A DNA stretch of 64,000 bases from Acetobacter lovaniensis. Its GTDB lineage: Bacteria; Pseudomonadota; Alphaproteobacteria; Acetobacterales; Acetobacteraceae. Location: assembly GCF_014207635.1 (NCBI RefSeq), contig NZ_JACHIE010000008.1, positions 1-64,000 of the forward strand, in the 5' to 3' direction. A model generated the notes under the pieces. It ran no database searches. It was given only the letters and a program-made list of their open reading frames with translations, and was not told where the DNA came from. This document shows, one piece after another, positions 1 through 64,000 of this stretch; positions within the stretch are counted from its first letter, which is position 1, and each line of letters starts with the position of its first letter. The translations under genes were made by a program, and so were the position numbers.

Positions 1-171
1 TCGCCCACGCTCGGACGGTCATCGACGCCTGGCGGGTCGACTATAACGCCGTCAGGCCACACACCAGCCTCAATGGCATGACGCCAGAGGCTTTCGCTCA
101 ACACGCCAAAAAGGCATACAACAACCCACAGACCCTAACTCAAAACTGAGGGCACGTTCGGGGCAGGGTCA
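1..171 (+). mobile_element. 3' end of an IS3-family insertion sequence (truncated by window)
   Basis: The reading frame 3-149 encodes the last 48 residues of an IS3-type OrfB transposase: WRVDYNAVRPHTSLNGMTPEAFA is the characteristic end of the rve integrase domain (Y-N-x-x-R-P-H-x-S-L). The stop is at 147-149. The segment after it ends in CA at 170-171, which fits the terminal dinucleotide of IS3 elements, so I place the right end there. The rest of the element lies left of the window. It abuts an unrelated transposase remnant, so it probably inserted into an older IS. The family is seen directly; the exact terminus is inferred. Confidence 0.75.
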
Positions 172-296
172 GCCGCAACTGCATCGAAATCATGTTCGGC
201 AGGCTCTAGGACTGGAGGCGTGTCGCCACGCGCTACGACAGATGCTCTACGGTCTTTTTCTCGGCTGTCTGTCTCGCCGCAACAGTCATGTTCTAG
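171..296 (+). pseudogene. Decayed C-terminal fragment of an IS5-family (IS1031-like) transposase
   Basis: Read in frame from 171, the sequence gives RNCIEIMFGRL, a stop (TAG), then DWRRVATRYDRCSTVFFSAVCLAATVMF and a stop. This is the C-terminal signature of IS5/IS427-group DDE transposases (R-N-x-I-E-x-M-F-G-R-L-K-D-W-R-R-x-A-T-R-Y-D-R). The in-frame TAG replaces the usual Lys after GRL, and the N-terminal part is missing where the IS3 element begins. It is therefore an inactivated remnant. The IS end probably lies at about 310, where the neighbouring ORF is cut. Confidence 0.7.
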
Positions 297-444
297 TTAT
301 GAGTCCTGAGCATAGCTTTTCGTGAGAAAACCCAGCGTCACTATATCCAAACTGATTTCCACAACACGGACAGATATCGTACGAAGCACAATTATGGTTA
401 TCATAAGCCGGCTCATTCAGCTTCGCGTATCCAAAATCGGGCAT
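286..444 (-). pseudogene. Truncated small zinc-ribbon protein of unknown function
   Basis: On the minus strand from the ATG at 444, the frame reads MPDFGYAKLNEPAYDNHNCASYDICPCCGNQFGYSDAGFSHEKL and then runs into IS sequence, stopping at 286. The motif Y-x-I-C-P-C-C-G-x-x-F-G-Y-x-D belongs to a widespread family of small zinc-ribbon proteins that I recognise by pattern but for which I know no function. Family members normally continue for some tens of residues past this point, so the gene looks cut by the IS5-type remnant. The usual first CxxC pair is also degraded here (C-M-P-D-F-G). No good ribosome-binding site is visible. Confidence 0.5.
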
Positions 445-608
445 ACATAATTGCTATTGAGCATTAAAATAATCCTGTGGTGATGAGTATCACTATGGAT
501 CATAGCCGCTCGGGCAACAAAAATATGTCACTCACAGCTTCATCCGCTGCTAATTTACCTGTGAATGACAACACAATACTCAGTTCAAACAATTCATGGA
601 GCCTGCGT

Positions 609-2426
609 TTAGGCAGCCTCCTCCTGTTTAGGGGGGGGCATAAGGCCAATAGCCACCAGTCCTACCCAGAAGGGGGGAGAGGCATCATCTTCCAGAGATA
701 CAACAGTAATGGCGGCACCTTTCTGGATCATCAGGAAAATCAGGAAGTCGCTGTTTTCCTTTAAAAGGCGCTCTTTGTTCTCTTCCGTAATGTTTTTGGC
801 CACAAAGCGCCAACCCTGTTTGACCAGAGTTTCCAGCAAGGTAAAGTTCCATCCCGGTTGCCCAAGCACTTTTCCCCTCGCTTCACGGCTGAGGCCGCGG
901 TACTGGTCCAGACGGGCAATGCCGGGGCTGACCTGATACACGCGCTGATGGCCAAAATGAGGAGCCAGATGCGCACAGACCAGTCCATTGTAAATAGCGT
1001 CAGGTGTCGCTGCAATCAGGTAATCCGCCGGACGTTCTTCCAGACTTTCCGCCCCTTCCTCCGACAGAACCTCTGCGCAGAGCACCGGTACACCCGCTTT
1101 TTGGGCAACTGCGAGATCCCTTGCGGAGCTATCGACCAAAAGCACCGGCGTGCCGACTTCGTGCACAACCTGTGCCAGCTGTGTGGACCACTCGCTTGCC
1201 CCCACAATGGCAAGCGCCGGCTGGTTGGAAAGGGTGAGATTCAATTTGCGACCAAGCGGAATAAGCGAAAAACCATGGAGGATCATGGTCGAGGCAATAA
1301 TGGCGAACACTGCAGGCATGACCAGCCCCGCACCAGGGTAACCGGCATCCTGCAACCGGACACCCGCAATGCCAGCCACTGCGGCAGCAACAATGCCGCG
1401 CGGGGCGATCCAGCCCACAAAAAACCGTTCAGCCCAACTCAGGCTGGTGCCAATGGTTGCCAGCCATATGCCCAGTGGACGGACCAGAAACAGAACTGCC
1501 AGCGTTAACCCACCAATAGACCACGAAAGGCCAGTAAGTTCGTGGCGTTGCAGGTCCGCCGCCAGAAGCACGAACAGCACGGAGACAATGAGAACGACCA
1601 GCGCCTCTTTCATCCGCTGAAGTTCACTCATACCCGGGATACGCAGGTTCGCGAGCCCCATACCAAAAACGGTAGAAGCGATCAGCCCTGCACCATCCAT
1701 GCTCAAAGTCCCGACAACATAGAGCATGAGCGCCAATGTAATGAACAATGGCAACTTCATGATATCAGGCAGCATATCCCGCACACAGAGCCACTTTATG
1801 CACCATGCCGTCCCTATGCCTAACCCGATCATCAGGACAGCACTGGCCAGCATATGGGGGACAATGGCCGTGAAGACTGTACCCGATCCTTCGCCGGGGC
1901 GCATGAGCAGCACTTCTAGCACCAATGTTGCCAGAATGGCCCCCACCGGGTCGTTCAGAATGGCTTCCCAACGTAAGAATGCGGCAATACGGGGTTTAAG
2001 CTTGGCATGGCGCAACAGAGGCAGAACCACTGTGGGTCCTGTGACCACCACAATCGAGCCAAACAGGAAGGCAGGTCCCCATCCCATGCCGCCAATAGAA
2101 TGTGCGGCCAGACTGCCCAACAGAAAATTAATGGGAAGGGCCACCAGTGTCAGGCGTAAAACCCCTTCCCCGGCCTCTTTCAACTGTCGAAAATCAAGTG
2201 CCAGACCACCTTCAAAAACGATCAGGGCCACAGCAAGTGACACAAGGGGATGGAAAGCCGAGCCGATCATTTCCGACGGATGCATGACCTGCAGGACAGG
2301 CCCATAAAGCAACCCGAGCGAGAACAGCAGCACAATAGCGGGCAGCCGGAAACGCCATGCCGTCCATTGCGCGAGCATATTGCCGCCCAACACAAAAAAG
2401 ACGAAAATAATTACACTATCGGTCAT
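609..2426 (-). CDS. NhaP-type Na+(K+)/H+ antiporter with C-terminal nucleotide-binding-like domain
   Basis: This is a 605-residue integral membrane cation:proton antiporter of the CPA1 family. It would exchange Na+ or K+ for H+ across the inner membrane. About twelve hydrophobic segments fill roughly residues 5-395. The core includes GPTVVLPLLRH and the acidic RWEAILNDPVGAI (E-x-x-x-N-D-P), the ion-translocating Asp motif of NhaP/CPA1 proteins. After the membrane part, ALAIVGASEWSTQLAQVV followed by VLLVDSS resembles an RCK/TrkA-N fold. It is transcribed alone and away from the guaB operon. The ribosome-binding site is weak. A second, unrelated CPA1 antiporter lies at 58328-60076. The family is clear; the ion preference cannot be read. 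Confidence 0.9.
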   Translation of the reverse strand: MTDSVIIFVFFVLGGNMLAQWTAWRFRLPAIVLLFSLGLLYGPVLQVMHPSEMIGSAFHPLVSLAVALIVFEGGLALDFRQLKEAGEGVLRLTLVALPINFLLGSLAAHSIGGMGWGPAFLFGSIVVVTGPTVVLPLLRHAKLKPRIAAFLRWEAILNDPVGAILATLVLEVLLMRPGEGSGTVFTAIVPHMLASAVLMIGLGIGTAWCIKWLCVRDMLPDIMKLPLFITLALMLYVVGTLSMDGAGLIASTVFGMGLANLRIPGMSELQRMKEALVVLIVSVLFVLLAADLQRHELTGLSWSIGGLTLAVLFLVRPLGIWLATIGTSLSWAERFFVGWIAPRGIVAAAVAGIAGVRLQDAGYPGAGLVMPAVFAIIASTMILHGFSLIPLGRKLNLTLSNQPALAIVGASEWSTQLAQVVHEVGTPVLLVDSSARDLAVAQKAGVPVLCAEVLSEEGAESLEERPADYLIAATPDAIYNGLVCAHLAPHFGHQRVYQVSPGIARLDQYRGLSREARGKVLGQPGWNFTLLETLVKQGWRFVAKNITEENKERLLKENSDFLIFLMIQKGAAITVVSLEDDASPPFWVGLVAIGLMPPPKQEEAA

Positions 2427-2557
2427 GCGGGTCTGTCTCGGAGCCAGATGTGATCCATGTTCTTTCGTGCTTAAAGCATAAGGGCATGAAAATTATACAC
2501 CAAACTGGCAGGATAGACCGCAAAAGCAGTGGGGAAATATCCTTTTGTAAAAAATGC

Positions 2558-3856
2558 TCAGTCTTTCTGTTCCCGTCGTTCCAGCACAGCCGCAAAAAAG
2601 CCGTCAGTCTCATCTCGTGCGGGTGTCAGGCTGATCATGGACATCTCACGCAAACTCTCCGGAAGCGTCGGGGAGCCGGACGCAACAAGATGAAAGTCCG
2701 GATTACGAGCCACGAACTGTTCGACCTGCCCGGCATTTTCGGCCTTCAGGAGAGAACATGTGGCGTAGATCATGCGGCCTCCGGGTTTAACCAGCGCGGC
2801 CGCCCGATCCATAATGGCTGCCTGCTTGACCAGCAGTTCCTCCAGATCGACCTGCGTGGTACGAAAACGCGCATCCGGGTTACGGCGCCACGTGCCCGTA
2901 CCGCTGCACGGCGCATCTACCAGAACACGGTCAAACGAGGCTGCACGCCTTTTGGCCCATTTGTCCCCTTCGGTCAGCAGGTGGCGCTCCACATTATGCA
3001 CCCCTGCGCGGCGCAGTCTTTTAACAGCGCCTTCCAGCCGCACGACAGAAACATCGCATGCAACAATATGGCCCTTGTTTTCCATCATCATGGCAAGGGC
3101 CAATGTTTTGCCACCGGCACCCGCACAGTAGTCCAGAACACGCATGCCGGGGTCAACGCCCGCCATGGCGGCAACAAGCTGGCTGCCTTCATCCTGAATT
3201 TCGACCAGTCCATCACGGAAAGGCTTGCTGGCGGTTACAGGCTGGCGGCCTTCCAGCCGCAGTCCCCAAGGGGATAGCTTTGTTTCTTCCGCATGCAGCC
3301 CTTCGCGCGCCAGAGCGTGCATGGCCTCCGAGCGGGTTGTGCGCAGCATGTTAATGCGCAGGTCCAGAGAGGCAGGTTCCGCCATGGCCTTGATTTCTGC
3401 CTCAAGGTCCGTCCCGAAGGTTTCTTCCAGTCTGGGAAGCAGCCAGTCTGGCACCTCAAGCCGAACAGCCCGTGGCATATCCGCGCACTCAAGCTCCCTG
3501 CCAATCAGGGCATTCAGTACTGCCTGTTCAGACTCACTGAGTAATCCTGCGGCAAAGCGACCACCACCGTAAATGGATGCCAGCTTTTCCATAGGGGTAC
3601 GATCAAACACCAGCTGGGCACCAGCCAGCATGCGGGGGCTGGCTGTGCCCCCGTTCTGCTCAAGCCACCAGCCCAGCTTGCGCCAGTTGCGCATGATGTC
3701 CCACACCAGCCCGGAAATGGCACGCCGGTCGCCGCCGCCAATATAGCGTCTTTCTCTGAAAAAGCTGTTGGCAACGGCATCCGCTGGTTTGCGTGGTGCC
3801 GCCTCCATAGCCGCAAGCAGGTCAATACTGGCGGCAAGTCTGGCTGTAGGGGTCAT
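2558..3856 (-). CDS. RsmB/NOL1/NOP2/sun-family rRNA m5C methyltransferase
   Basis: This 432-residue S-adenosylmethionine-dependent methyltransferase is expected to form 5-methylcytosine in rRNA. The SAM-binding stretch VLDYCAGAGGKTLALA (motif I) is followed by motif IV DAPCSGTGTWRRNPDAR and motif VI IYATCSLL. The two Cys of APCSG and ATCS are the release and nucleophile cysteines of the family. The N-terminal region resembles the NusB-like RNA-binding part of RsmB/Sun proteins. It starts 9 nt after the guaB stop on the same strand, so the two are probably co-transcribed. Whether the target is C967 of 16S rRNA (RsmB) is inference from length and domain order. Confidence 0.9.
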   Translation of the reverse strand: MTPTARLAASIDLLAAMEAAPRKPADAVANSFFRERRYIGGGDRRAISGLVWDIMRNWRKLGWWLEQNGGTASPRMLAGAQLVFDRTPMEKLASIYGGGRFAAGLLSESEQAVLNALIGRELECADMPRAVRLEVPDWLLPRLEETFGTDLEAEIKAMAEPASLDLRINMLRTTRSEAMHALAREGLHAEETKLSPWGLRLEGRQPVTASKPFRDGLVEIQDEGSQLVAAMAGVDPGMRVLDYCAGAGGKTLALAMMMENKGHIVACDVSVVRLEGAVKRLRRAGVHNVERHLLTEGDKWAKRRAASFDRVLVDAPCSGTGTWRRNPDARFRTTQVDLEELLVKQAAIMDRAAALVKPGGRMIYATCSLLKAENAGQVEQFVARNPDFHLVASGSPTLPESLREMSMISLTPARDETDGFFAAVLERREQKD

Positions 3857-3865
3857 AAAGGCAGA

Positions 3866-5365
<1,500 letters not shown>

Positions 5366-5528
5366 TTACAACGTGGCGGGTTAACCCTGTAGCAAATCAC
5401 TGCCGCGGGTCACCCGACCTTTGGCGCTTCCTCTTATGACTTTGGCCGGGTAAACGCAAGCGCCCAAGGCCATTATTCATCATGTTTTTTAAACATCGGC
5501 TTTTTAAACGCAATGCGTGTAGCATAAA

Positions 5529-5550
5529 CCGGCAGGGGTAAACCTGCCGG
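5529..5550 (-). terminator. Perfect 8-bp hairpin downstream of the 69-aa ORF
   Basis: CCGGCAGG (5529-5536) and CCTGCCGG (5543-5550) form a perfect stem with a 6-nt loop, 33 nt past the stop of the small minus-strand gene at 5583-5792. No clear T-tract follows on either strand, so it is a weak terminator candidate or simply a transcript-end structure. Confidence 0.35.
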
Positions 5551-5582
5551 AACAGCCTGACATACGGACAGAAGCAGGAAAA

Positions 5583-5792
5583 TTATTTATAGGCCGCGTT
5601 ATGACGAAGCATACGGGGCTTCTGGCGCAAAAAGACCACCTGTGGAGAACAGGCCCTTACCGTGCCGCCTTCAACCAGAGCATCCCGCTCCCATGCGCTC
5701 AGCAGCGTAATGCGCCAGCGTTCGCGAACGGCCTCACGCCAACGATCCGAGGTTTTTACCTGCGTCGTCTGCACAACCTGATGAAGATGCAT
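5583..5792 (-). CDS. Small basic hypothetical protein (69 aa)
   Basis: I do not recognise this protein. It is soluble, Arg-rich and basic (WREAVRERWRITLLSAWERDAL), with no signal peptide, membrane segment or metal-binding motif. The ATG at 5790-5792 is preceded by an excellent Shine-Dalgarno sequence (AGGAGG, 6 nt spacing), which is the main reason to accept it. It stands alone between guaB and the peptide-binding protein gene and has its own hairpin downstream. A DNA- or RNA-binding role would be a guess from charge only. Confidence 0.55.
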   Translation of the reverse strand: MHLHQVVQTTQVKTSDRWREAVRERWRITLLSAWERDALVEGGTVRACSPQVVFLRQKPRMLRHNAAYK

Positions 5793-6073
5793 ATTCGCCT
5801 CCTGCTTTGCTGTAACAGAACACTACACGTAAAAAAAACAGTTTAGGCATGACTGTTTTGTGAAAGGTCAAAAAATATTCGCATGTGTTTGTAGCACTGG
5901 ACAAACTTGCGCAGACGGGAAAAAGCATCATGATAATGTCCTGACAGGCGACGTCTCGCATAAGGCGATTGATCGGATTCAAGCCGGGAGAAACAGAGCA
6001 GGGCAATGGACAGCACGGATACCCCGCCCATTTCCAGTTTGAACAGCGCCGCAAAGCACGCCATACTTTGGGC

Positions 6074-7765
6074 ATGAGACAATGGATGCCTTTTTTACGC
6101 CCCTATATGGTGACTTTGGGCCTGCTCGCCTGCTCCATGCCCCCCGCATGGGCCACAAATGAGCAGCCGGAAGCCCATAAGGGAGGCACGCTGCGTATTC
6201 TCGCCCAAAGTGACGCAGGCACACTCGACCCGCAAATATCTTACATTGCTCTGACAAAAGTGCTTGAAACACCAGTGTATGACACACTGCTGACCTATCC
6301 CAAATTTTCTGGCCCCGGTGCGCATCCGGTCGTTGCCAATCTGGTTGAGGCTGTACCCCTCCCAGAGGATAACGGACGCACCTATCGCCTGACCCTGCGG
6401 GACGGATTATATTTTTCCAGCGGCAAGCCCGTTACGGTTGATGATGTAGCGGCGTCTTTCCGTCGCCTTTTCAAGGTAGGAAGTCCAACCGCGGGACCAT
6501 ATTACGGGGCCATTGTTGGTGCCCGGTCCTGTCTGGAAAACCCCATCACATGCACACTGGATGGTGGGGTGGAAACGGATGCCCGGACGAGGCAGATCAT
6601 CTTCCATTTAAACGCCCCAGACCCGGAGTTTCTGGACCGGCTGGCATGGATGCATGCTGCTATCCTGCCAGCAGACACTCCAGCGCATGACATGGGCAAC
6701 ACCCCCATACCCGGAACAGGTCCCTATCGCATTACGGAGTATGACCCGACCACCCTGTTACGTCTGGAGCGTAATCCATTTTTTCACGAATGGTCGCATC
6801 AGGCACAACCCGCAGCCTATCCGGATGAGGTTCAGGTTTCCTTTGGTCTGGATGGAGAGGCCTCCGTTACTGCCGTAGAAAACGGGCAGGCGGACTGGAT
6901 GTACGAAAATGTTCCGCTGGACCGCTTAGGGGAAGTCGGGAGCCGCTACGCCAGTCAGGTGCATCTTTACGCCCCGCTCCTGTCCTACTTTGCCATGCTC
7001 AACGTGCATGAGCCGCCGTTTACATCGCTCAAGGTTCGGCAGGCTCTGAATTACGCGGTCAACCGGCATGCCATGATTATTTACCGGGGTGGCCCGGCCG
7101 TGGCTTCGCCCCTATGCCAGATCCTGCCGGATGGCACTCCGGGTTATGAGCCGTTCTGTTTTTACACTCAGGGTGCCTCACCGACACATCCGGCAAAAAA
7201 CTGGGTTAAGCCGGATATGGATGTGGCCCGCCAACTTGTGAAGGAAAGCGGTATGGCAGGGCAGAAAGTGACCATTATTGTCCCATCCGAAGAACACGGC
7301 AGCGCCACGGCGGAGGATATACGCAATACGCTGGACATGCTCGGCTTCAAGGCGACAGTCCGCAGTATAAGCCCTGCCATAGCGTTTACCTACATCCAGA
7401 ATACACAAAACCATTTTCAGATAGCTCTGGCAGGCTGGAATGCCGACTACCCTTCCGCTTCCAGTTTTTTGCAAACCCTGTTTTCCTGCGAGACCTTTCA
7501 CCCTAACTCTGACAACTCCCCCAATTATTCGGGCTTTTGTGACCCGGAAATCGACCGGAAAATGCAAGAGGCCGCCATGCTGGCCCTGACAGACAGGGAG
7601 GCAAGCAACCACGCATGGTCAGACGTTGACCGGGAGATCATGGCGCAGGCACCCTTTGTGCCTCTCTCACAGACCCTGAGGGTGCTTTTACTGTCCCGCC
7701 GCGCCAAAAACGTCATTATGACTTTGAACGATGAAATTCTTTTTTCACAAATCCAGTTACAATAA
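6074..7765 (+). CDS. ABC transporter substrate-binding protein, family 5 (peptide/nickel type)
   Basis: This 563-residue periplasmic binding protein would capture oligopeptides or similar solutes for an ABC importer. A signal peptide (residues 1 to about 27, ending PPAWA) precedes the mature start KGGTLRILAQSDAGTLDPQ. That stretch, with DGLYFSSGKPVTVDDVAASFRR and LKVRQALNYAVNR, is typical of the SBP_bac_5 fold. I chose the ATG at 6074 because it places the signal peptide at the N-terminus; the open frame extends upstream to 5969 without one. No permease or ATPase gene is adjacent, so the partner transporter is elsewhere. The 3' end overlaps the convergent metallopeptidase gene by 9 nt. Confidence 0.88.
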   Translation: MRQWMPFLRPYMVTLGLLACSMPPAWATNEQPEAHKGGTLRILAQSDAGTLDPQISYIALTKVLETPVYDTLLTYPKFSGPGAHPVVANLVEAVPLPEDNGRTYRLTLRDGLYFSSGKPVTVDDVAASFRRLFKVGSPTAGPYYGAIVGARSCLENPITCTLDGGVETDARTRQIIFHLNAPDPEFLDRLAWMHAAILPADTPAHDMGNTPIPGTGPYRITEYDPTTLLRLERNPFFHEWSHQAQPAAYPDEVQVSFGLDGEASVTAVENGQADWMYENVPLDRLGEVGSRYASQVHLYAPLLSYFAMLNVHEPPFTSLKVRQALNYAVNRHAMIIYRGGPAVASPLCQILPDGTPGYEPFCFYTQGASPTHPAKNWVKPDMDVARQLVKESGMAGQKVTIIVPSEEHGSATAEDIRNTLDMLGFKATVRSISPAIAFTYIQNTQNHFQIALAGWNADYPSASSFLQTLFSCETFHPNSDNSPNYSGFCDPEIDRKMQEAAMLALTDREASNHAWSDVDREIMAQAPFVPLSQTLRVLLLSRRAKNVIMTLNDEILFSQIQLQ

Positions 7766-8848
7766 TCCTGATGACTGATTACTCTCCCGCTGTACATTGC
7801 GGACGACGTCATGGATAAAACGCAGTTTTGTCCTTACACCAGCTGTGAGCACAAAAGGGTAAAAATCGGCCAGTCCCATGGAGCGGTTCAGACTGTTGAC
7901 TGCATATGTCAAAGGCAGCCAGGCTTCCATGATGTCATCAAACGGCATGTGCAGGTAAGGATCAGACCTGTGGGTTGGAACAGACTTGCCATCCACCATG
8001 GGTCCAATAGTCATATCGTAAGATAAGGCCGTTTCCAGTGTGGAGACTATATGAAAATAATGCGCCCATGTTTCGGCAAAATCTTCCCATGGGTGCGACA
8101 TGGCATAGTGGCTGACGTAATGCTCCCGCCAGTTATCCGGGGTTGAACGCGCATAATGTTTTTGCAATGCACTCTGGTAATCTGTCCGGTCATCACCAAA
8201 TACGGCCCGGCACTGTTCCAGACGTCCGCCATCACGGATCAGGACGTTCCAGTAGTAATGACCAATTTCGTGCCGGAAATGCCCCAGAAGAGTACGGTAA
8301 TACTCTCCCATTTCCACACGCATATGCTCCCTGTAGGCATCATCCGCCTCTTTGGTTGCGATGGTAATAACGCCATGGCTATGCCCCGTCATGATCGGTG
8401 GCCAACTCTGGGGCGAATCATCCAGAAAATCGAATACCAGCCCTTCCTGTGGGTCCTGCTGGCGGCTTTTGACCGGAAGCCTCAATCTGAGGATAGTATA
8501 AAAAAGGCGATGCTTGGCAATTTCCAGCTTACGCCAACGTTCCATATTGCCCGGAATGTTCAGGTTGGGAATAACCCGGTTAAACTGGCAGGCAAAGCAG
8601 AACGCATCATGGACCTGCAAGGCTGGTGTCAACCAGTTACAGACATCATACGCATGATTGGCGCAAAAAGCACGCGCGCTGCCCTCTTTATCCTGCCCTA
8701 ATGGATGGTAAAGACCTTTCTCCATAGGTACAAGAGCCGCAAGGCTGGCCGTTTCGGGCATATAGCCCAAAGGAGCATGACACTGGTCGCAACGGGTATT
8801 CTCAAAAAAAACCAGCTGCCCACAGGACTGGCAGGTAAAACGCTTCAT
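7757..8848 (-). CDS. Zinc-ribbon putative zinc metallopeptidase (Peptidase_Mx type)
   Basis: This 363-residue protein starts with a zinc ribbon (C6-x2-C9 and C20-x2-C23) and carries a gluzincin-type catalytic helix HFRHEIGHYYW with H193-E194-x-x-H197. This architecture matches the family called putative zinc-binding metallopeptidase, which has no established substrate. There is no signal peptide, so it is presumably cytoplasmic. It ends convergently with the peptide-binding protein gene and lies 54 nt downstream of the transglutaminase-like gene on the same strand, suggesting co-transcription. The shared neighbourhood with transglutaminase, ATP-grasp and alpha-E genes suggests a peptide-processing role, which is inference. 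Confidence 0.85.
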   Translation of the reverse strand: MKRFTCQSCGQLVFFENTRCDQCHAPLGYMPETASLAALVPMEKGLYHPLGQDKEGSARAFCANHAYDVCNWLTPALQVHDAFCFACQFNRVIPNLNIPGNMERWRKLEIAKHRLFYTILRLRLPVKSRQQDPQEGLVFDFLDDSPQSWPPIMTGHSHGVITIATKEADDAYREHMRVEMGEYYRTLLGHFRHEIGHYYWNVLIRDGGRLEQCRAVFGDDRTDYQSALQKHYARSTPDNWREHYVSHYAMSHPWEDFAETWAHYFHIVSTLETALSYDMTIGPMVDGKSVPTHRSDPYLHMPFDDIMEAWLPLTYAVNSLNRSMGLADFYPFVLTAGVRTKLRFIHDVVRNVQRESNQSSGLL

Positions 8849-8902
8849 CCCGCACCCACCCTTTGCATACGGCTCATAAAAAATGCTTTACCGCGTCTGT
8901 TA

Positions 8903-9742
8903 TCAGGTAAACAGACGCTCGACCTTCATGCAGACATTGAAAGTTGCCTCACATCGGTCCAATAGCCCCGAAACAGGGGCTGCGTCCTCCGGTCTGGCAG
9001 CAACGGCCAGAGGAATATGCCCCTGCCCGGCGAGAAGGCCGGATGTCGTATCAAACCCCAGCCAGCCGCGTTGGGGAATGAAAATCTGCGCCCATGCATG
9101 CAACTCCCCGGTCAGGACTTCCGCTCCGTCTGCCATGCCCGCACTTTGAATAAGATAGCCCGAGACAAACCGGGCAGCATATCCCAGATGCCGGGCTATA
9201 TTGACAAAAAGCCACGCGCTGTCACGGCAGGAACCCACTTTGCGACGAAGAGTTTCCTCCGGAGACCATACGCCTGGCTCCAGCCTGCGCTGGTAGCCGA
9301 CTGTTCTGGCAATGCCCCGGTTCATGGCCATCATGTCTCCCAGCATGTCTCCTCCTGTTCCTACAGGGTAACACGAGAGAAAATCTCTGACCTCATCCCC
9401 GCATTCGGGCTGTGCCGAATGTTCCTCCAGAGGCATGTCGCTATGGTCATCGGGGGCCAGAGTTTGCAGGAGCGGGTCGTAGGCGGTCATATCCGCGACC
9501 AGAGACACCTCGATGTCAAAATGTGTCAACCGGTCCAGAAAACCAACGCAGGCCACATCGTTTCCGCACGAATCACGCTCCCATTTCAGGTTGAAACCTT
9601 CTGGTCGAATATGCAAACCATATGATTCAATAGGCGTGCGACAGGTTTCCATCGGACGTAGCCGTATTGTCTGAGTCCCCATAGCCACGGGGCGGTCGTA
9701 ACGGTAGCAGGTCCGGTGCAAAAGCGTTACCTGTGAACTCAT
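8903..9742 (-). CDS. Transglutaminase-like cysteine protease
   Basis: This 279-residue protein has an N-terminal bacterial transglutaminase-like beta domain (about residues 1-95) and a C-terminal transglutaminase core. The catalytic triad is visible as C172 (KVGSCRDSAW), H215 (GELHAWAQ) and D231 (GFDTTSG). Such proteins usually act as amide hydrolases rather than crosslinkers. No signal peptide is present. It is divergent from the ATP-grasp/alpha-E pair across a 255-nt shared upstream region and is followed by the zinc metallopeptidase. This family, CP-ATP-grasp and alpha-E proteins are known to be linked in many genomes and to be associated with the proteasome-like protein Anbu; no Anbu gene is in this window. 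Confidence 0.88.
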   Translation of the reverse strand: MSSQVTLLHRTCYRYDRPVAMGTQTIRLRPMETCRTPIESYGLHIRPEGFNLKWERDSCGNDVACVGFLDRLTHFDIEVSLVADMTAYDPLLQTLAPDDHSDMPLEEHSAQPECGDEVRDFLSCYPVGTGGDMLGDMMAMNRGIARTVGYQRRLEPGVWSPEETLRRKVGSCRDSAWLFVNIARHLGYAARFVSGYLIQSAGMADGAEVLTGELHAWAQIFIPQRGWLGFDTTSGLLAGQGHIPLAVAARPEDAAPVSGLLDRCEATFNVCMKVERLFT

Positions 9743-9997
9743 CAGAAATAAGGGCCCTGCTCATGGTGCAACCCAACGCCGTGGGCTGCCGATATCTGTT
9801 TGGTATCAGAACAATAATTTAGCGCAAAATCATATCACTCCGTGCAACGCATGCAAGGGACCCATGCGGGTTTATGCAAACAAAATGCGAGTGCGTATTT
9901 TGTGCTTGGCAAATGCCGGAAATCCTGCTCCGTTAATGCATATTCGAAACGTTTTGGCAGACAGGGCCCTATCCTGGATGCCAGAAGGGAGGCTTTA

Positions 9998-11470
9998 ATG
10001 ACGAACGCCCTAGACCTTGCCCCTCCCCCAACACGCGGACTGCTGGACAACTACGCCACTCCCGATTTTTTCTGCGAGTTGATGAACCGCAAAGCCCCTG
10101 CTCCGCCCCTCATAGATTGCGTGAAAAAACGTCTGTCCGCATTGCAGATACAGGAACTCCAGAACAGGACAGCCTCGGCCGAAGCTCAACTTTACAGAAT
10201 GGGCATCACCTTTACCGTTTATACGGACAGGGAAGCCATTGATCGTATTTTACCCTTTGACGCTATTCCGCGCATGATTACCGCCGAAGAATGGCAGCAT
10301 ATTGAACGTGGAGTTCAACAGCGTATTCAGGCTATCAACCTGTTTTTGCATGATATTTACCATGAGCAGCATATCCTGAAGGATGGTGTGGTTCCAGCCG
10401 AACTCGTGCTGCAAAACGCCAATTACTGTCAGGCCATGGTTGGTTTACACGTGCCTGGTGGGGTTTATGTCCATATCAATGGAACAGATCTTATCCGTGA
10501 CCAGCAGGGCCGCTTTCTGGTTCTCGAAGACAATGCACGCACGCCTTCTGGCGTATCCTACGTCATAGAAAATCGCCACATGATGCTCAGGCTCATGCCG
10601 GATCTGGCATCTGGCCTGCCCATCCGCTCGGTGGAGGAATACGGCTCTCGCCTGCATAACGCCTTGTGTGAGGTCGCCCCAGAAGGTGTTGACGACCCTC
10701 AGGTTGTTCTGCTCTCCCCCGGTATTTATAACTCTGCCTATTTTGAGCATGTGTTCCTCTCGCGCGAAATGGGTGTCCCGTTGGTCGAAGGCCGCGACCT
10801 GTTTGTGGATGAGCACAAGGTTTTCATGCGCACCGTTATGGGGCCAAAACCTGTCCACTCCATTTACCGTCGTCTCAATGATGAGTTTCTCGACCCGATT
10901 GCGTTTAATCCTGATAGTCTTCTGGGGGTGCCCGGTCTGGTGGAGGCTTACAGGCGCGGCAATGTCACACTGGCCAATGCACTGGGTACCGGGGTTGCGG
11001 ATGATAAAGCCGTCTATGCCTATATGCCGCGCATTATCCGCTATTATCTGGATGAAGACCCTATTCTGGACAGTGTGGAAACACATATATGCGCAGAGCC
11101 GGAGGGACTGGCGTACACCTTGGCTAATCTTGACAAACTTGTTGTCAAACCCGTTGGTGAATCTGGCGGGTACGGGCTGCTGATCGGCCCACAGGCCACA
11201 CAGGCGGAGTTGAACGATTTCAGCCAGAAATTGCGTCATAACCCGGCGAATTACATCAGCCAGCCGACAATCGGCCTGTCTGTTACACCAACACTTTGTG
11301 GAGATACGGTGGAAGCCCGCCATGTTGACCTGAGACCTTTTGCGGTTACAGGCCGTTCTGTCTGGGTCATGCCCGGAGGATTATCCCGCGTTGCCCTGCG
11401 CAAAGGCTCACTGGTCGTCAACTCATCCCAAGGCGGCGGTTCAAAAGATACATGGGTCATGGCATCATGA
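9998..11470 (+). CDS. Circularly permuted ATP-grasp protein (DUF404/DUF407)
   Basis: This 490-residue protein matches the circularly permuted ATP-grasp family by its segments YRMGITFTVY, GVYVHINGTDLIRD, LVLEDNARTPSGVSYVIENR, LSPGIYNSAYFEH and the ATP-site stretch VVKPVGESGGYGL. Family members are predicted to ligate amino acids or peptides to a carboxylate at the expense of ATP. The ATG at 9998 has a good AGGGAGG ribosome-binding site; the open frame continues upstream to 9842 without one. Its stop overlaps the alpha-E start (ATGA at 11467-11470), so the two are translationally coupled. Substrates are unknown. Confidence 0.88.
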   Translation: MTNALDLAPPPTRGLLDNYATPDFFCELMNRKAPAPPLIDCVKKRLSALQIQELQNRTASAEAQLYRMGITFTVYTDREAIDRILPFDAIPRMITAEEWQHIERGVQQRIQAINLFLHDIYHEQHILKDGVVPAELVLQNANYCQAMVGLHVPGGVYVHINGTDLIRDQQGRFLVLEDNARTPSGVSYVIENRHMMLRLMPDLASGLPIRSVEEYGSRLHNALCEVAPEGVDDPQVVLLSPGIYNSAYFEHVFLSREMGVPLVEGRDLFVDEHKVFMRTVMGPKPVHSIYRRLNDEFLDPIAFNPDSLLGVPGLVEAYRRGNVTLANALGTGVADDKAVYAYMPRIIRYYLDEDPILDSVETHICAEPEGLAYTLANLDKLVVKPVGESGGYGLLIGPQATQAELNDFSQKLRHNPANYISQPTIGLSVTPTLCGDTVEARHVDLRPFAVTGRSVWVMPGGLSRVALRKGSLVVNSSQGGGSKDTWVMAS

Positions 11471-12483
11471 TAATTGTTTCCCCCACTCCCCTTCTATCGC
11501 GCTATGCGGAATGCATGATGTGGCTTGCACGCTACATGGAGCGCATGGAAAATCTGGCCCGCCTTCTGGAGGTTACGGAAACCTTTGTCCGTAACGCCGA
11601 AGGGCAGACGGCCTGGGATTCCATTCTGGCCATCAACTCGGATGAAAGCCTGTTCCAGCGGATACACAACACCACACAGCACACGGAAATCGTGCCGTTT
11701 TATGTCACAGAAACCCGTAACCCTTCATCACTGGTCTCGCTTGCGCAGGAAGTGCGCGAAAATGCACGTGCGGTCCGTCCTCTTGTCTCTATTGAACTAT
11801 GGACACAGCTCAATGTGTTTTCCCGGAACCTGCTTAATCTCAAAAACGGAGATATGGCAGACCACAATCTGGCTGAACTCTGCACCCGGGTAAGGCAGGA
11901 CTGTCAAACCCATTTTGGGATTGCTGAAGGGACGTTGTACCGTGATCAGGCCTGGCTGTTCTACCGACTGGGCAAAGCTCTGGAGCGGAGCGATCAGATT
12001 ACCCGGCTGATAGACATCCGCTACCATATGCTGCTGCCGCAGTCTGAAGCGCCGGGGTCCGATATTGATCTGACGCAGTGGACATCCGTATTACGCTCGG
12101 CTGCAGCCTACCATGCCTTCCGCAGGCTGCGCCCTGTCACCCTGACACCTGCCAATATTGTTGGCTTTCTGCTCAAGAATGATGGGTTCCCGCGCTCTCT
12201 GAGCACCAATCTGCGCCAGATCGACGAAACGCTCACGCTTTTGTCAAGCCATGACAACCTGCGCCAGCTCTGCTCACCTCTGCTGGAATGCGTGGCCGAA
12301 CTTCGGGCCAGCCTTCAGGACCAGACAGCTGAGGAAATTATCATCCGTGGTTTGCATGACTATATGAGCTGGATACAAACCCAACTCAGGGATTTACAAA
12401 ATGCCATAGCCGTAACATTCTGGCCGGTGATTACACTGCATGAGGCCGCTCCAACAAAAATGGCTGAACAAGAGCAGAGCTAG
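11467..12483 (+). CDS. Alpha-E domain protein (DUF403)
   Basis: This 338-residue, mostly alpha-helical protein is recognised by its N-terminus LLSRYAECMMWLARYMERMENLARLLEV, the hallmark of the alpha-E domain, and by AWLFYRLGKALERSDQITRLIDIRY in the middle. Alpha-E proteins are almost always encoded next to circularly permuted ATP-grasp proteins and are presumed partners in the same peptide-ligation or modification step. The start at 11467 overlaps the preceding stop as ATGA; an in-frame upstream start at 11452 is possible but would overlap more. No membrane segment or signal peptide is seen. The biochemical function is not established. Confidence 0.88.
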   Translation: MIIVSPTPLLSRYAECMMWLARYMERMENLARLLEVTETFVRNAEGQTAWDSILAINSDESLFQRIHNTTQHTEIVPFYVTETRNPSSLVSLAQEVRENARAVRPLVSIELWTQLNVFSRNLLNLKNGDMADHNLAELCTRVRQDCQTHFGIAEGTLYRDQAWLFYRLGKALERSDQITRLIDIRYHMLLPQSEAPGSDIDLTQWTSVLRSAAAYHAFRRLRPVTLTPANIVGFLLKNDGFPRSLSTNLRQIDETLTLLSSHDNLRQLCSPLLECVAELRASLQDQTAEEIIIRGLHDYMSWIQTQLRDLQNAIAVTFWPVITLHEAAPTKMAEQEQS

Positions 12484-12540
12484 GTGTAAGTTCACAGGCA
12501 CAGTTTTGTACGCTCCCCTGCCGGAGTGAAAACATATGGG

Positions 12541-13134
12541 ATGCTTAGCGTGATCAGGAAGACAACGTTTTTAAACGCCGTATCAGGCTTTTTGGTCACG
12601 CTTTCTGTCGCAGTCGGTACATGTCTGGGCGCTGGAGCGGCTCATGCAGCCTTATCCCAGGGAAGCAGTGCCCCAGATTTTACACTCCGGGGTGCTCTGG
12701 CTGGCGAACCCTTTACATTTTCACTCAAAACAGCTCTCGCGCAGGGACCTGTAGTCCTCTACTTTTTCCCCGCCGCATTTACTACGGGCTGCACACAGGA
12801 AGCGCATGATTTTGCAGAGGCAGTAGAGCAGTTCCATGCTGCTGGAGCTACGCTTATTGGCATAACTGCGGGGAATACTGATAGGGTCGCAGAGTTTTCA
12901 AAAGTGGAATGCCGGGATAAATTTGCTGTTCTGGCAGACCCGGGAGCTTTAACAGCTATTCTGTACCACTCGGTTAACACAGAGCATCATACTTTACTCT
13001 CACAACGCACTTCTTATGTTATTGCACCAGATGGGACTATTCTACTGAGTTTTACCAGCAACAAACCAGAACAGCATGTTTTGGAGACTCTGGATGCCTT
13101 GAAAAAGTGGCATGACGGTAAAAGACAGAAATAA
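12541..13134 (+). CDS. Exported peroxiredoxin (AhpC/TSA, BCP-like)
   Basis: This is a thioredoxin-fold peroxidase of about 197 residues that would reduce hydrogen peroxide or organic peroxides in the periplasm. An N-terminal signal peptide ending GAGAAHA precedes the domain APDFTLRGALAGEPFTFSL. YFFPAAFTTGCTQEAHDF contains the peroxidatic Cys in the usual F-T-x-x-C context. A second Cys (VECRDKF), about fifty residues later, could be the resolving Cys. The start is uncertain: a GTG at 12526 is in frame, but ATG 12541 follows a GGAG at a long spacing and gives the cleaner signal peptide. It stands between the alpha-E and lactonase genes with 70 nt to the latter. Confidence 0.82.
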   Translation: MLSVIRKTTFLNAVSGFLVTLSVAVGTCLGAGAAHAALSQGSSAPDFTLRGALAGEPFTFSLKTALAQGPVVLYFFPAAFTTGCTQEAHDFAEAVEQFHAAGATLIGITAGNTDRVAEFSKVECRDKFAVLADPGALTAILYHSVNTEHHTLLSQRTSYVIAPDGTILLSFTSNKPEQHVLETLDALKKWHDGKRQK

Positions 13135-13204
13135 ACAACGCAGGTAGTACTACACTGGAAACTGTTTTTTGCTTATTTCAGTATGACCTGTAATAATATA
13201 AGAC

Positions 13205-14593
13205 ATGAAACATAAATATAATATGTTGAGCCGTAGAGTTTTTGGTTTTTCCATCATGGGATTAGGTCTTGCCTCTCATTTTGGAAAAGCCTTTGGAGAC
13301 AACGCTCCCCCTCCCGCCCCTATTCCCAAAGCTGCGTTACCCAAAGCCAACCCGGAAAAAGCGGCAAAAAAAACTGGACCACGCATTTTATGTTATGTTG
13401 GTGGCTATACACGTTCAGGCCCGGCCGAGAGTAATGCAACTGGCATAACCTTATTTGAAATGAACCAGCAGAGTGGTATCCTAACCCAACTGGGGCACGT
13501 CATCCCTGCGGATAATCCTTCTTTTCTGGCGTTCTCTCCTGACCAGAACAGCCTGTACACGGTTAATGAAATCAGTGATTTTGAAGGCGGACATACGGGA
13601 TCCGTCACGGCTTTTCAGGTCAATCGCCGTACCGGGGTGCTCACCAAGTTAAACGTCATGAGTAGTGGCGGGGCAGATCCTGCGCATTTAAGTGTGCATC
13701 CATCGGGCAAATATCTGTTTATTGCCAATTATACCGGTGGCAGTGCAGCCGTCATGCGCATTCAGGATGATGGCAGTCTGGGATTGTTGACTGATCTTGT
13801 GCACAATACCGGGCCTAAAATGCCAGAACGGGCAGCAGATAACCCTCCTGGTAATTATGCGGTGAGTGATCACTCCGGCTCTCATGTGCATATGATTCAA
13901 GCTGATGTGAACGGAAAGTTTGTTCTGGCCTGTGATGCCGGGCTGGACAGGGTTTATGTGTGGCTGTTTGATATGGAAAGCGGCACCTTGAAACCGGCAG
14001 AAAAACCCTGGTTGAGCATGGAACCGGGCTCTGCACCTCGTCATTTCTGCTTTAGCCATGACGGGAAGGTTATTTACATTCTGGGGGAACAGGATTCCCG
14101 TGTGGTTGTGGCGGATTATGATGCCAAGACAGGGGCCATGCAGGTCAAGCAAACAGCTTCAACCGTCACGGCCCAGTTTAGGGGAAGTACACTTGCCGCT
14201 GAAATTATTTTGCATCCGACAGGAAAATTTCTCTACGTTACCAACAGGTTAGGCAATGCCATTGCCTGCTTTAAAGTGCACGAAGACGGTTCGATCACTT
14301 TGTTTGATGAAGTCTGGGTACATGCTGATTACGGGCGAGCCTTAAGTTTTGATCCGTCCGGGAAGTTTGTGTTTGTTGCCAATCAGCGGAGTGATTGCAT
14401 TACATCCCTGCGGGTCAATACAGAAACAGGTGCGCTTGATTTCACCTGGCACTTTGTGCCCATTGTAAGGGGACAGACGGAATGGAACCAACAGGTGAGA
14501 CGGGATTGCGTGGGACCAGCAGGGATTACGTGGGATGAAAATTCAAGGGAAACCGCTGGTGTCGACATAATTGGCGGTTGGTGGCTCTTATGA
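13205..14593 (+). pseudogene. Lactonase-fold beta-propeller protein, interrupted by prophage (host 5' part fused to phage end)
   Basis: This encodes an exported seven-bladed propeller of the 6-phosphogluconolactonase-like lactonase family. A Tat-type signal (LSRRVFGFSIMGLGLASHF) comes first. Blade motifs include YVGGYTRSGPAESNATGITLFEMN, NPSFLAFSPDQNSLYTVNE, GADPAHLSVHPSGKYLFIANYTGGS, GSAPRHFCFSHDGKVIYI and GRALSFDPSGKFVFVANQ. Host sequence ends at 14463, within FVPI. The remaining 43 codons (VRGQTEWNQQ onward) are prophage left-end DNA read through to a chance stop at 14591. The true ending GTPTSFAFTVIDSV is found at 51533-51578. The chimera may be expressed but lacks the closing strand of the last blade, so function is doubtful. 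Confidence 0.9.
14459..14463. repeat. Left copy of the 5-bp target-site duplication (CCCAT)
   Basis: CCCAT lies directly before the prophage terminus TGTAAGG. The same five bases lie directly after the right terminus at 51528-51532. A 5-bp duplication is the normal product of Mu-type transposition. Confidence 0.93.
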
Positions 14594-14660
14594 TTATGCC
14601 GGTGAGTGGTGTCTGGAACCTGAGCGGCATTTTAGCCAAAAGGACACCAAATATGGAACC
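14464..14660. other. Prophage left end with transposase-binding-type repeats
   Basis: The terminus TGTAAGGGGA is followed by TGGAACCAACAG at 14483-14494, a variant TGGGACCAGCAG at 14511-14522 and further TGGAACC copies at 14614-14620 and 14654-14660. Two near-identical 14-mers (GGGATTRCGTGGGA) sit at 14502-14515 and 14523-14536. In Mu the left end carries three MuA sites, so these are the likely equivalents. The site roles are inferred; the repeats are seen directly. No other gene is recognised up to 14718. Confidence 0.7.
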
Positions 14661-14689
14661 CAATCTATTGAGAACCCTATTCTGAAGGG

Positions 14690-14717
14690 GGAGCTTTTAA
14701 GACCCTTTTAAAGCTCC
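14690..14717 (-). terminator. Hairpin at the end of the leftward lysogeny operon
   Basis: GGAGCTTT (14690-14697) pairs with AAAGCTCC (14710-14717), directly after the stop of the coiled-coil ORF at 14719 on the minus strand. It lacks a strong T-tract, but the position fits a terminator that keeps the lysogeny transcript from running through the phage end into the host. Confidence 0.45.
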
Positions 14718-14718
14718 A

Positions 14719-15033
14719 TTAAAGCCAGTGAAATCCTTTGGCCATCAATCCGGCCAAACCCAAAGCTACTGCAATGAGCGCACCGAAGATAACGCGAAAG
14801 TCGCGGTCATGGCGCTCATCAATCTTGTCCAGCCTCACATCCACCTTATCCAGCCGGACGTCTAGCCGATCAAAGCGTTTTTCAAGGCTTTCTAGGCGAT
14901 ATTTTATGACGTCCATGCCATCGTTTCCTCCCCCTCCTCCTTTAGCATATCTTCCTTCTTCAGACGAAAAAGATTGCAATCCGCGACGTACACGTTCGGC
15001 ATTGAGTGAAACTGTATTGTTATTAATCGTCAT
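14719..15033 (-). CDS. Small coiled-coil protein with C-terminal membrane anchor, lysogeny operon
   Basis: I do not recognise a named family. The roughly 104 residues contain a Gly-rich linker (KGGGGGNDG), then a regular coiled coil (KYRLESLEKRFDRLDVRLDKVDVRLDKIDERHDRD, heptads with Leu/Val/Ile), and finally a hydrophobic segment FGALIAVALGLAGLMAKG that could anchor the C-terminus in the inner membrane. The layout resembles XhlA-like and other small phage membrane proteins. The start MTINNN overlaps the previous stop by 11 nt; an upstream ATG at 15042 is also possible. As the last gene of the repressor operon it should be made in lysogens, so superinfection exclusion or another lysogen-specific effect is a reasonable hypothesis. 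Confidence 0.6.
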   Translation of the reverse strand: MTINNNTVSLNAERVRRGLQSFSSEEGRYAKGGGGGNDGMDVIKYRLESLEKRFDRLDVRLDKVDVRLDKIDERHDRDFRVIFGALIAVALGLAGLMAKGFHWL

Positions 15034-15259
15034 CAGATGCAATCTCTACAAGAGCATCAAGTTGTTCACTCATCACCCTTAGTTCATCCATGAAAGAATC
15101 TCTGGGGGCAAATGTAGAAAAAATACTATTATCTCTGCGTTGAATTTCCGCTTGAAGTTTTAAAACTGCACTTATTAGATCAGTTATTATTACAGACTGA
15201 GTTGACGCAAGAGCTATTAGTTTATTTATTTTAACAGTATTATTTCTATTTTCGGTCAT
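15023..15259 (-). CDS. Small hypothetical protein in the repressor operon (78 aa)
   Basis: No family is recognised. The protein is helical and acidic at its C-terminus (LDALVEIASDDD). It has a hydrophobic stretch KLIALASTQSVIITDLISAVLKL that is amphipathic rather than a clear membrane segment. Its ATG overlaps the repressor stop (ATGA at 15256-15259), so it is translationally coupled to the repressor and expressed in the lysogen. It overlaps the next gene by 11 nt. The tight coupling argues that it is real. Confidence 0.55.
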   Translation of the reverse strand: MTENRNNTVKINKLIALASTQSVIITDLISAVLKLQAEIQRRDNSIFSTFAPRDSFMDELRVMSEQLDALVEIASDDD

Positions 15260-15963
15260 GACATTGCCTGTAATCTGTAGGCTACGCGGCCTATTATTGT
15301 TATAGCGTCTCCGCCGTCTGGTTCGCCCCAGCGGAAACGGCTGATTTCTGCTTCTTGTGTGGGGTAGCGATCATTATCGGAAATTATGCGGACCGTTCCG
15401 TGCATACCGGCGGAAAGGCGTTTTACGAGCAAGGTTCCGCTAGCGACCATAACATGTATGCCATCGAGTAACTGACGGCGCTCTGTGTCTACTATCAGCT
15501 TGTCTCCGGCACGCATGGTAGGTTCCATGCTGTCCCCGCTTACCTGCAGCATGATTGTTCCTGACGGATTTAGACCGAGTTCGGAGCGCAGAAAATGGCG
15601 GGAAATGGACACTTTTTCGGGTTGCGGTGTGTCGGGGCAGGACATTCCAAAACCTGCCGAGGCTGCAACATCATAATAATCTATCAATGATGTATCATCG
15701 TTTGCTGTCCCGGAAACGGCCGCCTCAGCATCATCCGTGCCAAAAATCAGCCATTGAAGAGAGACTCCGCAGGCAAACGCTAGACGAGCTGCTGTATCTA
15801 TTCGTAGGACACGCCCCTTTAGATACTCGTTAAGAGAGCTTGGGGAGACGCCTGACCGTTTTACTATTGTGTTGTAGCCACCACCCTTATCAACAGCATC
15901 ACGAAGCCTTTCAGGGACACCAGAGACTTCCCAGTTCTTTTTTTCAGCCGGGAAATTAGACAT
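15256..15963 (-). CDS. Phage repressor, HTH plus LexA/S24-type peptidase domain
   Basis: The 235-residue repressor maintains lysogeny by blocking the rightward early promoter. Its N-terminal helix-turn-helix (about residues 14-75) includes YNTIVKRSGVSPSSLNEYLKG. The C-terminal S24 domain has the serine of SGDSMEPT (S145) and the lysine of LLVKRL (K181) as the catalytic dyad, with a candidate self-cleavage site at A103-G104 (AASAGFG). This architecture predicts RecA-stimulated autocleavage and SOS induction, unlike the Mu c repressor. An inverted repeat lies 15 nt upstream of its start (15978-16000). It is the first gene of a three-gene leftward operon. Confidence 0.92.
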   Translation of the reverse strand: MSNFPAEKKNWEVSGVPERLRDAVDKGGGYNTIVKRSGVSPSSLNEYLKGRVLRIDTAARLAFACGVSLQWLIFGTDDAEAAVSGTANDDTSLIDYYDVAASAGFGMSCPDTPQPEKVSISRHFLRSELGLNPSGTIMLQVSGDSMEPTMRAGDKLIVDTERRQLLDGIHVMVASGTLLVKRLSAGMHGTVRIISDNDRYPTQEAEISRFRWGEPDGGDAITIIGRVAYRLQAMS

Positions 15964-15977
15964 TTCGAGTATTCCAG

Positions 15978-16000
15978 AACTCTAACGCATTGTTATAGTT
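15978..16000. promoter_or_regulatory. Candidate repressor operator (inverted repeat)
   Basis: AACTCTAAC (15978-15986) and GTTATAGTT (15992-16000) form an inverted repeat with 8 of 9 bases matching and a 5-bp spacer. It lies between the divergent repressor and ner genes. On the minus strand its right arm reads TATAAC, which could be the -10 box of the repressor promoter, allowing autoregulation. Confidence 0.5.
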
Positions 16001-16062
16001 CATAAAAACGGTGTTATTCACAGAATATCCACACAAAAGAAGCGGGAAGCTACTCTTTCCTG

Positions 16063-16090
16063 TTGCAATGCCTCTTTTAGGTTGTATGCT
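16063..16090 (+). promoter_or_regulatory. Candidate early promoter
   Basis: TTGCAA (16063-16068) and TATGCT (16085-16090) are separated by 16 bp and match the sigma70 -35 and -10 boxes at 4 of 6 positions each. They lie about 100 nt upstream of ner in the divergent control region, where Mu carries its early promoter. Prediction only. Confidence 0.35.
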
Positions 16091-16187
16091 CACGTTCATT
16101 CCCTACGGATGCAAAGGCCGGGCGAAAGCTACGGCGTGGGGACCAAAAAGAGGGGCGACTGCCATCGCCCCGGTTTAGGAGGCTATT

Positions 16188-16493
16188 ATGGCACGAAAGC
16201 CATTAGGAATGCACGTGGAGGACGTAAAAGCGTCGCTCCGCAAGAAGTGGGGCAGCCTTTCTGCGTTGTCCCGCCACCTTGGGCGCAACTCCAATGCAAT
16301 TACGCAGGCACTTGCCCAACCGGGTTATTCTGTCCCGCTGGAACGCGAAATTGCCAAGCAGATTGGGCGTGAGCCTCATGAAGTGTGGCCAGATCGGTTT
16401 CATGCTGATGGAACTCCTGTCTCATTCCGTGCTGACAGAACTCCTACTGCCATGCCGTGCAGCACACACCGTCAAAATGAGGTGGCAGCATGA
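16188..16493 (+). CDS. ner: Ner-like DNA-binding transcriptional regulator
   Basis: This 101-residue protein carries the Ner/SfsB-type helix-turn-helix: VKASLRKKWGSLSALSRHLGRNSNAITQALAQPGYSVPLEREIAKQIGREPHEVWPDRF aligns along its length with Mu Ner, including the terminal E-V-I/W-P-x-R. In Mu, Ner turns down both the early and the repressor promoters during lytic growth. A strong ribosome-binding site (AGGAGG) precedes the ATG. The C-terminal tail after DRF is longer than in Mu Ner. It is the first gene of the early operon and overlaps the ParB-like gene by 4 nt. Confidence 0.9.
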   Translation: MARKPLGMHVEDVKASLRKKWGSLSALSRHLGRNSNAITQALAQPGYSVPLEREIAKQIGREPHEVWPDRFHADGTPVSFRADRTPTAMPCSTHRQNEVAA

Positions 16494-17317
16494 ACATGGT
16501 TGCACCTCAACCACTTCTGTCGGTCGTGTCTATTCCACTCGCAGATATTGACGTTGGTGAGCGCCTGCGTGGGATTGATGATGATGCTGCGGCCGTTATT
16601 GCGGCCAGTATGCAGGAACAGGGGCAGCGCACCCCCATTGAAGTAAGGAAAGTTGGCAAGCGGTATCGGCTGATTGCTGGTGCACACCGCATGCGGGCCT
16701 TGGCTCTGACGGGCATTGAAACAGCATTTGCTGTTGTGGTGAAGGCCACAGAGCTTGAAGCGAAGTTGCTGGAAATTGACGAAAATATATGCCGCCGGGA
16801 ACTGAGCCCACTCGACAGGGCAACATTTCTTGCGCGACGTAAGGAGGTTTACGAGGAACTCCACCCAGAAACGAAACACGGTGGGGACCGGAAGTCGGAT
16901 CAAGTGGACAACCTTGTCCACTTGATCCCGTCCTTTACCGAGGCAACTGCCCAGAAGCTCGGTTTGGATGCCAGAACAATTCGGCGTTCCGTTGCCCGTT
17001 ATACCAGCATTATGACGGATGTGCGGGAAAAAATTGCCAATACATGGATCGCGGCAAGTGGCGCGCAACTTGATGCATTGGCCCGTGAAACTCCCGACAT
17101 GCAGCGACAGATTGCGCAGTTTATTGCGCAGTGGCCTGCTGTGAAAAATGTCTCTGAAATCATCCGGCAGATTAAGGGGAAGCCCAAAAAATCTCCGCCG
17201 ACCATGTTGGAAAAGCTTATGGACCTTTGGGGCAAAGCTGATAGCGCCACCCGCATGCGGTTTCAGGAATACATTGCGCCGGGGCTGCCTCTGGATGATG
17301 GGAGGGAAGCCGCATGA
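16490..17317 (+). CDS. ParB/sulfiredoxin-domain DNA-binding protein
   Basis: The 275-residue protein has an N-terminal ParB/Srx nuclease-like domain: ISIPLADIDVGERLRGID, IAASMQEQGQRTPIEVRK, RYRLIAGAHRMRALALTG and ENICRRELSPLDRATFLARR correspond to ParB boxes I-III. A central helix-turn-helix region follows (ATAQKLGLDARTIRRSVARY). ParB-like proteins are common in the early region of Mu-like phages of alphaproteobacteria, with no demonstrated role. There is no ParA partner here, so plasmid-style partition is unlikely; regulation or transposition support is more likely. It is coupled by ATGA overlaps on both sides. Confidence 0.85.
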   Translation: MNMVAPQPLLSVVSIPLADIDVGERLRGIDDDAAAVIAASMQEQGQRTPIEVRKVGKRYRLIAGAHRMRALALTGIETAFAVVVKATELEAKLLEIDENICRRELSPLDRATFLARRKEVYEELHPETKHGGDRKSDQVDNLVHLIPSFTEATAQKLGLDARTIRRSVARYTSIMTDVREKIANTWIAASGAQLDALARETPDMQRQIAQFIAQWPAVKNVSEIIRQIKGKPKKSPPTMLEKLMDLWGKADSATRMRFQEYIAPGLPLDDGREAA

Positions 17318-17592
17318 ATAAGGTAGGAACTCATGCACTGGCTTCCGCTATAGGCGGCATCGTCCGGCGGGAGCGGCTCAAACGGCGCTGGACGGCCGAG
17401 CGTCTGGCTCACGAATGCGGGCACAGTGATGAGATTATAAGCAAAATCGAGCGCGGTTTACAGGGTGCTAAAATCAGCGTGCTGTTCAACATTCTTTGGG
17501 CACTCGACTGCTCTGAGGAAATCTTTCTGGAAATTGTTCGGGCTGACGCCACACTACGTCAGACGGCTGGAAGTATGGAGAGAGTGGCATGA
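17314..17592 (+). CDS. XRE-family helix-turn-helix regulator (early gene)
   Basis: The 92-residue protein is one XRE/Cro-like helix-turn-helix: IVRRERLKRRWTAERLAHECGHSDEIISKIERGLQGAKISVLFNILWALDC. The recognition helix is likely HSDEIISKIERG. It sits between the ParB-like gene and the gene before the transposase with 4-nt overlaps on both sides, so it is translated as part of the early operon. It probably modulates early transcription together with Ner. The target is unknown. Confidence 0.8.
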   Translation: MNKVGTHALASAIGGIVRRERLKRRWTAERLAHECGHSDEIISKIERGLQGAKISVLFNILWALDCSEEIFLEIVRADATLRQTAGSMERVA

Positions 17593-18044
17593 CCCGGAAG
17601 GATGAACGTCAGCTTTCTCTGCTGGACTGGACGCCACCAGAGCCGGTTGCCGCCTTTGATCCTTTTCTGATCCGGGGCAACGGGTTTGAGGCGCAGTTGG
17701 CGCGGGCCATAGCGGTATCGCTGGACGAATGCAGCCTGAGCCGTGCGGAAGTGGCAGAGCGCATGAGTGACATTCTGACGCGGCCTGTCAGCCTGAATAT
17801 GCTGAATGCTTACGCCAGCGTGCAGCGGGATGGCCACCAGATCAGTGTGCCTCGCTTTGACGCCCTTGTGGGGGCCACGCAGGACCGGCGTTTAGTGGAA
17901 TTTCTTGTTCAGCCACGCGGTTGGACAGTGATTGAGCGGCGCTTCCTGCCAATGATCGAGCTGGCAGCAGTGCGTGAACGCAAGCAGGAACTCGCTCGCA
18001 TGGAAAGCGGGTTGCGCAGGCAGATGGTGCGTGGAGGGCGGTGA
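17589..18044 (+). CDS. Early-operon hypothetical protein preceding the transposase (151 aa)
   Basis: I do not recognise a named domain. The protein is helical and begins with a short Leu/Asp-rich leader RQLSLLDWTPPEPVAAFDPF. It contains a helix-turn-helix-like stretch (CSLSRAEVAERMSDILTRPVSLNMLNAYAS) and ends with a basic helix (RERKQELARMESGLRRQM). A protein of this size directly before gene A occurs in several alphaproteobacterial Mu-like phages. The stop overlaps the transposase start by 1 nt (TGATG). A role in DNA binding or transposition control is inference from position and the helical motif. Confidence 0.65.
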   Translation: MTRKDERQLSLLDWTPPEPVAAFDPFLIRGNGFEAQLARAIAVSLDECSLSRAEVAERMSDILTRPVSLNMLNAYASVQRDGHQISVPRFDALVGATQDRRLVEFLVQPRGWTVIERRFLPMIELAAVRERKQELARMESGLRRQMVRGGR

Positions 18045-20026
18045 TGCTGAATAGTGTTCCATGGTTTTCTCCAGCCGAGTTGGCTGCAATGGCTTTACCT
18101 GGGCTTCCAGCCACAAAGCGCGGAATTAACATCCGTATTGAGGCGGAAAACTGGCTTGCCCCGGAAAATGAAGGGAAGTCATGGCGCGTTCGCAAGGGAG
18201 CGGGCGGCGGTTATGAATTTACGCCTTTTGTGCTGCCTTTGCCTGCACGCGCTGCGTTGGCTGTAAAAACGCAAGATGCCGAGGTTGTTGAACAGGATAC
18301 GGCGATGCGTGAGCGGCAGGACATCTGGACCCGCTATGATGCCTTGCCGAATAGCCTGAAAGCGCGTGCGGAAAAGGCACACCGTATTGTTATGGCTGTT
18401 GAGACCTTGGTGGATGCCGGGTGCCGAAAAAAAATGGCGGTGATGCAGATTGCCAAGATGGAGGGTGTTGGCACGACCACTATCATGAATTGGTATCGGG
18501 ACGTGCGAGGCTTAAATAAGTGTGACTGGCTGGCAGCATTGGCCCCTCACTATGCCAAGCGTGCCGAGCAGGTTGAATGCCCGACAGAGGCTTGGGATAT
18601 TCTCAAGGCCGATTACCTGCGGTTGGAAGAGCCTACCTTTACGGCTTGCATGCGTAGGCTTGAGGGGCTGGCTAAAAATCGGGGATGGCAGTTACCATCG
18701 GCTAAAACCCTCAAACGCCGCATGGATACGCTGCCCCCGGAATTGCTGACATTGTGCCGGAAAGGAGAGCAGGCTCTAAAGGTTATGTTCCCTGCCCAGA
18801 AGCGTGACCACGCCGTGTTCCATGCGCTGGAAGCGGTCAACGCGGATGGTCACAAGTTCGACGTGTTTGTGAAATGGATTGAAAACGGAAAGGAGATGAT
18901 TGTCAGGCCCGTTTTAGTCGGCTTTCAGGATATTTACAGCGGCAAGATTTTGTCCTGGCGGGTAGATGTTTCTGAAAACAAGGAGTGCGTACGTCTGGCC
19001 TTTGGTGACATGGTTGCCAAATACGGTGTTCCGAAAAAATGCTGGCTGGATAACGGGCGCAACTTTGCCAGCAAGTGGCTGACGGGCGGCGTGCAGAACC
19101 GCTACCGCTTCAAGGTACGGGAGGATGAGCCTATGGGCATTCTACCTCTTTTGGGTGTTGAAGTGCATTGGGCTACACCATACAGCGGACGCTCAAAGCC
19201 CATTGAACGGGCATGGCGTGATCTGGCTGGTGATCTGGCAAAGCCCCCGCGTTTTGCTGGGGCTTATACTGGTAATACGCCTATGGCGAAGCCGGAAAAT
19301 TACGGGTCTACAGCGGTGCCGCTGGATGTATTTCTGGAGGTAGTGTCTGAGGGTATCCGTGAGCACAATGCCCGTTTGGGACGGCGTTCAGATGTGTGTC
19401 AGGGAAAGCGCAGCTTTGATGATGTTTTCATGGAAAGCTATCAGGAGGCCGCAAATCGGGGTGCGATTACCACCGCAACGGAAGAAATGCATCGGCTTTG
19501 CCTGATGGCTGCGGAAAGCGTCACGGTGTCACGCCGGGATGGTGTGATAAATCTATCTGATAACCGCTATTTTTCGGACTTCCTGCTTCAGCATCGGGGA
19601 ACATCTGTTGTGGTCCGATTTGACCCGCAGGCTTTGCATGATGATCTGCATGTCTACCGGATTGATGGCACCTATCTGGGGGCTGCGACCTGTTTTGCCA
19701 AGGCAGGGTTTAACGACCAGCAGGCAGCACAGGCACAAAGCCGCGCATTCAAGGCATTTAGAAGGGCAACAAAAGACCTTGAGAAAGCTGAAAAGCGGGT
19801 AAACGCACATGAGCTGGCCCGCATTTATGGTGATGTGCAGACTACAGAGCCAGATTTGCCAGAAACCAAAGTTGTTCGACCACTTCGGCCAAAGTCTCCG
19901 ATAAGTCATGGCAACGCTGCCGTGGCGCATCATGATGACGAAGAAGAAGACTGGTTGACCAAGTATAACGAGCAGATGCGACCTACAGAGCGCTCCCTGC
20001 GACTTGTGGATACTGACGAAGACTAA
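18044..20026 (+). CDS. Mu-type DDE transposase (gpA)
   Basis: The 660-residue transposase catalyses integration and replicative transposition. The N-terminal Mu-type DNA-binding domain starts WFSPAELAAMALPGLPATKRGINIR. The catalytic core holds the DDE triad at D268 (AVNADGHKF), D336 (KCWLDNGRNF) and E388 (SKPIERAWRD), close to the spacing in MuA (269, 336, 392). A C-terminal domain expected to contact MuB and ClpX-type unfoldases follows. I chose ATG 18044, which has a GGAGGG ribosome-binding site; a GTG at 18041 is in frame. It should bind the TGGAACCAACAG-type repeats at both ends. Confidence 0.96.
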   Translation: MLNSVPWFSPAELAAMALPGLPATKRGINIRIEAENWLAPENEGKSWRVRKGAGGGYEFTPFVLPLPARAALAVKTQDAEVVEQDTAMRERQDIWTRYDALPNSLKARAEKAHRIVMAVETLVDAGCRKKMAVMQIAKMEGVGTTTIMNWYRDVRGLNKCDWLAALAPHYAKRAEQVECPTEAWDILKADYLRLEEPTFTACMRRLEGLAKNRGWQLPSAKTLKRRMDTLPPELLTLCRKGEQALKVMFPAQKRDHAVFHALEAVNADGHKFDVFVKWIENGKEMIVRPVLVGFQDIYSGKILSWRVDVSENKECVRLAFGDMVAKYGVPKKCWLDNGRNFASKWLTGGVQNRYRFKVREDEPMGILPLLGVEVHWATPYSGRSKPIERAWRDLAGDLAKPPRFAGAYTGNTPMAKPENYGSTAVPLDVFLEVVSEGIREHNARLGRRSDVCQGKRSFDDVFMESYQEAANRGAITTATEEMHRLCLMAAESVTVSRRDGVINLSDNRYFSDFLLQHRGTSVVVRFDPQALHDDLHVYRIDGTYLGAATCFAKAGFNDQQAAQAQSRAFKAFRRATKDLEKAEKRVNAHELARIYGDVQTTEPDLPETKVVRPLRPKSPISHGNAAVAHHDDEEEDWLTKYNEQMRPTERSLRLVDTDED

Positions 20027-20068
20027 ATTGAGCCGATAACGCTCCAGTAAACGAGGAAATTTTTGCGC

Positions 20069-21052
20069 ATGACACAGATCATGAATGACCACGCACGCCT
20101 GCGTGACGCCGTAAGGGACCGTAAAGACCGTGACCAGCTCTCCCTGACACAGATCGCGTCAGCATGCGGTGTATCTGGCCCGGTGATCAGTTCATTCCTT
20201 GGCGGCAATTATGCCGGGGATAATGAAAAAGTGGCCGGTAAGCTCCAGTTGTGGCTGGAGGCGCAGGAAACCAAGGAACGGAACCGCTCTGAGCGGCCTG
20301 TTGTTCCGGGGTTTATCATGACGGAAACGGCCAGGACGATCATGAACCTGATTGAAACGGCACAGTATGACGTTGATCTGGCCGTGATCTCCGGCAATGC
20401 CGGGACCGGAAAGACCATGGCGGCGGAGGAGTATCAGAAGCGCACTAACAATGTGTTCCTGATTACTGCGGACCCCAGCCTGTCCAGCCCTTCCGCCGTG
20501 TTGCTGGAAATTGCTGAAACCTTGGGCTGCAATGACAAAGGGCAGCGCCGTATCCGTTCCATTATCCGCCGCCTGAAAGGGACGGAGGCGGTGTTGATTA
20601 TTGATGAAGCCCAGCACCTTTCCGTCAAGGCGGTTGAAGAAATCCGCTCCATTCATGACCAGGCAAAGGTGGGTGTAGTGTTTATGGGGAATGCCCCGTT
20701 GAATGCCAAGTTTGATGGGTTAGGTCGCACGGCGGACTATGCGCAGTTATTCAGCCGAATTGGGTTGCGCCGGAAGATCAATAAGCCCCGACAGAAAGAC
20801 ATGTGCGCCATTCTTGCTGGGTGGGACGGTGTGCAGGGCGAAGAGGTGCAGCTTTACGCCAAGGAAATCGGGCGGCGCGAAGGTGGGCTGCGGAGCATGA
20901 GCAAGGTGCTGCGCAACGCCACCAAAATTGCCCGTGTGAACAAGCGTGATCAGATTACCAGAAAAGACCTTGAATGCGCCTGGTCTGAACACATGACCGG
21001 CGAGTTTCCGAAAATTCGTATGAAAGGAGGCAGCGGCGATGTCCAGTCTTGA
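20069..21052 (+). CDS. MuB-like AAA+ ATPase, transposition target activator
   Basis: The roughly 327-residue ATPase carries an N-terminal helix-turn-helix (LTQIASACGVSGPVISSFLGGNYAGDNEKVAGKL), Walker A GNAGTGKT and Walker B AVLIIDEAQHL. In Mu, MuB binds target DNA, stimulates MuA and provides target immunity. The start is ambiguous: TTG at 20063 has the better spacing from GAGG (53-56), while ATG 20069 is two codons further on. The C-terminal part (GGLRSMSKVLRNATKIARVNKRDQITRKDLECAW) matches the usual AAA lid. It directly follows the transposase. Confidence 0.93.
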   Translation: MTQIMNDHARLRDAVRDRKDRDQLSLTQIASACGVSGPVISSFLGGNYAGDNEKVAGKLQLWLEAQETKERNRSERPVVPGFIMTETARTIMNLIETAQYDVDLAVISGNAGTGKTMAAEEYQKRTNNVFLITADPSLSSPSAVLLEIAETLGCNDKGQRRIRSIIRRLKGTEAVLIIDEAQHLSVKAVEEIRSIHDQAKVGVVFMGNAPLNAKFDGLGRTADYAQLFSRIGLRRKINKPRQKDMCAILAGWDGVQGEEVQLYAKEIGRREGGLRSMSKVLRNATKIARVNKRDQITRKDLECAWSEHMTGEFPKIRMKGGSGDVQS

Positions 21053-21320
21053 AATGCCCGTGCCGTCTGACGTTCTGACAGAAGTTGTTGACAGCACCAT
21101 TTTTGCCCAGCCCGAACGCCACCGTGCCCTGCTGCGCGATATTCGGGACTTCCTGCGCAGCAGCCCCACGGATGCCACGGCAAGCCATCTGGCTTTTGTC
21201 CTGACGCATGAAACCCACATTGCCGGGGATGAACGGCGGCAGGTGATCCGTGAGTTTTTTGAAAGCTACCCCGAAGATACCACCGCAGGTGAAATTCTCG
21301 CGCAGATGGAGACACTCTGA
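21039..21320 (+). CDS. Early-operon hypothetical protein (93 aa)
   Basis: No family is recognised. It is an acidic, helical, soluble protein (AQPERHRALLRDIRDFLRSSPTDATASHLAFVLTHETHIAGDERRQVIREFFES). A strong ribosome-binding site (AAAGGAGG) precedes the ATG, which overlaps the MuB end by 14 nt. It is coupled to the next small gene through a 1-nt overlap. It belongs to the semi-essential early region between B and gemA, where Mu also carries small accessory genes. Confidence 0.6.
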   Translation: MSSLEMPVPSDVLTEVVDSTIFAQPERHRALLRDIRDFLRSSPTDATASHLAFVLTHETHIAGDERRQVIREFFESYPEDTTAGEILAQMETL

Positions 21321-21559
21321 TGCCATCACAGACCCCCATTGAGAAAATCGACAAGGTGCTGCGCTCCATGCGGAATGGGGCACAGCTTTATGCCCTACCC
21401 AAGCCTGTGACCATTCTGGACCAGAATGACCGGCAGGAAGCCGCTGACTGGCTGAATAGCATGGCCAATGAACTGGAAGCAGCTTGTTTCCTGCTGCGTA
21501 TTCCCGTGCAGGCCATGCCGCAGATTATTGATGCCGAGTTTGTCGAGGTGCGGCCATGA
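21320..21559 (+). CDS. Early-operon hypothetical protein (79 aa)
   Basis: No family is recognised. The protein is soluble with a helical middle (RQEAADWLNSMANELEAACFLLRIPVQAM) and an acidic end. It starts at the last base of the preceding stop and overlaps the next gene by 4 nt, consistent with translational coupling. Confidence 0.55.
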   Translation: MPSQTPIEKIDKVLRSMRNGAQLYALPKPVTILDQNDRQEAADWLNSMANELEAACFLLRIPVQAMPQIIDAEFVEVRP

Positions 21560-21861
21560 GCGGGAGTTGCACGGCAGTTGGGAACCTGCCCGCCATTTTT
21601 GAAAGCATGGGAGAGGCGCTGGATGACATGGCGAAGAAGAACCCCACGCTGTCCCTTGCCAGTGTCATTGATCGCATTGGCGAGGATATGGCGCAGATTG
21701 TCAGCATTACGCAGGGCAATGGCGGCATGATGAAAGAGCTGCATGACGCCGCATGGAGTTTGGCTGTTGTCAGTGTTCTCCATTTTTCCATGGTTCAGGC
21801 GAACATTGAGCGCACCATGCGGTTGTTGCCGGTCAACCTTAACAAAGGGACGATGCACTGA
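21556..21861 (+). CDS. Early-operon hypothetical protein (101 aa)
   Basis: No family is recognised. The protein is helical and Met-rich (FESMGEALDDMAKKNPTLSLASVIDRIGEDMAQIVSITQGNGGMMKELHDAAWSLAVVSVLHFSMVQANIERTM). The AWSLAVVSVLHFSMV stretch is hydrophobic but short for a membrane segment. It is coupled to both neighbours by overlaps of 4 nt and 1 nt. Confidence 0.55.
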   Translation: MSGSCTAVGNLPAIFESMGEALDDMAKKNPTLSLASVIDRIGEDMAQIVSITQGNGGMMKELHDAAWSLAVVSVLHFSMVQANIERTMRLLPVNLNKGTMH

Positions 21862-22169
21862 TGGCACCGCGTGTGACTGGTGAAATTTACACCGCGTGGG
21901 TCCAGCGGAACGGGCGGATTGAGTGGCACCCCGGCGTGGGTTTTCCCGATGGTGCGCTCCCGCTGTGCTGCGGCACACGGGACGCCATAAAAACCTACCT
22001 GCGCCACAGGGCTTTTAACGGCGAGTTTTACGCCGTGCCCGGCATGACGGACCTCATGCCCGACCAGCAGGCTTTTGAAGCAGTCGAGAAACTGCGTGTG
22101 AGCCTGATCGGGGCCGCCAAAGACCTTTTTTCATATTACTCAGGAATGAACAGGAGAGACGTAGGATGA
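21861..22169 (+). CDS. Early-operon hypothetical protein (102 aa)
   Basis: No family is recognised. The N-terminal half looks beta-rich with aromatics (GEIYTAWVQRNGRIEWHPGVGFPDGALPLC). A Cys pair (LCCG) follows, and the C-terminal part is helical. It overlaps the DUF3164 gene by 4 nt. Confidence 0.55.
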   Translation: MAPRVTGEIYTAWVQRNGRIEWHPGVGFPDGALPLCCGTRDAIKTYLRHRAFNGEFYAVPGMTDLMPDQQAFEAVEKLRVSLIGAAKDLFSYYSGMNRRDVG

Positions 22170-22789
22170 GCGTTAACATGGAAGGCATGGTTATGACCTG
22201 CTCTGGCCCGTGGCCCCGTGAACGGATGGCTCCGACCACGCTGTTGTCCAATGATCTGGCCATTGAACTGGTGAACGATGCCAAAGCCCTGCACGAACTG
22301 ATGGTTGAGCAGAAGCGGCGCATGTTTGAAAAAGCCCGCAACTATGAAACCGCGTTGCTTGAACAGTATCGGGTCAAAAAGCGCAAAGGGTCACGGGGAG
22401 CGTTTCAGGCAGAGAGTCTGGATAGCTGCTTTAAGGTTGAATTGTCGGTTGCCGACTTCCGGCGCGTCACGTCTGACATTATGGCGGCGCAAGCCCTGAT
22501 GGGAGAAGTGCTGGATGATCTGACCGAGAATGTCAGCCCGGATATTCGCCTGCTTCTATCTGCTGCGTTTGAACCGGATGAACGGACGGGACGTGTAAAC
22601 GTGGACCGTTTGCAGCAGGTACGCAAAGTGCAGCTGACACACCCGCGCTGGCCCGATGTTATGGAAGCTGTGGCGAACAGCATTGAGGTTTCCAGCAGTA
22701 AGCCGTACCTGCGCTTTTACTGGCGGGAAACGCGGGACCAGGACTGGCAGGCTATCCGGCTCCAGTTCTCTTCTTTGGAGGTGGTGTGA
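22166..22789 (+). CDS. DUF3164 family protein of Mu-like phages
   Basis: The 207-residue protein matches the DUF3164 family: ALLEQYRVKKRKGSRGAFQAESLDSCFKVELSVADF, AAQALMGEVLDDLTENVSPDIRLLLSAAFEPDERTGRVNVDRLQQVRKV and SKPYLRFYWRETRDQDWQAIRL follow the family order. DUF3164 genes lie in the early region of Mu and many Mu-like prophages; the function is unknown. It is coupled to the preceding gene and overlaps the next by 1 nt. Confidence 0.82.
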   Translation: MSVNMEGMVMTCSGPWPRERMAPTTLLSNDLAIELVNDAKALHELMVEQKRRMFEKARNYETALLEQYRVKKRKGSRGAFQAESLDSCFKVELSVADFRRVTSDIMAAQALMGEVLDDLTENVSPDIRLLLSAAFEPDERTGRVNVDRLQQVRKVQLTHPRWPDVMEAVANSIEVSSSKPYLRFYWRETRDQDWQAIRLQFSSLEVV

Positions 22790-23097
22790 TGGCTGTAAAA
22801 TTCACTGCCACGCCTGAAGAGCGGGCTATCATTAGACGAATTAGTACGCGTGCAGCATCACTGTATATGAACAATGGTAACCGTAGCGCCGGTTGGGATG
22901 TGGCAGAGGGGATTAGTATGGATTTGGAAGCAGTCCATTCCAACGGCTGCTCTATGGACTTCGCCCGTCTGGAAAACGCAGACGATTTTAACCTGTTGCA
23001 TGATGTTGCGGGCATTGCCCGCCATCTGGACCGCAGCACTGGCAAGTTGACTGATATGTTTCTCCCGCGCTTTGCCAAGAAAGAGGTGGCATCATGA
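22789..23097 (+). CDS. Small early protein, DUF6874-like
   Basis: The 102-residue protein has the pattern ATPEERAIIRRISTRAASLY, then ISMDLEAVHSNGCSMDFARLENADDFNLLHDVAGIARHLDRSTGKL. This resembles a small family (DUF6874) that I associate with Mu-like early regions. Function unknown. Both GTG (22786) and ATG (22789) are in frame; the ATG follows a GGAGG at good spacing. It overlaps gemA by 4 nt. Confidence 0.6.
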   Translation: MAVKFTATPEERAIIRRISTRAASLYMNNGNRSAGWDVAEGISMDLEAVHSNGCSMDFARLENADDFNLLHDVAGIARHLDRSTGKLTDMFLPRFAKKEVAS

Positions 23098-23540
23098 CCC
23101 GGAAACCTCACATGCTTTCCAACAACAAAGCCACTCCGGGCCGTTCTGACATGGTGAAGAAAGTTCATGTTGGACGCCGCCAGTTGGGGCTGGATGATGT
23201 GACCTATCGCGCGCTGCTCCAGCGCGTGACGGGGCATGTTTCCAGCACGGCCTGCTCTGTTGGCCAGTTGCATGATGTGCTGGCCGAAATGAAGCGGCTG
23301 GGCTTCAAGGCGTCCAGGCCGAACCATAAGCCATGGGTGCGCAAGGTCTATGCCCTGTGGCGGGAAATGAGGCCCATGCTGCGTGGGGATGGCTCCAAGG
23401 AGGCACTGCGGGCCTTTGTAGAGCGGTGCGTGAGTGTGAGCGCGCCAGAGTTCCTGGACGAACCACAGGGCCGCAAGGTGATTGAAGCCCTCAAGGCATG
23501 GAAGAGCCGGATGGAGAAAGGCACGGTGTCACATGGATGA
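23094..23540 (+). CDS. gemA: GemA-like regulatory protein (DUF1018, Mu gp16)
   Basis: The 148-residue protein has the GemA signature: KKVHVGRRQLGLDDVTYRALLQRVTGHVSSTACSVGQLHDVLAEMKRLGFK, then WVRKVYALWREM. In Mu, GemA affects host gene expression and DNA topology. The position near the end of the early operon matches Mu. It overlaps the upstream gene by ATGA and the downstream DUF2786 gene by 8 nt. Confidence 0.9.
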   Translation: MTRKPHMLSNNKATPGRSDMVKKVHVGRRQLGLDDVTYRALLQRVTGHVSSTACSVGQLHDVLAEMKRLGFKASRPNHKPWVRKVYALWREMRPMLRGDGSKEALRAFVERCVSVSAPEFLDEPQGRKVIEALKAWKSRMEKGTVSHG

Positions 23541-24225
23541 AAAAATTATGGAGCGGCTGAAGAAGCTGCTCGCTCTCTCCAAATCGCCTAACCCGCATGA
23601 GGCGGCCCTTGCGCTGGAGAAGGCGCAACGGTTTATGGCTGAGAACGGATTGTGCCAGGACGATATAGACCTGCTGGATATTGGCGAGACGCTGGCAGAC
23701 TCAGTGCTGTCTTCAGCATCAGCCCCCCCTGAATATATGGGCTGGTTGCTAACGGTGATTACCATGGCCATGGGTTGCAAGGCGCTTTATGCGCGCAAAA
23801 AGGTTGCATTTGTTGGGGTATCGGCACGCTGTGAAATTGCCGCGTATATGTACGATGTTCTGGCGCGGCAGCTTCGCAAACAGCGCCGGGATTTTATCCG
23901 CGCTCTGGATAAACGGACTCTTCCCAAAAATAGGACCGCGAAAGCTGATGCGTTCTGTGAAGGTTGGGTCATGGGTGTTCAAAGCCGAGTAGAGGCAATG
24001 AAAATTTCTGCTCATGAAAAAGCCCTGATCGAAAAATTCAAGCAAAAAACCTACACATCAGACGAAGAGATCAAGTTGCGGCAATCCAAAAAAGTGCGTG
24101 GCCAGAGTGATGCAGCCAATAAGGGCTGGAAAGCCGGTCGTGAGGCACAGTTGGATCGTGGTGTGGCCGGACCGCGTGCGCAGCGCGGCATGCAGGGGTT
24201 GGTTATCATTGACGAATTGTGCTGA
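23533..24225 (+). CDS. DUF2786 protein with a terminase-like C-terminal tail
   Basis: The 230-residue protein begins with the DUF2786 motif MERLKKLLALSKSPNPHEAALALEKAQRFMAENGLCQDDIDLL and continues with the helical region common in phage members (CEIAAYMYDVLARQLRKQRRDF, FCEGWVMGVQSRVEAM). Its function is unknown. The last 18 residues read GPRAQRGMQGLVIIDELC; fifteen of the sixteen in PRAQRGMQGLVIIDE match PRALRGMQGLVIIDE, the Walker B region of the phage's own large terminase, and 38 of 46 nucleotides agree (24171-24216 against 27711-27756). This tail is not typical of the family and suggests a recombination patch. ATG 23533 was chosen for the domain start. Confidence 0.8.
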   Translation: MDEKIMERLKKLLALSKSPNPHEAALALEKAQRFMAENGLCQDDIDLLDIGETLADSVLSSASAPPEYMGWLLTVITMAMGCKALYARKKVAFVGVSARCEIAAYMYDVLARQLRKQRRDFIRALDKRTLPKNRTAKADAFCEGWVMGVQSRVEAMKISAHEKALIEKFKQKTYTSDEEIKLRQSKKVRGQSDAANKGWKAGREAQLDRGVAGPRAQRGMQGLVIIDELC

Positions 24226-24228
24226 TCG

Positions 24229-24260
24229 TTCCGGTATTGGCGCAACGCGCCAGATCGGAA
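24229..24260 (+). terminator. Imperfect hairpin at the end of the early operon
   Basis: TTCCG (24229-24233) pairs with CGGAA (24256-24260) and TGGCGC (24238-24243) pairs with GCGCCA (24247-24252), just after the DUF2786 stop. No T-tract follows. It may slow or end early transcription. Confidence 0.4.
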
Positions 24261-24321
24261 TGGATTGAGTAAAAATCAAGACAATTCGGGCAAAAACCCT
24301 TAAAATGGGAGAACAGTGTAC

Positions 24322-24346
24322 AAATATGCCGTTTGAGGCATATTTT
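24322..24346 (+). terminator. Perfect 9-bp hairpin before the Mor/C gene
   Basis: AAATATGCC (24322-24330) and GGCATATTT (24337-24345) form a perfect stem with a 6-nt loop, followed by one more T. It could be an intrinsic terminator of the early transcript. Alternatively it is a dyad bound by an activator: a GATAAT box lies about 40 nt downstream, with no good -35 box, before the GTG at 24411. Confidence 0.45.
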
Positions 24347-24410
24347 AAGAGCCTCTGAAAAGGCGTTTACCGCGATAATCCTGTTGGAAAAATCTGGAAG
24401 GAAGAGAGCC

Positions 24411-24800
24411 GTGTCCGATGTGCCTGAGAGCGTTGAATGCTTGGTTGACGCCGCAGGAGTGGACACGGTTCTGGCATTTCTGGAGGCATTTGGCGGGACG
24501 CGGATGTATGTGCCCAAACGGGCAGACACCAGCCAGTTGACCCAGATGTATGGTGATGAACTGGCCGGGGCCATTTGCAGCTACTTTGGCCCCGGATATT
24601 GGGATGTTCCCATGCACAAGGCATGGCGCGTGTTATGCTACCGCAATGCGGGCATGACAGTTGGAGAAATGGCGACACGCACGGGGTTGAGTGAGCGCCA
24701 GATCTACGCGACCCTGAAGCGTGCCAGAGAAACCGGCACCCGCGTGTGTGCCCCGCGTGCCCGATGCCGGGTTGATGAACGGCAAATTTCCCTCTTCTGA
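24411..24800 (+). CDS. mor: Mor/C-family transcription activator
   Basis: The 129-residue protein, the same length as Mu Mor, has the family dimerisation part (AGVDTVLAFLEAFGGTRMYVPKRA, GDELAGAICSYFGPGYWDVPMHK). Its C-terminal helix-turn-helix is VLCYRNAGMTVGEMATRTGLSERQIYATLKRARE. Mor switches on the middle promoter in Mu, and the related C protein the late promoters. Only one member is present here, so it may do both jobs. The GTG start at 24411 is preceded by GGAAGGAAGAG; the frame is open upstream to 24333 without a ribosome-binding site. The first late-promoter element begins 6 nt after its stop. Confidence 0.88.
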   Translation: MSDVPESVECLVDAAGVDTVLAFLEAFGGTRMYVPKRADTSQLTQMYGDELAGAICSYFGPGYWDVPMHKAWRVLCYRNAGMTVGEMATRTGLSERQIYATLKRARETGTRVCAPRARCRVDERQISLF

Positions 24801-24806
24801 CGATAC

Positions 24807-24831
24807 ACCCTGTTATCTGACAGTCTGCCCG
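24807..24831 (+). promoter_or_regulatory. Late promoter element, copy 1 (lysis/head operon)
   Basis: This is a 25-bp element with the core CTGTTATCTGACAGTCTGCC. Copies lie at 33359-33383 (22 of 25 identical) and 45716-45740 (25 of 25 identical). CTG-N8-CAG forms a dyad centred 46.5 nt upstream of the lysozyme ATG at 24863. A TATCGT box lies just before that ATG. The three operon heads correspond to the Mu C-activated promoters Plys, PI and PP, so this is probably the Mor/C-family binding site. Confidence 0.8.
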
Positions 24832-24862
24832 CCCCCTTCCATGCGCGCGTATCGTCGCAGGC

Positions 24863-25567
24863 ATGGACAGCAACTTCGAAAAAATCGCACCGGATACTGA
24901 AACCCGAGAGGGGCTGTATTCGGCTACCCGGAGTGATCCGGGGAACTGGACATCCGGCATTGTTGGCATTGGCCGACTGGTGGGGTCCATGCGTGGTATT
25001 TCTGCCCCCACAATGGCCCACTGGCTGGGTTCGGCCGATCTGGTCACGCCGCAGATCATGCAGCGGATTGACCATGCAACCTTCATGGCAATTTCCCGCG
25101 CTTATTACTGGCGCGCGCTGAATGCGGATGCCGTGGGCGTGGGCATTGACCGGATGCTGTTTGACTTTGGGTTTAATGCCGGTGTGTCCCGCGCGGCTAA
25201 ACAGTTCCAGCAAATTGTGGGCGTACCCGATAGCCAGATTGATGGCGACATAGGTGCAGCCACATTGAGAGCACTGGATACCGTGCGGTTGGAAGCCATT
25301 GCTGGCTTTGTTGCGCGCGGATGGGCGGTGCAGTTGCAGCAGGATCTGGGTGTATCACCGGATGGTGCATTAGGGCCGCTGACGCTTTCCGCTGTGAATA
25401 AGCAGGCAATGTGGCGCAGGCTTATGATTTACGCTCTCGCCTCCCGACAGGAGCTTGCCTATCGGAGTTTCCGTGGCTTCATGGAGAATGGTGACGGCTG
25501 GCTGAACCGGCTGAACTGGCGGGTGAAAGCCTCTCTTTCCGATCTGGACGCATTGGCTCTGGCGTAG
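24863..25567 (+). CDS. Endolysin, GH108-type N-acetylmuramidase with peptidoglycan-binding domain
   Basis: The 234-residue lysozyme would cleave the glycan strands of peptidoglycan at lysis. The N-terminal GH108-like domain shows the catalytic region ETREGLYSATRSDPGNWTSGIVGIG, with E16 as the likely acid in the place of the usual E-G-G-Y motif (here E-G-L-Y). The middle (LFDFGFNAGVSRAAKQFQQIVGV) and the C-terminal repeat-like region (DGALGPLTLSAVN) match the peptidoglycan-binding domain 3 seen in this family. It has no signal peptide, so a holin is expected. It opens the first late operon, about 45 nt after the late-promoter dyad, without a Shine-Dalgarno sequence. Confidence 0.85.
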   Translation: MDSNFEKIAPDTETREGLYSATRSDPGNWTSGIVGIGRLVGSMRGISAPTMAHWLGSADLVTPQIMQRIDHATFMAISRAYYWRALNADAVGVGIDRMLFDFGFNAGVSRAAKQFQQIVGVPDSQIDGDIGAATLRALDTVRLEAIAGFVARGWAVQLQQDLGVSPDGALGPLTLSAVNKQAMWRRLMIYALASRQELAYRSFRGFMENGDGWLNRLNWRVKASLSDLDALALA

Positions 25568-25648
25568 CGGTTTTCCGCTGCGCGGGCGCGCGGAGCGGTA
25601 TGGATTTTACGGCGGCGACGCACCGTTGTTTTTGAGGCTATTCCTCAC

Positions 25649-26191
25649 ATGAATAAAGCTCTCCTCCTGTCGTTCATTTCGCCCCTGTTTAGCGTTCTGA
25701 ACGCCATTGTCCCCTCCATTGCCGGTAGCAAGCTTGCGACCAGTGCTTCCATTGCCCAGACGGCAGTGAAGTCTGCCGTGACCGCCATTGATGGCGGGGT
25801 GGACCACCTGCAGGCAGCATTTGCCAATTTTGAAACCCGCAACCCGGTTGTGGCCGCTTCCGTGACCGAGTTTGTCACCCTCTCCAAGTCTCTGGGCGTG
25901 GCACTCCCCACACAGGACGCCATTGTGACGCATGTTAAGGCTGCGGTGGCTGACCTTGCGGGCATTCTGGTGCCACAGGTTGCCCCTGCAACGCCTGTCC
26001 CTGCTGCCGTAACAGTGACGGCTCCAGCGGTTACCGCAGCGACACCCAACGCGACCTCGGTTGAAGATCAGGGGGGGGATGCAGCGAGCACCGTTGAAGC
26101 AACCTCCTCCAAAACCACGGATGACGATGCCGCCAGCGCAATCGCTGCGACTTCTGCTGTGGTGATGGCTGCTTCCACTCCGACCGCCTGA
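25649..26191 (+). CDS. Ala/Thr-rich hypothetical protein in the lysis region (180 aa)
   Basis: No family is recognised. A moderately hydrophobic N-terminus (KALLLSFISPLFSVLNAIVPSIAG) is followed by helical sequence and a low-complexity Ala/Thr/Val/Pro tail (APATPVPAAVTVTAPAVTAATPNATSV). The N-terminus could be a membrane segment or signal, which together with its place behind the endolysin makes a holin or envelope-associated role possible. The evidence is positional only. The ribosome-binding site is weak. Confidence 0.5.
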   Translation: MNKALLLSFISPLFSVLNAIVPSIAGSKLATSASIAQTAVKSAVTAIDGGVDHLQAAFANFETRNPVVAASVTEFVTLSKSLGVALPTQDAIVTHVKAAVADLAGILVPQVAPATPVPAAVTVTAPAVTAATPNATSVEDQGGDAASTVEATSSKTTDDDAASAIAATSAVVMAASTPTA

Positions 26192-26201
26192 GCGGCCGGG
26201 C

Positions 26202-26450
26202 ATGTTGCAAATGGCAGGAGCGGCACAGGGAGTGCCGCCAGTTATCACGCTGCTGATCTGTGTTCTCGCCCTTGCCGTTGCAGTGGTCGCTCTCTTTTGG
26301 GTCTTTCGCCTGAGTGAGCGCCACGCGGCCCGCGAAGTGGTGATTGAGGTGATCAGCGGACAGCTTGATGAAATACGACAGGATGGCAAGCGCAACACCG
26401 AGCTGCTGCACCTGCTCATAAGTGGCCATGTGCAGGCCAGAAGGGATTAA
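26202..26450 (+). CDS. Small single-span membrane protein (holin or spanin candidate)
   Basis: The 82-residue protein has one clear membrane segment (VITLLICVLALAVAVVALFWVFRL) near the N-terminus and a helical cytoplasmic or periplasmic tail (VIEVISGQLDEIRQDGKRNTELLHLLI). This fits an inner-membrane lysis protein such as a holin or i-spanin, and its place downstream of the endolysin supports that. The topology cannot be settled from sequence. A downstream in-frame ATG at 26211 is an alternative start. Confidence 0.6.
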   Translation: MLQMAGAAQGVPPVITLLICVLALAVAVVALFWVFRLSERHAAREVVIEVISGQLDEIRQDGKRNTELLHLLISGHVQARRD

Positions 26451-26454
26451 AACA

Positions 26455-26766
26455 ATGAGCGTTGCTCAGGTTATTATGGAAGACCGCCGCCTGCGGGTGC
26501 TGAAGACACTCAAGGAAATCAGTGACGGTCGCATGGGAGAGCCTGTTCTGCTGCGCGTGCTGAAAGCAGAAGGCTGCGTGACAGATTTTGACACGCTGCG
26601 GACCGACATGGGGTGGCTGGAACATCAGGGCTGCATGCGTGTGGAAAAGCTTCCCACGGAAACCCCGCATGAAGAGGTGTGGGTTGCAGTGCTGACAGCC
26701 ACAGGTTCGCGCGTGGCCGATGGCTTGCAGCGTATCACCGGCGTGGCTGCTTCTCTGGCTCGATAA
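26455..26766 (+). CDS. VpaChn25_0724-family phage protein (Mu gp26-like winged helix)
   Basis: The 103-residue protein has the family pattern VIMEDRRLRVLKTLKEISDGRMGEPVLLRVLKAEGCVTDFDTLRTDMGWLEHQGCMRVE followed by VWVAVLTATGSRVADG, a winged-helix-like fold. In Mu-like phages this gene lies between the lysis genes and the terminase subunits. The start at ATG 26455 follows an AGAAGGGA ribosome-binding site. The role is unknown; a DNA-binding part in packaging is plausible from position. Confidence 0.75.
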   Translation: MSVAQVIMEDRRLRVLKTLKEISDGRMGEPVLLRVLKAEGCVTDFDTLRTDMGWLEHQGCMRVEKLPTETPHEEVWVAVLTATGSRVADGLQRITGVAASLAR

Positions 26767-26768
26767 CC

Positions 26769-27350
26769 ATGGGGAAGGCGTCATCCGTGGATAAGCTGCC
26801 AGAGGAAATCCGTGATGAAATCGACCGCCTGCGTGCACACGGGCATTCGATTGATGAGATTATCACAGCCCTTCGGGAGCTGGATATTACGGACATCAGC
26901 CGATCTGCTCTGGGTAGGCATCTCCACAAGCGTGAGAAGCTGACTGCGCAGTTGGTCCGCACCAGAGCAATGGCGGACGCGCTGGCCAAAAGGACGGGTG
27001 ACGGCGGGGCATCGCAGTTTGCCCGCGCAAACATTGAGCTTCTGCACGGGATCATTCTTGACCTGCATATGGCTGCCGATGGCGAGGGTGAAACCGATAC
27101 GTCGTGGATTGAAACGCTCCGGGGGAACCCCAAGGGGGTGGAAGCTCTTGCCAAAGCATTAGACCACCTGACCCGTGCGAGTAAGACAGACGCTGAATTC
27201 ATCAAGGAAATTCAGGAGCAGACAGAAGCACGCCTGCGGAAGCAGGCTGAAAAAGCAGTCAATCAGGTTGCGAAAAAACAGGGGCTTTCGGCTGAAACCG
27301 TAGCTGCGCTGATGGAAGGCGCATTCGGGGTGAAGCGTGCAAAAGAGTGA
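26769..27350 (+). CDS. DUF3486 protein, probable terminase small subunit (Mu gp27)
   Basis: The 193-residue protein has an N-terminal helix-turn-helix (LPEEIRDEIDRLRAHGHSIDEIITALRELDITDISRSALGRHLHKREKL) and a long helical remainder ending with a coiled-coil-like stretch (EAIR/EARLRKQAEKAVNQVAKKQ region). DUF3486 proteins precede the large terminase in Mu-like phages and are considered the small terminase, which recognises the left phage end for headful packaging. The start at 26769 gives the normal N-terminus. It overlaps the large-subunit gene by 14 nt. Confidence 0.85.
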   Translation: MGKASSVDKLPEEIRDEIDRLRAHGHSIDEIITALRELDITDISRSALGRHLHKREKLTAQLVRTRAMADALAKRTGDGGASQFARANIELLHGIILDLHMAADGEGETDTSWIETLRGNPKGVEALAKALDHLTRASKTDAEFIKEIQEQTEARLRKQAEKAVNQVAKKQGLSAETVAALMEGAFGVKRAKE

Positions 27351-28914
27351 ATTTGCAAGTCTGTTTCTCTCCTACCAGTCGGAGCTTATGGCTACGACGG
27401 CCATTGAGGCCGTTACGGTTGTCGAGAAGTCGCGTCGTATCGGGTATTCATGGGTGGCAAGCTATCGGGCTGCTCTAACGGCTGCTGCCGCAGCAGACGC
27501 CGGTGGTATGGATGTGTTTTACATCGGCTACAATCTGGACATGGCGCGGGAGTTTATCGACTACTGCGCCGAACATCTGGCCCAGATACACAAGATTACC
27601 GCAACGGTTCATGAAAGCGTCTTTCATGATCCCGATCACCCGGAAAAAGACTGCAAGGTTTTCCGGATTGATCTGCCGTCCGGCTTCAAAATCCTTGCCC
27701 TGCCATCTGTGCCCCGTGCGCTTCGCGGTATGCAGGGGCTAGTTATTATTGACGAAGCTGCCTTCCATGACGATCTTGACGAACTGCTAAAGGCTGCCCT
27801 TGCCCTTCTGATGTGGGGTGGGCGTGTCCTGGTCATTTCCACCCATAATGGCGATACCAACCCGTTTAACGTGCTGGTTCAGTCTATCCGAGCGGGACGA
27901 AAACCTTACAAACTGTTGCGTGTCACACTGGATGACGCATTGGCAGACGGTCTTTACCACAAAATCTGCGAGCGCACTGGCGAGGTCTGGTCGGCTGAAG
28001 GTGAAGCCGCGTGGCGGCAGTCCATTATCGACTTCTATGGTGATGCTGCAGATGAAGAGTTGTTCTGCATCCCTCGTGCTTCTGCTGGTAGCGCCATTCC
28101 TCTGGCACTCATTGAAGCGCGCACTACACCCGTGCCCGTTGTGCGCTGGAGCTGCACCACAGAATTTACCCTGTTGCCCGAACATGTGCGCGTAGCGGAA
28201 GCAAAGCGGTTTTGCGAAACCGAGCTGTTGCCCCATCTGGAGCTACTAGACCAGAAAACACCCCATGCACTGGGTGAAGATTTTGCACGGAGTGGAGACC
28301 TAAGTGTGTTCTGGCCAGTGGCCATTGAGCGCAGTCTGTTGCGTCGCACGCCCTTCCTTCTGGAACTACGGAATGTGCCATTTGAGCAGCAGAAGCAGAT
28401 CTTGTGGTTTGTTCTGGACCGCCTGCCCATGCTGCGTGGTGTGAAGCTGGACGGACGCGGTAACGGCCAGTGGCTCGGGGAAGTCACCATGCAGCGCTAT
28501 GGCGGCATCGTGGAAGTCGTGATGCTGTCTGAGGCTTGGTACCGTGACAACATGCCTCCGTTTAAAGCGGCCTTTGAAGACGGTTTAATTACCGTTCCAG
28601 CCGACAGGGACGTGCACGATGATCTGCGCAGCCTTCAGATTGTACGCGGTGTGATCCGGGTGCCGGAAGGCCGCTCAACTGGCAGGGATGGCAACAAGCG
28701 CCATGGTGACGCTGCCGTTGCGGGTGCGCTGGCTTATGCCGCCAGCCGGGCTGATCCCGAAGTTTACGAATACACCGCAGTGCCTGATCCGATCCGCAAT
28801 ATGGGTGGTCGGGCAGATTACAGCGGTGCTGACACGCCGGATGCGCGCAACCGGCTCGAAGATTACGGCGCGCAATCAGACAATTTTGGAATGCGCGGCG
28901 GAGTAGCGCTGTGA
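27337..28914 (+). CDS. Terminase large subunit (Mu gp28-like)
   Basis: The 525-residue ATPase-nuclease packages phage DNA into proheads. The N-terminal ATPase has a Walker A variant (VVEKSRRIGYSW), Walker B (MQGLVIIDEAAFHDDLDE) and the coupling motif region VLVISTHNG. The C-terminal RNase H-like nuclease shows acidic positions in GEDFARSGDLSVFWPV and KLDGRGNGQWLGE. The start is GTG at 27337, overlapping the small subunit. Mu-like phages package by headful cutting in flanking host DNA. A near-copy of the Walker B segment is found in the DUF2786 gene. Confidence 0.93.
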   Translation: MQKSEFASLFLSYQSELMATTAIEAVTVVEKSRRIGYSWVASYRAALTAAAAADAGGMDVFYIGYNLDMAREFIDYCAEHLAQIHKITATVHESVFHDPDHPEKDCKVFRIDLPSGFKILALPSVPRALRGMQGLVIIDEAAFHDDLDELLKAALALLMWGGRVLVISTHNGDTNPFNVLVQSIRAGRKPYKLLRVTLDDALADGLYHKICERTGEVWSAEGEAAWRQSIIDFYGDAADEELFCIPRASAGSAIPLALIEARTTPVPVVRWSCTTEFTLLPEHVRVAEAKRFCETELLPHLELLDQKTPHALGEDFARSGDLSVFWPVAIERSLLRRTPFLLELRNVPFEQQKQILWFVLDRLPMLRGVKLDGRGNGQWLGEVTMQRYGGIVEVVMLSEAWYRDNMPPFKAAFEDGLITVPADRDVHDDLRSLQIVRGVIRVPEGRSTGRDGNKRHGDAAVAGALAYAASRADPEVYEYTAVPDPIRNMGGRADYSGADTPDARNRLEDYGAQSDNFGMRGGVAL

Positions 28915-28984
28915 CGGACATGGCGCGGGAATGTGCCGCCATTAAGGCGCACAAATAACATTTGGACCTGAAGGAACGGGAAAG

Positions 28985-29341
28985 ATGAAGAAAAAGATTG
29001 CAGTCTTTGGGTTGCTGCTTGGCCTTGCGGCCTGCGGTGAGACAACGCAGGCCAAGCTGACCACCGCCGTCTATGACACGGATGCGTCCTACAAAGTGCT
29101 GGCAACGCCTGCGGCTGATTATGTGACCGGAAAATTCGGCACACCGAATGCCACGGTTAAAGCCGACATCAAGACCGCCAGTGCTGCTGCCATTGCTGCA
29201 CTGGAGCCGTTGAATACGGCCGTGGAAAATAGCGCCACGATCAGCAGCAGCGATGTGGCGACTGCCCAGAGTGATCTGGCCGCACTCCAGAAAGCCATTT
29301 CGGCCGCACTGTCCAGTGTTGCCGCCAGCAAGGAACAGTAA
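28985..29341 (+). CDS. Phage-encoded lipoprotein between terminase and portal
   Basis: The 118-residue protein has a classic lipoprotein signal (KKKIAVFGLLLGLAAC, lipidated Cys at residue 17) and an Ala/Thr/Ser-rich helical mature part (TASAAAIAALEPLNTAVENSATISSSDVATAQSDLAALQKAISAAL). It should sit at the inner face of the outer membrane. No family is recognised. A good ribosome-binding site (AAGGAACGGGAAAG) is present. The gene sits within a conserved head-gene order where Mu has none, so it looks like an added gene. Superinfection exclusion or a lysis role are both possible. Confidence 0.6.
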   Translation: MKKKIAVFGLLLGLAACGETTQAKLTTAVYDTDASYKVLATPAADYVTGKFGTPNATVKADIKTASAAAIAALEPLNTAVENSATISSSDVATAQSDLAALQKAISAALSSVAASKEQ

Positions 29342-29344
29342 GCC

Positions 29345-29533
29345 ATGAACACGTCCATGATTGTGAACATTATTGGCCTGGTCGTGGCGGCTGCGGAGGA
29401 AGTGCCCTCCATTGTCACCACCATTGTGAAGGCGGTGGAAAGCTCCACCTCGGGCACGGCCCCCACGGCGGCCGAGATCGAAGCGCTCTTTGAAGAGTGC
29501 AAGACCCTCAACACCACTATTCAGGACTCCTGA
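29345..29533 (+). CDS. Small hydrophobic hypothetical protein (62 aa)
   Basis: The protein has a moderately hydrophobic N-terminal segment (MIVNIIGLVVAAAEEVPSIVTTIVKAV) interrupted by EE, then an acidic helix (AAEIEALFEECKTLNTTI). It begins 3 nt after the lipoprotein stop, and the portal gene begins 4 nt after its own. It is probably a partner of the lipoprotein. No family is recognised. Confidence 0.5.
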   Translation: MNTSMIVNIIGLVVAAAEEVPSIVTTIVKAVESSTSGTAPTAAEIEALFEECKTLNTTIQDS

Positions 29534-29537
29534 ACAC

Positions 29538-31256
29538 ATGGCGCAGCTCATCAACCAGTATGGCCAGCCGATCAGTGCGTCTGATCTGACCGGAGACGTT
29601 GCTGGCGCACGGATGACCGGGCTGCGCCCTGCTGTGGTCGCCACACCGATTGGCGAACTGACACCAGCCAAAATTGGTGCGCTCATGGCGCAGGCGGATC
29701 AGGGCGATAGTCAGGCATGGCAAATTCTGGCCGAGCATATAGAGCGGCGGGATCTGCATTACCTTGGCGTGCTGAACACACGCAAACGGGTTGTGTCGCA
29801 GTTACCGATTACCGTTACTCCAGCGTCAGACGATCCTGAGCATGTCAAACATGCTGATTTTGTGCGCGCATGGGTGGAGCGCGGCATTCTGCGCCGGTCG
29901 TTGTTTGATATGATGGATGCTCTGGCCAAAGGCTTTTCTGTCCATGAAATGGAATGGAACTGCGCGGCCGGGAACTTTTATCCGCAGAGCATGAGTTTTA
30001 GACCGCAGCGCTGGTTTGAGGTGAGTTACGAGGACGGTGAAAGCGTTCTGATCCGTGATGAGAATGCTACTCCAGCCCGCAGCCCCATACCCGATGGCAT
30101 TGCACAGATTGGCCTGACCGACATGATGGCCAGCAAGTTTGTTGTGCATCGCCATCCGTCCTGGTCGGGACTGACAATCCAGAGTGGTCTGACGCGCGCC
30201 TGCGTGTGGGCAGTGATGTTCAAGCTGTTCACCAACCGGGACTGGGCATTGTTTGTCCAGAATTACGGGCTACCCATGCGGGTGGGCACATACGGCCCCA
30301 ATGCATCCGAACAGGACCGGAATGTGCTGTTCCGGGCGATTACGGATATTGCGGGCAACTGTGCCGCCATGATCCCGCAAGGCATGCTGATCGACTTCAA
30401 GGAACCAAAGAACGGTGCGGGTGCCAATGACATCCATGAACGCCGGATGCGATTCCTGAATGAAGAAATCAGCAAGGGTGTGTTGGGGCAGACTGGCACG
30501 ACCGAAAGCAAGGCCGGTGCCCACGCATCCGGTGCTGTCCACAAACAGGTTCAGGACGACATTGAACGGGCTGACGCTCTGATGCTTTCCCACACGGCCA
30601 CGACGCAATGCGCGGCCCCCATGGTGGCGTTTTCGTTCGGGCCGCAGGACAAATACCCCATTATTGCCATTGGTCGGCCGGATGAACCCCCGCTGACTGA
30701 ACTGGTCTCAGCCATCCAGTGGGCTGGCCCGCAGGGATGGATGGTCCGTGCGCAGGATCTGTATGACCGCTTTGGTCTGAAGCCGCCTGAGCCTGACGAC
30801 ATTGTGGTGGGAACCAAGGCGCAACCACAACCTGTGGAGCCGCCAAAAACTCTGCCCGCAGAAGCACTGGCACCTCGGGCCGAGCCTGCCCGTGTGCCCG
30901 TTCCTACTGTCAGCACGCCACGTGAGCCAGAGCCAGAGCACACCGCGGCGCATACAGCGCTCTCGGCCCGCCTGCGCAGGTTGATGCGCGCGCACAGCCA
31001 GTTGCCTGCAAACCCCTCGGTCATGGATCTGGCGGTGGAGGGTATGGCGCGTGACGCGCAGGATGCCCTGAACGGCATGATTGACCAGGCGCGGCACGTT
31101 GTAATGCACGCCACGGATATGTCCGACATTGCCCGTGGGATTGCCGATCTGAAGCTATCGGACACGGCATTTGCCCATGCCATGGCCCAAGGCATGATGG
31201 TGGCCAACCTGCTGGGAGAGTTTGAGGTGTACGAAGAAATGGCGGCCAATGGCTGA
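29538..31256 (+). CDS. Portal protein, DUF935 family (Mu gp29)
   Basis: The 572-residue portal forms the dodecameric ring through which DNA enters the head. DUF935 features are visible: LINQYGQPISASDL, RDLHYLGVLNTRKRVVSQLPITV, FDMMDALAKGFSVHEMEW, FKLFTNRDWALFVQNYGLPMRVG and GTTESKAGAHASGAVHKQVQDDIERADA. A Pro-rich linker (about residues 430-475) separates a C-terminal helical domain (LRRLMRAHSQLPANPSVMDLAVEGMARDAQDAL). The ATG at 29538 gives the standard N-terminus. It overlaps the F gene by 8 nt. Confidence 0.93.
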   Translation: MAQLINQYGQPISASDLTGDVAGARMTGLRPAVVATPIGELTPAKIGALMAQADQGDSQAWQILAEHIERRDLHYLGVLNTRKRVVSQLPITVTPASDDPEHVKHADFVRAWVERGILRRSLFDMMDALAKGFSVHEMEWNCAAGNFYPQSMSFRPQRWFEVSYEDGESVLIRDENATPARSPIPDGIAQIGLTDMMASKFVVHRHPSWSGLTIQSGLTRACVWAVMFKLFTNRDWALFVQNYGLPMRVGTYGPNASEQDRNVLFRAITDIAGNCAAMIPQGMLIDFKEPKNGAGANDIHERRMRFLNEEISKGVLGQTGTTESKAGAHASGAVHKQVQDDIERADALMLSHTATTQCAAPMVAFSFGPQDKYPIIAIGRPDEPPLTELVSAIQWAGPQGWMVRAQDLYDRFGLKPPEPDDIVVGTKAQPQPVEPPKTLPAEALAPRAEPARVPVPTVSTPREPEPEHTAAHTALSARLRRLMRAHSQLPANPSVMDLAVEGMARDAQDALNGMIDQARHVVMHATDMSDIARGIADLKLSDTAFAHAMAQGMMVANLLGEFEVYEEMAANG

Positions 31257-32547
31257 CACGGACGGTGCCAGCCTTGCGTCTGCCCTACGGATGCCGCCCG
31301 GAAAGGCCATGGAGTTTTTTCGGCAGAAGCTGAATGTGCCGACGAAGCATTGGGATGACCTATGGCACGAAGCGCATGCCCGTGGCTTTATGGTGGCGGG
31401 AGCCACGTCTCAGGCATTACTTGCGGATTTTCGTAAAGCCATTGACCAGGCGATTGCGGGCGGGATTACGGCCAATGGCTTCCGAAAGGAATTTGACGCA
31501 ATTGTTGCCAAACATGGCTGGGCGTACAATGGAAGTGCCGCGTGGCGCTCCGATACTATCTACAGCACCAACATGCTCACAGCTCATGGAGCCGGGCGGT
31601 ATGCCCGCCAGAGCACGCCTGAAGCGCTGGAGATGTTCCCATACTGGCAATACCAGCACCACACCTGCCAGCACCCCAGACCCCAGCATGTAGCGTGGAA
31701 CGGTCAGGTTATCCGGGCGGATGACCCGTGGTGGAACACGCATTACCCCCCCAATGGCTGGAAATGCCATTGCACCGTGCGCGCCCTGTCGGAAAAAATG
31801 GTCAAGCGCATGGGGCTGACAGTTTCCAGCGCACCGCTCCTGAACGCACGGCCATGGTTGAACAAACGCACTGGTGAGACGCTCTGGGTGCCAGAGGGTA
31901 TTGACCCCGGTTTTGCCTATAACCCCGGCAAAGCATGGCAAGAGGGATTGGCACCGCCAATAGGGAGCCGGTTCAAGGCTGAGGATGCAGGCTCTGTTGC
32001 GCGTCCATCAGCTCCGCCACAAAAGCCCGCTCCCAGTCCTGCTCCCGTTGCGCACAAGCCTGAGCAGGAAGAGACCCACCTTGTGCCGGTGCCGGATGTT
32101 CATAGAGACGATGCCCGCCAGACGGACATCCTGCGCCTGCACAAGCACCCGATTGGCAACGTCAATGCCGGAGAAATGCCAGAGGCTGTGCGCAAGGCGC
32201 TGGGAGCACAGACACGCACAGTCAAGCTGTCTGGCGAGACGATGGAGAAGCAGCTCCATAAACATGGGGATTTGACGGAGGCGGATTACCGGCGTCTGCC
32301 AGCCGCCCTGGCACAGCCTGATATTGTGGCGCGGCAGGGTGAGAAGCGTGTGCTGTTCTTCCATCAGGCTGGATATATTTACAGGGGGGCGCTGAAAACT
32401 ACCGGCGATGGCGCAGAGAATTACCTGCTCTCCTTCCACCGGACCACGAAGGAAAAGGCCACAAAAGCCCTGCGGGATTTGCCGATCCTCTCGGGCAGTC
32501 TGGACGCATTGAGCGAGGCGGACACTGTGCCGGATGAGGACAATTAG
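31249..32547 (+). CDS. Mu F/SPP1 gp7-like head morphogenesis protein with C-terminal PBECR-type nuclease-like domain
   Basis: The 432-residue minor head protein has the F/gp7 domain in its first half: MPPGKAMEFFRQKLNVPTKHWDDLWHEAHARGFMVAGA, YSTNMLTAHGAGRYARQ and the Cys/His end NGWKCHCTVRALS. A Pro-rich linker (about residues 250-285) leads to a second domain, about residues 300-420: GEMPEAVRKALG, TVKLSGETMEKQLHKHGDLTEADYRRLPAALAQPD, RVLFFHQAGYIYRGALKTTGDG and LLSFHRTTKEKA. This matches the phage Barnase-EndoU-ColicinE5/RelE-like (PBECR) nuclease domains known on phage head proteins. It may be injected with the DNA. Activity is inferred from fold family only. Confidence 0.88.
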   Translation: MADTDGASLASALRMPPGKAMEFFRQKLNVPTKHWDDLWHEAHARGFMVAGATSQALLADFRKAIDQAIAGGITANGFRKEFDAIVAKHGWAYNGSAAWRSDTIYSTNMLTAHGAGRYARQSTPEALEMFPYWQYQHHTCQHPRPQHVAWNGQVIRADDPWWNTHYPPNGWKCHCTVRALSEKMVKRMGLTVSSAPLLNARPWLNKRTGETLWVPEGIDPGFAYNPGKAWQEGLAPPIGSRFKAEDAGSVARPSAPPQKPAPSPAPVAHKPEQEETHLVPVPDVHRDDARQTDILRLHKHPIGNVNAGEMPEAVRKALGAQTRTVKLSGETMEKQLHKHGDLTEADYRRLPAALAQPDIVARQGEKRVLFFHQAGYIYRGALKTTGDGAENYLLSFHRTTKEKATKALRDLPILSGSLDALSEADTVPDEDN

Positions 32548-32551
32548 GGGA

Positions 32552-32695
32552 ATGACGCGCCGGGGGGCCAGCCAGAACCCCCAAACGAACCCACCGCAAG
32601 GGTGGTCCTATGGTCGGCTGAATAACACCGTGTCGCGGCGCGTCACGCACATCATATCGGAAGTCGAGGGAGAAATTCAATGTCTGTTGCAGTGA
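32552..32695 (+). CDS. Possible small ORF between F and G (47 aa)
   Basis: An ATG at 32552 preceded by TTAGGGGA opens a 47-codon frame (TRRGASQNPQTNPPQGWSYGRLNNTVSRRVTHIISEVEGEI) ending at 32695, overlapping the G start by 16 nt. It fills an otherwise empty 132-nt gap and could serve to couple translation of G. No homologue is recognised and it may be fortuitous. Confidence 0.25.
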   Translation: MTRRGASQNPQTNPPQGWSYGRLNNTVSRRVTHIISEVEGEIQCLLQ

Positions 32696-33198
32696 GCATG
32701 GAATGGGACGGCCTGCATGGAACGCTGGAACGCATTGCGGCCATCGGGCTGAAACCTGAAAAACTGCTGGCTGCCATTGGTGTGGGGCTGGAAGGAAGTG
32801 TTCAGCAGCGCTTTGACGATGGCCGAGATCCCGATGGTGTATCCTGGGCAAGTTATGCCCCCCTGAACCCACTCTACGCGGCGGTGGAAAAGAAGGGGCC
32901 AGGCATTCTGGTGGAAAGCGGCATGTTGCGCGCATCCATTGAATCCATTGTTGCCAGCCCCGAGCTGCTGGTCGGCTCACGGCTGCCTTATGCGGGCATT
33001 CATCAGCATGGTGGCGTGATCCAGCCCAAGAACGGGCGACATCTCTCGTTCATGATGGGAGGGCACCTCTGGCATGTTGACAGTGTGCTGATAGAAGCAC
33101 GCCCTTACCTTGGCCTGTCCGACGAAGATGTGCTCATGATCATGGAGGAACTGGAGGCAGTTTTTGCCCGTGCCCTTGGCGGCGATGGTGGGGTGTAA
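32680..33198 (+). CDS. Virion morphogenesis protein (Mu gpG / P2 gpS-type tail completion family)
   Basis: The 172-residue protein has the family signature: LEGSVQQRFDDGRDPDGVSWASYAPLNPLYAAVEKKGPGILVESGMLRASIESIV, then VGSRLPYAGIHQHGG and RPYLGLSDEDVLMIMEEL. These proteins act in head-tail joining or tail completion. The ribosome-binding site GAGGGAG is good. It is the last gene of the first late operon; an intrinsic terminator follows about 110 nt downstream. Confidence 0.88.
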   Translation: MSVAVSMEWDGLHGTLERIAAIGLKPEKLLAAIGVGLEGSVQQRFDDGRDPDGVSWASYAPLNPLYAAVEKKGPGILVESGMLRASIESIVASPELLVGSRLPYAGIHQHGGVIQPKNGRHLSFMMGGHLWHVDSVLIEARPYLGLSDEDVLMIMEELEAVFARALGGDGGV

Positions 33199-33210
33199 GG
33201 ACTGATTGGG

Positions 33211-33243
33211 TTTTAAAAGGTTTCTAAAAGGGTCTAAAAGGGG
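33211..33243 (+). repeat. Three TAAAAGG repeats with 10-11 nt period
   Basis: TAAAAGG occurs at 33214-33220, 33225-33231 and 33235-33241, about one helical turn apart, just after the G gene. The 11-mer TAAAAGGGTCT here also occurs on the minus strand in the left-end hairpin (14690-14717). No function is known to me. Confidence 0.4.
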
Positions 33244-33306
33244 TTCACAGAGCGTTTTACGCCTCCCGTGGGGAATTATGGGTCTGTCCCTGTCCAGCGC
33301 CCTCTG

Positions 33307-33342
33307 AGGCGAAAAAACCGGCACGGGTGTTTTTCGCCTTTT
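33307..33342 (+). terminator. Intrinsic terminator of the first late operon
   Basis: AGGCGAAAAA (33307-33316) pairs perfectly with TTTTTCGCCT (33330-33339), with a further short inner stem, and the run continues TTT. It is a strong rho-independent terminator, 17 nt before the second late-promoter element. Confidence 0.85.
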
Positions 33343-33358
33343 CCCCCATGTTTTTCTT

Positions 33359-33383
33359 ACCCTGCTATCTGTCAGTCTGCCCG
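33359..33383 (+). promoter_or_regulatory. Late promoter element, copy 2 (protease/capsid/tail operon)
   Basis: This copy reads CTGCTATCTGTCAGTCTGCC in its core, differing from copies 1 and 3 at three of 25 positions (one of them the A/T next to CAG). The CTG-N8-CAG dyad is centred 44.5 nt before the ATG at 33413. GATATT lies just upstream of that ATG as a possible -10 box. It corresponds in position to the Mu PI promoter. Confidence 0.8.
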
Positions 33384-33412
33384 CATGGATCGCCCCGCGC
33401 GATATTCGCGGC

Positions 33413-34432
33413 ATGGCAAGAGCAGCACTCCACATGATCCAGCCCGCTCCGGGAGATACACCGCCGGAGTGGATACACATCCTGCCCGCAGGCACCTTTA
33501 AAGGTGATGATGGGCGTGGACCTTACGTGCTGCGTGATCCGGCAAAAGTTATTTCGGAAAGCATGGAGCGCGCCCATGGCAAGCTGACTCTGGACGAAAA
33601 CCATTCCACAGACACAGCCGCAAAGATCGGCATGTCATCTCCCGCCATGGGCTGGATCGTCCAGCTTGAAAACCGGGCCGATGGCATTTGGGGGCGTGTT
33701 GAGTGGACGCCGCCCGGCCAGCAGGCGTGGGCCAACCGTGCGTATCGCGGGGTCTCTCCTGTTTTCGATCACACTTCAGATGGTGTTGTGACGTGCATCT
33801 TGCGTGCCGCCCTGACGAATGACCCCAATCTGGAACTGACCTCCCTTCATCATAAACAACAGGAGACGAGGATGGACCTCGCAGCCATTGCGGCAGCCCT
33901 CGGGCTGCCCGCAACAGCAACGCAGGCGGACGTTGACCGTGCGCTTGCTGACGCCAAATCCAGCCGTGCCATGCACACCAGTCTGGCCGGACTGCTCAAC
34001 CTTGGGGCCGATGCGGATGCTGCCGCCATTACCACCGGCGTGCGCGCCCGCCTTGAAGGCGAAAGCGCACATGCCCAGGCACTGACTGCCGTGCAGACAG
34101 AGTTGGCCGCACTCCAGCGTAAGGACGCCGAACGCACGGCGGAAGCGGCTGTAGATACTGCCGCACGGGATGGTCATGTGATCAGCAAAGACCTGCGCGG
34201 CGAGCTGATTGCCCTGCATGCCAGCAACCCCGAAATGGCGGCAAAGATTATCGCGCAGCTCCCCAAAATTCCGCAGGGGCAGATCGCACGCCAGAACACT
34301 TCGGCCCATGCAACCCAGACAGCGGCGGGTGTGGACACGGATGCCGACCCCAAGGCTCTGGCGAAAATGGACGCCACCTTCAAGGTGACGGATGCCGAGC
34401 GTAAAGCTCTGGGGGACGCCAATGCTTACTGA
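33413..34432 (+). CDS. Prohead protease/scaffold (Mu gpI)
   Basis: The 339-residue protein has an N-terminal protease domain (WIHILPAGTFKGDDGRGPY, KLTLDENHSTDTAAKIG, GWIVQLENRADGIWGRVEWTPPGQQAWANRAYRGVSPVF). H in DENHS and S in GVSPV are candidate catalytic residues by comparison with the I family. The C-terminal half is a helical scaffold that can be made separately from an internal start at 33872. It opens the second late operon, with no Shine-Dalgarno sequence before ATG 33413. The stop overlaps the next gene by 11 nt. Confidence 0.9.
   Translation: MARAALHMIQPAPGDTPPEWIHILPAGTFKGDDGRGPYVLRDPAKVISESMERAHGKLTLDENHSTDTAAKIGMSSPAMGWIVQLENRADGIWGRVEWTPPGQQAWANRAYRGVSPVFDHTSDGVVTCILRAALTNDPNLELTSLHHKQQETRMDLAAIAAALGLPATATQADVDRALADAKSSRAMHTSLAGLLNLGADADAAAITTGVRARLEGESAHAQALTAVQTELAALQRKDAERTAEAAVDTAARDGHVISKDLRGELIALHASNPEMAAKIIAQLPKIPQGQIARQNTSAHATQTAAGVDTDADPKALAKMDATFKVTDAERKALGDANAY
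33872..34432 (+). CDS. Nested scaffold protein from internal start (Mu gpZ-like)
   Basis: An in-frame ATG at 33872 within the protease gene is preceded by AGGAG at 33861-33865 with 6-nt spacing, a near-ideal ribosome-binding site. The product (186 residues, DLAAIAAALGLPATATQADVDRALADAK onward) is the helical scaffold half without the protease. Mu encodes its scaffold Z in the same way inside I. Internal initiation is inferred from the site, not shown. Confidence 0.7.
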   Translation: MDLAAIAAALGLPATATQADVDRALADAKSSRAMHTSLAGLLNLGADADAAAITTGVRARLEGESAHAQALTAVQTELAALQRKDAERTAEAAVDTAARDGHVISKDLRGELIALHASNPEMAAKIIAQLPKIPQGQIARQNTSAHATQTAAGVDTDADPKALAKMDATFKVTDAERKALGDANAY

Positions 34433-34868
34433 TGATCGCGCGCTGACCCGTATTCCTTGCGGGCACGGCCCTGAATTTGCATTGCCGGTTGCTGCGGGCA
34501 TGAAGGTGTATCGTGGTTCCATTGCGGCCGTCTGTCAGGATGGAACGCTGGTTCAGGCTGCAGCAGCCGCACCGCCTTCGCCCATCGTGGGCATTGCAGG
34601 CATTGCGCGGCATGGGCAGGACAACACCGGCACGTCCAACGTGTATGGCGACCAGACCGGCGCAGGTGATGTGTGGTGCGAACGCGGCACATGGGCGCTG
34701 CCGTTTGATGTGGCACCCACATGGGCGGCCTATGGCAAACCCGTTTATGCGGTCGATGACGAGACCGTCTCCCTCACCCAAACACCCGAAGGTGGTTCTG
34801 CCCGTGAGCAGGTTGGCACATTTGCCGGTCTCGACGCGCAGGGCACCGCCTGGACGTATCTGGCATAA
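34422..34868 (+). CDS. Probable head decoration/cement protein
   Basis: The 148-residue protein is beta-rich: ALPVAAGMKVYRGSIAAVCQDGTLVQAA, IVGIAGIARHGQDNTGTS, WALPFDVAPTWAAYGKPVYAVDDETVSLT and AGLDAQGTAWTYLA. This resembles capsid cement proteins that sit between protease and major capsid genes in Mu-like phages. The family assignment is by position and pattern. ATG 34422 overlaps the protease stop. Confidence 0.65.
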   Translation: MLTDDRALTRIPCGHGPEFALPVAAGMKVYRGSIAAVCQDGTLVQAAAAAPPSPIVGIAGIARHGQDNTGTSNVYGDQTGAGDVWCERGTWALPFDVAPTWAAYGKPVYAVDDETVSLTQTPEGGSAREQVGTFAGLDAQGTAWTYLA

Positions 34869-34881
34869 GGCGCGCTGAACC

Positions 34882-35835
34882 ATGGAAATTACAGCAGGTA
34901 ACATCAACGCGCTGAGTACGCGCATCAATCTGGCATTCAACCGCCCACTCGGTGTGGTGCAGCCCACATGGCAGAAGTTCGCGCTTGAAATGCCCTCCAC
35001 GTCCGCTGCGAACTTCTTTCCACGTATGTCGGAATTGCCCGGCATTCGGGAGTGGCTTGGCCCGCGCCAGATCCACCAGCTCTCCACTGCTGATCGGATG
35101 GTGCTGGTTAATCGGACATTTGAAGAGAGCTTCAGTGTCAAGCGTGAAGATCTGGAAGATGACACTTACGGGTATATTTTCCCGTGGGTGGAAGCGCTCG
35201 GTCAGGACGCGGCAACATTCCCTGACAAGTTGGTTTACGAAACCCTGTCCAAAGGACGTGCCAGCAAATGCATGGATGGTCAGAACTTCTTTGATACTGA
35301 TCACGAAGCAACTAACAGCACGGGCAAGACGGTTTCCTACGCGAATATGAGCACCATTGCTGCGGGTGAAGCCGCCCAGCCGTGGTGGTATCTGTTCGAC
35401 ACCAGCAAACCTCTGAAAGCCATGATCTTTCAGAACCGCCGCCCGTTCACCATTACCCCGCGCACGCAGCTCAATTCCGAGAATGTGTTCATGCACCGTG
35501 AATTCCAGTGGGGCACGGATGGGCGCTGCACGGCGGGATACGGCATGTATCAGTTTGCCTTCTGCTCCAACCGGCCACTGACGGGTGCAGTGTTTCAGGA
35601 TGCCATTGCCCGCATGGCAAGCCAGTGCCGCCGGGACGGCACGCCCTATGGTGTGCAGCCAACGGTAATGGTGGTGCCGCGCAATCTGGAAGGAGCTGCG
35701 CGCACTTTGCTCAAGAGCACGTTGGTCATGAGTCTGGCGGATGATGGCAAAACGTATGGTCCGGCATCCAACGTATGGGCTGACTACTGCGATCTGCTGG
35801 TTTCCGACCGGCTGCCGCAGGCTGTGGGGGCGTAA
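34882..35835 (+). CDS. Major capsid protein (Mu gpT-like)
   Basis: The 317-residue major head subunit is recognised by FNRPLGVVQPTWQKFALEMPSTSAANFFPRMSELPGIREWLGPRQIHQLS, FEESFSVKREDLEDDTYGY and GQNFFDTDHEATNSTGKTVSYAN, which are hallmarks of the Mu T family, and by FQWGTDGRCTAGYGMYQFAF. It forms the icosahedral shell with an HK97-like fold. Its gene follows the decoration protein with a 13-nt gap. Confidence 0.94.
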   Translation: MEITAGNINALSTRINLAFNRPLGVVQPTWQKFALEMPSTSAANFFPRMSELPGIREWLGPRQIHQLSTADRMVLVNRTFEESFSVKREDLEDDTYGYIFPWVEALGQDAATFPDKLVYETLSKGRASKCMDGQNFFDTDHEATNSTGKTVSYANMSTIAAGEAAQPWWYLFDTSKPLKAMIFQNRRPFTITPRTQLNSENVFMHREFQWGTDGRCTAGYGMYQFAFCSNRPLTGAVFQDAIARMASQCRRDGTPYGVQPTVMVVPRNLEGAARTLLKSTLVMSLADDGKTYGPASNVWADYCDLLVSDRLPQAVGA

Positions 35836-35838
35836 CAG

Positions 35839-36108
35839 ATGGCGCGGGCTCCCCAGACCAACCGTGCGGCTGCTGCTGGCCGTGGTGGTGAAGAGATCAG
35901 TCCCGACGAGCTGGTCACGCTGCTCTCCCAGAAAGGGGCGCATGTGCCGCGTCGGAAGCTGATCATTGTGTGCCGTGAGCCGGGGTTTCGGCGTGCGGAC
36001 ATGGAGCACCCGGCCGTGGGGATTTACCCGCATGACCATTTTACGGCCGAGCAGATCAGCGCGATGGTTGATGAGCCCATGCTTGAGCTGATCGGGGTGG
36101 GTTTGTAA
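35839..36108 (+). CDS. HI1506-like head-tail region protein (Mu gp35-like)
   Basis: The 89-residue protein has the pattern KLIIVCREPGFRRADMEHPAVGIYPHDHFTAEQISAMVDEPMLELIGV, found in small FluMu HI1506-related proteins between the capsid and gp36 genes. The function is not known. It overlaps the next gene by 1 nt. Confidence 0.72.
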   Translation: MARAPQTNRAAAAGRGGEEISPDELVTLLSQKGAHVPRRKLIIVCREPGFRRADMEHPAVGIYPHDHFTAEQISAMVDEPMLELIGVGL

Positions 36109-36524
36109 TGGCCTACGCCACGGTTGACGACATGACGAAATCCTTTGGCGAGGATGAGTTGATTACGGTCACAACACCGCGTGGCGTAGAGCGCACGGTG
36201 ATTGACCAGGATCAGGTCAACACTGCCATTGGCGTGGCATCGGACGAGATCGACAGTTACCTGCGCCGCCGTTACGCGGTGCCGCTGGTAAGTGTATCTC
36301 CCAAGATGTTGCAGGTTTGCTGTGTGCTGGCACGGTGGGTGCTGTGGTCAAAGACCGATACAGCACCGTCTGATTCCATGCGGGCTGACCGCAAGGACGC
36401 CATTGCGTGGCTGGGGAATATCAATTCTGGCAGCGTGACGCTGGATGGAGCCACCCCCCTGAACGTGGGCAATGACTTCAGCCGTATTGCCACGCGCAGG
36501 CCATCCGTGGGGTTTGGGCTATGA
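36108..36524 (+). CDS. DUF1320 head-tail connector protein (Mu gp36)
   Basis: The 138-residue protein begins YATVDDMTKSFGEDELITVT and has VNTAIGVASDEIDSYLRRRYAVPL and ARWVLWSKTD, typical of DUF1320. These proteins form part of the neck between portal and tail. It overlaps gp37 by 4 nt. Confidence 0.88.
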   Translation: MAYATVDDMTKSFGEDELITVTTPRGVERTVIDQDQVNTAIGVASDEIDSYLRRRYAVPLVSVSPKMLQVCCVLARWVLWSKTDTAPSDSMRADRKDAIAWLGNINSGSVTLDGATPLNVGNDFSRIATRRPSVGFGL

Positions 36525-37102
36525 CCAGCCCTGTTCTGCCTCTTCTGCGCGATGGTGGCCCGTTACTGGCGGCATTTGATGGGGTGCGCGCCCTGCTGGA
36601 GCCGGTCTTTCCGACCAGTCTGTTCCGGTATGAGCACGTGCAACCTCGTATGTCTCCTGCACGCTGGGCGGAAATCGCACGGGTAGCACCCACCATTGGC
36701 ATGAGCTTGGCTGACTGGAACTCCAACACTCTGTCCGGGACCGACTACCGTGGCGATGTCAGTATTCCGGTCTTTTTGGTGGTGCGCCAGGACAAGCCGG
36801 AATTTCTGCTCAAAGGCACGAAAACTCCCGGTGTGATGGGGATGATGGCTGCGGCCATTTTTGCCCTGGACAGCCAACGGATTGAGGGCGTGGGGCAGGT
36901 TAGCGTGAAGCGCGCCAGCAATCTGGAAGCCGCGAACTGGATTGATGACCGCACAGCAATCGCAACCCTGAATGTGGTCGTGAAGAATGTTGGCTACAGC
37001 AAAGAGCTGGCGCGGGCGCAGTTGGCCGATTTGAGTGACGTGGATGGCACATGGGATTTTGCTCCCGTCACCACAGCACAGAGCAGTGGAGCAGAGAAAT
37101 GA
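36521..37102 (+). CDS. Tail terminator-type protein (DUF1834, Mu gp37)
   Basis: The 193-residue protein lies in the gp37 position and shows FPTSLFRYEHVQPRMSPARWAEIARVAPTIGMSLADWN and GDVSIPVFLVVRQDKPE, consistent with DUF1834 members proposed to cap the tail tube. Assignment rests on position and length as well as pattern. Coupled by 4-nt overlaps on both sides. Confidence 0.78.
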   Translation: MTSPVLPLLRDGGPLLAAFDGVRALLEPVFPTSLFRYEHVQPRMSPARWAEIARVAPTIGMSLADWNSNTLSGTDYRGDVSIPVFLVVRQDKPEFLLKGTKTPGVMGMMAAAIFALDSQRIEGVGQVSVKRASNLEAANWIDDRTAIATLNVVVKNVGYSKELARAQLADLSDVDGTWDFAPVTTAQSSGAEK

Positions 37103-37320
37103 ATACGCTTGTGAGCGTTGTGCCCCGGCACCCGGAAACCTTGCGGGATGCGAGTGGGAAACTGATTGGCAAGGGGCCGGTTGACGTGGACCCGCGTGAT
37201 CCGTTCTGGCGGCGTCTGATCCGCTGGGGGGATGTGGAGGTGCAAAAACCCGCCACGACTTCTGCCACCACTCCAGCCGTTGCAACAGCCTCGGCCAGCC
37301 AGAATGGGGGTAAACCATGA
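37099..37320 (+). CDS. DUF2635 protein (Mu gp38)
   Basis: This 73-residue protein starts VSVVPRHPETLRDASGKLIGKGPVDVDPRDPFWRRLIRWGDVEV, the DUF2635 pattern. It always precedes the sheath gene in Mu-like phages. Unknown function. The C-terminal tail is low-complexity (TTSATTPAVATASAS). Coupled by ATGA overlaps to gp37 and the sheath. Confidence 0.85.
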   Translation: MNTLVSVVPRHPETLRDASGKLIGKGPVDVDPRDPFWRRLIRWGDVEVQKPATTSATTPAVATASASQNGGKP

Positions 37321-38795
37321 CATCGGTGACACTGACCGAAATTCCCGACAACTGGAATGTGCCGGGTAGCAATGCCGAAATCACCGCCGTGCGTGATGGT
37401 GATAGCCTGGTGGACATGCCACTGCGCGGGCTGCTGATTGGCCAGCTTGCAGGCGGTGTGGCCAATGTGCTGACACCTGTGCCCATTACTGATCCGGCCC
37501 AGCCTGCGGCCCTGTTTGGCGCTGGCACATCTCTTGCCCGCGCGGCCGTCAAGCTTCTAGGGGCGGCTCCTTACGAGCAGATTGACGTGATTGGCGTCAA
37601 GACGGCTGGAACCTTTACCAAGGCGGCGAGCGGTGTGCTGCCCGTTGGTTCGCCCAAAGCAAATGGCACGGTCGCTCTTTACATTGGTGGGGTGCGTGTG
37701 CCGGTAGTGCTGACCCGCGCCATGACGCCTGCCCAGATGCAGGCGGCTGTAATTGCCGCCATCGCTGCTGTGGCTGACGCTGCGGCCATTGTTGGTGCCG
37801 CCGCCAATGCCAACACGGCGTCCGTTGACCTGACGGTAAATGAACCAGGTGTTGTGGGTAATGATCTGGACCTGCGCATGAGTGCCGCCCATGCGGATCA
37901 GGTGGCAGGGGTGAGTTTTACCGTGACCCCGTTTGCGGGTGGTGCGGGCTCGGTTGATATTACCGATGCGCTGGATGCGGTTTATGCAACTTGGTACACC
38001 GACATGTATCTGACGGTGAACGATGCCACGAACCTGACCACCTTTACCACGGAGCTGACCCGCCGGTATGGGGCCATGGTCAAACAGGACGCGCATGGGT
38101 TTGTGGGCTTCCGAGGCACCTATTCGGATACGCTGGCCCTGCTGGCGACACTGAACTGCCCATACCTTTCTCCCATTCCCGCTAACGCTTCACGCTGGGC
38201 ACCGTGGGAGGCTGCTGCCGTGCTGGGTGGTATTGCGTCCCAGGCATCCAACAATGACCCGGCGCGGCAGATGCAGGATCTGGTTCTGACGGGGTTGCAG
38301 GGGCTGGCACCGGATGCGGCTGACCTGTTCAATGAGAATATGCGCAATGTCATTCTTGGTCAGGGTGGCACGACCTTCAAGGTGGAGCAGGATGGCACGG
38401 TGCTGATTGAGCGCGTGCCAACAACCTATAAAACCGACGCCAATGGAATGCCCAGCACGGCTTATTTCGACATCATGACCCCCAAAACAGATACGCGCGT
38501 GCGCTACGAATGGCGCAGCTACACATCTGGCTGGAGTCGCATGAAGCTGGCGGATGATGGTGACCCGCTGGGGCTGGCTGACGGGGTGATCACACCCAAG
38601 ATCGCCAAGACCGAAGCCTTGATCCAGCTCAAGCTTTACGAGGCTCAGGGCTGGATCATGGATGTGGATGCGCTGGCGGATCAGGTGGTGTTCTGGATCG
38701 ACCCGGAAAACAAAAACCGCCTTCTTTACAAGATGCCCATCAAGGTCATCGGCAACCTGATCCGGCTCGATGGCCAGATCCAGACGGAGTATTGA
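37317..38795 (+). CDS. Contractile tail sheath protein (Mu gpL)
   Basis: The 492-residue sheath protein has VTLTEIPDNWNVPGSNAEI at the start, and in the C-terminal part RVPTTYKTDANGMPSTAYFDIMTPKTDTRVRYEWRSYTSGW, IAKTEALIQLKLYEAQGW and NLIRLDGQIQTEY, matching Mu gpL. It marks this phage as a contractile-tailed myovirus. An Ala/Val-rich insertion (VVLTRAMTPAQMQAAVIAAIAAVADAAAIVGAA) is part of the variable surface domain. The tube gene follows 3 nt after its stop. Confidence 0.95.
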   Translation: MTSVTLTEIPDNWNVPGSNAEITAVRDGDSLVDMPLRGLLIGQLAGGVANVLTPVPITDPAQPAALFGAGTSLARAAVKLLGAAPYEQIDVIGVKTAGTFTKAASGVLPVGSPKANGTVALYIGGVRVPVVLTRAMTPAQMQAAVIAAIAAVADAAAIVGAAANANTASVDLTVNEPGVVGNDLDLRMSAAHADQVAGVSFTVTPFAGGAGSVDITDALDAVYATWYTDMYLTVNDATNLTTFTTELTRRYGAMVKQDAHGFVGFRGTYSDTLALLATLNCPYLSPIPANASRWAPWEAAAVLGGIASQASNNDPARQMQDLVLTGLQGLAPDAADLFNENMRNVILGQGGTTFKVEQDGTVLIERVPTTYKTDANGMPSTAYFDIMTPKTDTRVRYEWRSYTSGWSRMKLADDGDPLGLADGVITPKIAKTEALIQLKLYEAQGWIMDVDALADQVVFWIDPENKNRLLYKMPIKVIGNLIRLDGQIQTEY

Positions 38796-38798
38796 TGC

Positions 38799-39170
38799 AT
38801 GGCGAATGCTGGTGACGTAATCGGCATTATCCAGATTTATTCTGGATCAACGCTGATCGACTGCACACCGGGCAGCAAGATACGCCTGCCCGGCCGCAAG
38901 AACACGGCAGTGGCCACCGGATATAAGACCCGCACGGCTGCGGGCTATCAGGGTGGGCAGGTGGATGCCACGGCCCTGATGGGGACCGGAGATGATCTGG
39001 ACTGGCCCGACCCGTCCGCACGTGGGCCGTTGCAGGTGCGCTGTGACACTGGGCAGGTCATTGCCATCACTGACGCCATTATCGAACAGAAGCCCGACAT
39101 CAGCGATGGCGGCGGCAAGGCCGCTCTGCGCTGGTTCTTCGACAACTACACTATTCAGGTGACATCATGA
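38799..39170 (+). CDS. Tail tube protein (Mu gpM)
   Basis: The 123-residue tube protein shows GDVIGIIQIYSGSTLIDCTPGSKIRLPGRKNTAVATGYKTRTAAGYQGGQVDATALM and RWFFDNYTIQVTS, matching the Mu tail tube family. It follows the sheath directly and overlaps the tail assembly gene by 4 nt. Confidence 0.9.
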   Translation: MANAGDVIGIIQIYSGSTLIDCTPGSKIRLPGRKNTAVATGYKTRTAAGYQGGQVDATALMGTGDDLDWPDPSARGPLQVRCDTGQVIAITDAIIEQKPDISDGGGKAALRWFFDNYTIQVTS

Positions 39171-39610
39171 GCAAGCACGAAGCCCCTTTGGTTTCCCATG
39201 AAGACAACTCTTTCCTTCGGGATCACATGGACCAGGAAGCCTCAGATACTTCTTTGGAAACCGAACTGGAGGACGAGGAAAAGCTGCCAGCGTTACCCAA
39301 GCGGGCAAAATGGCAGCCCGATGGTACTGTGCTTCTGACGTTGCGGAAATCGGTGGTGCAGACCACTGAGGTTCCGGGGGGTGGTCATTCTGAGCAGACT
39401 GTATCGACACTGACTTTCCACCCGCTGACGGGGGCTGCAATGTTGCGTATTCAGGCCGTAAAGGGCGATGGTCCGCGTGCGCTGATGATGATGAAGGAGT
39501 CAACCAAAATGGGAGGCTTCGTTGGAGAAGCCATCTTAAAACGGTTGGATGCACGGGACTATGTCGCGGCCACAGTAATTTCGTCGATTTTTACCAATCC
39601 TGGCCTGTAA
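39167..39610 (+). CDS. Tail assembly chaperone, upstream frame (Mu gp41)
   Basis: The 147-residue protein has the acidic N-terminus (SLETELEDEEKLPALPKR) and core DGTVLLTLRKSVVQTT, VSTLTFHPLTGAAMLRIQAVKGDGPRALMMMKES, AILKRLDARDYVAATVISSIF of Mu gp41-type assembly proteins. These coat the tape measure before tube assembly. The -1 frame is open across its 3' end and past its stop, and continues into a second typical segment ending at 39762, so a frameshifted longer form is likely. Confidence 0.85.
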   Translation: MSKHEAPLVSHEDNSFLRDHMDQEASDTSLETELEDEEKLPALPKRAKWQPDGTVLLTLRKSVVQTTEVPGGGHSEQTVSTLTFHPLTGAAMLRIQAVKGDGPRALMMMKESTKMGGFVGEAILKRLDARDYVAATVISSIFTNPGL

Positions 39611-39762
39611 ACTGGGGTGTTGTCGTGACCGCCCTGGCGAATGGTCAGGGCTGGTCCAAGGCAGAATACATGGCCATGACGTGGCCGGAGTTGCAGTTCT
39701 GGTCTGAGCAGCTCCGTGCTTTTTTTGAAGAGCAAGCCGTACAAGCACAGGGTGGGAGTTAA
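39587..39762 (+). CDS. Tail assembly chaperone, downstream -1 frame segment
   Basis: In the -1 frame relative to gp41 the sequence DFYQSWPVNWGVVVTALANGQGWSKAEYMAMTWPELQFWSEQLRAFFEEQ is open across the gp41 stop and ends at 39762. The run TTTTT at 39588-39592 lies in the overlap, and a P-site TTT can re-pair in the -1 frame. A four-A run at 39538-39541 is another option. Tail-assembly gene pairs before the tape measure commonly use such frameshifts. Alternatively the segment is translated from GTG 39625 (45 residues). The span given is the part after the presumed slip. Confidence 0.6.
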
Positions 39763-39767
39763 AAACA

Positions 39768-42176
39768 GTGGATGGTTCTCAACTAACCGCTGCCCTGCGG
39801 CTGACGCTCAAAGACGAGGCATCCAGCGGCGTAAAGGCTCTGGACGATGTTTTTGGCAAGCTGAATGCCACACTTGACCGACTGACAACCGCACTGGCCC
39901 CTCTTGCCCAGCTTGGAGAGGCATTGTCTGCCACAACGGCAGGAACCGTGCGGCTGGATGAAGCGCTCGGGGCTTCCGCCGGGGCGGCAACCCGGATGGA
40001 GGAGGCCACCCGAGGTGCGTCTGTAGCGGCAGACGTTATGGCAACAGCTTTCGGCACTGCTGCGTGGCAGGTTTCCGAACTGAATGTGGCGTTTGGCGAG
40101 CTGGGGGCCGCAGAGACAGTGGCAGGCACCACGGGCGAGGCCATGGGTGCCGAAATTGCTGGTGGTGCCGAAAAGGCGACCAGCGCCGTGGATGCGCTGC
40201 TAACCCGTGTGCGTGCGCTGCGCGATGCCATGGGGGCGGCAGGCGGGGCTGTTATGAATGGCCCCATGGGTGCATGGGCCGGTGACATGCATAGTGCGGG
40301 GAAAGGTTTTTCCGAGAGCCTGCAGGGCAGTATGCACCATGCCATGACAGCGGGTCTGTCCACGATAGCCATGCTGGAGCCCATTCACGCAGCGGCTGAG
40401 TGGGACAACACTTTAGTACATATCGGCATTGGGAGTGAGTTGCACGGGGATGCGAACCGTGCGTTTGTCCAGTCCTACGGGCAGCAGTTGAATATACTGG
40501 CACGCCAGACTGGCCAGCGTGGGCTGGATCTGGCTGAAGCGGCGGGTTTCCTCTCTCGGGAAAACTATTCGGCTGCACAAATTTCCGAACTCATGCCCAC
40601 GATTGCGCGCATTGGCACCGCATATAACGCAGCACCCGATGCCGTGGCGCGCAGTGCGTTTTCGCTTCAGGAAAGTCTTGGCATAAAATCTTCCGACCTT
40701 GGTGGCGCACTGGCATCGGTGGCGCTTGCGGGGAAGTCGGCCGACCTGCCGTTTGAAAAACTGGCACCCCTTCTGCCACAAGCCGCAGCGACGGCCGGGG
40801 TATTTGGTATTCATGGCCGTGCGGGCGTGGATGATCTGGCCGCAACGATGGCAATTATCCGCAAATCAACCGGCACCGATGGTGAGGCTGTAACGGACAC
40901 CAAACAGTTGCTGGTGGATCTGATGCAGGAACACACTAGCCGCCGTTTGGCGCATTACGGCATTGATATGTTCAGCACCGAACAGCATGCCAGAGAGCGG
41001 GGCGAAGATCCGTTACTGGCTGTGATGGCGCAGATCAACCGTGTGACAAAAGGCGGCACGGATGCCCGCGCCATGGGCGATATATTTCGTAACCACGATT
41101 CATTCGTGGCGGCGGCTGCCATGACCCAGCATTGGGACCAGTATGAGAAAATTCACCGACGCACGGCCGGAGCCGATCAGTCCGAAATTGGGGAGGATTA
41201 TGACACTGGCCTAACATCCACACAAATCCGGGTTAAGGCGTTTGAGGAATCCCTCTCTCAGTTGAACAGGCGCGTTGGCGAAGGTTTTGTGCCAACGCTT
41301 AACATCATGACGTCTGCGCTCAATCGGGTAAATTCCGGCTTTGAATGGCTGGATGGGCATGTGCCTGGGGCGAGTTCAGCCATTATTGGTGTGACTGGTG
41401 CAGTGCTTGGTCTGTCTGCCGCAACGGCTGCCCTTGGCGTTGTCTGGGGACCGCTCAAAGCTGGATTTGCTGTGGTTAAAACCGCCTTGCGTGGGGTGGC
41501 TCTGGCTGAAATGTGGGCCACCACGGGGCTGGCATCTTTCCTCGGAGTTTCAACCGCTGCGGCAAGCGCCATTGTGACGGCATTTGTCGTTGTGGGCGTG
41601 GCGATTGCCGACATTGCCCTGCACTGGTCCCGGTTTTCTGGATCGTTTGCCACCATTGGTCGTGGGCTGATGGAAGAAGCACGGGGTATAGGTAACGTGT
41701 TGGCTGGCATCTTCCATCTGGACTGGCAACGTGTCCTGGCGGGAATGGGACAAGGAATGCGTGGTATTGGGGCTGTGTTTTCTGGATCGTGGGGTGTTAT
41801 CCGGCAGCTTTTTGTGGACTTTGCAGGCTGGCTGAACGGCTGGGGTGCGGGCATTCCGTTGCGTATTCTGGATGGGATTGCATCTGGATGGCATGCGCTC
41901 ACCGACGGACTTGCGGGCAAAATCGGCCAACTGGAGACCACATTTGATACGAGCTGGTTGGGGCGGCATATGGGTTTTGCGGCCCCGGTGCCTGCTGGCC
42001 ATGCCGCACATGTGCCAACCATGGCGGGTGCCGCAGCCGTTCATGGCAATCAGGGAGGGCAGTATGCCGTGCATATTACCACTGATCGTGGTGTTACAGC
42101 GCGTCAGGTCTCTGGCCCGGCTCAAGGGCTGACCATTGCATCTCCCAACACTGGTCGGATGGTAGGGCGGCCATGA
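39768..42176 (+). CDS. Tail tape measure protein (Mu gp42)
   Basis: The 802-residue protein sets tail length. It has a helical N-terminus (LTAALRLTLKDEASSGVKALDDVFGKLNATLDRLTTAL), the conserved phage tail tape-measure core (LNILARQTGQRGLDLAEAAGFLSRENYSAAQISELMPTIARIGTAYNAAPDAVARSAF; LPQAAATAGVFGIHGRAGVDDLAATMAIIRKSTG) and hydrophobic segments near residues 535-620 (ASSAIIGVTGAVLGLSAATAALGVVWG; SAIVTAFVVVGVAIADIAL) that may enter the host membrane. The start is GTG 39768, 5 nt after the assembly-frame stop. It overlaps the next gene by 4 nt. Confidence 0.92.
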   Translation: MDGSQLTAALRLTLKDEASSGVKALDDVFGKLNATLDRLTTALAPLAQLGEALSATTAGTVRLDEALGASAGAATRMEEATRGASVAADVMATAFGTAAWQVSELNVAFGELGAAETVAGTTGEAMGAEIAGGAEKATSAVDALLTRVRALRDAMGAAGGAVMNGPMGAWAGDMHSAGKGFSESLQGSMHHAMTAGLSTIAMLEPIHAAAEWDNTLVHIGIGSELHGDANRAFVQSYGQQLNILARQTGQRGLDLAEAAGFLSRENYSAAQISELMPTIARIGTAYNAAPDAVARSAFSLQESLGIKSSDLGGALASVALAGKSADLPFEKLAPLLPQAAATAGVFGIHGRAGVDDLAATMAIIRKSTGTDGEAVTDTKQLLVDLMQEHTSRRLAHYGIDMFSTEQHARERGEDPLLAVMAQINRVTKGGTDARAMGDIFRNHDSFVAAAAMTQHWDQYEKIHRRTAGADQSEIGEDYDTGLTSTQIRVKAFEESLSQLNRRVGEGFVPTLNIMTSALNRVNSGFEWLDGHVPGASSAIIGVTGAVLGLSAATAALGVVWGPLKAGFAVVKTALRGVALAEMWATTGLASFLGVSTAAASAIVTAFVVVGVAIADIALHWSRFSGSFATIGRGLMEEARGIGNVLAGIFHLDWQRVLAGMGQGMRGIGAVFSGSWGVIRQLFVDFAGWLNGWGAGIPLRILDGIASGWHALTDGLAGKIGQLETTFDTSWLGRHMGFAAPVPAGHAAHVPTMAGAAAVHGNQGGQYAVHITTDRGVTARQVSGPAQGLTIASPNTGRMVGRP

Positions 42177-43768
42177 GTGGGGCATTAAGCAAGATCGGCT
42201 CTACGGTTGGCAATGTAGCAGGAACTGCCAGTGGCGTTCTCTCTACCGCCAAGAGCCTGACTGGCACGCTTTCCAATGCAGTGGGCATGCTCAACGGCTC
42301 TGTCGGAGCCATGGGGGGGCTTGCCAACCTGTCCGGTCTGGGAGGCATGACGTCACTCATTGCCTCGACATTGGCCGAAGCCAGCTTCCGGGGCGTGACA
42401 TTCTCCATGCCTGCCTCCGAAGATGAGGTGGGACGCCGCGTTGTTCAGATGTTTTTCCCTGGTGTTGATGACTTCGCTCTACAGGATATGGGCGAACTGG
42501 ACGGACCCATCCATATTCGTGGGCTGATCTGCGGGGACGATTACGTTTACCGTGCGGGTTTGATGCGCGCAGCACTTGCCACCAAAGGACCAGCCACACT
42601 GGTGCACCCGTGGTGGGGGGAACTGAAGGTCAGGCTGATCGGGGAGCCAGCCCGCATCGGATTTGATGAGAGCCGTCAGGGCATTGCCACGCTGGAAATG
42701 ACAGTGGTGCGTGAACCCAAGGGGGCGAACAGTAGGCAGGCCAGTGGGTTTCTGGATAGCCTGACCAAACTTCTCAACGCCGCTGACGACATGCTGGACA
42801 CGGCAACATCCGTGATGCGGCAAGTTCTATCCCCTTTGCTGATCGGGGTATCTTTGGCGCGATCTGTGGAAAACAGTGTGGCTCAGGTTGGGGCCATGTT
42901 CTCGGGGCTGATCACCAGTACGTCCGAACCTATTTCCACGGCGTGTGCAACGCCACTGACCGTATTGAGTCTGGGCATTGCATTGCCTGCAAAAAATACG
43001 GGCACAACCTTTGCTGATGCTGTGACAGATGCGTTGGTGGCTGTGCCAGTTGCCATTGCCAATGCCGTTCTGCCCGTGCCCATAGCAGCGGTCGGGTCTG
43101 CACAGATCACCAGCGAGACGGGCTCCAATGGCATGTTCGCACCTGCCTCTGTCACCACGTCTGATTATCTTGGGCAACTGACGGCGCAGGGTGCGGGAGG
43201 GAGTGTCACACTTGCACCAACGCCTGCGGCCGGGACGGCATTACTGATTGCTGCAGCGAAAGGGTGCGTGGCCATTGGCACAAAACTGGCGACCACACCG
43301 GGTGGTTCTGCCGCTCTGAGCATTACACTGGTGGCGGCTGTAGCCTGCGTGACACAGGCGATTGCTACGGCTGCGGCAATCACCTTCGCCAACACTCAGG
43401 AGGCATTGAGCACACGGGATGCGCTAGTGGCGGCACTGGATGGATTGAGCAATGCTGTTGTTGCGGCGGGAGCGATAACCACTGGTGACGGTATTGCCCC
43501 TGCGGGCATTGCGGATCTGTTTAGTGCCATCCAGACCACCCGTGCTGCGGTTTATGCCGATATTTCCGAACAGTTGGGGCGGTTGCCATCCATTGTTGCC
43601 GTGCAGGTTCCTGTGGAAATGAACCCATGGCTGCTGGCCTATGCCCTGGCAGGTGATACGACAGAAAATGTGGTGCCCATGCTGAATGATATGATGACCC
43701 GCAATACTATTCTGACACCCGCAGTCATTCCGGCCGGAACGCTGTATGTGCTGGAGCAGGGCACATGA
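42173..43768 (+). CDS. DNA circularisation N-terminal domain protein (Mu gpN-like baseplate/tail protein)
   Basis: The 531-residue protein contains the so-called DNA circularisation N-domain: ASFRGVTFSMPASEDEVGRRVVQMFFPGVDDFALQDMGELDGPIHIRGLICGDDYVYRAGLMRAALATKGPATLVHPWWGELKV. In Mu this is gpN, which is structurally a tail/baseplate protein despite the family name. The C-terminal half is Ala/Thr/Val-rich and helical (AIATAAAITFANTQEALSTRDALVAAL). Coupled by 4-nt overlaps on both sides. Confidence 0.88.
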   Translation: MSGALSKIGSTVGNVAGTASGVLSTAKSLTGTLSNAVGMLNGSVGAMGGLANLSGLGGMTSLIASTLAEASFRGVTFSMPASEDEVGRRVVQMFFPGVDDFALQDMGELDGPIHIRGLICGDDYVYRAGLMRAALATKGPATLVHPWWGELKVRLIGEPARIGFDESRQGIATLEMTVVREPKGANSRQASGFLDSLTKLLNAADDMLDTATSVMRQVLSPLLIGVSLARSVENSVAQVGAMFSGLITSTSEPISTACATPLTVLSLGIALPAKNTGTTFADAVTDALVAVPVAIANAVLPVPIAAVGSAQITSETGSNGMFAPASVTTSDYLGQLTAQGAGGSVTLAPTPAAGTALLIAAAKGCVAIGTKLATTPGGSAALSITLVAAVACVTQAIATAAAITFANTQEALSTRDALVAALDGLSNAVVAAGAITTGDGIAPAGIADLFSAIQTTRAAVYADISEQLGRLPSIVAVQVPVEMNPWLLAYALAGDTTENVVPMLNDMMTRNTILTPAVIPAGTLYVLEQGT

Positions 43769-45156
43769 GCACAACAGAAACGGTAACAGTTCACGGCGGG
43801 CAACGGCCCATGGTGGTCAGGATCGCAGGGCGTGAGTTGGTGGAATATACATCTGCCGAAGTCGGGCGGGATCTAGCGGACATAGCCGGGCAGTTCCGCA
43901 TCGGTTATTTCCCCCGGTATGATCTGAAGTTGTTTGGCGACAGTTCTCCTCCTCCAATAACCAAAACAGCTCTGGCTGAAGTCTTCCACATTACCGAACA
44001 TGATCCTGTGGAAATCCTGATCCATGGGCAGACAGTTCTGAAGGGTTGGGTAGATGACGTCCAGCTCCGGCAGGAAGGCGGTAATTTTGAAGCATGGATT
44101 ACCGGCCGGGATGTAACGGGCGATCTGGTGGATGGCACAGCCAACCCGACTGGCCCTGGCGAATATCGTATGGTGACGCTGGCCAAGTTGGTGCAGACAA
44201 TCTGCACACCGTTCGGATTTACTGTGGCGGCAGATGTGGACATGGGCACACCTTTTACACTTGTGGCGCTTGAACCGGCCGAGACCGCCATGGCCGCGAT
44301 TGAACGCCATTCCCGCCAGAGAGGCATTCTGGTCACATCCGATGGCGTAGGTGGGGTGGTGCTGACAAAATCCGGGCAGACCCGTGCCCCAGACAGCCTG
44401 CGCAACCCCGGTAATGTGCATGCGATGGAAGCGCGCCTTTCCTCCCGAGGGCGGTTTTCAGACGTGTATGTTAAAGGCTCGTTTAACAGCCATTTAAGAC
44501 CCGCTAACAGCCCGTTGAAAGCTGGTGGAACACCGCTTGCTGCTCCGTTGAGTAGTGCGGGCGTGCAGTTTTCTCCAGATCAGGCGGAAGCGGCAGCAAC
44601 CCTGCGATGGGGGCACGCCATTGACCCGGATGTCAGGCGCTTCCGCCCAAGGGTTTTTTTATCCGCGACACAAAGTGGTGGGTCTGTGGCTACCCAACAG
44701 GCGGCAAATCCCGTTGACCCAAACACTGGTTCTCTGAGCCCCGCGTCCGGGGCTTATCGCGGACATGCCCGCAAGCCACATCGCAAAGCAATGAAGCCAC
44801 GCACGGATGCAAGTCCCTGGACCATGCAGGATCAGGCAGAATGGCGGATGCGCTCCACCCGCGCCGGTGCTGCGATGCGCGTATATTCAGTGATCGGGTT
44901 GCGGGCAGCCAGTGGCGCACTCTGGCTGCCTAATCAGTTGGTGCTTGTGCAGGACCACTTTGCCGGCATTGACCAGGACATGCTGATTGGTGCTGTAACA
45001 TGGGTTGCCGCACAGGATGGATACCGTACCCGCATATCTGTAGTGGACCCAGACGTTTATGATCTGACGGGGGACATGGATACGCGCCATAATGGCCTAC
45101 GCCGCACAAAGCGAGCGCGGTCCTTTGACGGCACGGCCAAGAGCCGCAAGTCATGA
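43765..45156 (+). CDS. Baseplate hub protein (Mu gpP, gp44)
   Basis: The 463-residue hub protein shows VTVHGGQRPMVVRIAGRELVEYTSAEVGRDLADIAGQFRIGYFPR, DPVEILIHGQTVLKGWVDDVQLR, AWITGRDVTGDLVDGTANPTGPGEYRMVTLAKLVQTICTPFGFTV and DQAEWRMRSTRAGAAMRVYSVIGLRAASGALWLPNQLVLVQDHFAGIDQDMLIG, the Mu P order. It forms the centre of the baseplate on which spike and tube assemble. Coupled to N and gp45 by 4-nt overlaps. Confidence 0.9.
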   Translation: MSTTETVTVHGGQRPMVVRIAGRELVEYTSAEVGRDLADIAGQFRIGYFPRYDLKLFGDSSPPPITKTALAEVFHITEHDPVEILIHGQTVLKGWVDDVQLRQEGGNFEAWITGRDVTGDLVDGTANPTGPGEYRMVTLAKLVQTICTPFGFTVAADVDMGTPFTLVALEPAETAMAAIERHSRQRGILVTSDGVGGVVLTKSGQTRAPDSLRNPGNVHAMEARLSSRGRFSDVYVKGSFNSHLRPANSPLKAGGTPLAAPLSSAGVQFSPDQAEAAATLRWGHAIDPDVRRFRPRVFLSATQSGGSVATQQAANPVDPNTGSLSPASGAYRGHARKPHRKAMKPRTDASPWTMQDQAEWRMRSTRAGAAMRVYSVIGLRAASGALWLPNQLVLVQDHFAGIDQDMLIGAVTWVAAQDGYRTRISVVDPDVYDLTGDMDTRHNGLRRTKRARSFDGTAKSRKS

Positions 45157-45710
45157 CGATGGAAAGCGACAACGCCCAGAAGCTGCGATCCCTGACCAGG
45201 CGCGCTGTTGTGCATGCGATCAATGATAATGGCGCAGGGCAGACTTTGACCGTGGAAGCCCATGCAGGCTGCCCACGTAGCAGCGTGCCGGTGCATCAGC
45301 AGTTCGGGCTGTCCTCCCGCGCGCCATTGGACGGCGCTGTTACGCATGTGGTGGCACTTGGCGGGGACGAGGCCGACCTTCTGGCTTTGCCTCCGGCCAA
45401 TCCTTCTCTGGCGCATATGGGTAATCTGGCCTCTGGCGAGACTGTTCTGTACGATGCTGTTGGACAGGCTGTTTATTTACAAGATGGCAAGTTTGTTCGT
45501 GTGCAGGCTGCCACGGAAATGACGGTTGAGATTGGCGACGTGACCGTGCTGGATCTGACCAGTAAGCTCGCCACGCTCAATGTGCCATTGCAGGTCAATG
45601 GCAGCATAACGGCCAGTCAGGATATAGTTGCCGGGACAGTAAGCGTGCAGGGCCACCTCCATGTTGGTGTGCAAAAAGGCTCTGACACGACGGGTAAGCC
45701 ACAGGCATAA
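45153..45710 (+). CDS. Baseplate assembly protein V / tail spike (Mu gp45)
   Basis: The 185-residue spike has KLRSLTRRAVVHAINDNGAGQTLTVEAHAG followed by a beta-helical C-terminus (VEIGDVTVLDLTSKLATLNVPLQVNGSITASQDIVAGTVSVQGHLHVGVQKG). The H-x-H of GHLHVG is typical of the iron-binding tip of gp45/P2 gpV spikes. It is the last gene of the second late operon; the third late promoter begins 5 nt after its stop, without an intervening terminator. Confidence 0.9.
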   Translation: MTMESDNAQKLRSLTRRAVVHAINDNGAGQTLTVEAHAGCPRSSVPVHQQFGLSSRAPLDGAVTHVVALGGDEADLLALPPANPSLAHMGNLASGETVLYDAVGQAVYLQDGKFVRVQAATEMTVEIGDVTVLDLTSKLATLNVPLQVNGSITASQDIVAGTVSVQGHLHVGVQKGSDTTGKPQA

Positions 45711-45715
45711 AATAC

Positions 45716-45740
45716 ACCCTGTTATCTGACAGTCTGCCCG
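45716..45740 (+). promoter_or_regulatory. Late promoter element, copy 3 (distal tail/modification operon)
   Basis: This copy is identical over 25 nt to the one at 24807-24831. The CTG-N8-CAG dyad is centred 45.5 nt before the ATG at 45771. GATGTT lies just upstream of that ATG. A CG alternation (CGCGCGCGCGCG) occupies the spacer. Positionally it is comparable to the Mu PP promoter, though it lies before gp46 rather than before P. Confidence 0.8.
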
Positions 45741-45770
45741 GAAAACCGCGCGCGCGCGATGTTCTGCTGC

Positions 45771-46259
45771 ATGACTTACGTGCCATACACCAACATTGCG
45801 ATCGGATGGTCCGCCGCCTTTGGCCGGTGTGACGTGCGTGTTGCTTCAAAAGGCAATGGGCGTGGGTCTGTGGTTATTGACCGCACCCCTGCCAGCACGT
45901 TCCTGATTGCCATGGGCTCGTACCGTCGTGCGCGCGCTGATGACCGCATTCCGGGCGTCCTGAATGGTGTGGCTCCCGGTGGGTTGCTGGCCAAACGGGG
46001 CTGGCCGGGGGACGGACTGCGCCGTGATGGACGGCAGACAGGTTGCCGTCTGTGGTTATTGGAAGATGCCAAGCAGACTGAAGCCACACGGCAGGCCGCG
46101 ATCCGGTATCTGGACGAAAGCATCGGGCAGATCGCAACTGACCATGGGCATAATTACTCTGTATCTGCCACATGGACCGCGCGCGGCCGGTTGCAGGCCA
46201 GCGCATCCGCGTTTGGCACTATTGTATCCACTCCGGTTGTTGTGGGGGGTGGAGCGTGA
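45771..46259 (+). CDS. Baseplate protein GP46
   Basis: The 162-residue protein matches the GP46 family: FLIAMGSYRRARADDRIP, GWPGDGLRRDGRQTGCRLWLLEDAKQTEATRQAAIRYLDESIGQIATDHG. These proteins form part of the baseplate wedge. I chose ATG 45771 rather than the in-frame ATG 45759 because it sits at the same distance from the late element as in the other two late operons. No Shine-Dalgarno sequence is present. It overlaps gp47 by 4 nt. Confidence 0.9.
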   Translation: MTYVPYTNIAIGWSAAFGRCDVRVASKGNGRGSVVIDRTPASTFLIAMGSYRRARADDRIPGVLNGVAPGGLLAKRGWPGDGLRRDGRQTGCRLWLLEDAKQTEATRQAAIRYLDESIGQIATDHGHNYSVSATWTARGRLQASASAFGTIVSTPVVVGGGA

Positions 46260-47335
46260 CACTGGTTATTCCAACACCAGATGCGTTGGCCGAGCGTTTC
46301 TGCACCTTTCTGGACGGGCGGCAGTTTACTGCGGATGACGGATCTTTGGTGACACTGGATGGGCGCGCGGCCAATACGTTCGAGAACGTGCTGGCTGCCG
46401 TGCATGCCATGGGGTTGTATGAGCTGTATCTGGCTGTGCAGCAGCTCGCCAAGGAAATGTTTATCCAGACTGCAACGATTGGCGGTCTGCTGCCCCTACA
46501 TGCGGACACATGGGGGGTACCACGTATTGGGGCGACCACTGCTGTTGGCTATGTTCTGCTGAGTGCCAGCCAGGACGTTATTGTTCCAGCCGGAACGGAG
46601 TTGACTGTGGATGGCTCCGTGCGCTGGGCAACGACATCTGCCGTGACTGTTCCGTCCGGATCAAACGGCACAGCAGTATCCGTCAGATCCGAGACGGCAG
46701 GCGCGATTGGTAATCTGGCTGCCAACACAGCCCTAACGCTCGTATCCGCTGTTGCAGGGATTACGTCCGCCAGTGCGGACGGGGCAGGCATTGCCGGTGG
46801 CGATGATATTGAAGATGTGGAGGTCTGGCGCTCTCGAATTCTGCTCCGTGTGCGCAAGCGTGCGGCAGGAGGCACTACAGCACAATATGAGGAACTGGCA
46901 GGCGATGCCGGGGCTGGATATGTGAATGTGGTGCCGGGCTGGCTGGGCAACAACATGGTGGGCATTATTGTGCTCATGCCTGGTCCGACTGTGCCAACAG
47001 AAGCACAGATTGAGACCATCCAGACCTACATCGACGGTATTCGGCCCGTGCGTGGTAATGTCACGGTAGTGGCGGGACAGATTGCAGCCCAGAACCCGAC
47101 CATATCCCTCAACCCGGATACGCAATCTGCCCGCTCGGAAGTGCAGGCCGCTGTTGCTGCCTATTATGCAGGGATTGCCATGGGTGGATGGCTTTATGTC
47201 TCTGGTTTGTCCGATGCAGTATCTGCGGTTGCAGGGGAAACCAGTCACTTTATCTCCGCCCCTACGGAAGATTTTAAGCTTGCAGCCAATCAGGTGCCGG
47301 TATTGGGTGCGATTACATGGGCAGACGTGGCATGA
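46256..47335 (+). CDS. Baseplate J-like protein (Mu gp47)
   Basis: The 359-residue wedge protein has the baseplate J domain: AKEMFIQTATIGGLLPLHADTWGVPRIGATTAVGYVLLS, VIVPAGTELTVDGSVRWATTSAVTVPSGSNGTAVSVRSETAGAIGNLAANTALTLVSAVAGI and EDVEVWRSRILLRVRKRAAGGTTAQYEELA. The start is GTG at 46256, overlapping gp46. It overlaps gp48 by 4 nt. Confidence 0.93.
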   Translation: MTLVIPTPDALAERFCTFLDGRQFTADDGSLVTLDGRAANTFENVLAAVHAMGLYELYLAVQQLAKEMFIQTATIGGLLPLHADTWGVPRIGATTAVGYVLLSASQDVIVPAGTELTVDGSVRWATTSAVTVPSGSNGTAVSVRSETAGAIGNLAANTALTLVSAVAGITSASADGAGIAGGDDIEDVEVWRSRILLRVRKRAAGGTTAQYEELAGDAGAGYVNVVPGWLGNNMVGIIVLMPGPTVPTEAQIETIQTYIDGIRPVRGNVTVVAGQIAAQNPTISLNPDTQSARSEVQAAVAAYYAGIAMGGWLYVSGLSDAVSAVAGETSHFISAPTEDFKLAANQVPVLGAITWADVA

Positions 47336-47973
47336 GCCGCACCCCCGATGAAATTTTGGCTGCCCGCCTGAATGCACTCTGCCCGGACGGGTTCGCCTGG
47401 GCAAAGGACGAAACTAGCAATGTTGCAGGATACCTGTATCCGGGTGCTGGTCTGATAGCTGACGCCGAAGCCATGCTGGAAGCCCTAAAGCTGGAGATTA
47501 ACCCCGGCACGGCAACGCTCCTGCTTTCTGATTATGAGCGGACGCTGGGGCCAGATCCATGCGGACGGGATGCACTAGCTGTAACACCTGCCCTGCGCCA
47601 GTCGCTGGCACACCAGCGCTGGGTATCTGTCGGGGACAACTCCATTCCTGCGCTGACCCAACTGGCGGCCAGTTTGGGTGTGGAAATTGAGATTGAGGAG
47701 CCATACCCGCCTGTATGCGGGACCGCGATCTGCGGTGATGCCATCTGCGGGGATGAAAACCTGCTGTGGGATTGGGTTGTCCATGTCAAATCCGGATCGG
47801 CCAATTTGGAAGCGAACGCGGCGATCTGCGGTGTGGCAGTCTGCGGTGTGTCTATCTGCGGCTCTGTTCTGACGCCCGCTATTGCGGACATTCTGCAGCG
47901 CCTCTTCTGCCCGCTCCAGCGCGAGGCACCGGCTGACACTAACCTTTACATCAAAGACCAGGAGCTTTCCTGA
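47332..47973 (+). CDS. DUF2313 tail protein (Mu gp48) with Cys-Gly repeats
   Basis: The 213-residue protein has the YmfQ/DUF2313 features LNALCPDGFAWAKDETSN, LLSDYERTLGPDPC and HQRWVSVGDNSIPALTQLAASLGVEIEIEEPYP. The usual C-G-D region is expanded: CGTAICGDAICGDENL and later AAICGVAVCGVSICGSVL give six x-C-G units. It belongs to the baseplate periphery where fibres attach. The Cys repeats may bind metal or form disulphides. Confidence 0.88.
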   Translation: MSRTPDEILAARLNALCPDGFAWAKDETSNVAGYLYPGAGLIADAEAMLEALKLEINPGTATLLLSDYERTLGPDPCGRDALAVTPALRQSLAHQRWVSVGDNSIPALTQLAASLGVEIEIEEPYPPVCGTAICGDAICGDENLLWDWVVHVKSGSANLEANAAICGVAVCGVSICGSVLTPAIADILQRLFCPLQREAPADTNLYIKDQELS

Positions 47974-49104
47974 ATGGTAGATTACACAACAACAAGCGGA
48001 TATGTGACTGATGCAAAGGGGCGTAGGCAATTCATTGACCGCAATGATGGATTGGACATACAGGGGACGTACCTGGTTGCCAAAGACAGAAATCAGGATC
48101 GCAATTCGCTTTTAGGGCCAGTTGTCGCTTCAGGACAGATCCCGGATGCTGATAATGACGACCAGCTTACGATCGCTATTCAGGCGCTGGGGAGTATTCC
48201 CCTTTGGTCACAGAGTGTGGCTGACGCGATAAAAGGTTACCCGCTGGGAACGGTTGTGCGGGATGCTACACCAAAATACTGGCGCTCAACTGCTGATAAA
48301 AACCTGACCACTCCCGGTGCTGACGGGTCTGAATGGGTGGATTTTCTGTCTGATGCGACAACGCAGGACTGGGCGAATAAACAGTTTCTGCCCTTGGTTG
48401 GCGGCAATGTCACGGGTGCAATGGACTGGGGCAGCAAAACAGTTGCCAGCACCGTTACGCATCGCTTCTGGTCTGCCGGGCCGCCTGCTGAGGGAGACGC
48501 CGCGCCCGATGCCACCCTGACCATTGCTGGCGGTACGCCCGGAACGGCCAACAAGGGCACTATGGCGCTCTCGACCGGGGTGTTTGACCTCAGTGAAACA
48601 GGGCAGGTTCTGGTCCCCAGCATCCTGATCTTTGGTGGCAAGGATGCCTTAAATGCCCTGACGGCAGAGGGCCGGTATGTCAAATCGGTTCCGGTTGCTC
48701 CGAACAAGCGCATCACCGACATCTGGGAGAATGCGGACGGGCGGCTTGTGTTCGGAGACGGTACGACTGCTCCAATTCTTGCCAGCCTGTCTGACCTGCC
48801 TCTTGATCCCGGCCAGCAGATACAGACGTTCGTCGTCTCAGGCGACAACAGCGGCATTGTCACAACCAAATTCCCGGTAGCGTTTAAGGCCGGAACGGTC
48901 CCGCGTGTTCTCCTGCGGATCAACAACGAACCCAACAGTAATGCCTGGACCCGTGTTGCGCACATCGCGCTCGACGCGAACTACAATGAAGTTATCGACA
49001 ACACGGGCTTCACTTGGGCAGCGACATATTTCACCAGCAATAGTGCTGGTAATTCCGCCGTCCAGTTTACATTGACAGTCATGGCTATTGGAGAACGACA
49101 GTGA
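47974..49104 (+). CDS. Tail fibre protein
   Basis: The 376-residue protein lies where Mu has its fibre gene. The N-terminal part (FIDRNDGLDIQGTYLVAKDRNQDRNSLLGPVVASGQIPDADNDDQLTIAIQALG) is an adhesin-type baseplate-binding region. PLVGGNVTGAMDWGSKTV is a common fibre repeat segment. The C-terminal beta-rich end (FPVAFKAGTVPRVLLRINN, ALDANYNEVIDNTGFTWAATYFT, TVMAIGERQ) is the probable receptor-binding domain. Only one fibre gene is present and no invertible segment is seen. Confidence 0.8.
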   Translation: MVDYTTTSGYVTDAKGRRQFIDRNDGLDIQGTYLVAKDRNQDRNSLLGPVVASGQIPDADNDDQLTIAIQALGSIPLWSQSVADAIKGYPLGTVVRDATPKYWRSTADKNLTTPGADGSEWVDFLSDATTQDWANKQFLPLVGGNVTGAMDWGSKTVASTVTHRFWSAGPPAEGDAAPDATLTIAGGTPGTANKGTMALSTGVFDLSETGQVLVPSILIFGGKDALNALTAEGRYVKSVPVAPNKRITDIWENADGRLVFGDGTTAPILASLSDLPLDPGQQIQTFVVSGDNSGIVTTKFPVAFKAGTVPRVLLRINNEPNSNAWTRVAHIALDANYNEVIDNTGFTWAATYFTSNSAGNSAVQFTLTVMAIGERQ

Positions 49105-49547
49105 GCATTCTGGACGATCTGAAAGCCGCGTATCCCGCACGCTACTATGCGGATATGGGGAAGCCCTGCGCGTGGTACGATATGTGGAGCTGTGCTTCCA
49201 TGGATGGTCTGCCCGCTGCCAGCACCCTGTTCGCCATGACGGCGGAGCAATGGACAGCAAAAGGGGGAAATACCGGCACCAAAAGCATGGCCGTGGAGAA
49301 TGGCGCGCTGGTCGATTACGCGCCGCCGGTCGTGGTTGTTCCACTGAAAACGCAAGCCACAACAGCGCAGGCATGGATACAGCAGCAGGCCAACCTGACC
49401 GCTGCCATGGGCGAGGTCTTTACGGCGGATATGAAGGCGTATGTGAAAGCCATCGCCGCCATAGCTAGCGGCACGGATACAACCAGCACGGCGCTGCCCG
49501 CCCAGCCTACGGATGTGATGGCAGCACCCACGGCTGCAGGGACGTGA
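49101..49547 (+). CDS. Tail fibre assembly protein
   Basis: The 148-residue protein follows the fibre gene with a 4-nt overlap (GTG start). Its end AAAMGEVFTADMKAYVKAIAAIASGTDTTSTALPAQPTDVM-like region (AYVKAIAAIASGTDTTSTALPAQP) is the common C-terminal pattern of phage tail fibre assembly chaperones. The N-terminal part (LKAAYPARYYADMGKPCAWYDMWSC) is less typical. Confidence 0.72.
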   Translation: MSILDDLKAAYPARYYADMGKPCAWYDMWSCASMDGLPAASTLFAMTAEQWTAKGGNTGTKSMAVENGALVDYAPPVVVVPLKTQATTAQAWIQQQANLTAAMGEVFTADMKAYVKAIAAIASGTDTTSTALPAQPTDVMAAPTAAGT

Positions 49548-49554
49548 AGTAAGT

Positions 49555-49977
49555 ATGAGCGTGTCACACTTCATCAGCGAGTATGGCAACCTGATCATGA
49601 CGGCCGGAGCTGGTGTGGGCGGATGGTGTGCCAATATGATGAATGGCTACCTGAAAGCGCAACGCCAGAAGTTTGATGCGGGTCAGCAGGCGCTTGCCAT
49701 ACTTGACCGAGCCTCCGAGAGAGACCGGCAAATGGATACTCTGGTGGCAACAATGACACTGCGCGTAAATGACCTCATGCTTTTGCGTTGGCGACTGGAT
49801 GACGTGATGCAGGAGGTTTACGCACAGGCGATTGCCGCGCGCATGATTATTCACGAACTGGACGCTCAGGCGCAGCGTATCCCTCGTGATTTTGCACCGT
49901 TGCCTGCATACCCGCTAGCCGCCAATAATGCCCCTCCTCTCAAAACCGAACAGCCGGAGCAGGCGCATGACGCCTGA
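49555..49977 (+). CDS. Hypothetical protein upstream of the small membrane protein (140 aa)
   Basis: No family is recognised. A weakly hydrophobic N-terminus (NLIMTAGAGVGGWCANMMNGYL) precedes a long helix (RQKFDAGQQALAILDRASERDRQMDTLVATMTLRVNDLMLLRWRLDDVMQEVYAQAIAARMIIHELDAQ). The layout of one possible N-terminal membrane segment plus a long coil is reminiscent of i-spanins. It overlaps the next small membrane ORF by 11 nt, suggesting a joint function. Confidence 0.55.
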   Translation: MSVSHFISEYGNLIMTAGAGVGGWCANMMNGYLKAQRQKFDAGQQALAILDRASERDRQMDTLVATMTLRVNDLMLLRWRLDDVMQEVYAQAIAARMIIHELDAQAQRIPRDFAPLPAYPLAANNAPPLKTEQPEQAHDA

Positions 49978-50107
49978 TAACGAGTTTTTTTTGGTTCTGG
50001 GTGGTTTCGGGGCTCTGATCGGGACTTTGATGGTTGGGGGGATACTGCTGCTGTTATCCAGACATGCAGACCCATTCCTGCAGATGAGGAACGATGATGA
50101 GGATTAG
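49967..50107 (+). CDS. Small membrane protein (46 aa), lysis-type candidate
   Basis: ATG 49967, inside the end of the preceding gene, opens TPDNEFFLVLGGFGALIGTLMVGGILLLLSRHADPFLQMRNDDED. It has one strong membrane segment (FFLVLGGFGALIGTLMVGGILLLL) and a charged tail. It overlaps the following lipoprotein gene by 11 nt. Small single-span proteins overlapped by a lipoprotein gene are the usual layout of spanin or holin sets. GGAGCAGG upstream can serve as its ribosome-binding site. Confidence 0.6.
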   Translation: MTPDNEFFLVLGGFGALIGTLMVGGILLLLSRHADPFLQMRNDDED

Positions 50108-50477
50108 CCTGTGCCTGTTGCTGCTTGTGGCTTCCTGCTCTTCCATCCCAGTTCGGGCCAAGCGGGATTTGATCGGTATGCCGCGTTCCTCATTGATCGC
50201 CTGTGCAGGCGTTCCTGATAACGTGGCTGCTTTGGATGACGGAGAGGTTCTGCAATGGCGGCAGGATCAGGCCGTGCAAGGACCATTTACCATCAAGGGA
50301 CCGTTTGGCGTTGAAGTTGACCTGTCCGGGCATGGGACGTGCCATGTGGTCGCAAGGCTTCATGGCGGGCATGTCGCTCAGGTTGAATACACCGGACCAA
50401 GCAGCACATTGCTCGGACCATATTCTGCATGCAGGCCACTGGTAGCTGCATGTGAGCGTCTGGTTTCTCGGGATTAA
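50097..50477 (+). CDS. Phage lipoprotein, BamE/SmpA-like or o-spanin candidate
   Basis: The 126-residue protein has a short lipoprotein signal (RISLCLLLLVASC, lipidated Cys14). The mature part contains LIGMPRSSLIACAGVPDNVAALDDGEVLQW, which resembles the start of the SmpA/BamE fold (G-M-x-x-x-x-L-x-x-x-G-x-P). It is longer than most o-spanins. ATG 50097 sits 7 nt after GAGGA; an adjacent ATG at 50094 is also in frame. The overlap with the membrane ORF suggests co-function at lysis or entry exclusion. Confidence 0.6.
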   Translation: MRISLCLLLLVASCSSIPVRAKRDLIGMPRSSLIACAGVPDNVAALDDGEVLQWRQDQAVQGPFTIKGPFGVEVDLSGHGTCHVVARLHGGHVAQVEYTGPSSTLLGPYSACRPLVAACERLVSRD

Positions 50478-50483
50478 AGGATA

Positions 50484-50521
50484 CCCCGCCATATCAACCG
50501 GACGCGGTTCAAGTGGCGGGG
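50484..50521 (+). other. RNA stem-loop 1 before the methylase gene
   Basis: CCCCGCCA (50484-50491) pairs with TGGCGGGG (50514-50521), and inside it AACCG (50496-50500) pairs with CGGTT (50505-50509). This two-part hairpin follows the lipoprotein stop. It has no T-tract and could terminate, attenuate or regulate the methylase message. Confidence 0.5.
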
Positions 50522-50573
50522 GCTAGGCTGCTCTAACAGCCAAGCCGGGTGCATCAACACCCACGGATAACCG

Positions 50574-50601
50574 CCCCGCCCACCGCTGCGCAGCGGCGGG
50601 G
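50574..50601 (+). other. RNA stem-loop 2 before the methylase gene
   Basis: CCGCT (50583-50587) pairs with AGCGG (50592-50596) around a GCGC loop, and CCCCG (50574-50578) pairs with CGGGG (50597-50601) across a small bulge. It ends 21 nt before the methylase ATG and could block or position ribosomes. Confidence 0.45.
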
Positions 50602-50622
50602 TCTGTATGGAATAAAACCCCA

Positions 50623-51420
50623 ATGGAGTCGAATCTAAGGCCAATTCAGCCGGTCAAACCTGTCGCCCCGTACCTAGGGGGCAAGTTGCGCCTGGCATCC
50701 CGCATCATAGGAAAAATGCGTGCTATCCCGCACTCTGCCTACGTTGAACCATTCGTTGGTATGGGTGGTGTGTTCCTACGTCGGGATTTTTATGTTGAGT
50801 GCGAGGTCATTAATGACCTGAACCGTGACGTGGCGAATCTGTTCCGTATTCTGCGATGGCACTACGTTCCTTTGATGGACATTCTGCGTTGGCAGATCAC
50901 CACACGAGACGACTTCCAGAGACTGACCTCGGCTGCACCAGATACCCTGACGGATTTACACCGCGCAGCGCGCTTCCTTTACCTGCAACGCACTGCGTTT
51001 GGTGGGAAGATTAGCGGGCAGAACTTCGGGGTATCTTTAAGACGGGCTCGTTTTGACGTGCAGCAATTGGGGAGCATGCTGGAAGACGTTCATGCGCGCC
51101 TGTGCCGCGTGGTGGTGGAATGCCTACCATGGCAGGAAGTGTTGCGACGCTATGATAGTGACAACACCCTGTTTTATCTGGACCCGCCGTATTGGGGATG
51201 TGAGCGGGATTATAATGCCCCGTTCTCTCGGGATCAGTTCATTGAAATGGCTGACCACCTGTCACAGATCAAAGGGCGCTTCATTCTGTCGTTGAATGAC
51301 CGGCCTGAAGTGAGAGAAGTGTTTGCCGCCTTCGATATTGAAGCGGTGACGGTCAACTACTCGGTGAGTTCCAAATCAACCGGACGAGGAACGCGTGGGG
51401 AGGTTTTAATCAGCAATTAA
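50623..51420 (+). CDS. DNA adenine (N6) methyltransferase, Dam/D12 class
   Basis: The 265-residue methylase has the D12-class motifs: APYLGGKLRLASRIIGKM, EPFVGMGGVFLRR (SAM-binding F-x-G-x-G), NDLNRDVANLFRIL and the catalytic TLFYLDPPYWGC (D-P-P-Y). It would methylate adenine in DNA, probably protecting phage DNA from host restriction. It lies where Mu carries the mom modification gene, at the right end. No Shine-Dalgarno sequence precedes ATG 50623, the only in-frame start downstream of the TAG at 50524-50526. Two hairpins lie just upstream. Confidence 0.92.
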   Translation: MESNLRPIQPVKPVAPYLGGKLRLASRIIGKMRAIPHSAYVEPFVGMGGVFLRRDFYVECEVINDLNRDVANLFRILRWHYVPLMDILRWQITTRDDFQRLTSAAPDTLTDLHRAARFLYLQRTAFGGKISGQNFGVSLRRARFDVQQLGSMLEDVHARLCRVVVECLPWQEVLRRYDSDNTLFYLDPPYWGCERDYNAPFSRDQFIEMADHLSQIKGRFILSLNDRPEVREVFAAFDIEAVTVNYSVSSKSTGRGTRGEVLISN

Positions 51421-51446
51421 AGGGCATTTTAGGGAGCCTTTATTGA

Positions 51447-51477
51447 CCATTTTCCCGGCATCGGGGAAATGGTTTTT
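51447..51477 (+). terminator. Intrinsic terminator at the prophage right end
   Basis: CCATTTTCCC (51447-51456) pairs with GGGGAAATGG (51463-51472) with one G-U pair and a 6-nt loop, followed by TTTTT. It ends the third late transcript about 50 nt before the prophage end. Confidence 0.85.
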
Positions 51478-51478
51478 A

Positions 51479-51527
51479 GGGTTCCAAATTATGTGGCTGT
51501 TGGTTCCAAATCATTCGGCCCGCTACA
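51479..51527. other. Prophage right end with transposase-binding-type repeats
   Basis: On the minus strand from 51527 the end reads TGTAGCGGGC, then TGGAACCAACAG (plus-strand 51497-51508) exactly 19 nt inside as on the left end, and a second TTTGGAACCC copy at 51479-51488. Two sites at the right end parallel Mu R1 and R2. Confidence 0.75.
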
Positions 51528-51532
51528 CCCAT
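51528..51532. repeat. Right copy of the 5-bp target-site duplication (CCCAT)
   Basis: CCCAT directly follows the right terminus ...GCTACA and equals the pentamer at 14459-14463. Confidence 0.93.
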
Positions 51533-51578
51533 TGGAACACCAACATCTTTTGCATTTACTGTTATTGACTCTGTTTGA
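51528..51578 (+). pseudogene. Displaced 3' end of the interrupted lactonase gene
   Basis: Read in the lactonase frame, CCC ATT GGA ACA continues as PIGTPTSFAFTVIDSV and stops at 51576-51578. Joined to the host part 13205-14463 after removal of one CCCAT, it gives a 434-residue protein with the usual family ending (F-V-P-x-G-x-P). The fragment has no start of its own. Confidence 0.9.
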
Positions 51579-51588
51579 TCATTAAAAA

Positions 51589-51614
51589 CGCGTCGCACAT
51601 TAAAGTGCGACGCG
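51589..51614 (-). terminator. Intrinsic terminator of the sulfate-binding protein operon
   Basis: CGCGTCGCAC (51589-51598) and GTGCGACGCG (51605-51614) form a perfect 10-bp stem with a 6-nt loop. On the minus strand it is followed by TTTTT, so it terminates the porin/sulfate-binding operon, 12 nt after its last stop. Confidence 0.88.
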
Positions 51615-51625
51615 CCATTCCAGTT

Positions 51626-52660
51626 TTACTTGTAAAGACTATCAAAAACGCCGCCGTCAGAAAAATGTTCTTTCTGCAGCTTGGTCCAGCCACCGAGGCT
51701 CTTTACATCAAAGGTATTCACTTTGGGGAAGAGTGCCTTGTTTTCTTCCAGAATTGCAGGATCAACAGGACGGAAATAGTGTTTGGCACCGATTTTCTGC
51801 CCTTCAGGCGTAAACAGAAAATCCAGATATGCTTTGGCTACCACTTCGGTCCCATGCGCCTTGACATTTTTATCAACAAGAGATGCAGGAGGCTCTGCCA
51901 GAATGGTCTGTGACGGCACAACAATTTCAAACTGATCCGGTCCAATATCACGCGTAGCCAGAAGAGCTTCGTCTTCCCACGCAAGCAGAACATCACCCAG
52001 ATTACGCTGCACAAAACTGTTTGTAGCGCCTCGTGCGCCTGTATCAAGTACAGGCACATGCTTGAACAGGTTTTTCAGGTAGGCTTTGGCGGTTTCTGGC
52101 GTGCCATCCTTTTGGTGCAGAGCCCATCCCCATGCTGCAAGATAATTCCAGCGCGCACCACCAGATGTTTTGGGGTTGGGAGTAATAACCTGCACGCCAT
52201 CACGGATCAAATCCGGCCAGTCATGAATGTTTTTGGGATTACCTTTACGAACCAGAAACACAATGGTGCTGGTGTAAGGGGTCGCATTATGCGGCAGCCT
52301 GTTTTGCCAATCAGCAGCAATCAGGCCGTGCTGTGCCAGCAGATCAATGTCATAAGCTAGGCCGAGTGTTACTACATCTGCAGGCGCGCCTTCCAGCACG
52401 GAACGTGCCTGTGCCCCGGAGCCGCCATGTGCCGATTTGACACTGACCGTATCCTCGGGATGGTTTTTATGCCACTGGGCAGAAAAAGCTTTATTCACAT
52501 CGGCATAAAGCTCGCGCGTTGGATCGTAGGAAACATTCAACAGGTGGTATGATTCCGCATAGCTTGCAGTTACCTGTAAGCCCGCCAGAAAAGAAACACC
52601 CAATACCGCCGTTACTTTGAGAACGGCACGGCGAACGTTAAAAAAGTTTTCCTGTTTCAT
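51626..52660 (-). CDS. Sulfate/thiosulfate ABC transporter substrate-binding protein
   Basis: The 344-residue periplasmic protein binds sulfate or thiosulfate for import. A signal peptide (about residues 1-35, ending ASYAES) precedes LLNVSYDPTRELYADVNKAF, the Sbp/CysP signature. SHGGSGAQARSVLEGAPADVVTLGLAYDID-type text (AHGGSGAQARSVL), NPKTSGGARWNYLAAWGWAL and YLDFLFTPEGQKIGAKHYFRP follow the family. It is 28 nt downstream of a porin gene, so the two probably form an operon; the cysTWA permease genes are not in the window. A strong terminator follows. Confidence 0.93.
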   Translation of the reverse strand: MKQENFFNVRRAVLKVTAVLGVSFLAGLQVTASYAESYHLLNVSYDPTRELYADVNKAFSAQWHKNHPEDTVSVKSAHGGSGAQARSVLEGAPADVVTLGLAYDIDLLAQHGLIAADWQNRLPHNATPYTSTIVFLVRKGNPKNIHDWPDLIRDGVQVITPNPKTSGGARWNYLAAWGWALHQKDGTPETAKAYLKNLFKHVPVLDTGARGATNSFVQRNLGDVLLAWEDEALLATRDIGPDQFEIVVPSQTILAEPPASLVDKNVKAHGTEVVAKAYLDFLFTPEGQKIGAKHYFRPVDPAILEENKALFPKVNTFDVKSLGGWTKLQKEHFSDGGVFDSLYK

Positions 52661-52688
52661 AAGCCTGTTCCTTAATCATAATGTCAGA

Positions 52689-54383
52689 TCAGAATGCTGC
52701 CTGCACGCGGCCAACAACAGCGTTGCCACTGCGGCCAAAGAAATTGGCATCCGTTGATTTTGCACCATTGTAGCTGGAAACACTAAAATGCGTGTAATCC
52801 AGCATGACCTTGATGTGCTGGTTGGGATACCAGTTCAGCCCACCTTGCCATACAGTCTGTTTATTGCCAGTTTCCCCTGCGGTACTAATGACAGTTCCTG
52901 TCATTTTAGTGGTACCAGACGTCCGCAGGTCGGTCACACTCCAGCGACCGCTAACTTCCAGTGCGCCCCAGTGCCCTTTTGCCGGGTCAAAGTCATATTC
53001 AACACCCGGGGTTGTAAACGCGGCAATTTTTTCATTATAGCCACGACCATGCCCAAACAGGGTATAGTTTGCCGCAACGTACCAGCCATCAAAACCAATG
53101 GCAGGCGGGTCTATGCTGGCTGCTACATTATCGTGCTGCACCCCAACATGATAATACTCACCCTTGAGCAGGAATTTTTTATAACGGAAACCAAACTGTG
53201 GCCCCACTGCCCATATCTGGGAAATATTGGTTAACGCATTTGATGTCAGTAATTGTGTTTCGCCCAGAGGAATTTCAACATTGTCCTTAAATGTCGTGGT
53301 TCTTCCGGTGCCGGACTGGTTCACTTTAAATGCAGCCGTCGCTCCAACCCCGACGTGCACATCAATATCCTTGGAAACATAAGGACGGCCTGCGGCACGG
53401 AACACAGCACCGGTCTGGCTGTCTGTTATGGTCTTGTCAGTTGTGCGATCACCATACTTCTGCCCTGTAAAATACCCGGCGACAAGCCAGCGTTTTTCGT
53501 AATGCTCACCACCAATGCTAAAGCGGGCTACACCACCAGCAATGTTACGAACCAGATCAACAATGGTCGGGCGTTCCAGAAATTCAAATGCCCCTGAACG
53601 CTCTGCGCTGTCTTCTTCCATGCGGGGCTGAAAATACCCTACTGTCAGAGTTGTGTTGTGCAAGCCTGTATAGTTCATGTTGGCTTCAAACAGGCCAACG
53701 GTGCCATCACTGTTATTGGCACCAAAGTCTGGCGTTACGTTCACTACCCAGTCTTTGTAGCGCCAGGACATGTAAATGCGCAGACGTCGTGCATTTTCGG
53801 TAAACTTGTTGAAGTTACCAGCACTTTCCTTCCCGCGCTGGCCAACCCCCATAAAGCCCCCAAAGTCTTCCTGCGCCAGAAGGCCAATGGAAAACGCGTA
53901 AGCCTTATCATCCGACGCAATGGTTGGGCGGCCTTTGGGGAAGCCGATTTTAATGCCGCCAATATCCACGCTCTCATCCTTGGCGGAGGCCGCCTTGAAT
54001 GAACTCCAAGACTGTACCGGCCCTTCCGGTAGGGCAATGCGGCTATCATTGGGGCTACGCGGGCCATGGTTGGCGGGCGGAACAACCGGGTCTTCACGGA
54101 ATTGGGGCTGCGCATCATCCGGCCCGGCTGCCGTTAACGTGCGGGGAGCACGACTGATTTTGCGGCTTTGCAGATTGGAGGTATGTTCATACTTGTCCAC
54201 CCGTGCCTGAAGGCGGTGGATCTCCCCCATCATTTCCCGGTGCATTGCAGCGATCTCGCGCCGTAACGCTGCATTTTCTGCATCCGATGTCGCCGCCATC
54301 GTGACATATGGAAAAAAAAGGCTTGAAACTGTTGTTGTTAACAGAACACTAGCCCGAACAGACACCACCATAAGCTCCCCCAA
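52689..54383 (-). CDS. OprO/OprP-like outer-membrane porin with N-terminal coiled coil
   Basis: The 564-residue protein has a signal sequence, a coiled coil (AENAALRREIAAMHREMMGEIHRLQARVDKYE) that could trimerise or contact peptidoglycan, and a long beta-barrel part of the phosphate-selective porin type: WRYKDWVVNVTPDFGANN, TLTVGYFQPRMEEDSAERSGAFEFLERPTIVDLV, GEYYHVGVQHD and PNQHIKVMLDYTHFSVSSY, ending in Phe as barrel proteins do. The downstream sulfate-binding protein suggests it admits sulfate or related anions. The start could also be an internal ATG five codons in. Confidence 0.85.
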   Translation of the reverse strand: MGELMVVSVRASVLLTTTVSSLFFPYVTMAATSDAENAALRREIAAMHREMMGEIHRLQARVDKYEHTSNLQSRKISRAPRTLTAAGPDDAQPQFREDPVVPPANHGPRSPNDSRIALPEGPVQSWSSFKAASAKDESVDIGGIKIGFPKGRPTIASDDKAYAFSIGLLAQEDFGGFMGVGQRGKESAGNFNKFTENARRLRIYMSWRYKDWVVNVTPDFGANNSDGTVGLFEANMNYTGLHNTTLTVGYFQPRMEEDSAERSGAFEFLERPTIVDLVRNIAGGVARFSIGGEHYEKRWLVAGYFTGQKYGDRTTDKTITDSQTGAVFRAAGRPYVSKDIDVHVGVGATAAFKVNQSGTGRTTTFKDNVEIPLGETQLLTSNALTNISQIWAVGPQFGFRYKKFLLKGEYYHVGVQHDNVAASIDPPAIGFDGWYVAANYTLFGHGRGYNEKIAAFTTPGVEYDFDPAKGHWGALEVSGRWSVTDLRTSGTTKMTGTVISTAGETGNKQTVWQGGLNWYPNQHIKVMLDYTHFSVSSYNGAKSTDANFFGRSGNAVVGRVQAAF

Positions 54384-54530
54384 ACTTAAAAATTTTTATT
54401 TTAATATGGCGTAATACCATAAAACAAAATGATTATGTTTTGACCCCGAACCATTCAAAACACAACAAACACCCCACTACCTACTTTTTGCAGATAATGT
54501 TCAACACAACCAATATGAATTACGAAAACT

Positions 54531-54553
54531 GTATGATACCAGAGGCATCATAC
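54531..54553 (-). terminator. Hairpin downstream of the 69-aa ORF at 54583
   Basis: GTATGATACC (54531-54540) pairs with GGCATCATAC (54544-54553) with one mismatch and a 3-nt loop. On the minus strand it is followed by AGTTTTC. It is a likely terminator for the small gene at 54583-54792. A second short hairpin (AGCGCGG/CCGCGCT) spans that gene's stop codon. Confidence 0.5.
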
Positions 54554-54582
54554 CAAACGATTGCTGGCCCCTGCTAGCGCGG

Positions 54583-54792
54583 TTAAACCGCGCTCAGGTT
54601 ATGTTGTGCAAAAGTGGTTTTGAATTTGCGAATAACAGATGTCCGCAAATCCTGCCCATTCGGGTAGCGCTTGTTATGCAAGCTCTGCACGCTTTCATGC
54701 GCCGCATAAAAACGACGGGTCCGGCGATCTTCTTCAAGAATAATGGCACCAACAAAAGTACCGTTAATTTCAATAATACGCGATTCAAACAT
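54583..54792 (-). CDS. Small hypothetical protein (69 aa)
   Basis: I do not recognise a family. The protein starts with a short beta-like segment (SRIIEINGTFVGAIILEEDRRTRRFYAAHESVQSLHNKRYPNGQDL) and ends with a basic helix (VIRKFKTTFAQHNL). The ATG is preceded on the minus strand by GGTGGGGAAAAATC, a fair ribosome-binding site. It has hairpins at its 3' end and stands alone. The 246 nt on its upstream side show nothing I can identify. Confidence 0.55.
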   Translation of the reverse strand: MFESRIIEINGTFVGAIILEEDRRTRRFYAAHESVQSLHNKRYPNGQDLRTSVIRKFKTTFAQHNLSAV

Positions 54793-55038
54793 GATTTTTC
54801 CCCACCAGGTAATAACTGACCCGGAAGGTAATAAAACCCACAGGTCAGGCGTTAGATATTTTAACGTCGTAACATCGGCCTAGCCGACACATTCGATCCC
54901 ACAGGTTTTGCATCTTATATGCGCTCCTCATGTGCCACGCGCTTAACGTGTGATTGTGTATCACCCATATTTCCACGGCAGTCAACTATATAATTTTCAA
55001 AATAGTTGTTTTTTTATATCACGATAATTGTTGTTATT

Positions 55039-56049
55039 TTATAGGTGTCTCTCCTGGTAACCACCAAACTGATAGACCTGTCCGGGACTTGCGGCCCTAA
55101 ACCGCTCTACGTTGCAATTTCCCGCCAAAAGAGCGGCTTGAAGAGCTTTTTCCGGTGCTCGGATACCTTCATCCGTAAGCTGAAAAGTACCCCAATGAAT
55201 CCCTATGGCCTGCTTTGCCTGCATGTCCTTATAAATACGCACCGCTTCATGTGGATTGACGTGCTGTCCTGCCATAAACCATCTCGGTTCGTAAGCGCCA
55301 ATTGGAATGATGGCTACGTCTGGCGCACCATAGCGGGCATGCAGGGTGTGGAATAATGCTCCATCGCCGTAGGCTGTATCTCCGGCAAACCAGAGTTTTT
55401 GACCGCGGATATTCAGCCAGAACCCTGCCCACAATGCCATTCGCCGGTCAAAAACACCACGTGCAGACCAGTGGTATGCTGGTGTCAGCGTTACACTCAA
55501 TGCCGGGGGAATAACCTGTTGCTCATACCAGTCTCCAGTAAGAATACGGGCTTCCGGGATAGCTTTTTTAACAATGTGATCATTCCCTAAGGGCATGATC
55601 ATCAAAGGATTATGTGTGGCCTGTAACCGTTTGAGTGTCGCCAGATCAAGGTGATCATAATGATTATGGCTGATCAGCAGCACATCAATCGGTGGTAGAT
55701 TTTCAAACGCTATGCCCGGTGCACTAACCCGTTTGGGACCAGCCCAGCGTAATGGGCTGGCTCGCTCCGACCATACCGGGTCGGTCAGGATATTGAGCCC
55801 CGCTGCCTGAATAAGCACTGTAGCATGGCCAACCATGGTGATACGCAGGGCATCCACGCTTTTTTCTGGCACAGTTGTTGTTATGGGAACGAAAGCTGGC
55901 CATGGAGTACGTTGTGACGTACGCCTCCAGCGCCACAGATCACGCCAGGAGCGGTCTGTAGAAGGCTGACCGGGATTGAAAAAACGGGTTCCATCAAAAT
56001 GGTCTGTTCTAGGGCCTGCATAGTATTTATTGCGCGTTAGAAAAACCAT
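55039..56049 (-). CDS. MBL-fold metallo-hydrolase (NAPE-PLD/UlaG-like)
   Basis: The roughly 336-residue enzyme has the metallo-beta-lactamase core: MVGHATVLIQAAGLNILTDPVWSERASPLRWAGPKRV, ISHNHYDHLDLATLKRL (H-x-H-x-D-H metal site), LWFAGDTAYG (bridging Asp) and IPIGAYEPRWFMAGQHVNPHEAVRIYKDM. This matches the beta-lactamase_2/NAPE-phospholipase D-like group; the substrate is unknown. The start MVFLTRNKYYAGPRTDHFDG at 56049 has an AAGGGAG ribosome-binding site; an upstream ATG at 56076 lacks one. Confidence 0.88.
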   Translation of the reverse strand: MVFLTRNKYYAGPRTDHFDGTRFFNPGQPSTDRSWRDLWRWRRTSQRTPWPAFVPITTTVPEKSVDALRITMVGHATVLIQAAGLNILTDPVWSERASPLRWAGPKRVSAPGIAFENLPPIDVLLISHNHYDHLDLATLKRLQATHNPLMIMPLGNDHIVKKAIPEARILTGDWYEQQVIPPALSVTLTPAYHWSARGVFDRRMALWAGFWLNIRGQKLWFAGDTAYGDGALFHTLHARYGAPDVAIIPIGAYEPRWFMAGQHVNPHEAVRIYKDMQAKQAIGIHWGTFQLTDEGIRAPEKALQAALLAGNCNVERFRAASPGQVYQFGGYQERHL

Positions 56050-56133
56050 GCACTCCCTTTCCCAAAAGCTAAACATGGTGCGCCCGATGATACAGACGCA
56101 CCATGCATAAAGCGGGGGTTGTGTTTTCGGCTC

Positions 56134-57162
56134 TCAGCTTTGTTGCTGTTTCAGCTCTGCATCAATTTCCAAGGCCTGCCGAGCCATGGCCAAAGCCCCT
56201 TCCCGGCTTGCCGCGCCACAAATAAAGCGCGCGGGATGAGCAAATACCGCATCGGCAACACCACAGACTTCGGCAAGGCCCTGCCCGTTCAGGCCGCCCC
56301 ATGCTTCTGGCAGGGATATGCGCTGGCCAAAAGCACCGCGTTCTGGCGGAATAGCCTTAACATTCCATTGTCCAGCACCCGTGGGAGAAACCACGTAAAT
56401 AACGGGAAGATCATGCTCAAAAATAACTTTTTCGGTTGGCATGCCCGTTTCCATCAGCAGAATACGCTTGTCCTGCGCATTTTTATAAGCGGACAAAACG
56501 CGCTCGGTCGCTTTCAGGCTGGCACGAACACGATCTACCGTGTTGACCAGATGCGATGCGACTGCGGTTGCCGCATTGGCAAAGCCAAGGGTTTCACGCC
56601 GCTTGGCTTCTTCCGGGCCATGGAGTTCCCCCGTGTCCCACGGGGGGCTACAGGCCGAAACAATATCCGCCAGTGACAGCTTGCCCATCTTGGCTATGCC
56701 ATTGTCGTCCTGATCGATCGGCACAACCAGTGATTTATCAATACTCTGCCAGATAGCCGTAATTGTGGCGTCATCCACATTGATACGCACCAGATTGCGT
56801 ACAGCAGCCTTGCCGTAGTCTTTCCACAGCAGCCCGGCGGCACTGTATGGCGTGCCATCTTCACGCAGGGGTTTATCCTTCATGTGGTGGTCGTAACGGC
56901 CTTTGGAAGGGTCATAAACTCCCCCAACATCGAACACGATATCAGCGGCCTGAATGCGCTCGGGATCGCGCGAGCGGAAGAACTTCAGGCAGTCATCGGG
57001 GCCTTCGCCAAGGATACGGGCGCGCAGATCCCCCATTGGGGCCAGCGCATAATGGAGCACAACATACCCGAGAGTTTCATCAACATGGAAGTTGCCCGAA
57101 TGGGTCAGTGCGGTTGTGATGGTAGCCTCATGACCGAGACCAATAGGGGTATGTTCAGACAT
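56134..57162 (-). CDS. MYG1-family protein (DHH-like metal-dependent hydrolase)
   Basis: The 342-residue protein has the MYG1 pattern: ATITTALTHSGNFHVDETLGYVVLHYA, RIQAADIVFDVGGVYDPSKGRYDHHMKDKPLREDGTPYSAAGLLWKDYG, VPIDQDDNGIAK, VIYVVSPTGAGQWNVKAIP. Eukaryotic MYG1 is a 3'-5' RNA exonuclease; the bacterial role is not established. The H-x-D and D-H-H residues are candidate metal ligands. It is a single gene facing away from the sodC region. Confidence 0.9.
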   Translation of the reverse strand: MSEHTPIGLGHEATITTALTHSGNFHVDETLGYVVLHYALAPMGDLRARILGEGPDDCLKFFRSRDPERIQAADIVFDVGGVYDPSKGRYDHHMKDKPLREDGTPYSAAGLLWKDYGKAAVRNLVRINVDDATITAIWQSIDKSLVVPIDQDDNGIAKMGKLSLADIVSACSPPWDTGELHGPEEAKRRETLGFANAATAVASHLVNTVDRVRASLKATERVLSAYKNAQDKRILLMETGMPTEKVIFEHDLPVIYVVSPTGAGQWNVKAIPPERGAFGQRISLPEAWGGLNGQGLAEVCGVADAVFAHPARFICGAASREGALAMARQALEIDAELKQQQS

Positions 57163-57394
57163 TACGATGACCTGCTACAGACTGAGGATAGATTTTCATA
57201 AGCTTCCTCATGCCGCACGCTCTGGTATCAGACAACCGGCTTCGTCAGAATATATGAACTTAATCCGGTTTTTCCGGGTTCCTGCTCAGGTATGGAACTG
57301 TGTTTGCCCCCAAAAACACAGTATGTGCCATCCCTCAGTCCTGCGGGATGGCGCACGGGGCATAAACTCGGGCTATATATCCGGGAATTATTGT

Positions 57395-57931
57395 TTATTT
57401 GATAACCGCACAGGCTACCCGATCCCCTGCCCCGCCAATCGGCTGGCTCTGGTAATCATCGGGATGCGCATGAATGACCAGTGACGAGCCATCCGCATCC
57501 AGTAGGGCAGGCTTACCTTTGCCAGCCTTCAGTGCAACCAGAGGGGAGAAAAGCTCTACCGTTGCTGTGCCGTCGGCTCCAACAAACACGTTAGGCAGAT
57601 CGCCTGCATCGTTCGCATTGGGGTTCAGCAGTCCATGCACAACCGGAGACGTTGCATGCACGTGTGGCCCAGCTGATGTAAACTTTGGCCCTTCGCACAC
57701 GCCCTTGTCGTGGAAGTGCATTCCATGCCAACCCGGTGTCAGCCCTTTTGCTTCCACCCGTACTATAACGCCTTTGGGTGCATCGGTAATGGCAAGAGTG
57801 CCGTGTGCCGTACCATCCGCGCCCACCAGAGTGCCCGAAGCAGTATCGGCCGCACGGGCCAGAGATGGCAGCAGAGCCATTGTGCAGGCCAGAAGAACCA
57901 GATGCTTTGAATGAACCATAACCATGGGCAT
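57395..57931 (-). CDS. sodC: Periplasmic Cu/Zn superoxide dismutase
   Basis: The 178-residue enzyme dismutates superoxide in the periplasm. A signal peptide ending SLARA precedes the domain. Copper/zinc ligands are visible in WHGMHFHDKGVC, SAGPHVHATSPVVHG, NDAGDLPN (zinc Asp) and VIHAHPDDY. The disulphide Cys pair is GVC and VACAVI; GGAGDRVACAVI contains the active-site Arg. The zinc-site sequence AGPHVHA differs from the common AGGHFNP, but the histidines are kept. A 7-8 bp hairpin at 57327-57352 may terminate it. Confidence 0.93.
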   Translation of the reverse strand: MPMVMVHSKHLVLLACTMALLPSLARAADTASGTLVGADGTAHGTLAITDAPKGVIVRVEAKGLTPGWHGMHFHDKGVCEGPKFTSAGPHVHATSPVVHGLLNPNANDAGDLPNVFVGADGTATVELFSPLVALKAGKGKPALLDADGSSLVIHAHPDDYQSQPIGGAGDRVACAVIK

Positions 57932-58327
57932 GTCCTTTCAGTCAGAAATCAAGAGGGTTTGTCCCCCTTGGCGTGTCATTAAATGCTGGCCACGGGGTTT
58001 AGTCCGTGTGTTTACCAGAGAACCCTAGAACATCGTGCGGCAATCCACCACGTCTGATCGGATAGGCAAAACAGTCCTGTGTAGACACAGGCACGCCGCA
58101 TCCCGGTGCGACTGTCTGGAAATCCAGATAAAAACGCATTTTACCCTAGCGGGTTCCCACAGTAATTCTGGAATACCGATGCGCCAATGTTGGCCTCATG
58201 GCCTGTTGTCCAACGTTTTTCTGATTTTTGTTACGCAACCCTGTGGCAGGTCAGGCTTTATGTACAGATCATTTTTTACCAGAAACGTCACTTAATAAAA
58301 TACTATCAGGCAGGTCGGATTCCAATA
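57932..58327. other. 396-nt divergent intergenic region, sodC / antiporter
   Basis: No convincing gene is seen. It holds the promoters of sodC (leftward) and the antiporter (rightward). A palindrome CCTGTGTAGACACAGG lies at 58076-58091 and a short hairpin TCTGGAAATCCAGA nearby; either could be a regulator site. No riboswitch-like structure is recognised. Confidence 0.4.
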
Positions 58328-60076
58328 ATGCACATGACATCTGTTGTGCTTCTACTCTTGCTGATAACGGCGGTAGCAGGGCCTGCTGCCCGGCTTATGC
58401 GCCTGCCGTTGCCACTTTTATTGATCATCTGCGGCATTGTGGCATCACTCCTCGGGTTTCATATTGATTTTGAACCCGACACCTTTTTGCTCCTCTTTAT
58501 TCCTCCCCTGCTTTTTTCTGACGCATATCTCATGCCGTTGCACGATTTTCGTGAATTGCGCTGGCCTGTCCTGCTACTGGCCGTAGGACTGGTTATTTTT
58601 AGCACCATCATGGGCGGGTATTTTATTCACTGGCTCCTTCCTGTGGTCCCCCTTGCCGCAGCATTTGCCCTGGCGGCCATCCTTTCCCCCACCGATGCAG
58701 TGGCCGTGGGTGGCATGATTGATGAAGAGCGCGTTCCCAGACGCTTTTTACATATTCTGCAAGGAGAAGCCCTGCTGAATGATGCGTCCGGCCTTGTCTG
58801 CTTCAAATTTGCAGTGGCTGCCAGTCTGACAGGCACTTTTTCTGTCATGCATGCCTCTTTCAGATTTATGCTTGTGGCCGTTGGGGGCATTTTAATTGGT
58901 ATGGCTTTGACGTTCGGCTTTAATTTTATCAACCGTATTCTATCCCGTCATGGTTTTGACGAACCCACAACACAGATCACGCTCATGACCCTGTTGCCTT
59001 TTGCCGCTTACCTGCTGGCTGAGCATCTGGAAGTATCCGGCATACTCGCGGCAGTCAGCGCTGGGTTAAGTCTTAACCAGAGCAGGGTATTTGGTTCGGC
59101 CCAGACCGCCACACGCCTGCGCGGAAGTGCCGTATGGGAAATGATTACTTTTGTTTTTAATGGTCTGGTCTTTCTTCTGCTTGGTCTGCAACTGCCAGAT
59201 ATTGCAACACAAGGCATCAACACCGCCAATCAGGCGGGCGATAGCACCTGGTCTTTGGTTGGCACCATTATCCTGCTGACCAGCATGCTGCTTCTGCTCC
59301 GTCTGGTCTGGATATTTTTCATAAGCAGCACACGCTACCTGATTGCAAAAATACGTGGGCATAAGACAGGCCGGGTTTCCGTTACGGAAACAGCGGCCAT
59401 GACCATAGGCGGCGTTCGAGGCGCGGTAACGCTGGCGGGTATCCTCTCCCTTCCCATTGCAGAAAACGGTTTACCGGCATTCCCCATGCGGGATCTGCTT
59501 GTAACCTTTGCTGCTGGTGTCATTATGACGTCTCTCCTGATCGCAGCACTTGTATTGCCACCTTTAAGCCGCCGCCTTCGCCATGATGGTGGAGACCCGG
59601 TTAACCGGAAAGCAGATGAAGCCCGGACTCTGCTTGCGCTGGAAGCCATAGCGGAAATGGAGCGCCAGTCTGCCCTTGTCACCAAACAGCTGGATGAAAT
59701 TACTGCACAGCAACGTGCAGAAGTGACAGCAGCCTTGATTGCTGAATACCGCTTCAGACTACGGCTTCTGGAAGACGCCCCTGATGACAAACTTAAAGCC
59801 GAAGACTGCCAGAACCCTGACGGCCCACACCGGGATACGGCTTTGGCAAGGCGACGGTTTGAAGCAGCCTTGCGCCTCCATCTGCTCCGGACAGAGCGTA
59901 AGGCTCTGGCGCGCATGCGTCAGGAAGGACAGGTGAGTGACGAAATAGAACGTCTGTTAACCCATGACCTCGATCTGGAAGAAACTGCGCTTTCGGGTAG
60001 TGCTCGCGCCCTGCCGAGACATCTGCACTACACGGACGGCCCCAAAATGTTCAACCCGCTCATTTATACGGGCTGA
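58328..60076 (+). CDS. CPA1 Na+/H+ antiporter (NhaP/YjcE type) with cytoplasmic tail
   Basis: The 582-residue membrane protein has about twelve segments in its first 410 residues. Core motifs are LLFSDAYLMPLHDFRE, AILSPTDAVAVGGM and LQGEALLNDASGLVCFKFA (the N-D ion-binding pair), and GGVRGAVTLAGILSLP. The C-terminal tail is hydrophilic and helical (LALEAIAEMERQSALVTKQLDEITAQQ, FRLRLLEDAPDDK). ATG 58328 directly precedes the first membrane segment (SVVLLLLLITAVAG); the frame is open upstream to 58187. It differs from the antiporter at 609-2426, which has a nucleotide-binding-like tail. Confidence 0.9.
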   Translation: MHMTSVVLLLLLITAVAGPAARLMRLPLPLLLIICGIVASLLGFHIDFEPDTFLLLFIPPLLFSDAYLMPLHDFRELRWPVLLLAVGLVIFSTIMGGYFIHWLLPVVPLAAAFALAAILSPTDAVAVGGMIDEERVPRRFLHILQGEALLNDASGLVCFKFAVAASLTGTFSVMHASFRFMLVAVGGILIGMALTFGFNFINRILSRHGFDEPTTQITLMTLLPFAAYLLAEHLEVSGILAAVSAGLSLNQSRVFGSAQTATRLRGSAVWEMITFVFNGLVFLLLGLQLPDIATQGINTANQAGDSTWSLVGTIILLTSMLLLLRLVWIFFISSTRYLIAKIRGHKTGRVSVTETAAMTIGGVRGAVTLAGILSLPIAENGLPAFPMRDLLVTFAAGVIMTSLLIAALVLPPLSRRLRHDGGDPVNRKADEARTLLALEAIAEMERQSALVTKQLDEITAQQRAEVTAALIAEYRFRLRLLEDAPDDKLKAEDCQNPDGPHRDTALARRRFEAALRLHLLRTERKALARMRQEGQVSDEIERLLTHDLDLEETALSGSARALPRHLHYTDGPKMFNPLIYTG

Positions 60077-60098
60077 ATGATGGCTCTGTGCACCATGT

Positions 60099-60830
60099 TC
60101 AGGATGCAACATCGGTCAAAATAACAACAGCGTCCTGTGTAGCCATGACAACCACGCGCTCCGTCTGGGTCAGCATTGCGCCATCCCCCTCGCTCAGAGA
60201 CATGCCACATATGGTAATGCCGCCACGAACCACCAGCACATACAGGTCTCGGCCCTGCATTGTCTGGTAAGCAGCTCCTTCCCCTGCGGGAATGTGAGCA
60301 TGTAATACCCTGCTGAGCGCCCTGAGTGTTACGGGGGCGCCGTCAGCTATGACCTCCATCTCCTCCGGGTCATCTTCGGGAAAACCGGAGGCAACAATCC
60401 GAAAACCGCCATCTTCCAGCTTTGGAAAAGCCTCTCTCGCTTCCTGCGTGGGCTCTCCTCCCTCCGTATCAGCCAGAAGCCAGAACTGGATAAACGAGGC
60501 CCCGTCCGCCCCGGCCTGCCACGCCAAGCCGTGAACACCCGCCCCGGTGCTGAGCAGATGCAGACCGCCAGAATGTATGGCTTCTGCTGGAAAACCCTCC
60601 ACACCTGTCCGCAATGAACCTGAGCGTAGCCATGTTATAATATCCACATTGGCTTCTGGCCCCAGTTGGTAACAGCCTTGCGATGGGATTGTTCCAAGAT
60701 TGATCGCCCTTAGCCGTCCCTCATGCTCATCCTGCGGTGTCTGATAATCCGCAAAGGCAAAATGGCACCGCAAGGTAAGCGTATTAGAATGGGCCAGACC
60801 CAGACTATCCGCCCGACGGATGGTTATCAT
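60099..60830 (-). CDS. Pirin-family bicupin protein (YhaK-like)
   Basis: The 243-residue protein has a pirin/bicupin layout: ITIRRADSLG at the N-terminus, IITWLRSGSLRTG, SGGLHLLSTGAGVHGLAWQAG and FIQFWLLADTEGGEP. The C-terminal cupin is VTLRALSRVLHAHIPAGEGAAYQTMQGRDLYVLVVRGGITICGMSLSEGDGAMLT. The canonical pirin metal ligands (H-P-H-x-G) are replaced, so it may not bind iron in the usual way. It is convergent with the antiporter gene and lies 9 nt from the efflux outer-membrane gene on the same strand. Confidence 0.82.
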   Translation of the reverse strand: MITIRRADSLGLAHSNTLTLRCHFAFADYQTPQDEHEGRLRAINLGTIPSQGCYQLGPEANVDIITWLRSGSLRTGVEGFPAEAIHSGGLHLLSTGAGVHGLAWQAGADGASFIQFWLLADTEGGEPTQEAREAFPKLEDGGFRIVASGFPEDDPEEMEVIADGAPVTLRALSRVLHAHIPAGEGAAYQTMQGRDLYVLVVRGGITICGMSLSEGDGAMLTQTERVVVMATQDAVVILTDVAS

Positions 60831-60839
60831 GGCGTATTC

Positions 60840-62363
60840 TCACACATGTCTGGTAGTCTCTCCGGCGTCCGGGTACAGTATTTCCCAGCCACCGCCAATG
60901 GCACGGTAGAGATGCGTAACAGAACCCGCTACATGCGCGGTGGCCTCGACCAGTTCACTTTGCGAAGCCAGCAAGACGTTCTGCGCACTCAGCACATTCA
61001 AAAAGTCGGATGAACCCTGCACATACTGCGCCTGGGCAACATCAAGAGCTACCTCGTTCTGCTGTACGGCCTGCGCCAGTTCATCCCGTCTTTTCTGGGC
61101 GGCGGTAAAATCTGCCATGGCATCATCAATTTCCTGCCATGCCTTAAGTACTGTGCGCTGGAATAAAACCGAAGCTTCCTGCTGCTGCGCCTTACGCAGG
61201 TGGAGTTGTCCCGTCAGCCGTCCGCCTTCAAAAATTGGCAGTGTCGCAGTAGGACCAAACCCATATTGGCGGGACGCCCATGACCCAAGTCCACTAAACT
61301 GGAGCGCCTGCACATCCAGACTGCCAGACAGTGTAATACGCGGGAAAAAATCGGCTACAGCCACGCCTATACTGGCTGTGGCCGCATGGAGCCGGTCTGC
61401 CGCCATCCGAATATCCGGCCGCCGCTGTGCCAGTTCCGATGGCAGACCTATGGGCACATAATCCGGCACTGGGGGCACTGCCGCTGGCTTACCCAATACG
61501 GCATCAAGGGCACCGGGCTCACGCGCGACCAGAAAGCTCAGGCTATTCAGCAAATGTGTGGCCTGCGCCTGCAGGGGGGCGGCACGGGATTCAAACATGT
61601 GCAACTGCCCCGTAGCCTGCGCCACATCCAGCCGGGTTGCAGCCCCCTGCTCCAGCCGCATGGTGGTCAGTTGCACACTGTGGCGGGCAATGGCGATATT
61701 ATGGTCCAGAATACCAATCTGCGCCTGTGTGGCGCGCAGGTCTATGTAGGTCTGGGCAGTTTCAGCCATAAGGGAGACCAGTATGTCACGCCGGAATTCT
61801 TCCGTGGCATGTACAGCAGCAGTTGCCGCCTCGACCTGCCTGCGCACATGCCCCCATAGATCCACCTCCCATGAAGCATTCATTCCGTATTGTGGAAGGT
61901 TAAAAGAAGGGTTGCCAACACTCCCCGGTAACGCAGCGGGGCCAAAACCCTGAGCACCACTGGCAATACTTCCCGCCCCGGCCTGCTCCATGTTCCCCAT
62001 CAGCCCCAGAATACCATTGCTGCTCGCCCGTTCCCGCGCGTAGGAGGCATTGGCCTCCATGTGGGGAAGTTGGGCAGCACTGGCAATGCGCCGCTCCGCC
62101 CGGCTCTGCATCAACCGCAGACTGGCAGCCTGCAGGTCCAGATTGGACGCAGCAACCTCCCGCTCCAGCCGTGACAGAACCGGATCATGGAAGAGGGTCC
62201 ACCAGGCAGGATCGGTTGAGGCCGTGCTGATCCGGCTTTGCGCGGGAGGCTGTGTCGCCCGCCATGTCGCGGGCGCACTGACCTGAGGTTTATGATAATC
62301 CGGCCCTACAGTGCAGCCCGCAAGGGCGAGGAATGAAAGGCCGGTAAGGAGCAGGTGCTTCAT
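60840..62363 (-). CDS. Outer-membrane efflux lipoprotein, NodT/OprM family
   Basis: The 507-residue protein forms the outer-membrane channel of a tripartite pump. The lipoprotein signal KHLLLTGLSFLALAGC (Cys17) is followed by TVGPDYHKPQVSAPATW. The two halves carry the usual helical hairpins (LDLQAASLRLMQSRAERRIASAAQLP; AQYVQGSSDFLNVLSAQNVLLASQSELVEATAHVAGSVTHLYRAIGGGW). ATG 62363 is 4 nt after the HlyD stop. It is the last pump gene of the operon. Confidence 0.93.
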   Translation of the reverse strand: MKHLLLTGLSFLALAGCTVGPDYHKPQVSAPATWRATQPPAQSRISTASTDPAWWTLFHDPVLSRLEREVAASNLDLQAASLRLMQSRAERRIASAAQLPHMEANASYARERASSNGILGLMGNMEQAGAGSIASGAQGFGPAALPGSVGNPSFNLPQYGMNASWEVDLWGHVRRQVEAATAAVHATEEFRRDILVSLMAETAQTYIDLRATQAQIGILDHNIAIARHSVQLTTMRLEQGAATRLDVAQATGQLHMFESRAAPLQAQATHLLNSLSFLVAREPGALDAVLGKPAAVPPVPDYVPIGLPSELAQRRPDIRMAADRLHAATASIGVAVADFFPRITLSGSLDVQALQFSGLGSWASRQYGFGPTATLPIFEGGRLTGQLHLRKAQQQEASVLFQRTVLKAWQEIDDAMADFTAAQKRRDELAQAVQQNEVALDVAQAQYVQGSSDFLNVLSAQNVLLASQSELVEATAHVAGSVTHLYRAIGGGWEILYPDAGETTRHV

Positions 62364-62367
62364 GCCG

Positions 62368-63444
62368 TTACTGCCAGATATAGCGTGCATCATGGGCATG
62401 CGACCCTTCGGGTTTTGAGGCTGTGTCAATATTCACTTCCACCGACATACCAACCCTGACCTTAGCCGCCATGGGCTGGTCAGGGTCAAATGTCAGCTTG
62501 ACCGGAATACGCTGGACGACCTTGGTAAAGTTACCGGTGGCGTTATCTGGCTGAATGGGGGCAAAAGCCACGCCAGTGGCAGGGGCCAGTGAATCCACAT
62601 GGGCCTTGAGTGGCTGACCGGGGAACGTATCCACCCAGACAGTTGCCCGCTGGCCTGCCTGAACGTTGGTGAGTTGCGTTTCCTGAAAATTGGCAAGCAC
62701 ATAAGCTGACTGCGTGGGCACCACCGCCAGAATACCCGTGCCCGGATGGACATAGGCCCCAACGCGCACACCACGCTCACCCACAACCCCGTCCACCGGT
62801 GCTGGAATGGAGCAATAGGACAGGTTGAGCTCCGCCTGTTTGGCGGCCCCTTGCGCGTGCAGCAGAACGCCTCTGGCATGTTCAAGCTGCGCCTGAAGCA
62901 CCGCAACCTGACGTACTGCGGCATCTACCCCCGCCTGGTCGCGGGTCATGGCTGCCAGTGCTTCTTTTTCATGCGCTTCGGAAGACTGCTTCTGCTCAAT
63001 GGTACCGGCCCCGCCGGATGAGAGGTTGCGGTAGCGTGTGGTGTTCTGGCGTGCGAACATCAGGTCAGCCTGATCTGCCAGAACAGCCGCACGGGCCTGT
63101 GCTATAAGGGCGTCCTGACGGCTCAGTTCCGCACTCAGGTTTGCAACATCTCCTTCAGCCGCCGCCACATTGCCTTTGGCAACGTCCAGGGCTGCGCGGT
63201 AGTCATCATCCTCAATATGGGCCAGTTCCTCACCTGCACGCACACGCTCGTTGTCCTGAGCAATAACGCGGTCTATGCGGCCCGCGACCTTGGGAGCTAC
63301 GGTTGTAAAATCGGCCGTAACATACGCATCATTTGTGTACTGGTTGACACCATCCCCATTAACCAGATGTGCGCCGCCCCATGCGGCAAGGGCAAGGACG
63401 CCAGCGGCACATCCGGCATAAAGCAGAGGTTTTTTGTAAATCAT
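62368..63444 (-). CDS. EmrA/HlyD-family membrane fusion protein
   Basis: The roughly 358-residue adaptor has one N-terminal membrane anchor (LLYAGCAAGVLALAAWGGAHLV), a lipoyl/barrel-sandwich domain (YVTADFTTVAPKVAGRIDRVIAQDNERVRAGEELAHIEDDDYRAALD and PAPVDGVVGERGVRVGAYVHPGTGILAVVP) and a long coiled-coil hairpin between. It links the inner-membrane transporter to the outer-membrane channel. ATG 63444 gives the natural N-terminus; upstream frame to 63522 overlaps the MFS gene. Confidence 0.92.
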   Translation of the reverse strand: MIYKKPLLYAGCAAGVLALAAWGGAHLVNGDGVNQYTNDAYVTADFTTVAPKVAGRIDRVIAQDNERVRAGEELAHIEDDDYRAALDVAKGNVAAAEGDVANLSAELSRQDALIAQARAAVLADQADLMFARQNTTRYRNLSSGGAGTIEQKQSSEAHEKEALAAMTRDQAGVDAAVRQVAVLQAQLEHARGVLLHAQGAAKQAELNLSYCSIPAPVDGVVGERGVRVGAYVHPGTGILAVVPTQSAYVLANFQETQLTNVQAGQRATVWVDTFPGQPLKAHVDSLAPATGVAFAPIQPDNATGNFTKVVQRIPVKLTFDPDQPMAAKVRVGMSVEVNIDTASKPEGSHAHDARYIWQ

Positions 63445-63460
63445 GATCTGTTGTTCCGGT

Positions 63461-64000
63461 TTAATGAGCAGGAGTATTGGGGGCAGGTGCGCGCGGCGGA
63501 TACACGCGATGCGGCAGAACAAGATTCATGGCGGCATAACCGAGACAGACCCAGATCAGCACGTAGTACAGATCGGTCAGTGCAAGAACCAGCGACTGCT
63601 CATGCACAAAGGTGTGGAAAACCTGCAATCCATTCCACGCAACATGCGCACCATCGACTGATGTGCCACCAAGCTGCTGGTCAATTGGATTAGCCATACC
63701 CTGTAGCGCCAGTTGCTGTGTGCCGTGGTGATCGAGCAGCATGGTAGAATGGTATTGCTCGCGTCTGCGGGTAGCGGTTGAAAAAATGGCAAAAGCGACC
63801 GCACTGGCCAACCCTTTGAGCATGTTCACCATACCGGAAATAAATGGCCCATCTGCGGGCCCCATAGCCATTGTCGCCAGCATAAGGGTGGGGATAACGG
63901 TCATAGGCTGGCCAAATACCTGAAGGATCTGAAGCGGGTAAAAATTATCCCGCACCCAGTCCACCGTCAGCCACGTGCCTAACCAGGCGGAAACGGCAAG
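63461..64000 (-). CDS. DHA2-family MFS drug efflux permease (EmrB-like), C-terminal part
   Basis: The last 179 residues of a 14-segment major facilitator are in the window; the N-terminus lies beyond 64000. FYPLQILQVFGQPMTVIPTLMLATMAM and GPADGPFISGMVNMLKGLASAVAFAIFSTATRRREQYH are typical of the C-terminal half of EmrB/DHA2 transporters, and ALTDLYYVLIWVCLGYAAMNLVLP is the last membrane segment. With the EmrA-like and NodT-like genes downstream it forms an emrB-emrA-nodT type tripartite multidrug pump. Confidence 0.88.
   Translation of the reverse strand, partial: LAVSAWLGTWLTVDWVRDNFYPLQILQVFGQPMTVIPTLMLATMAMGPADGPFISGMVNMLKGLASAVAFAIFSTATRRREQYHSTMLLDHHGTQQLALQGMANPIDQQLGGTSVDGAHVAWNGLQVFHTFVHEQSLVLALTDLYYVLIWVCLGYAAMNLVLPHRVYPPRAPAPNTPAH

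Follow-up and report, generated by a model that had tools for sequence, protein, structure and literature searches.

The 64,000-nucleotide stretch of Acetobacter lovaniensis DNA analysed here (the window) contains a gene for a sugar-lactone-splitting enzyme (PF10282 lactonase) that is interrupted near its 3' end by an element of 37,064 bp at 14464-51527 (Table 1). Joining the host flanks restores a frame of 434 codons that ends in FVPI-GTPTSFAFTVIDSV-stop, as had been claimed in a preliminary description of this DNA. The split gene is still a frame of 462 codons, in which residues 1-420 are kept and the final 14 lactonase residues are replaced by 42 phage-encoded ones. This is the sole PF10282 lactonase of the genome; the insertion has thus split the last 14 residues off the only such enzyme, creating a natural variant of it. 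Uninterrupted lactonases were found at this site in seven near relatives and align straight across the joined flanks, with a 14-residue C-terminal segment at the same place in all seven. The earlier expectation that relatives would end in GTPTSFAFTVIDSV held exactly for three loci (L023, L024 and L026) and not literally for the other four (L025, L027, L028 and L040), which differ by 2-3 residues, as would be expected of homologues.

Table 1. Features of the interrupted lactonase gene and of the inserted element (window coordinates)
Feature	Position	Strand	Evidence
Host lactonase (PF10282), part left of prophage; following T completes residue 420	13205..14463	+	Pfam
Left copy of 5-bp target duplication CCCAT	14459..14463	.	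Sequence; fits NYSRN
Left end: TGTAAGGGGAC, then TGGAAC (base 20), TGGGAC (48), TGGGAT (68)	14464..14540	+	
Small protein, phrog_20262	14719..15042	-	PHROGs
CI/LexA-type repressor, HTH + Peptidase S24	15256..15963	-	PHROGs, Pfam
Ner-like regulator, phrog_769 'transcriptional repressor'	16188..16493	+	PHROGs
ParB-like protein, phrog_3264	16490..17317	+	PHROGs
Two small transcription regulators (17314-17592, 17589-18044)	17314..18044	+	PHROGs
MuA-like DDE transposase	18041..20026	+	PHROGs, Pfam, 4fcy alignment
MuB-like AAA ATPase with Phage-MuB_C domain	20063..21052	+	phrog_296 (E 1.6e-82), Pfam
Weak match to host-nuclease-inhibitor family phrog_1518	21861..22169	+	PHROGs (E 2.1e-5)
DUF3164 protein	22166..22789	+	PHROGs, Pfam
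GemA	23094..23540	+	PHROGs, Pfam
phrog_421 protein	23482..24225	+	PHROGs
Mor/C-like late activator	24333..24800	+	phrog_836; Pfam Mor below its cut-off
Endolysin, GH108 + peptidoglycan-binding domain	24863..25567	+	PHROGs, Pfam
Terminase small subunit (phrog_426)	26679..27350	+	PHROGs
Terminase large subunit	27337..28914	+	PHROGs
Portal; open frame from TTG, likelier start ATG 29538	29490..31256	+	PHROGs
Minor head protein (31222-32547); tail completion/Neck1 (32680-33198)	31222..33198	+	PHROGs
Head protease (33413-34432), virion structural protein (34392-34868), major head protein (34882-35835)	33413..35835	+	PHROGs
Head-tail connectors and small tail genes	36108..37320	+	PHROGs
Contractile tail sheath (37317-38795); tube (38799-39170, weak match)	37317..39170	+	PHROGs
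Probable tail chaperone (39167-39610) with -1-frame extension to 39762	39167..39762	+	Position; phrog_25559
Tape measure, baseplate hub and wedge genes	39768..47973	+	PHROGs
Probable tail fibre; weak match to family of no assigned function	47974..49104	+	Position, inference
D12-class (Dam-type) adenine methyltransferase	50623..51420	+	PHROGs, Pfam
Right end: TGTAGCGGGCC inverted, TGGAAC at 20 and 42 from end (spacing 22 bp)	51480..51527	-	
Right copy of CCCAT	51528..51532	.	Sequence
Host lactonase, last 14 codons + stop; 51533 completes codon 420	51534..51578	+	Joined flanks, homologues

A scan of 48 proteins against PHROGs identified a transposase (phrog_310, E 3.3e-153) that also matches Pfam DDE_2, HTH_Tnp_Mu_1, HTH_Tnp_Mu_2 and Mu-transpos_C, all above their cut-offs. 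Its residues 91-595 align with the Mu transposase 4fcy (E 1.7e-111) with D, D and E, which we take to be the catalytic residues, in matching places. A gene for a MuB-type target ATPase adjoins that of the transposase, and a Mu-type head and contractile tail operon is present. The -1-frame extension of the probable tail chaperone gene is conserved, and a -1 frameshift predicted at 39587-39594 would join the two. We use the name Ner for the product of the first rightward early gene on the presumption that its position reflects that function.

Bacteriophage Mu is known for MuA/MuB transposition, Ner, GemA, a Mor-type activator, TG...CA ends, a 5-bp duplication and a size of about 37 kb. The element shares MuA/MuB, Ner, GemA and a Mor-type activator with this general picture of Mu (the transposase by direct alignment), together with the order of head and contractile-tail genes, TG...CA ends, a 5-bp duplication and a size near 37 kb. 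It departs from Mu in its S24/LexA-type repressor, in an early-region gene for a ParB-like protein, in the D12 methyltransferase gene close to its right end and in its TGGAAC-type end repeats; none of the 48 proteins scanned matched a mom or DNA invertase (gin) family. No exact 14-mer inverted repeat indicative of an invertible segment was present at the tail end (47000-51527). The claim that all core genes are intact stood for the genes of the Mu-type head, tail and transposition machinery, which are open frames; it did not extend to mom and gin, which were not seen in the scan, or to Gam, which is doubtful given the weak phrog_1518 match of a protein for which no Pfam match was found.

These gene families, together with comparison of the interrupted gene with its homologues, bear out the proposal of a Mu-like prophage in a lactonase gene, and we regard it as very highly probable that 14464-51527 is a Mu-like transposable prophage of 37,064 bp inserted into CCCAT in this Acetobacter strain. 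As judged from its sequence, the prophage is complete-looking. MuA/MuB-type machinery would have put the element into CCCAT, duplicating five bases; this anatomy is directly visible, and the reaction is suggested by the family. The S24-type repressor, divergent from the Ner-like gene, may keep the prophage silent until DNA damage releases it, after which the phage would replicate by transposition, the Mor/C-like activator would turn on the head and tail genes, and headfull packaging would be followed by lysis of the host cell.

It is possible, if somewhat doubtful, that the element is instead a defective Mu-like remnant with open frames that no longer transposes or forms particles. The weakly matched Gam and several small genes without a family match are compatible with such decay. 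Against it, uninterrupted frames and family matches are seen for the genes of the transposase, MuB, terminase, portal, major head protein, sheath, tape measure and baseplate, and the two ends agree with those conserved in relatives. A prophage integrated site-specifically by an integrase, or an island whose Mu-like genes are there by coincidence, is very improbable. There is precedent for the former in this genus, as Acetobacter pasteurianus has a temperate phage, phiAP1, that integrates at a tRNA-Ser gene by means of an integrase (PMC8566455), but the PHROGs scan of 48 proteins detected no tyrosine or serine integrase, the 5-bp duplication lies within a protein gene, and relatives have duplications of their own and different flanks (20 bases outside 14464 and 51527).

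The ends of the Mu-like prophage are defined to the base. As previously described, CCCAT is duplicated on either side, TGTA opens the left end at 14464, TACA closes the right end at 51527, and TGGAACCAACAG occurs at both ends with its first base at base 20, leaving 19 nt between; the right end reads ...CCCGCTACA up to the host junction. The TGGAAC-type repeats (left 20/48/68, right 20/42) are putative MuA-binding sites and are kept in relatives. The 12-mer TGGAACCAACAG was rejected as a diagnostic site because it is absent from all ends of relatives (three left and five right), where TGGAAC is its only conserved part. Similarity in DNA begins precisely at 14464 in three relatives and stops precisely at 51527 at five right ends in four other genomes, so that other genomes independently confirm both ends. 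Three TGTA...TACA pairs in the window are spaced 30-45 kb apart and have a 5-bp repeat on their outer sides; over the terminal 40 bases, the pair at 14464/51527 agrees at 22 positions, including a 12-base run, compared with 13 and 8 positions in the remaining pairs. That the CCCAT copies and terminal repeats arose by chance, with the true ends elsewhere, has next to no probability, as the two further pairs share in-register runs of only 5 and 4 bases, and the idea is refuted by the similarity breaks in relatives and by uninterrupted lactonases continuous across the junction.

Two full-length relatives and one 4.4-kb derivative each have their own 5-bp duplications, and the 12-20 bases flanking the element are different at each site observed, indicating insertion at many sites. 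Acetobacter cibinongensis 4H-1 (NZ_BAMV01000009.1, G005) shares the left end and has a transposase 88% identical; genome G044 shares the right end, with a transposase 46% identical and pieces 68-86% identical in DNA between 19862 and 38206. In both, the contigs stop inside the element and the flanks differ from those described here. No TGTA...TACA pair with a 5-bp repeat was found in the two end stretches searched of a candidate complete relative (G010 C26), and the IMG/VR contig L109 stops at the right end of the element and hence has no flank. No second copy was seen in the same genome as the element (G000), where the transposase and the left 937 bases were each matched once. The left flank of C11 and the right flank of C12 in G042 were counted as one site because both carry CTGGC.

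Mu-like phages phiA-phiC of Citromicrobium, a different host likened here by description alone, also make 5-bp duplications, with a consensus target NYSRN (PMC12486242), which CCCAT fits. This motif fits 6 of 12 sites versus 13.4% of host 5-mers (tail 0.003), but only one of the four two-ended elements (both ends in one contig). The mini element (G030:C233:45677-50040, 4,364 bp) retains the two conserved ends, a 5-bp duplication of its own and the repressor, Ner-like and ParB-like genes. On a broader and unlikely reading, Mu-like phages that are DNA-damage-inducible via a LexA-type repressor form a family in acetic acid bacteria and leave natural 'mini-Mu' derivatives such as this one, which could be mobilized in trans and also confer immunity as a satellite of the full phage.

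Among deposited phages, the transposase is 41-42% identical over 93-94% to those of the alphaproteobacterial transposable phages Pelagibaca vB_PeaS-P1, Ochrobactrum POA1180 and Rhodovulum vB_RhkS_P1, and 43.8% identical over 89% to that of Microcystis phage Mwe-Yong1; the Rhodovulum and Pelagibaca phages head the major-head matches (37-40%). Unlike the first three, presumably siphoviruses by the convention of their names, the element has a tail sheath gene, whose best matches listed are in Klebsiella and Bordetella phages (32-33%). No near-mode DNA match to deposited phages occurred anywhere along the element, and a distant-mode search with one 7.9-kb stretch gave 24 records, 8 of them listed, with matches to about 2% of the stretch for those 8. 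In Acetobacter pomorum, a partial prophage containing Mu-like FluMu genes has been described (PMC5722065), and the Mu terms sought do not occur in the main texts of two surveys of prophages in acetic acid bacteria and Acetobacter (PMC8566455, PMC9379143). The element is a new relative of known Mu-like viruses and otherwise ordinary, leaving the understanding of such phages unchanged; it may be inducible and, being carried by an acetic acid bacterium, is relevant to fermentation stability.

Exact ends also reveal what an automated provirus record omits. IMGVR_UViG_2861688124_000003 (33,790 bp) is 100% identical over 13,836 bases compared, from 16188. Its first base lies 1.7 kb inward of the true left end and coincides with the start codon of the Ner-like gene; the repressor and left end are therefore certainly missing from it. 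Provided that the record is collinear, it would end at 49977 and also omit the methyltransferase and right end. Exact ends further make it possible to locate additional copies. When 397 genomes of the family were searched with a right-end pattern allowing up to 3 mismatches, 14 matches in 12 genomes resulted, and a backward control pattern gave 6 in 6 genomes. Four matches had 0-1 mismatch (G000, G004, G101 and G177 C29); the ten with 3 mismatches are weak because of the control. Two of these ten, in G323, were left out of the site count because the 40 kb retrieved at each contained no homologue of the transposase, MuB, head or sheath genes, although their five bases would fit NYSRN. Seven candidates lie in G001, G003, G028, G075, G084, G129 and G290, and the last, G177 C4, is real, with a left end and phage genes present.

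We regard the element as a Mu-like prophage of an ordinary sort, probably complete; it is a new member of that group and does not represent a new kind, and its host is presumably an Acetobacter; the preliminary description was right as a whole and well made. Both copies of the CCCAT duplication can be read in the sequence, and they leave between them an element of exactly the extent and size first proposed (see table). The left junction reads ...CACTTTGTGCCCAT/TGTAAGGGGACAGACGGAATGGAACCAACAGG... and the right junction ...CTGTTGGTTCCAAATCATTCGGCCCGCTACA/CCCATTGGAACACC..., while the 12-base run common to both ends, TGGAACCAACAG, has its first base at position 20 counted from each end. The window contains three TGTA...TACA pairs separated by 30-45 kb and bordered by a 5-bp repeat. 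When the terminal 40 bases are compared in register, the prophage pair has 22 identical positions (12 in a row), and the other two pairs have 13 (5 in a row) and 8 (4 in a row). Just inside the right end lies a stretch with 88-91% matches of 32-33 bases at two other places in the genome, perhaps a common terminator hairpin.

Relatives place the ends at the same bases. The first window base with similarity to L065 (Acetobacter cibinongensis 4H-1), L066 (a MAG of Acetobacter) and L070 (a contig from IMG/VR) is 14464, and right-end similarity halts exactly at 51527 in genomes G044, G042 (two contigs), G030 and G004, with the 20 bases outside different at each. The constant part is TGTAAGGGGAC at the left end and TGTAGCG(G/A)GCC at the right, where a second TGGAAC stands at base 42. 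The 12-base run as a whole is absent from all relatives' ends compared, and what is constant is TGGAAC at base 20. Right ends with 0-1 mismatch were also found in another genus of Acetobacteraceae (G101, G177), in a pattern search giving 14 matches and, for a backward control pattern, 6. Because the G177 right end starts TGTC, TG alone is invariant. One genome, G323, holds two right-end-like copies (96% identical mutually), and homologues of four phage proteins sought in 40 kb at each were not found.

Coordinates of the prophage, its relatives and associated features
Feature	Position	Length	Duplication
Prophage	14464-51527	37,064 bp	CCCAT (14459-14463, 51528-51532)
Possible terminator hairpin	51444-51477
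Matches to possible hairpin	G000:C5:173699; C12:28521	32-33 bases
Probable tail-chaperone frameshift	39587-39762
Complete relative, both ends in one contig	G101 C251 39183-78497	39,315 bp	GCCCT
Complete relative, both ends in one contig	G177 C4 45635-84400	38,766 bp	CCCTG
Derivative, both conserved Mu-type ends	G030:C233:45677-50040 (L115 17678 to L116 2041)	4,364 bp	GCGTG
Left end in MAG G042	C11, L066 6218		CTGGC outside
Right end in MAG G042	C12, L086 428		CTGGC outside
Right-end-like copies	G323:C1:1121766 and 1678474	641 bp
Stretch resembling the methyltransferase gene	G000:C5:199153-199794 (L085)

The shared CTGGC indicates that the two G042 ends probably belong to one prophage divided by assembly. 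Similarity of the G030 derivative to the window's DNA is confined to the ends, the end with the repressor, and the genes for the Ner-like and ParB-like proteins, and the transposase found no match in that genome; judged from its sequence, the derivative is a natural mini-Mu or an internal deletion. The NYSRN target rule of Mu-like phages, as quoted in PMC12486242, fits 6 of 12 sites, compared with a background of 13.4% among 5-mers from the host part of the window (binomial tail 0.003), counting the G042 ends as one site and presuming a duplication where one end was seen; of the four elements for which a single contig carries both ends, it fits one, the window's.

Joining the host flanks restores the lactonase frame, as predicted, at 434 codons, and the joined protein is matched in 42 of the genus's 49 genomes, a count that includes the window's own. 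A 500-base joined query aligned with seven loci (L023-L028, L040) over 496-503 columns at 78-88% identity, with the junction uninterrupted in all seven, and with more distant loci over shorter parts. The expected ending GTPTSFAFTVIDSV is exact in three of the seven and differs by 2-3 residues in four; L040 carries stop codons closer to the N-terminus, and L028 is truncated at a contig edge. The window's allele retains its first 420 residues and continues for 42 codons of phage sequence, making 462 in total. It is the sole PF10282 match in the genome, which has one SGL-type (PF08450) protein elsewhere. Among relatives of solved structure is the periplasmic gluconolactonase PpgL (6igb); the parted segment aligns with the final residues of that chain, and its loss may harm the fold.

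Gene content was examined by scanning 48 proteins against PHROGs; a Pfam scan took in 17 of them, another two small frames, the split lactonase and seven host neighbours. The order is S24 repressor (minus strand), Ner-like, ParB-like, two regulators, MuA, MuB, DUF3164, GemA, Mor/C-like activator, GH108 endolysin, terminase, portal, minor head, Neck1, protease, major head, connectors, sheath, tube, probable tail chaperone, tape measure, baseplate, probable fibre and D12 methyltransferase. The core genes look intact, as had been thought, in that every one listed is an open frame, although for some the family match extends over only a fraction of the profile. Aligned with that of Mu over residues 91-595, the transposase retains the acidic triad, whose residues we take to be catalytic. 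The repressor's S24 domain (Pfam) suggests SOS control, and an Ala-Gly site with Ser and Lys residues appears visible by eye. Gam is doubtful (phrog_1518, a weak match at E 2.1e-5), and the 48 proteins scanned against PHROGs include no mom or DNA invertase family. Elsewhere in the genome, a stretch of DNA is 68% identical to the methyltransferase gene of the prophage.

The probable tail-chaperone frame stops at 39610, and the -1 frame, 88% identical in G044, continues to 39762. Of the eight loci given, four were matched at 1e-5, namely L092, L117, L118 and L120 (L118 and L120 being nearly alike), and all four conserve a ATTTTTAC or CTTTTTAC run together with a W-P-x-x-W stretch. A -1 frameshift is probable here; a scan for classical slippery heptamers did not flag this spot.

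No near-mode DNA match to the element was found in 50,697 phage records. The best-ranked transposase matches are to alphaproteobacterial phages (41-42%); a Microcystis phage reaches 43.8% along a shorter stretch. The best tail sheath matches among those listed reach 32-33%. Nine of the 49 genomes in the genus (G000, G001, G005, G007, G010, G035, G037, G042, G044) have transposase matches with E of 1.9e-91 or lower, some of them cut or broken, and another seven have weak matches alone. The same element is present in IMG/VR as a 33,790-bp provirus record (IMGVR_UViG_2861688124_000003, L069), with 100% identity across the 13,836 bases retrieved, which begins at 16188, the Ner-like start codon, and so leaves out the repressor and left end.
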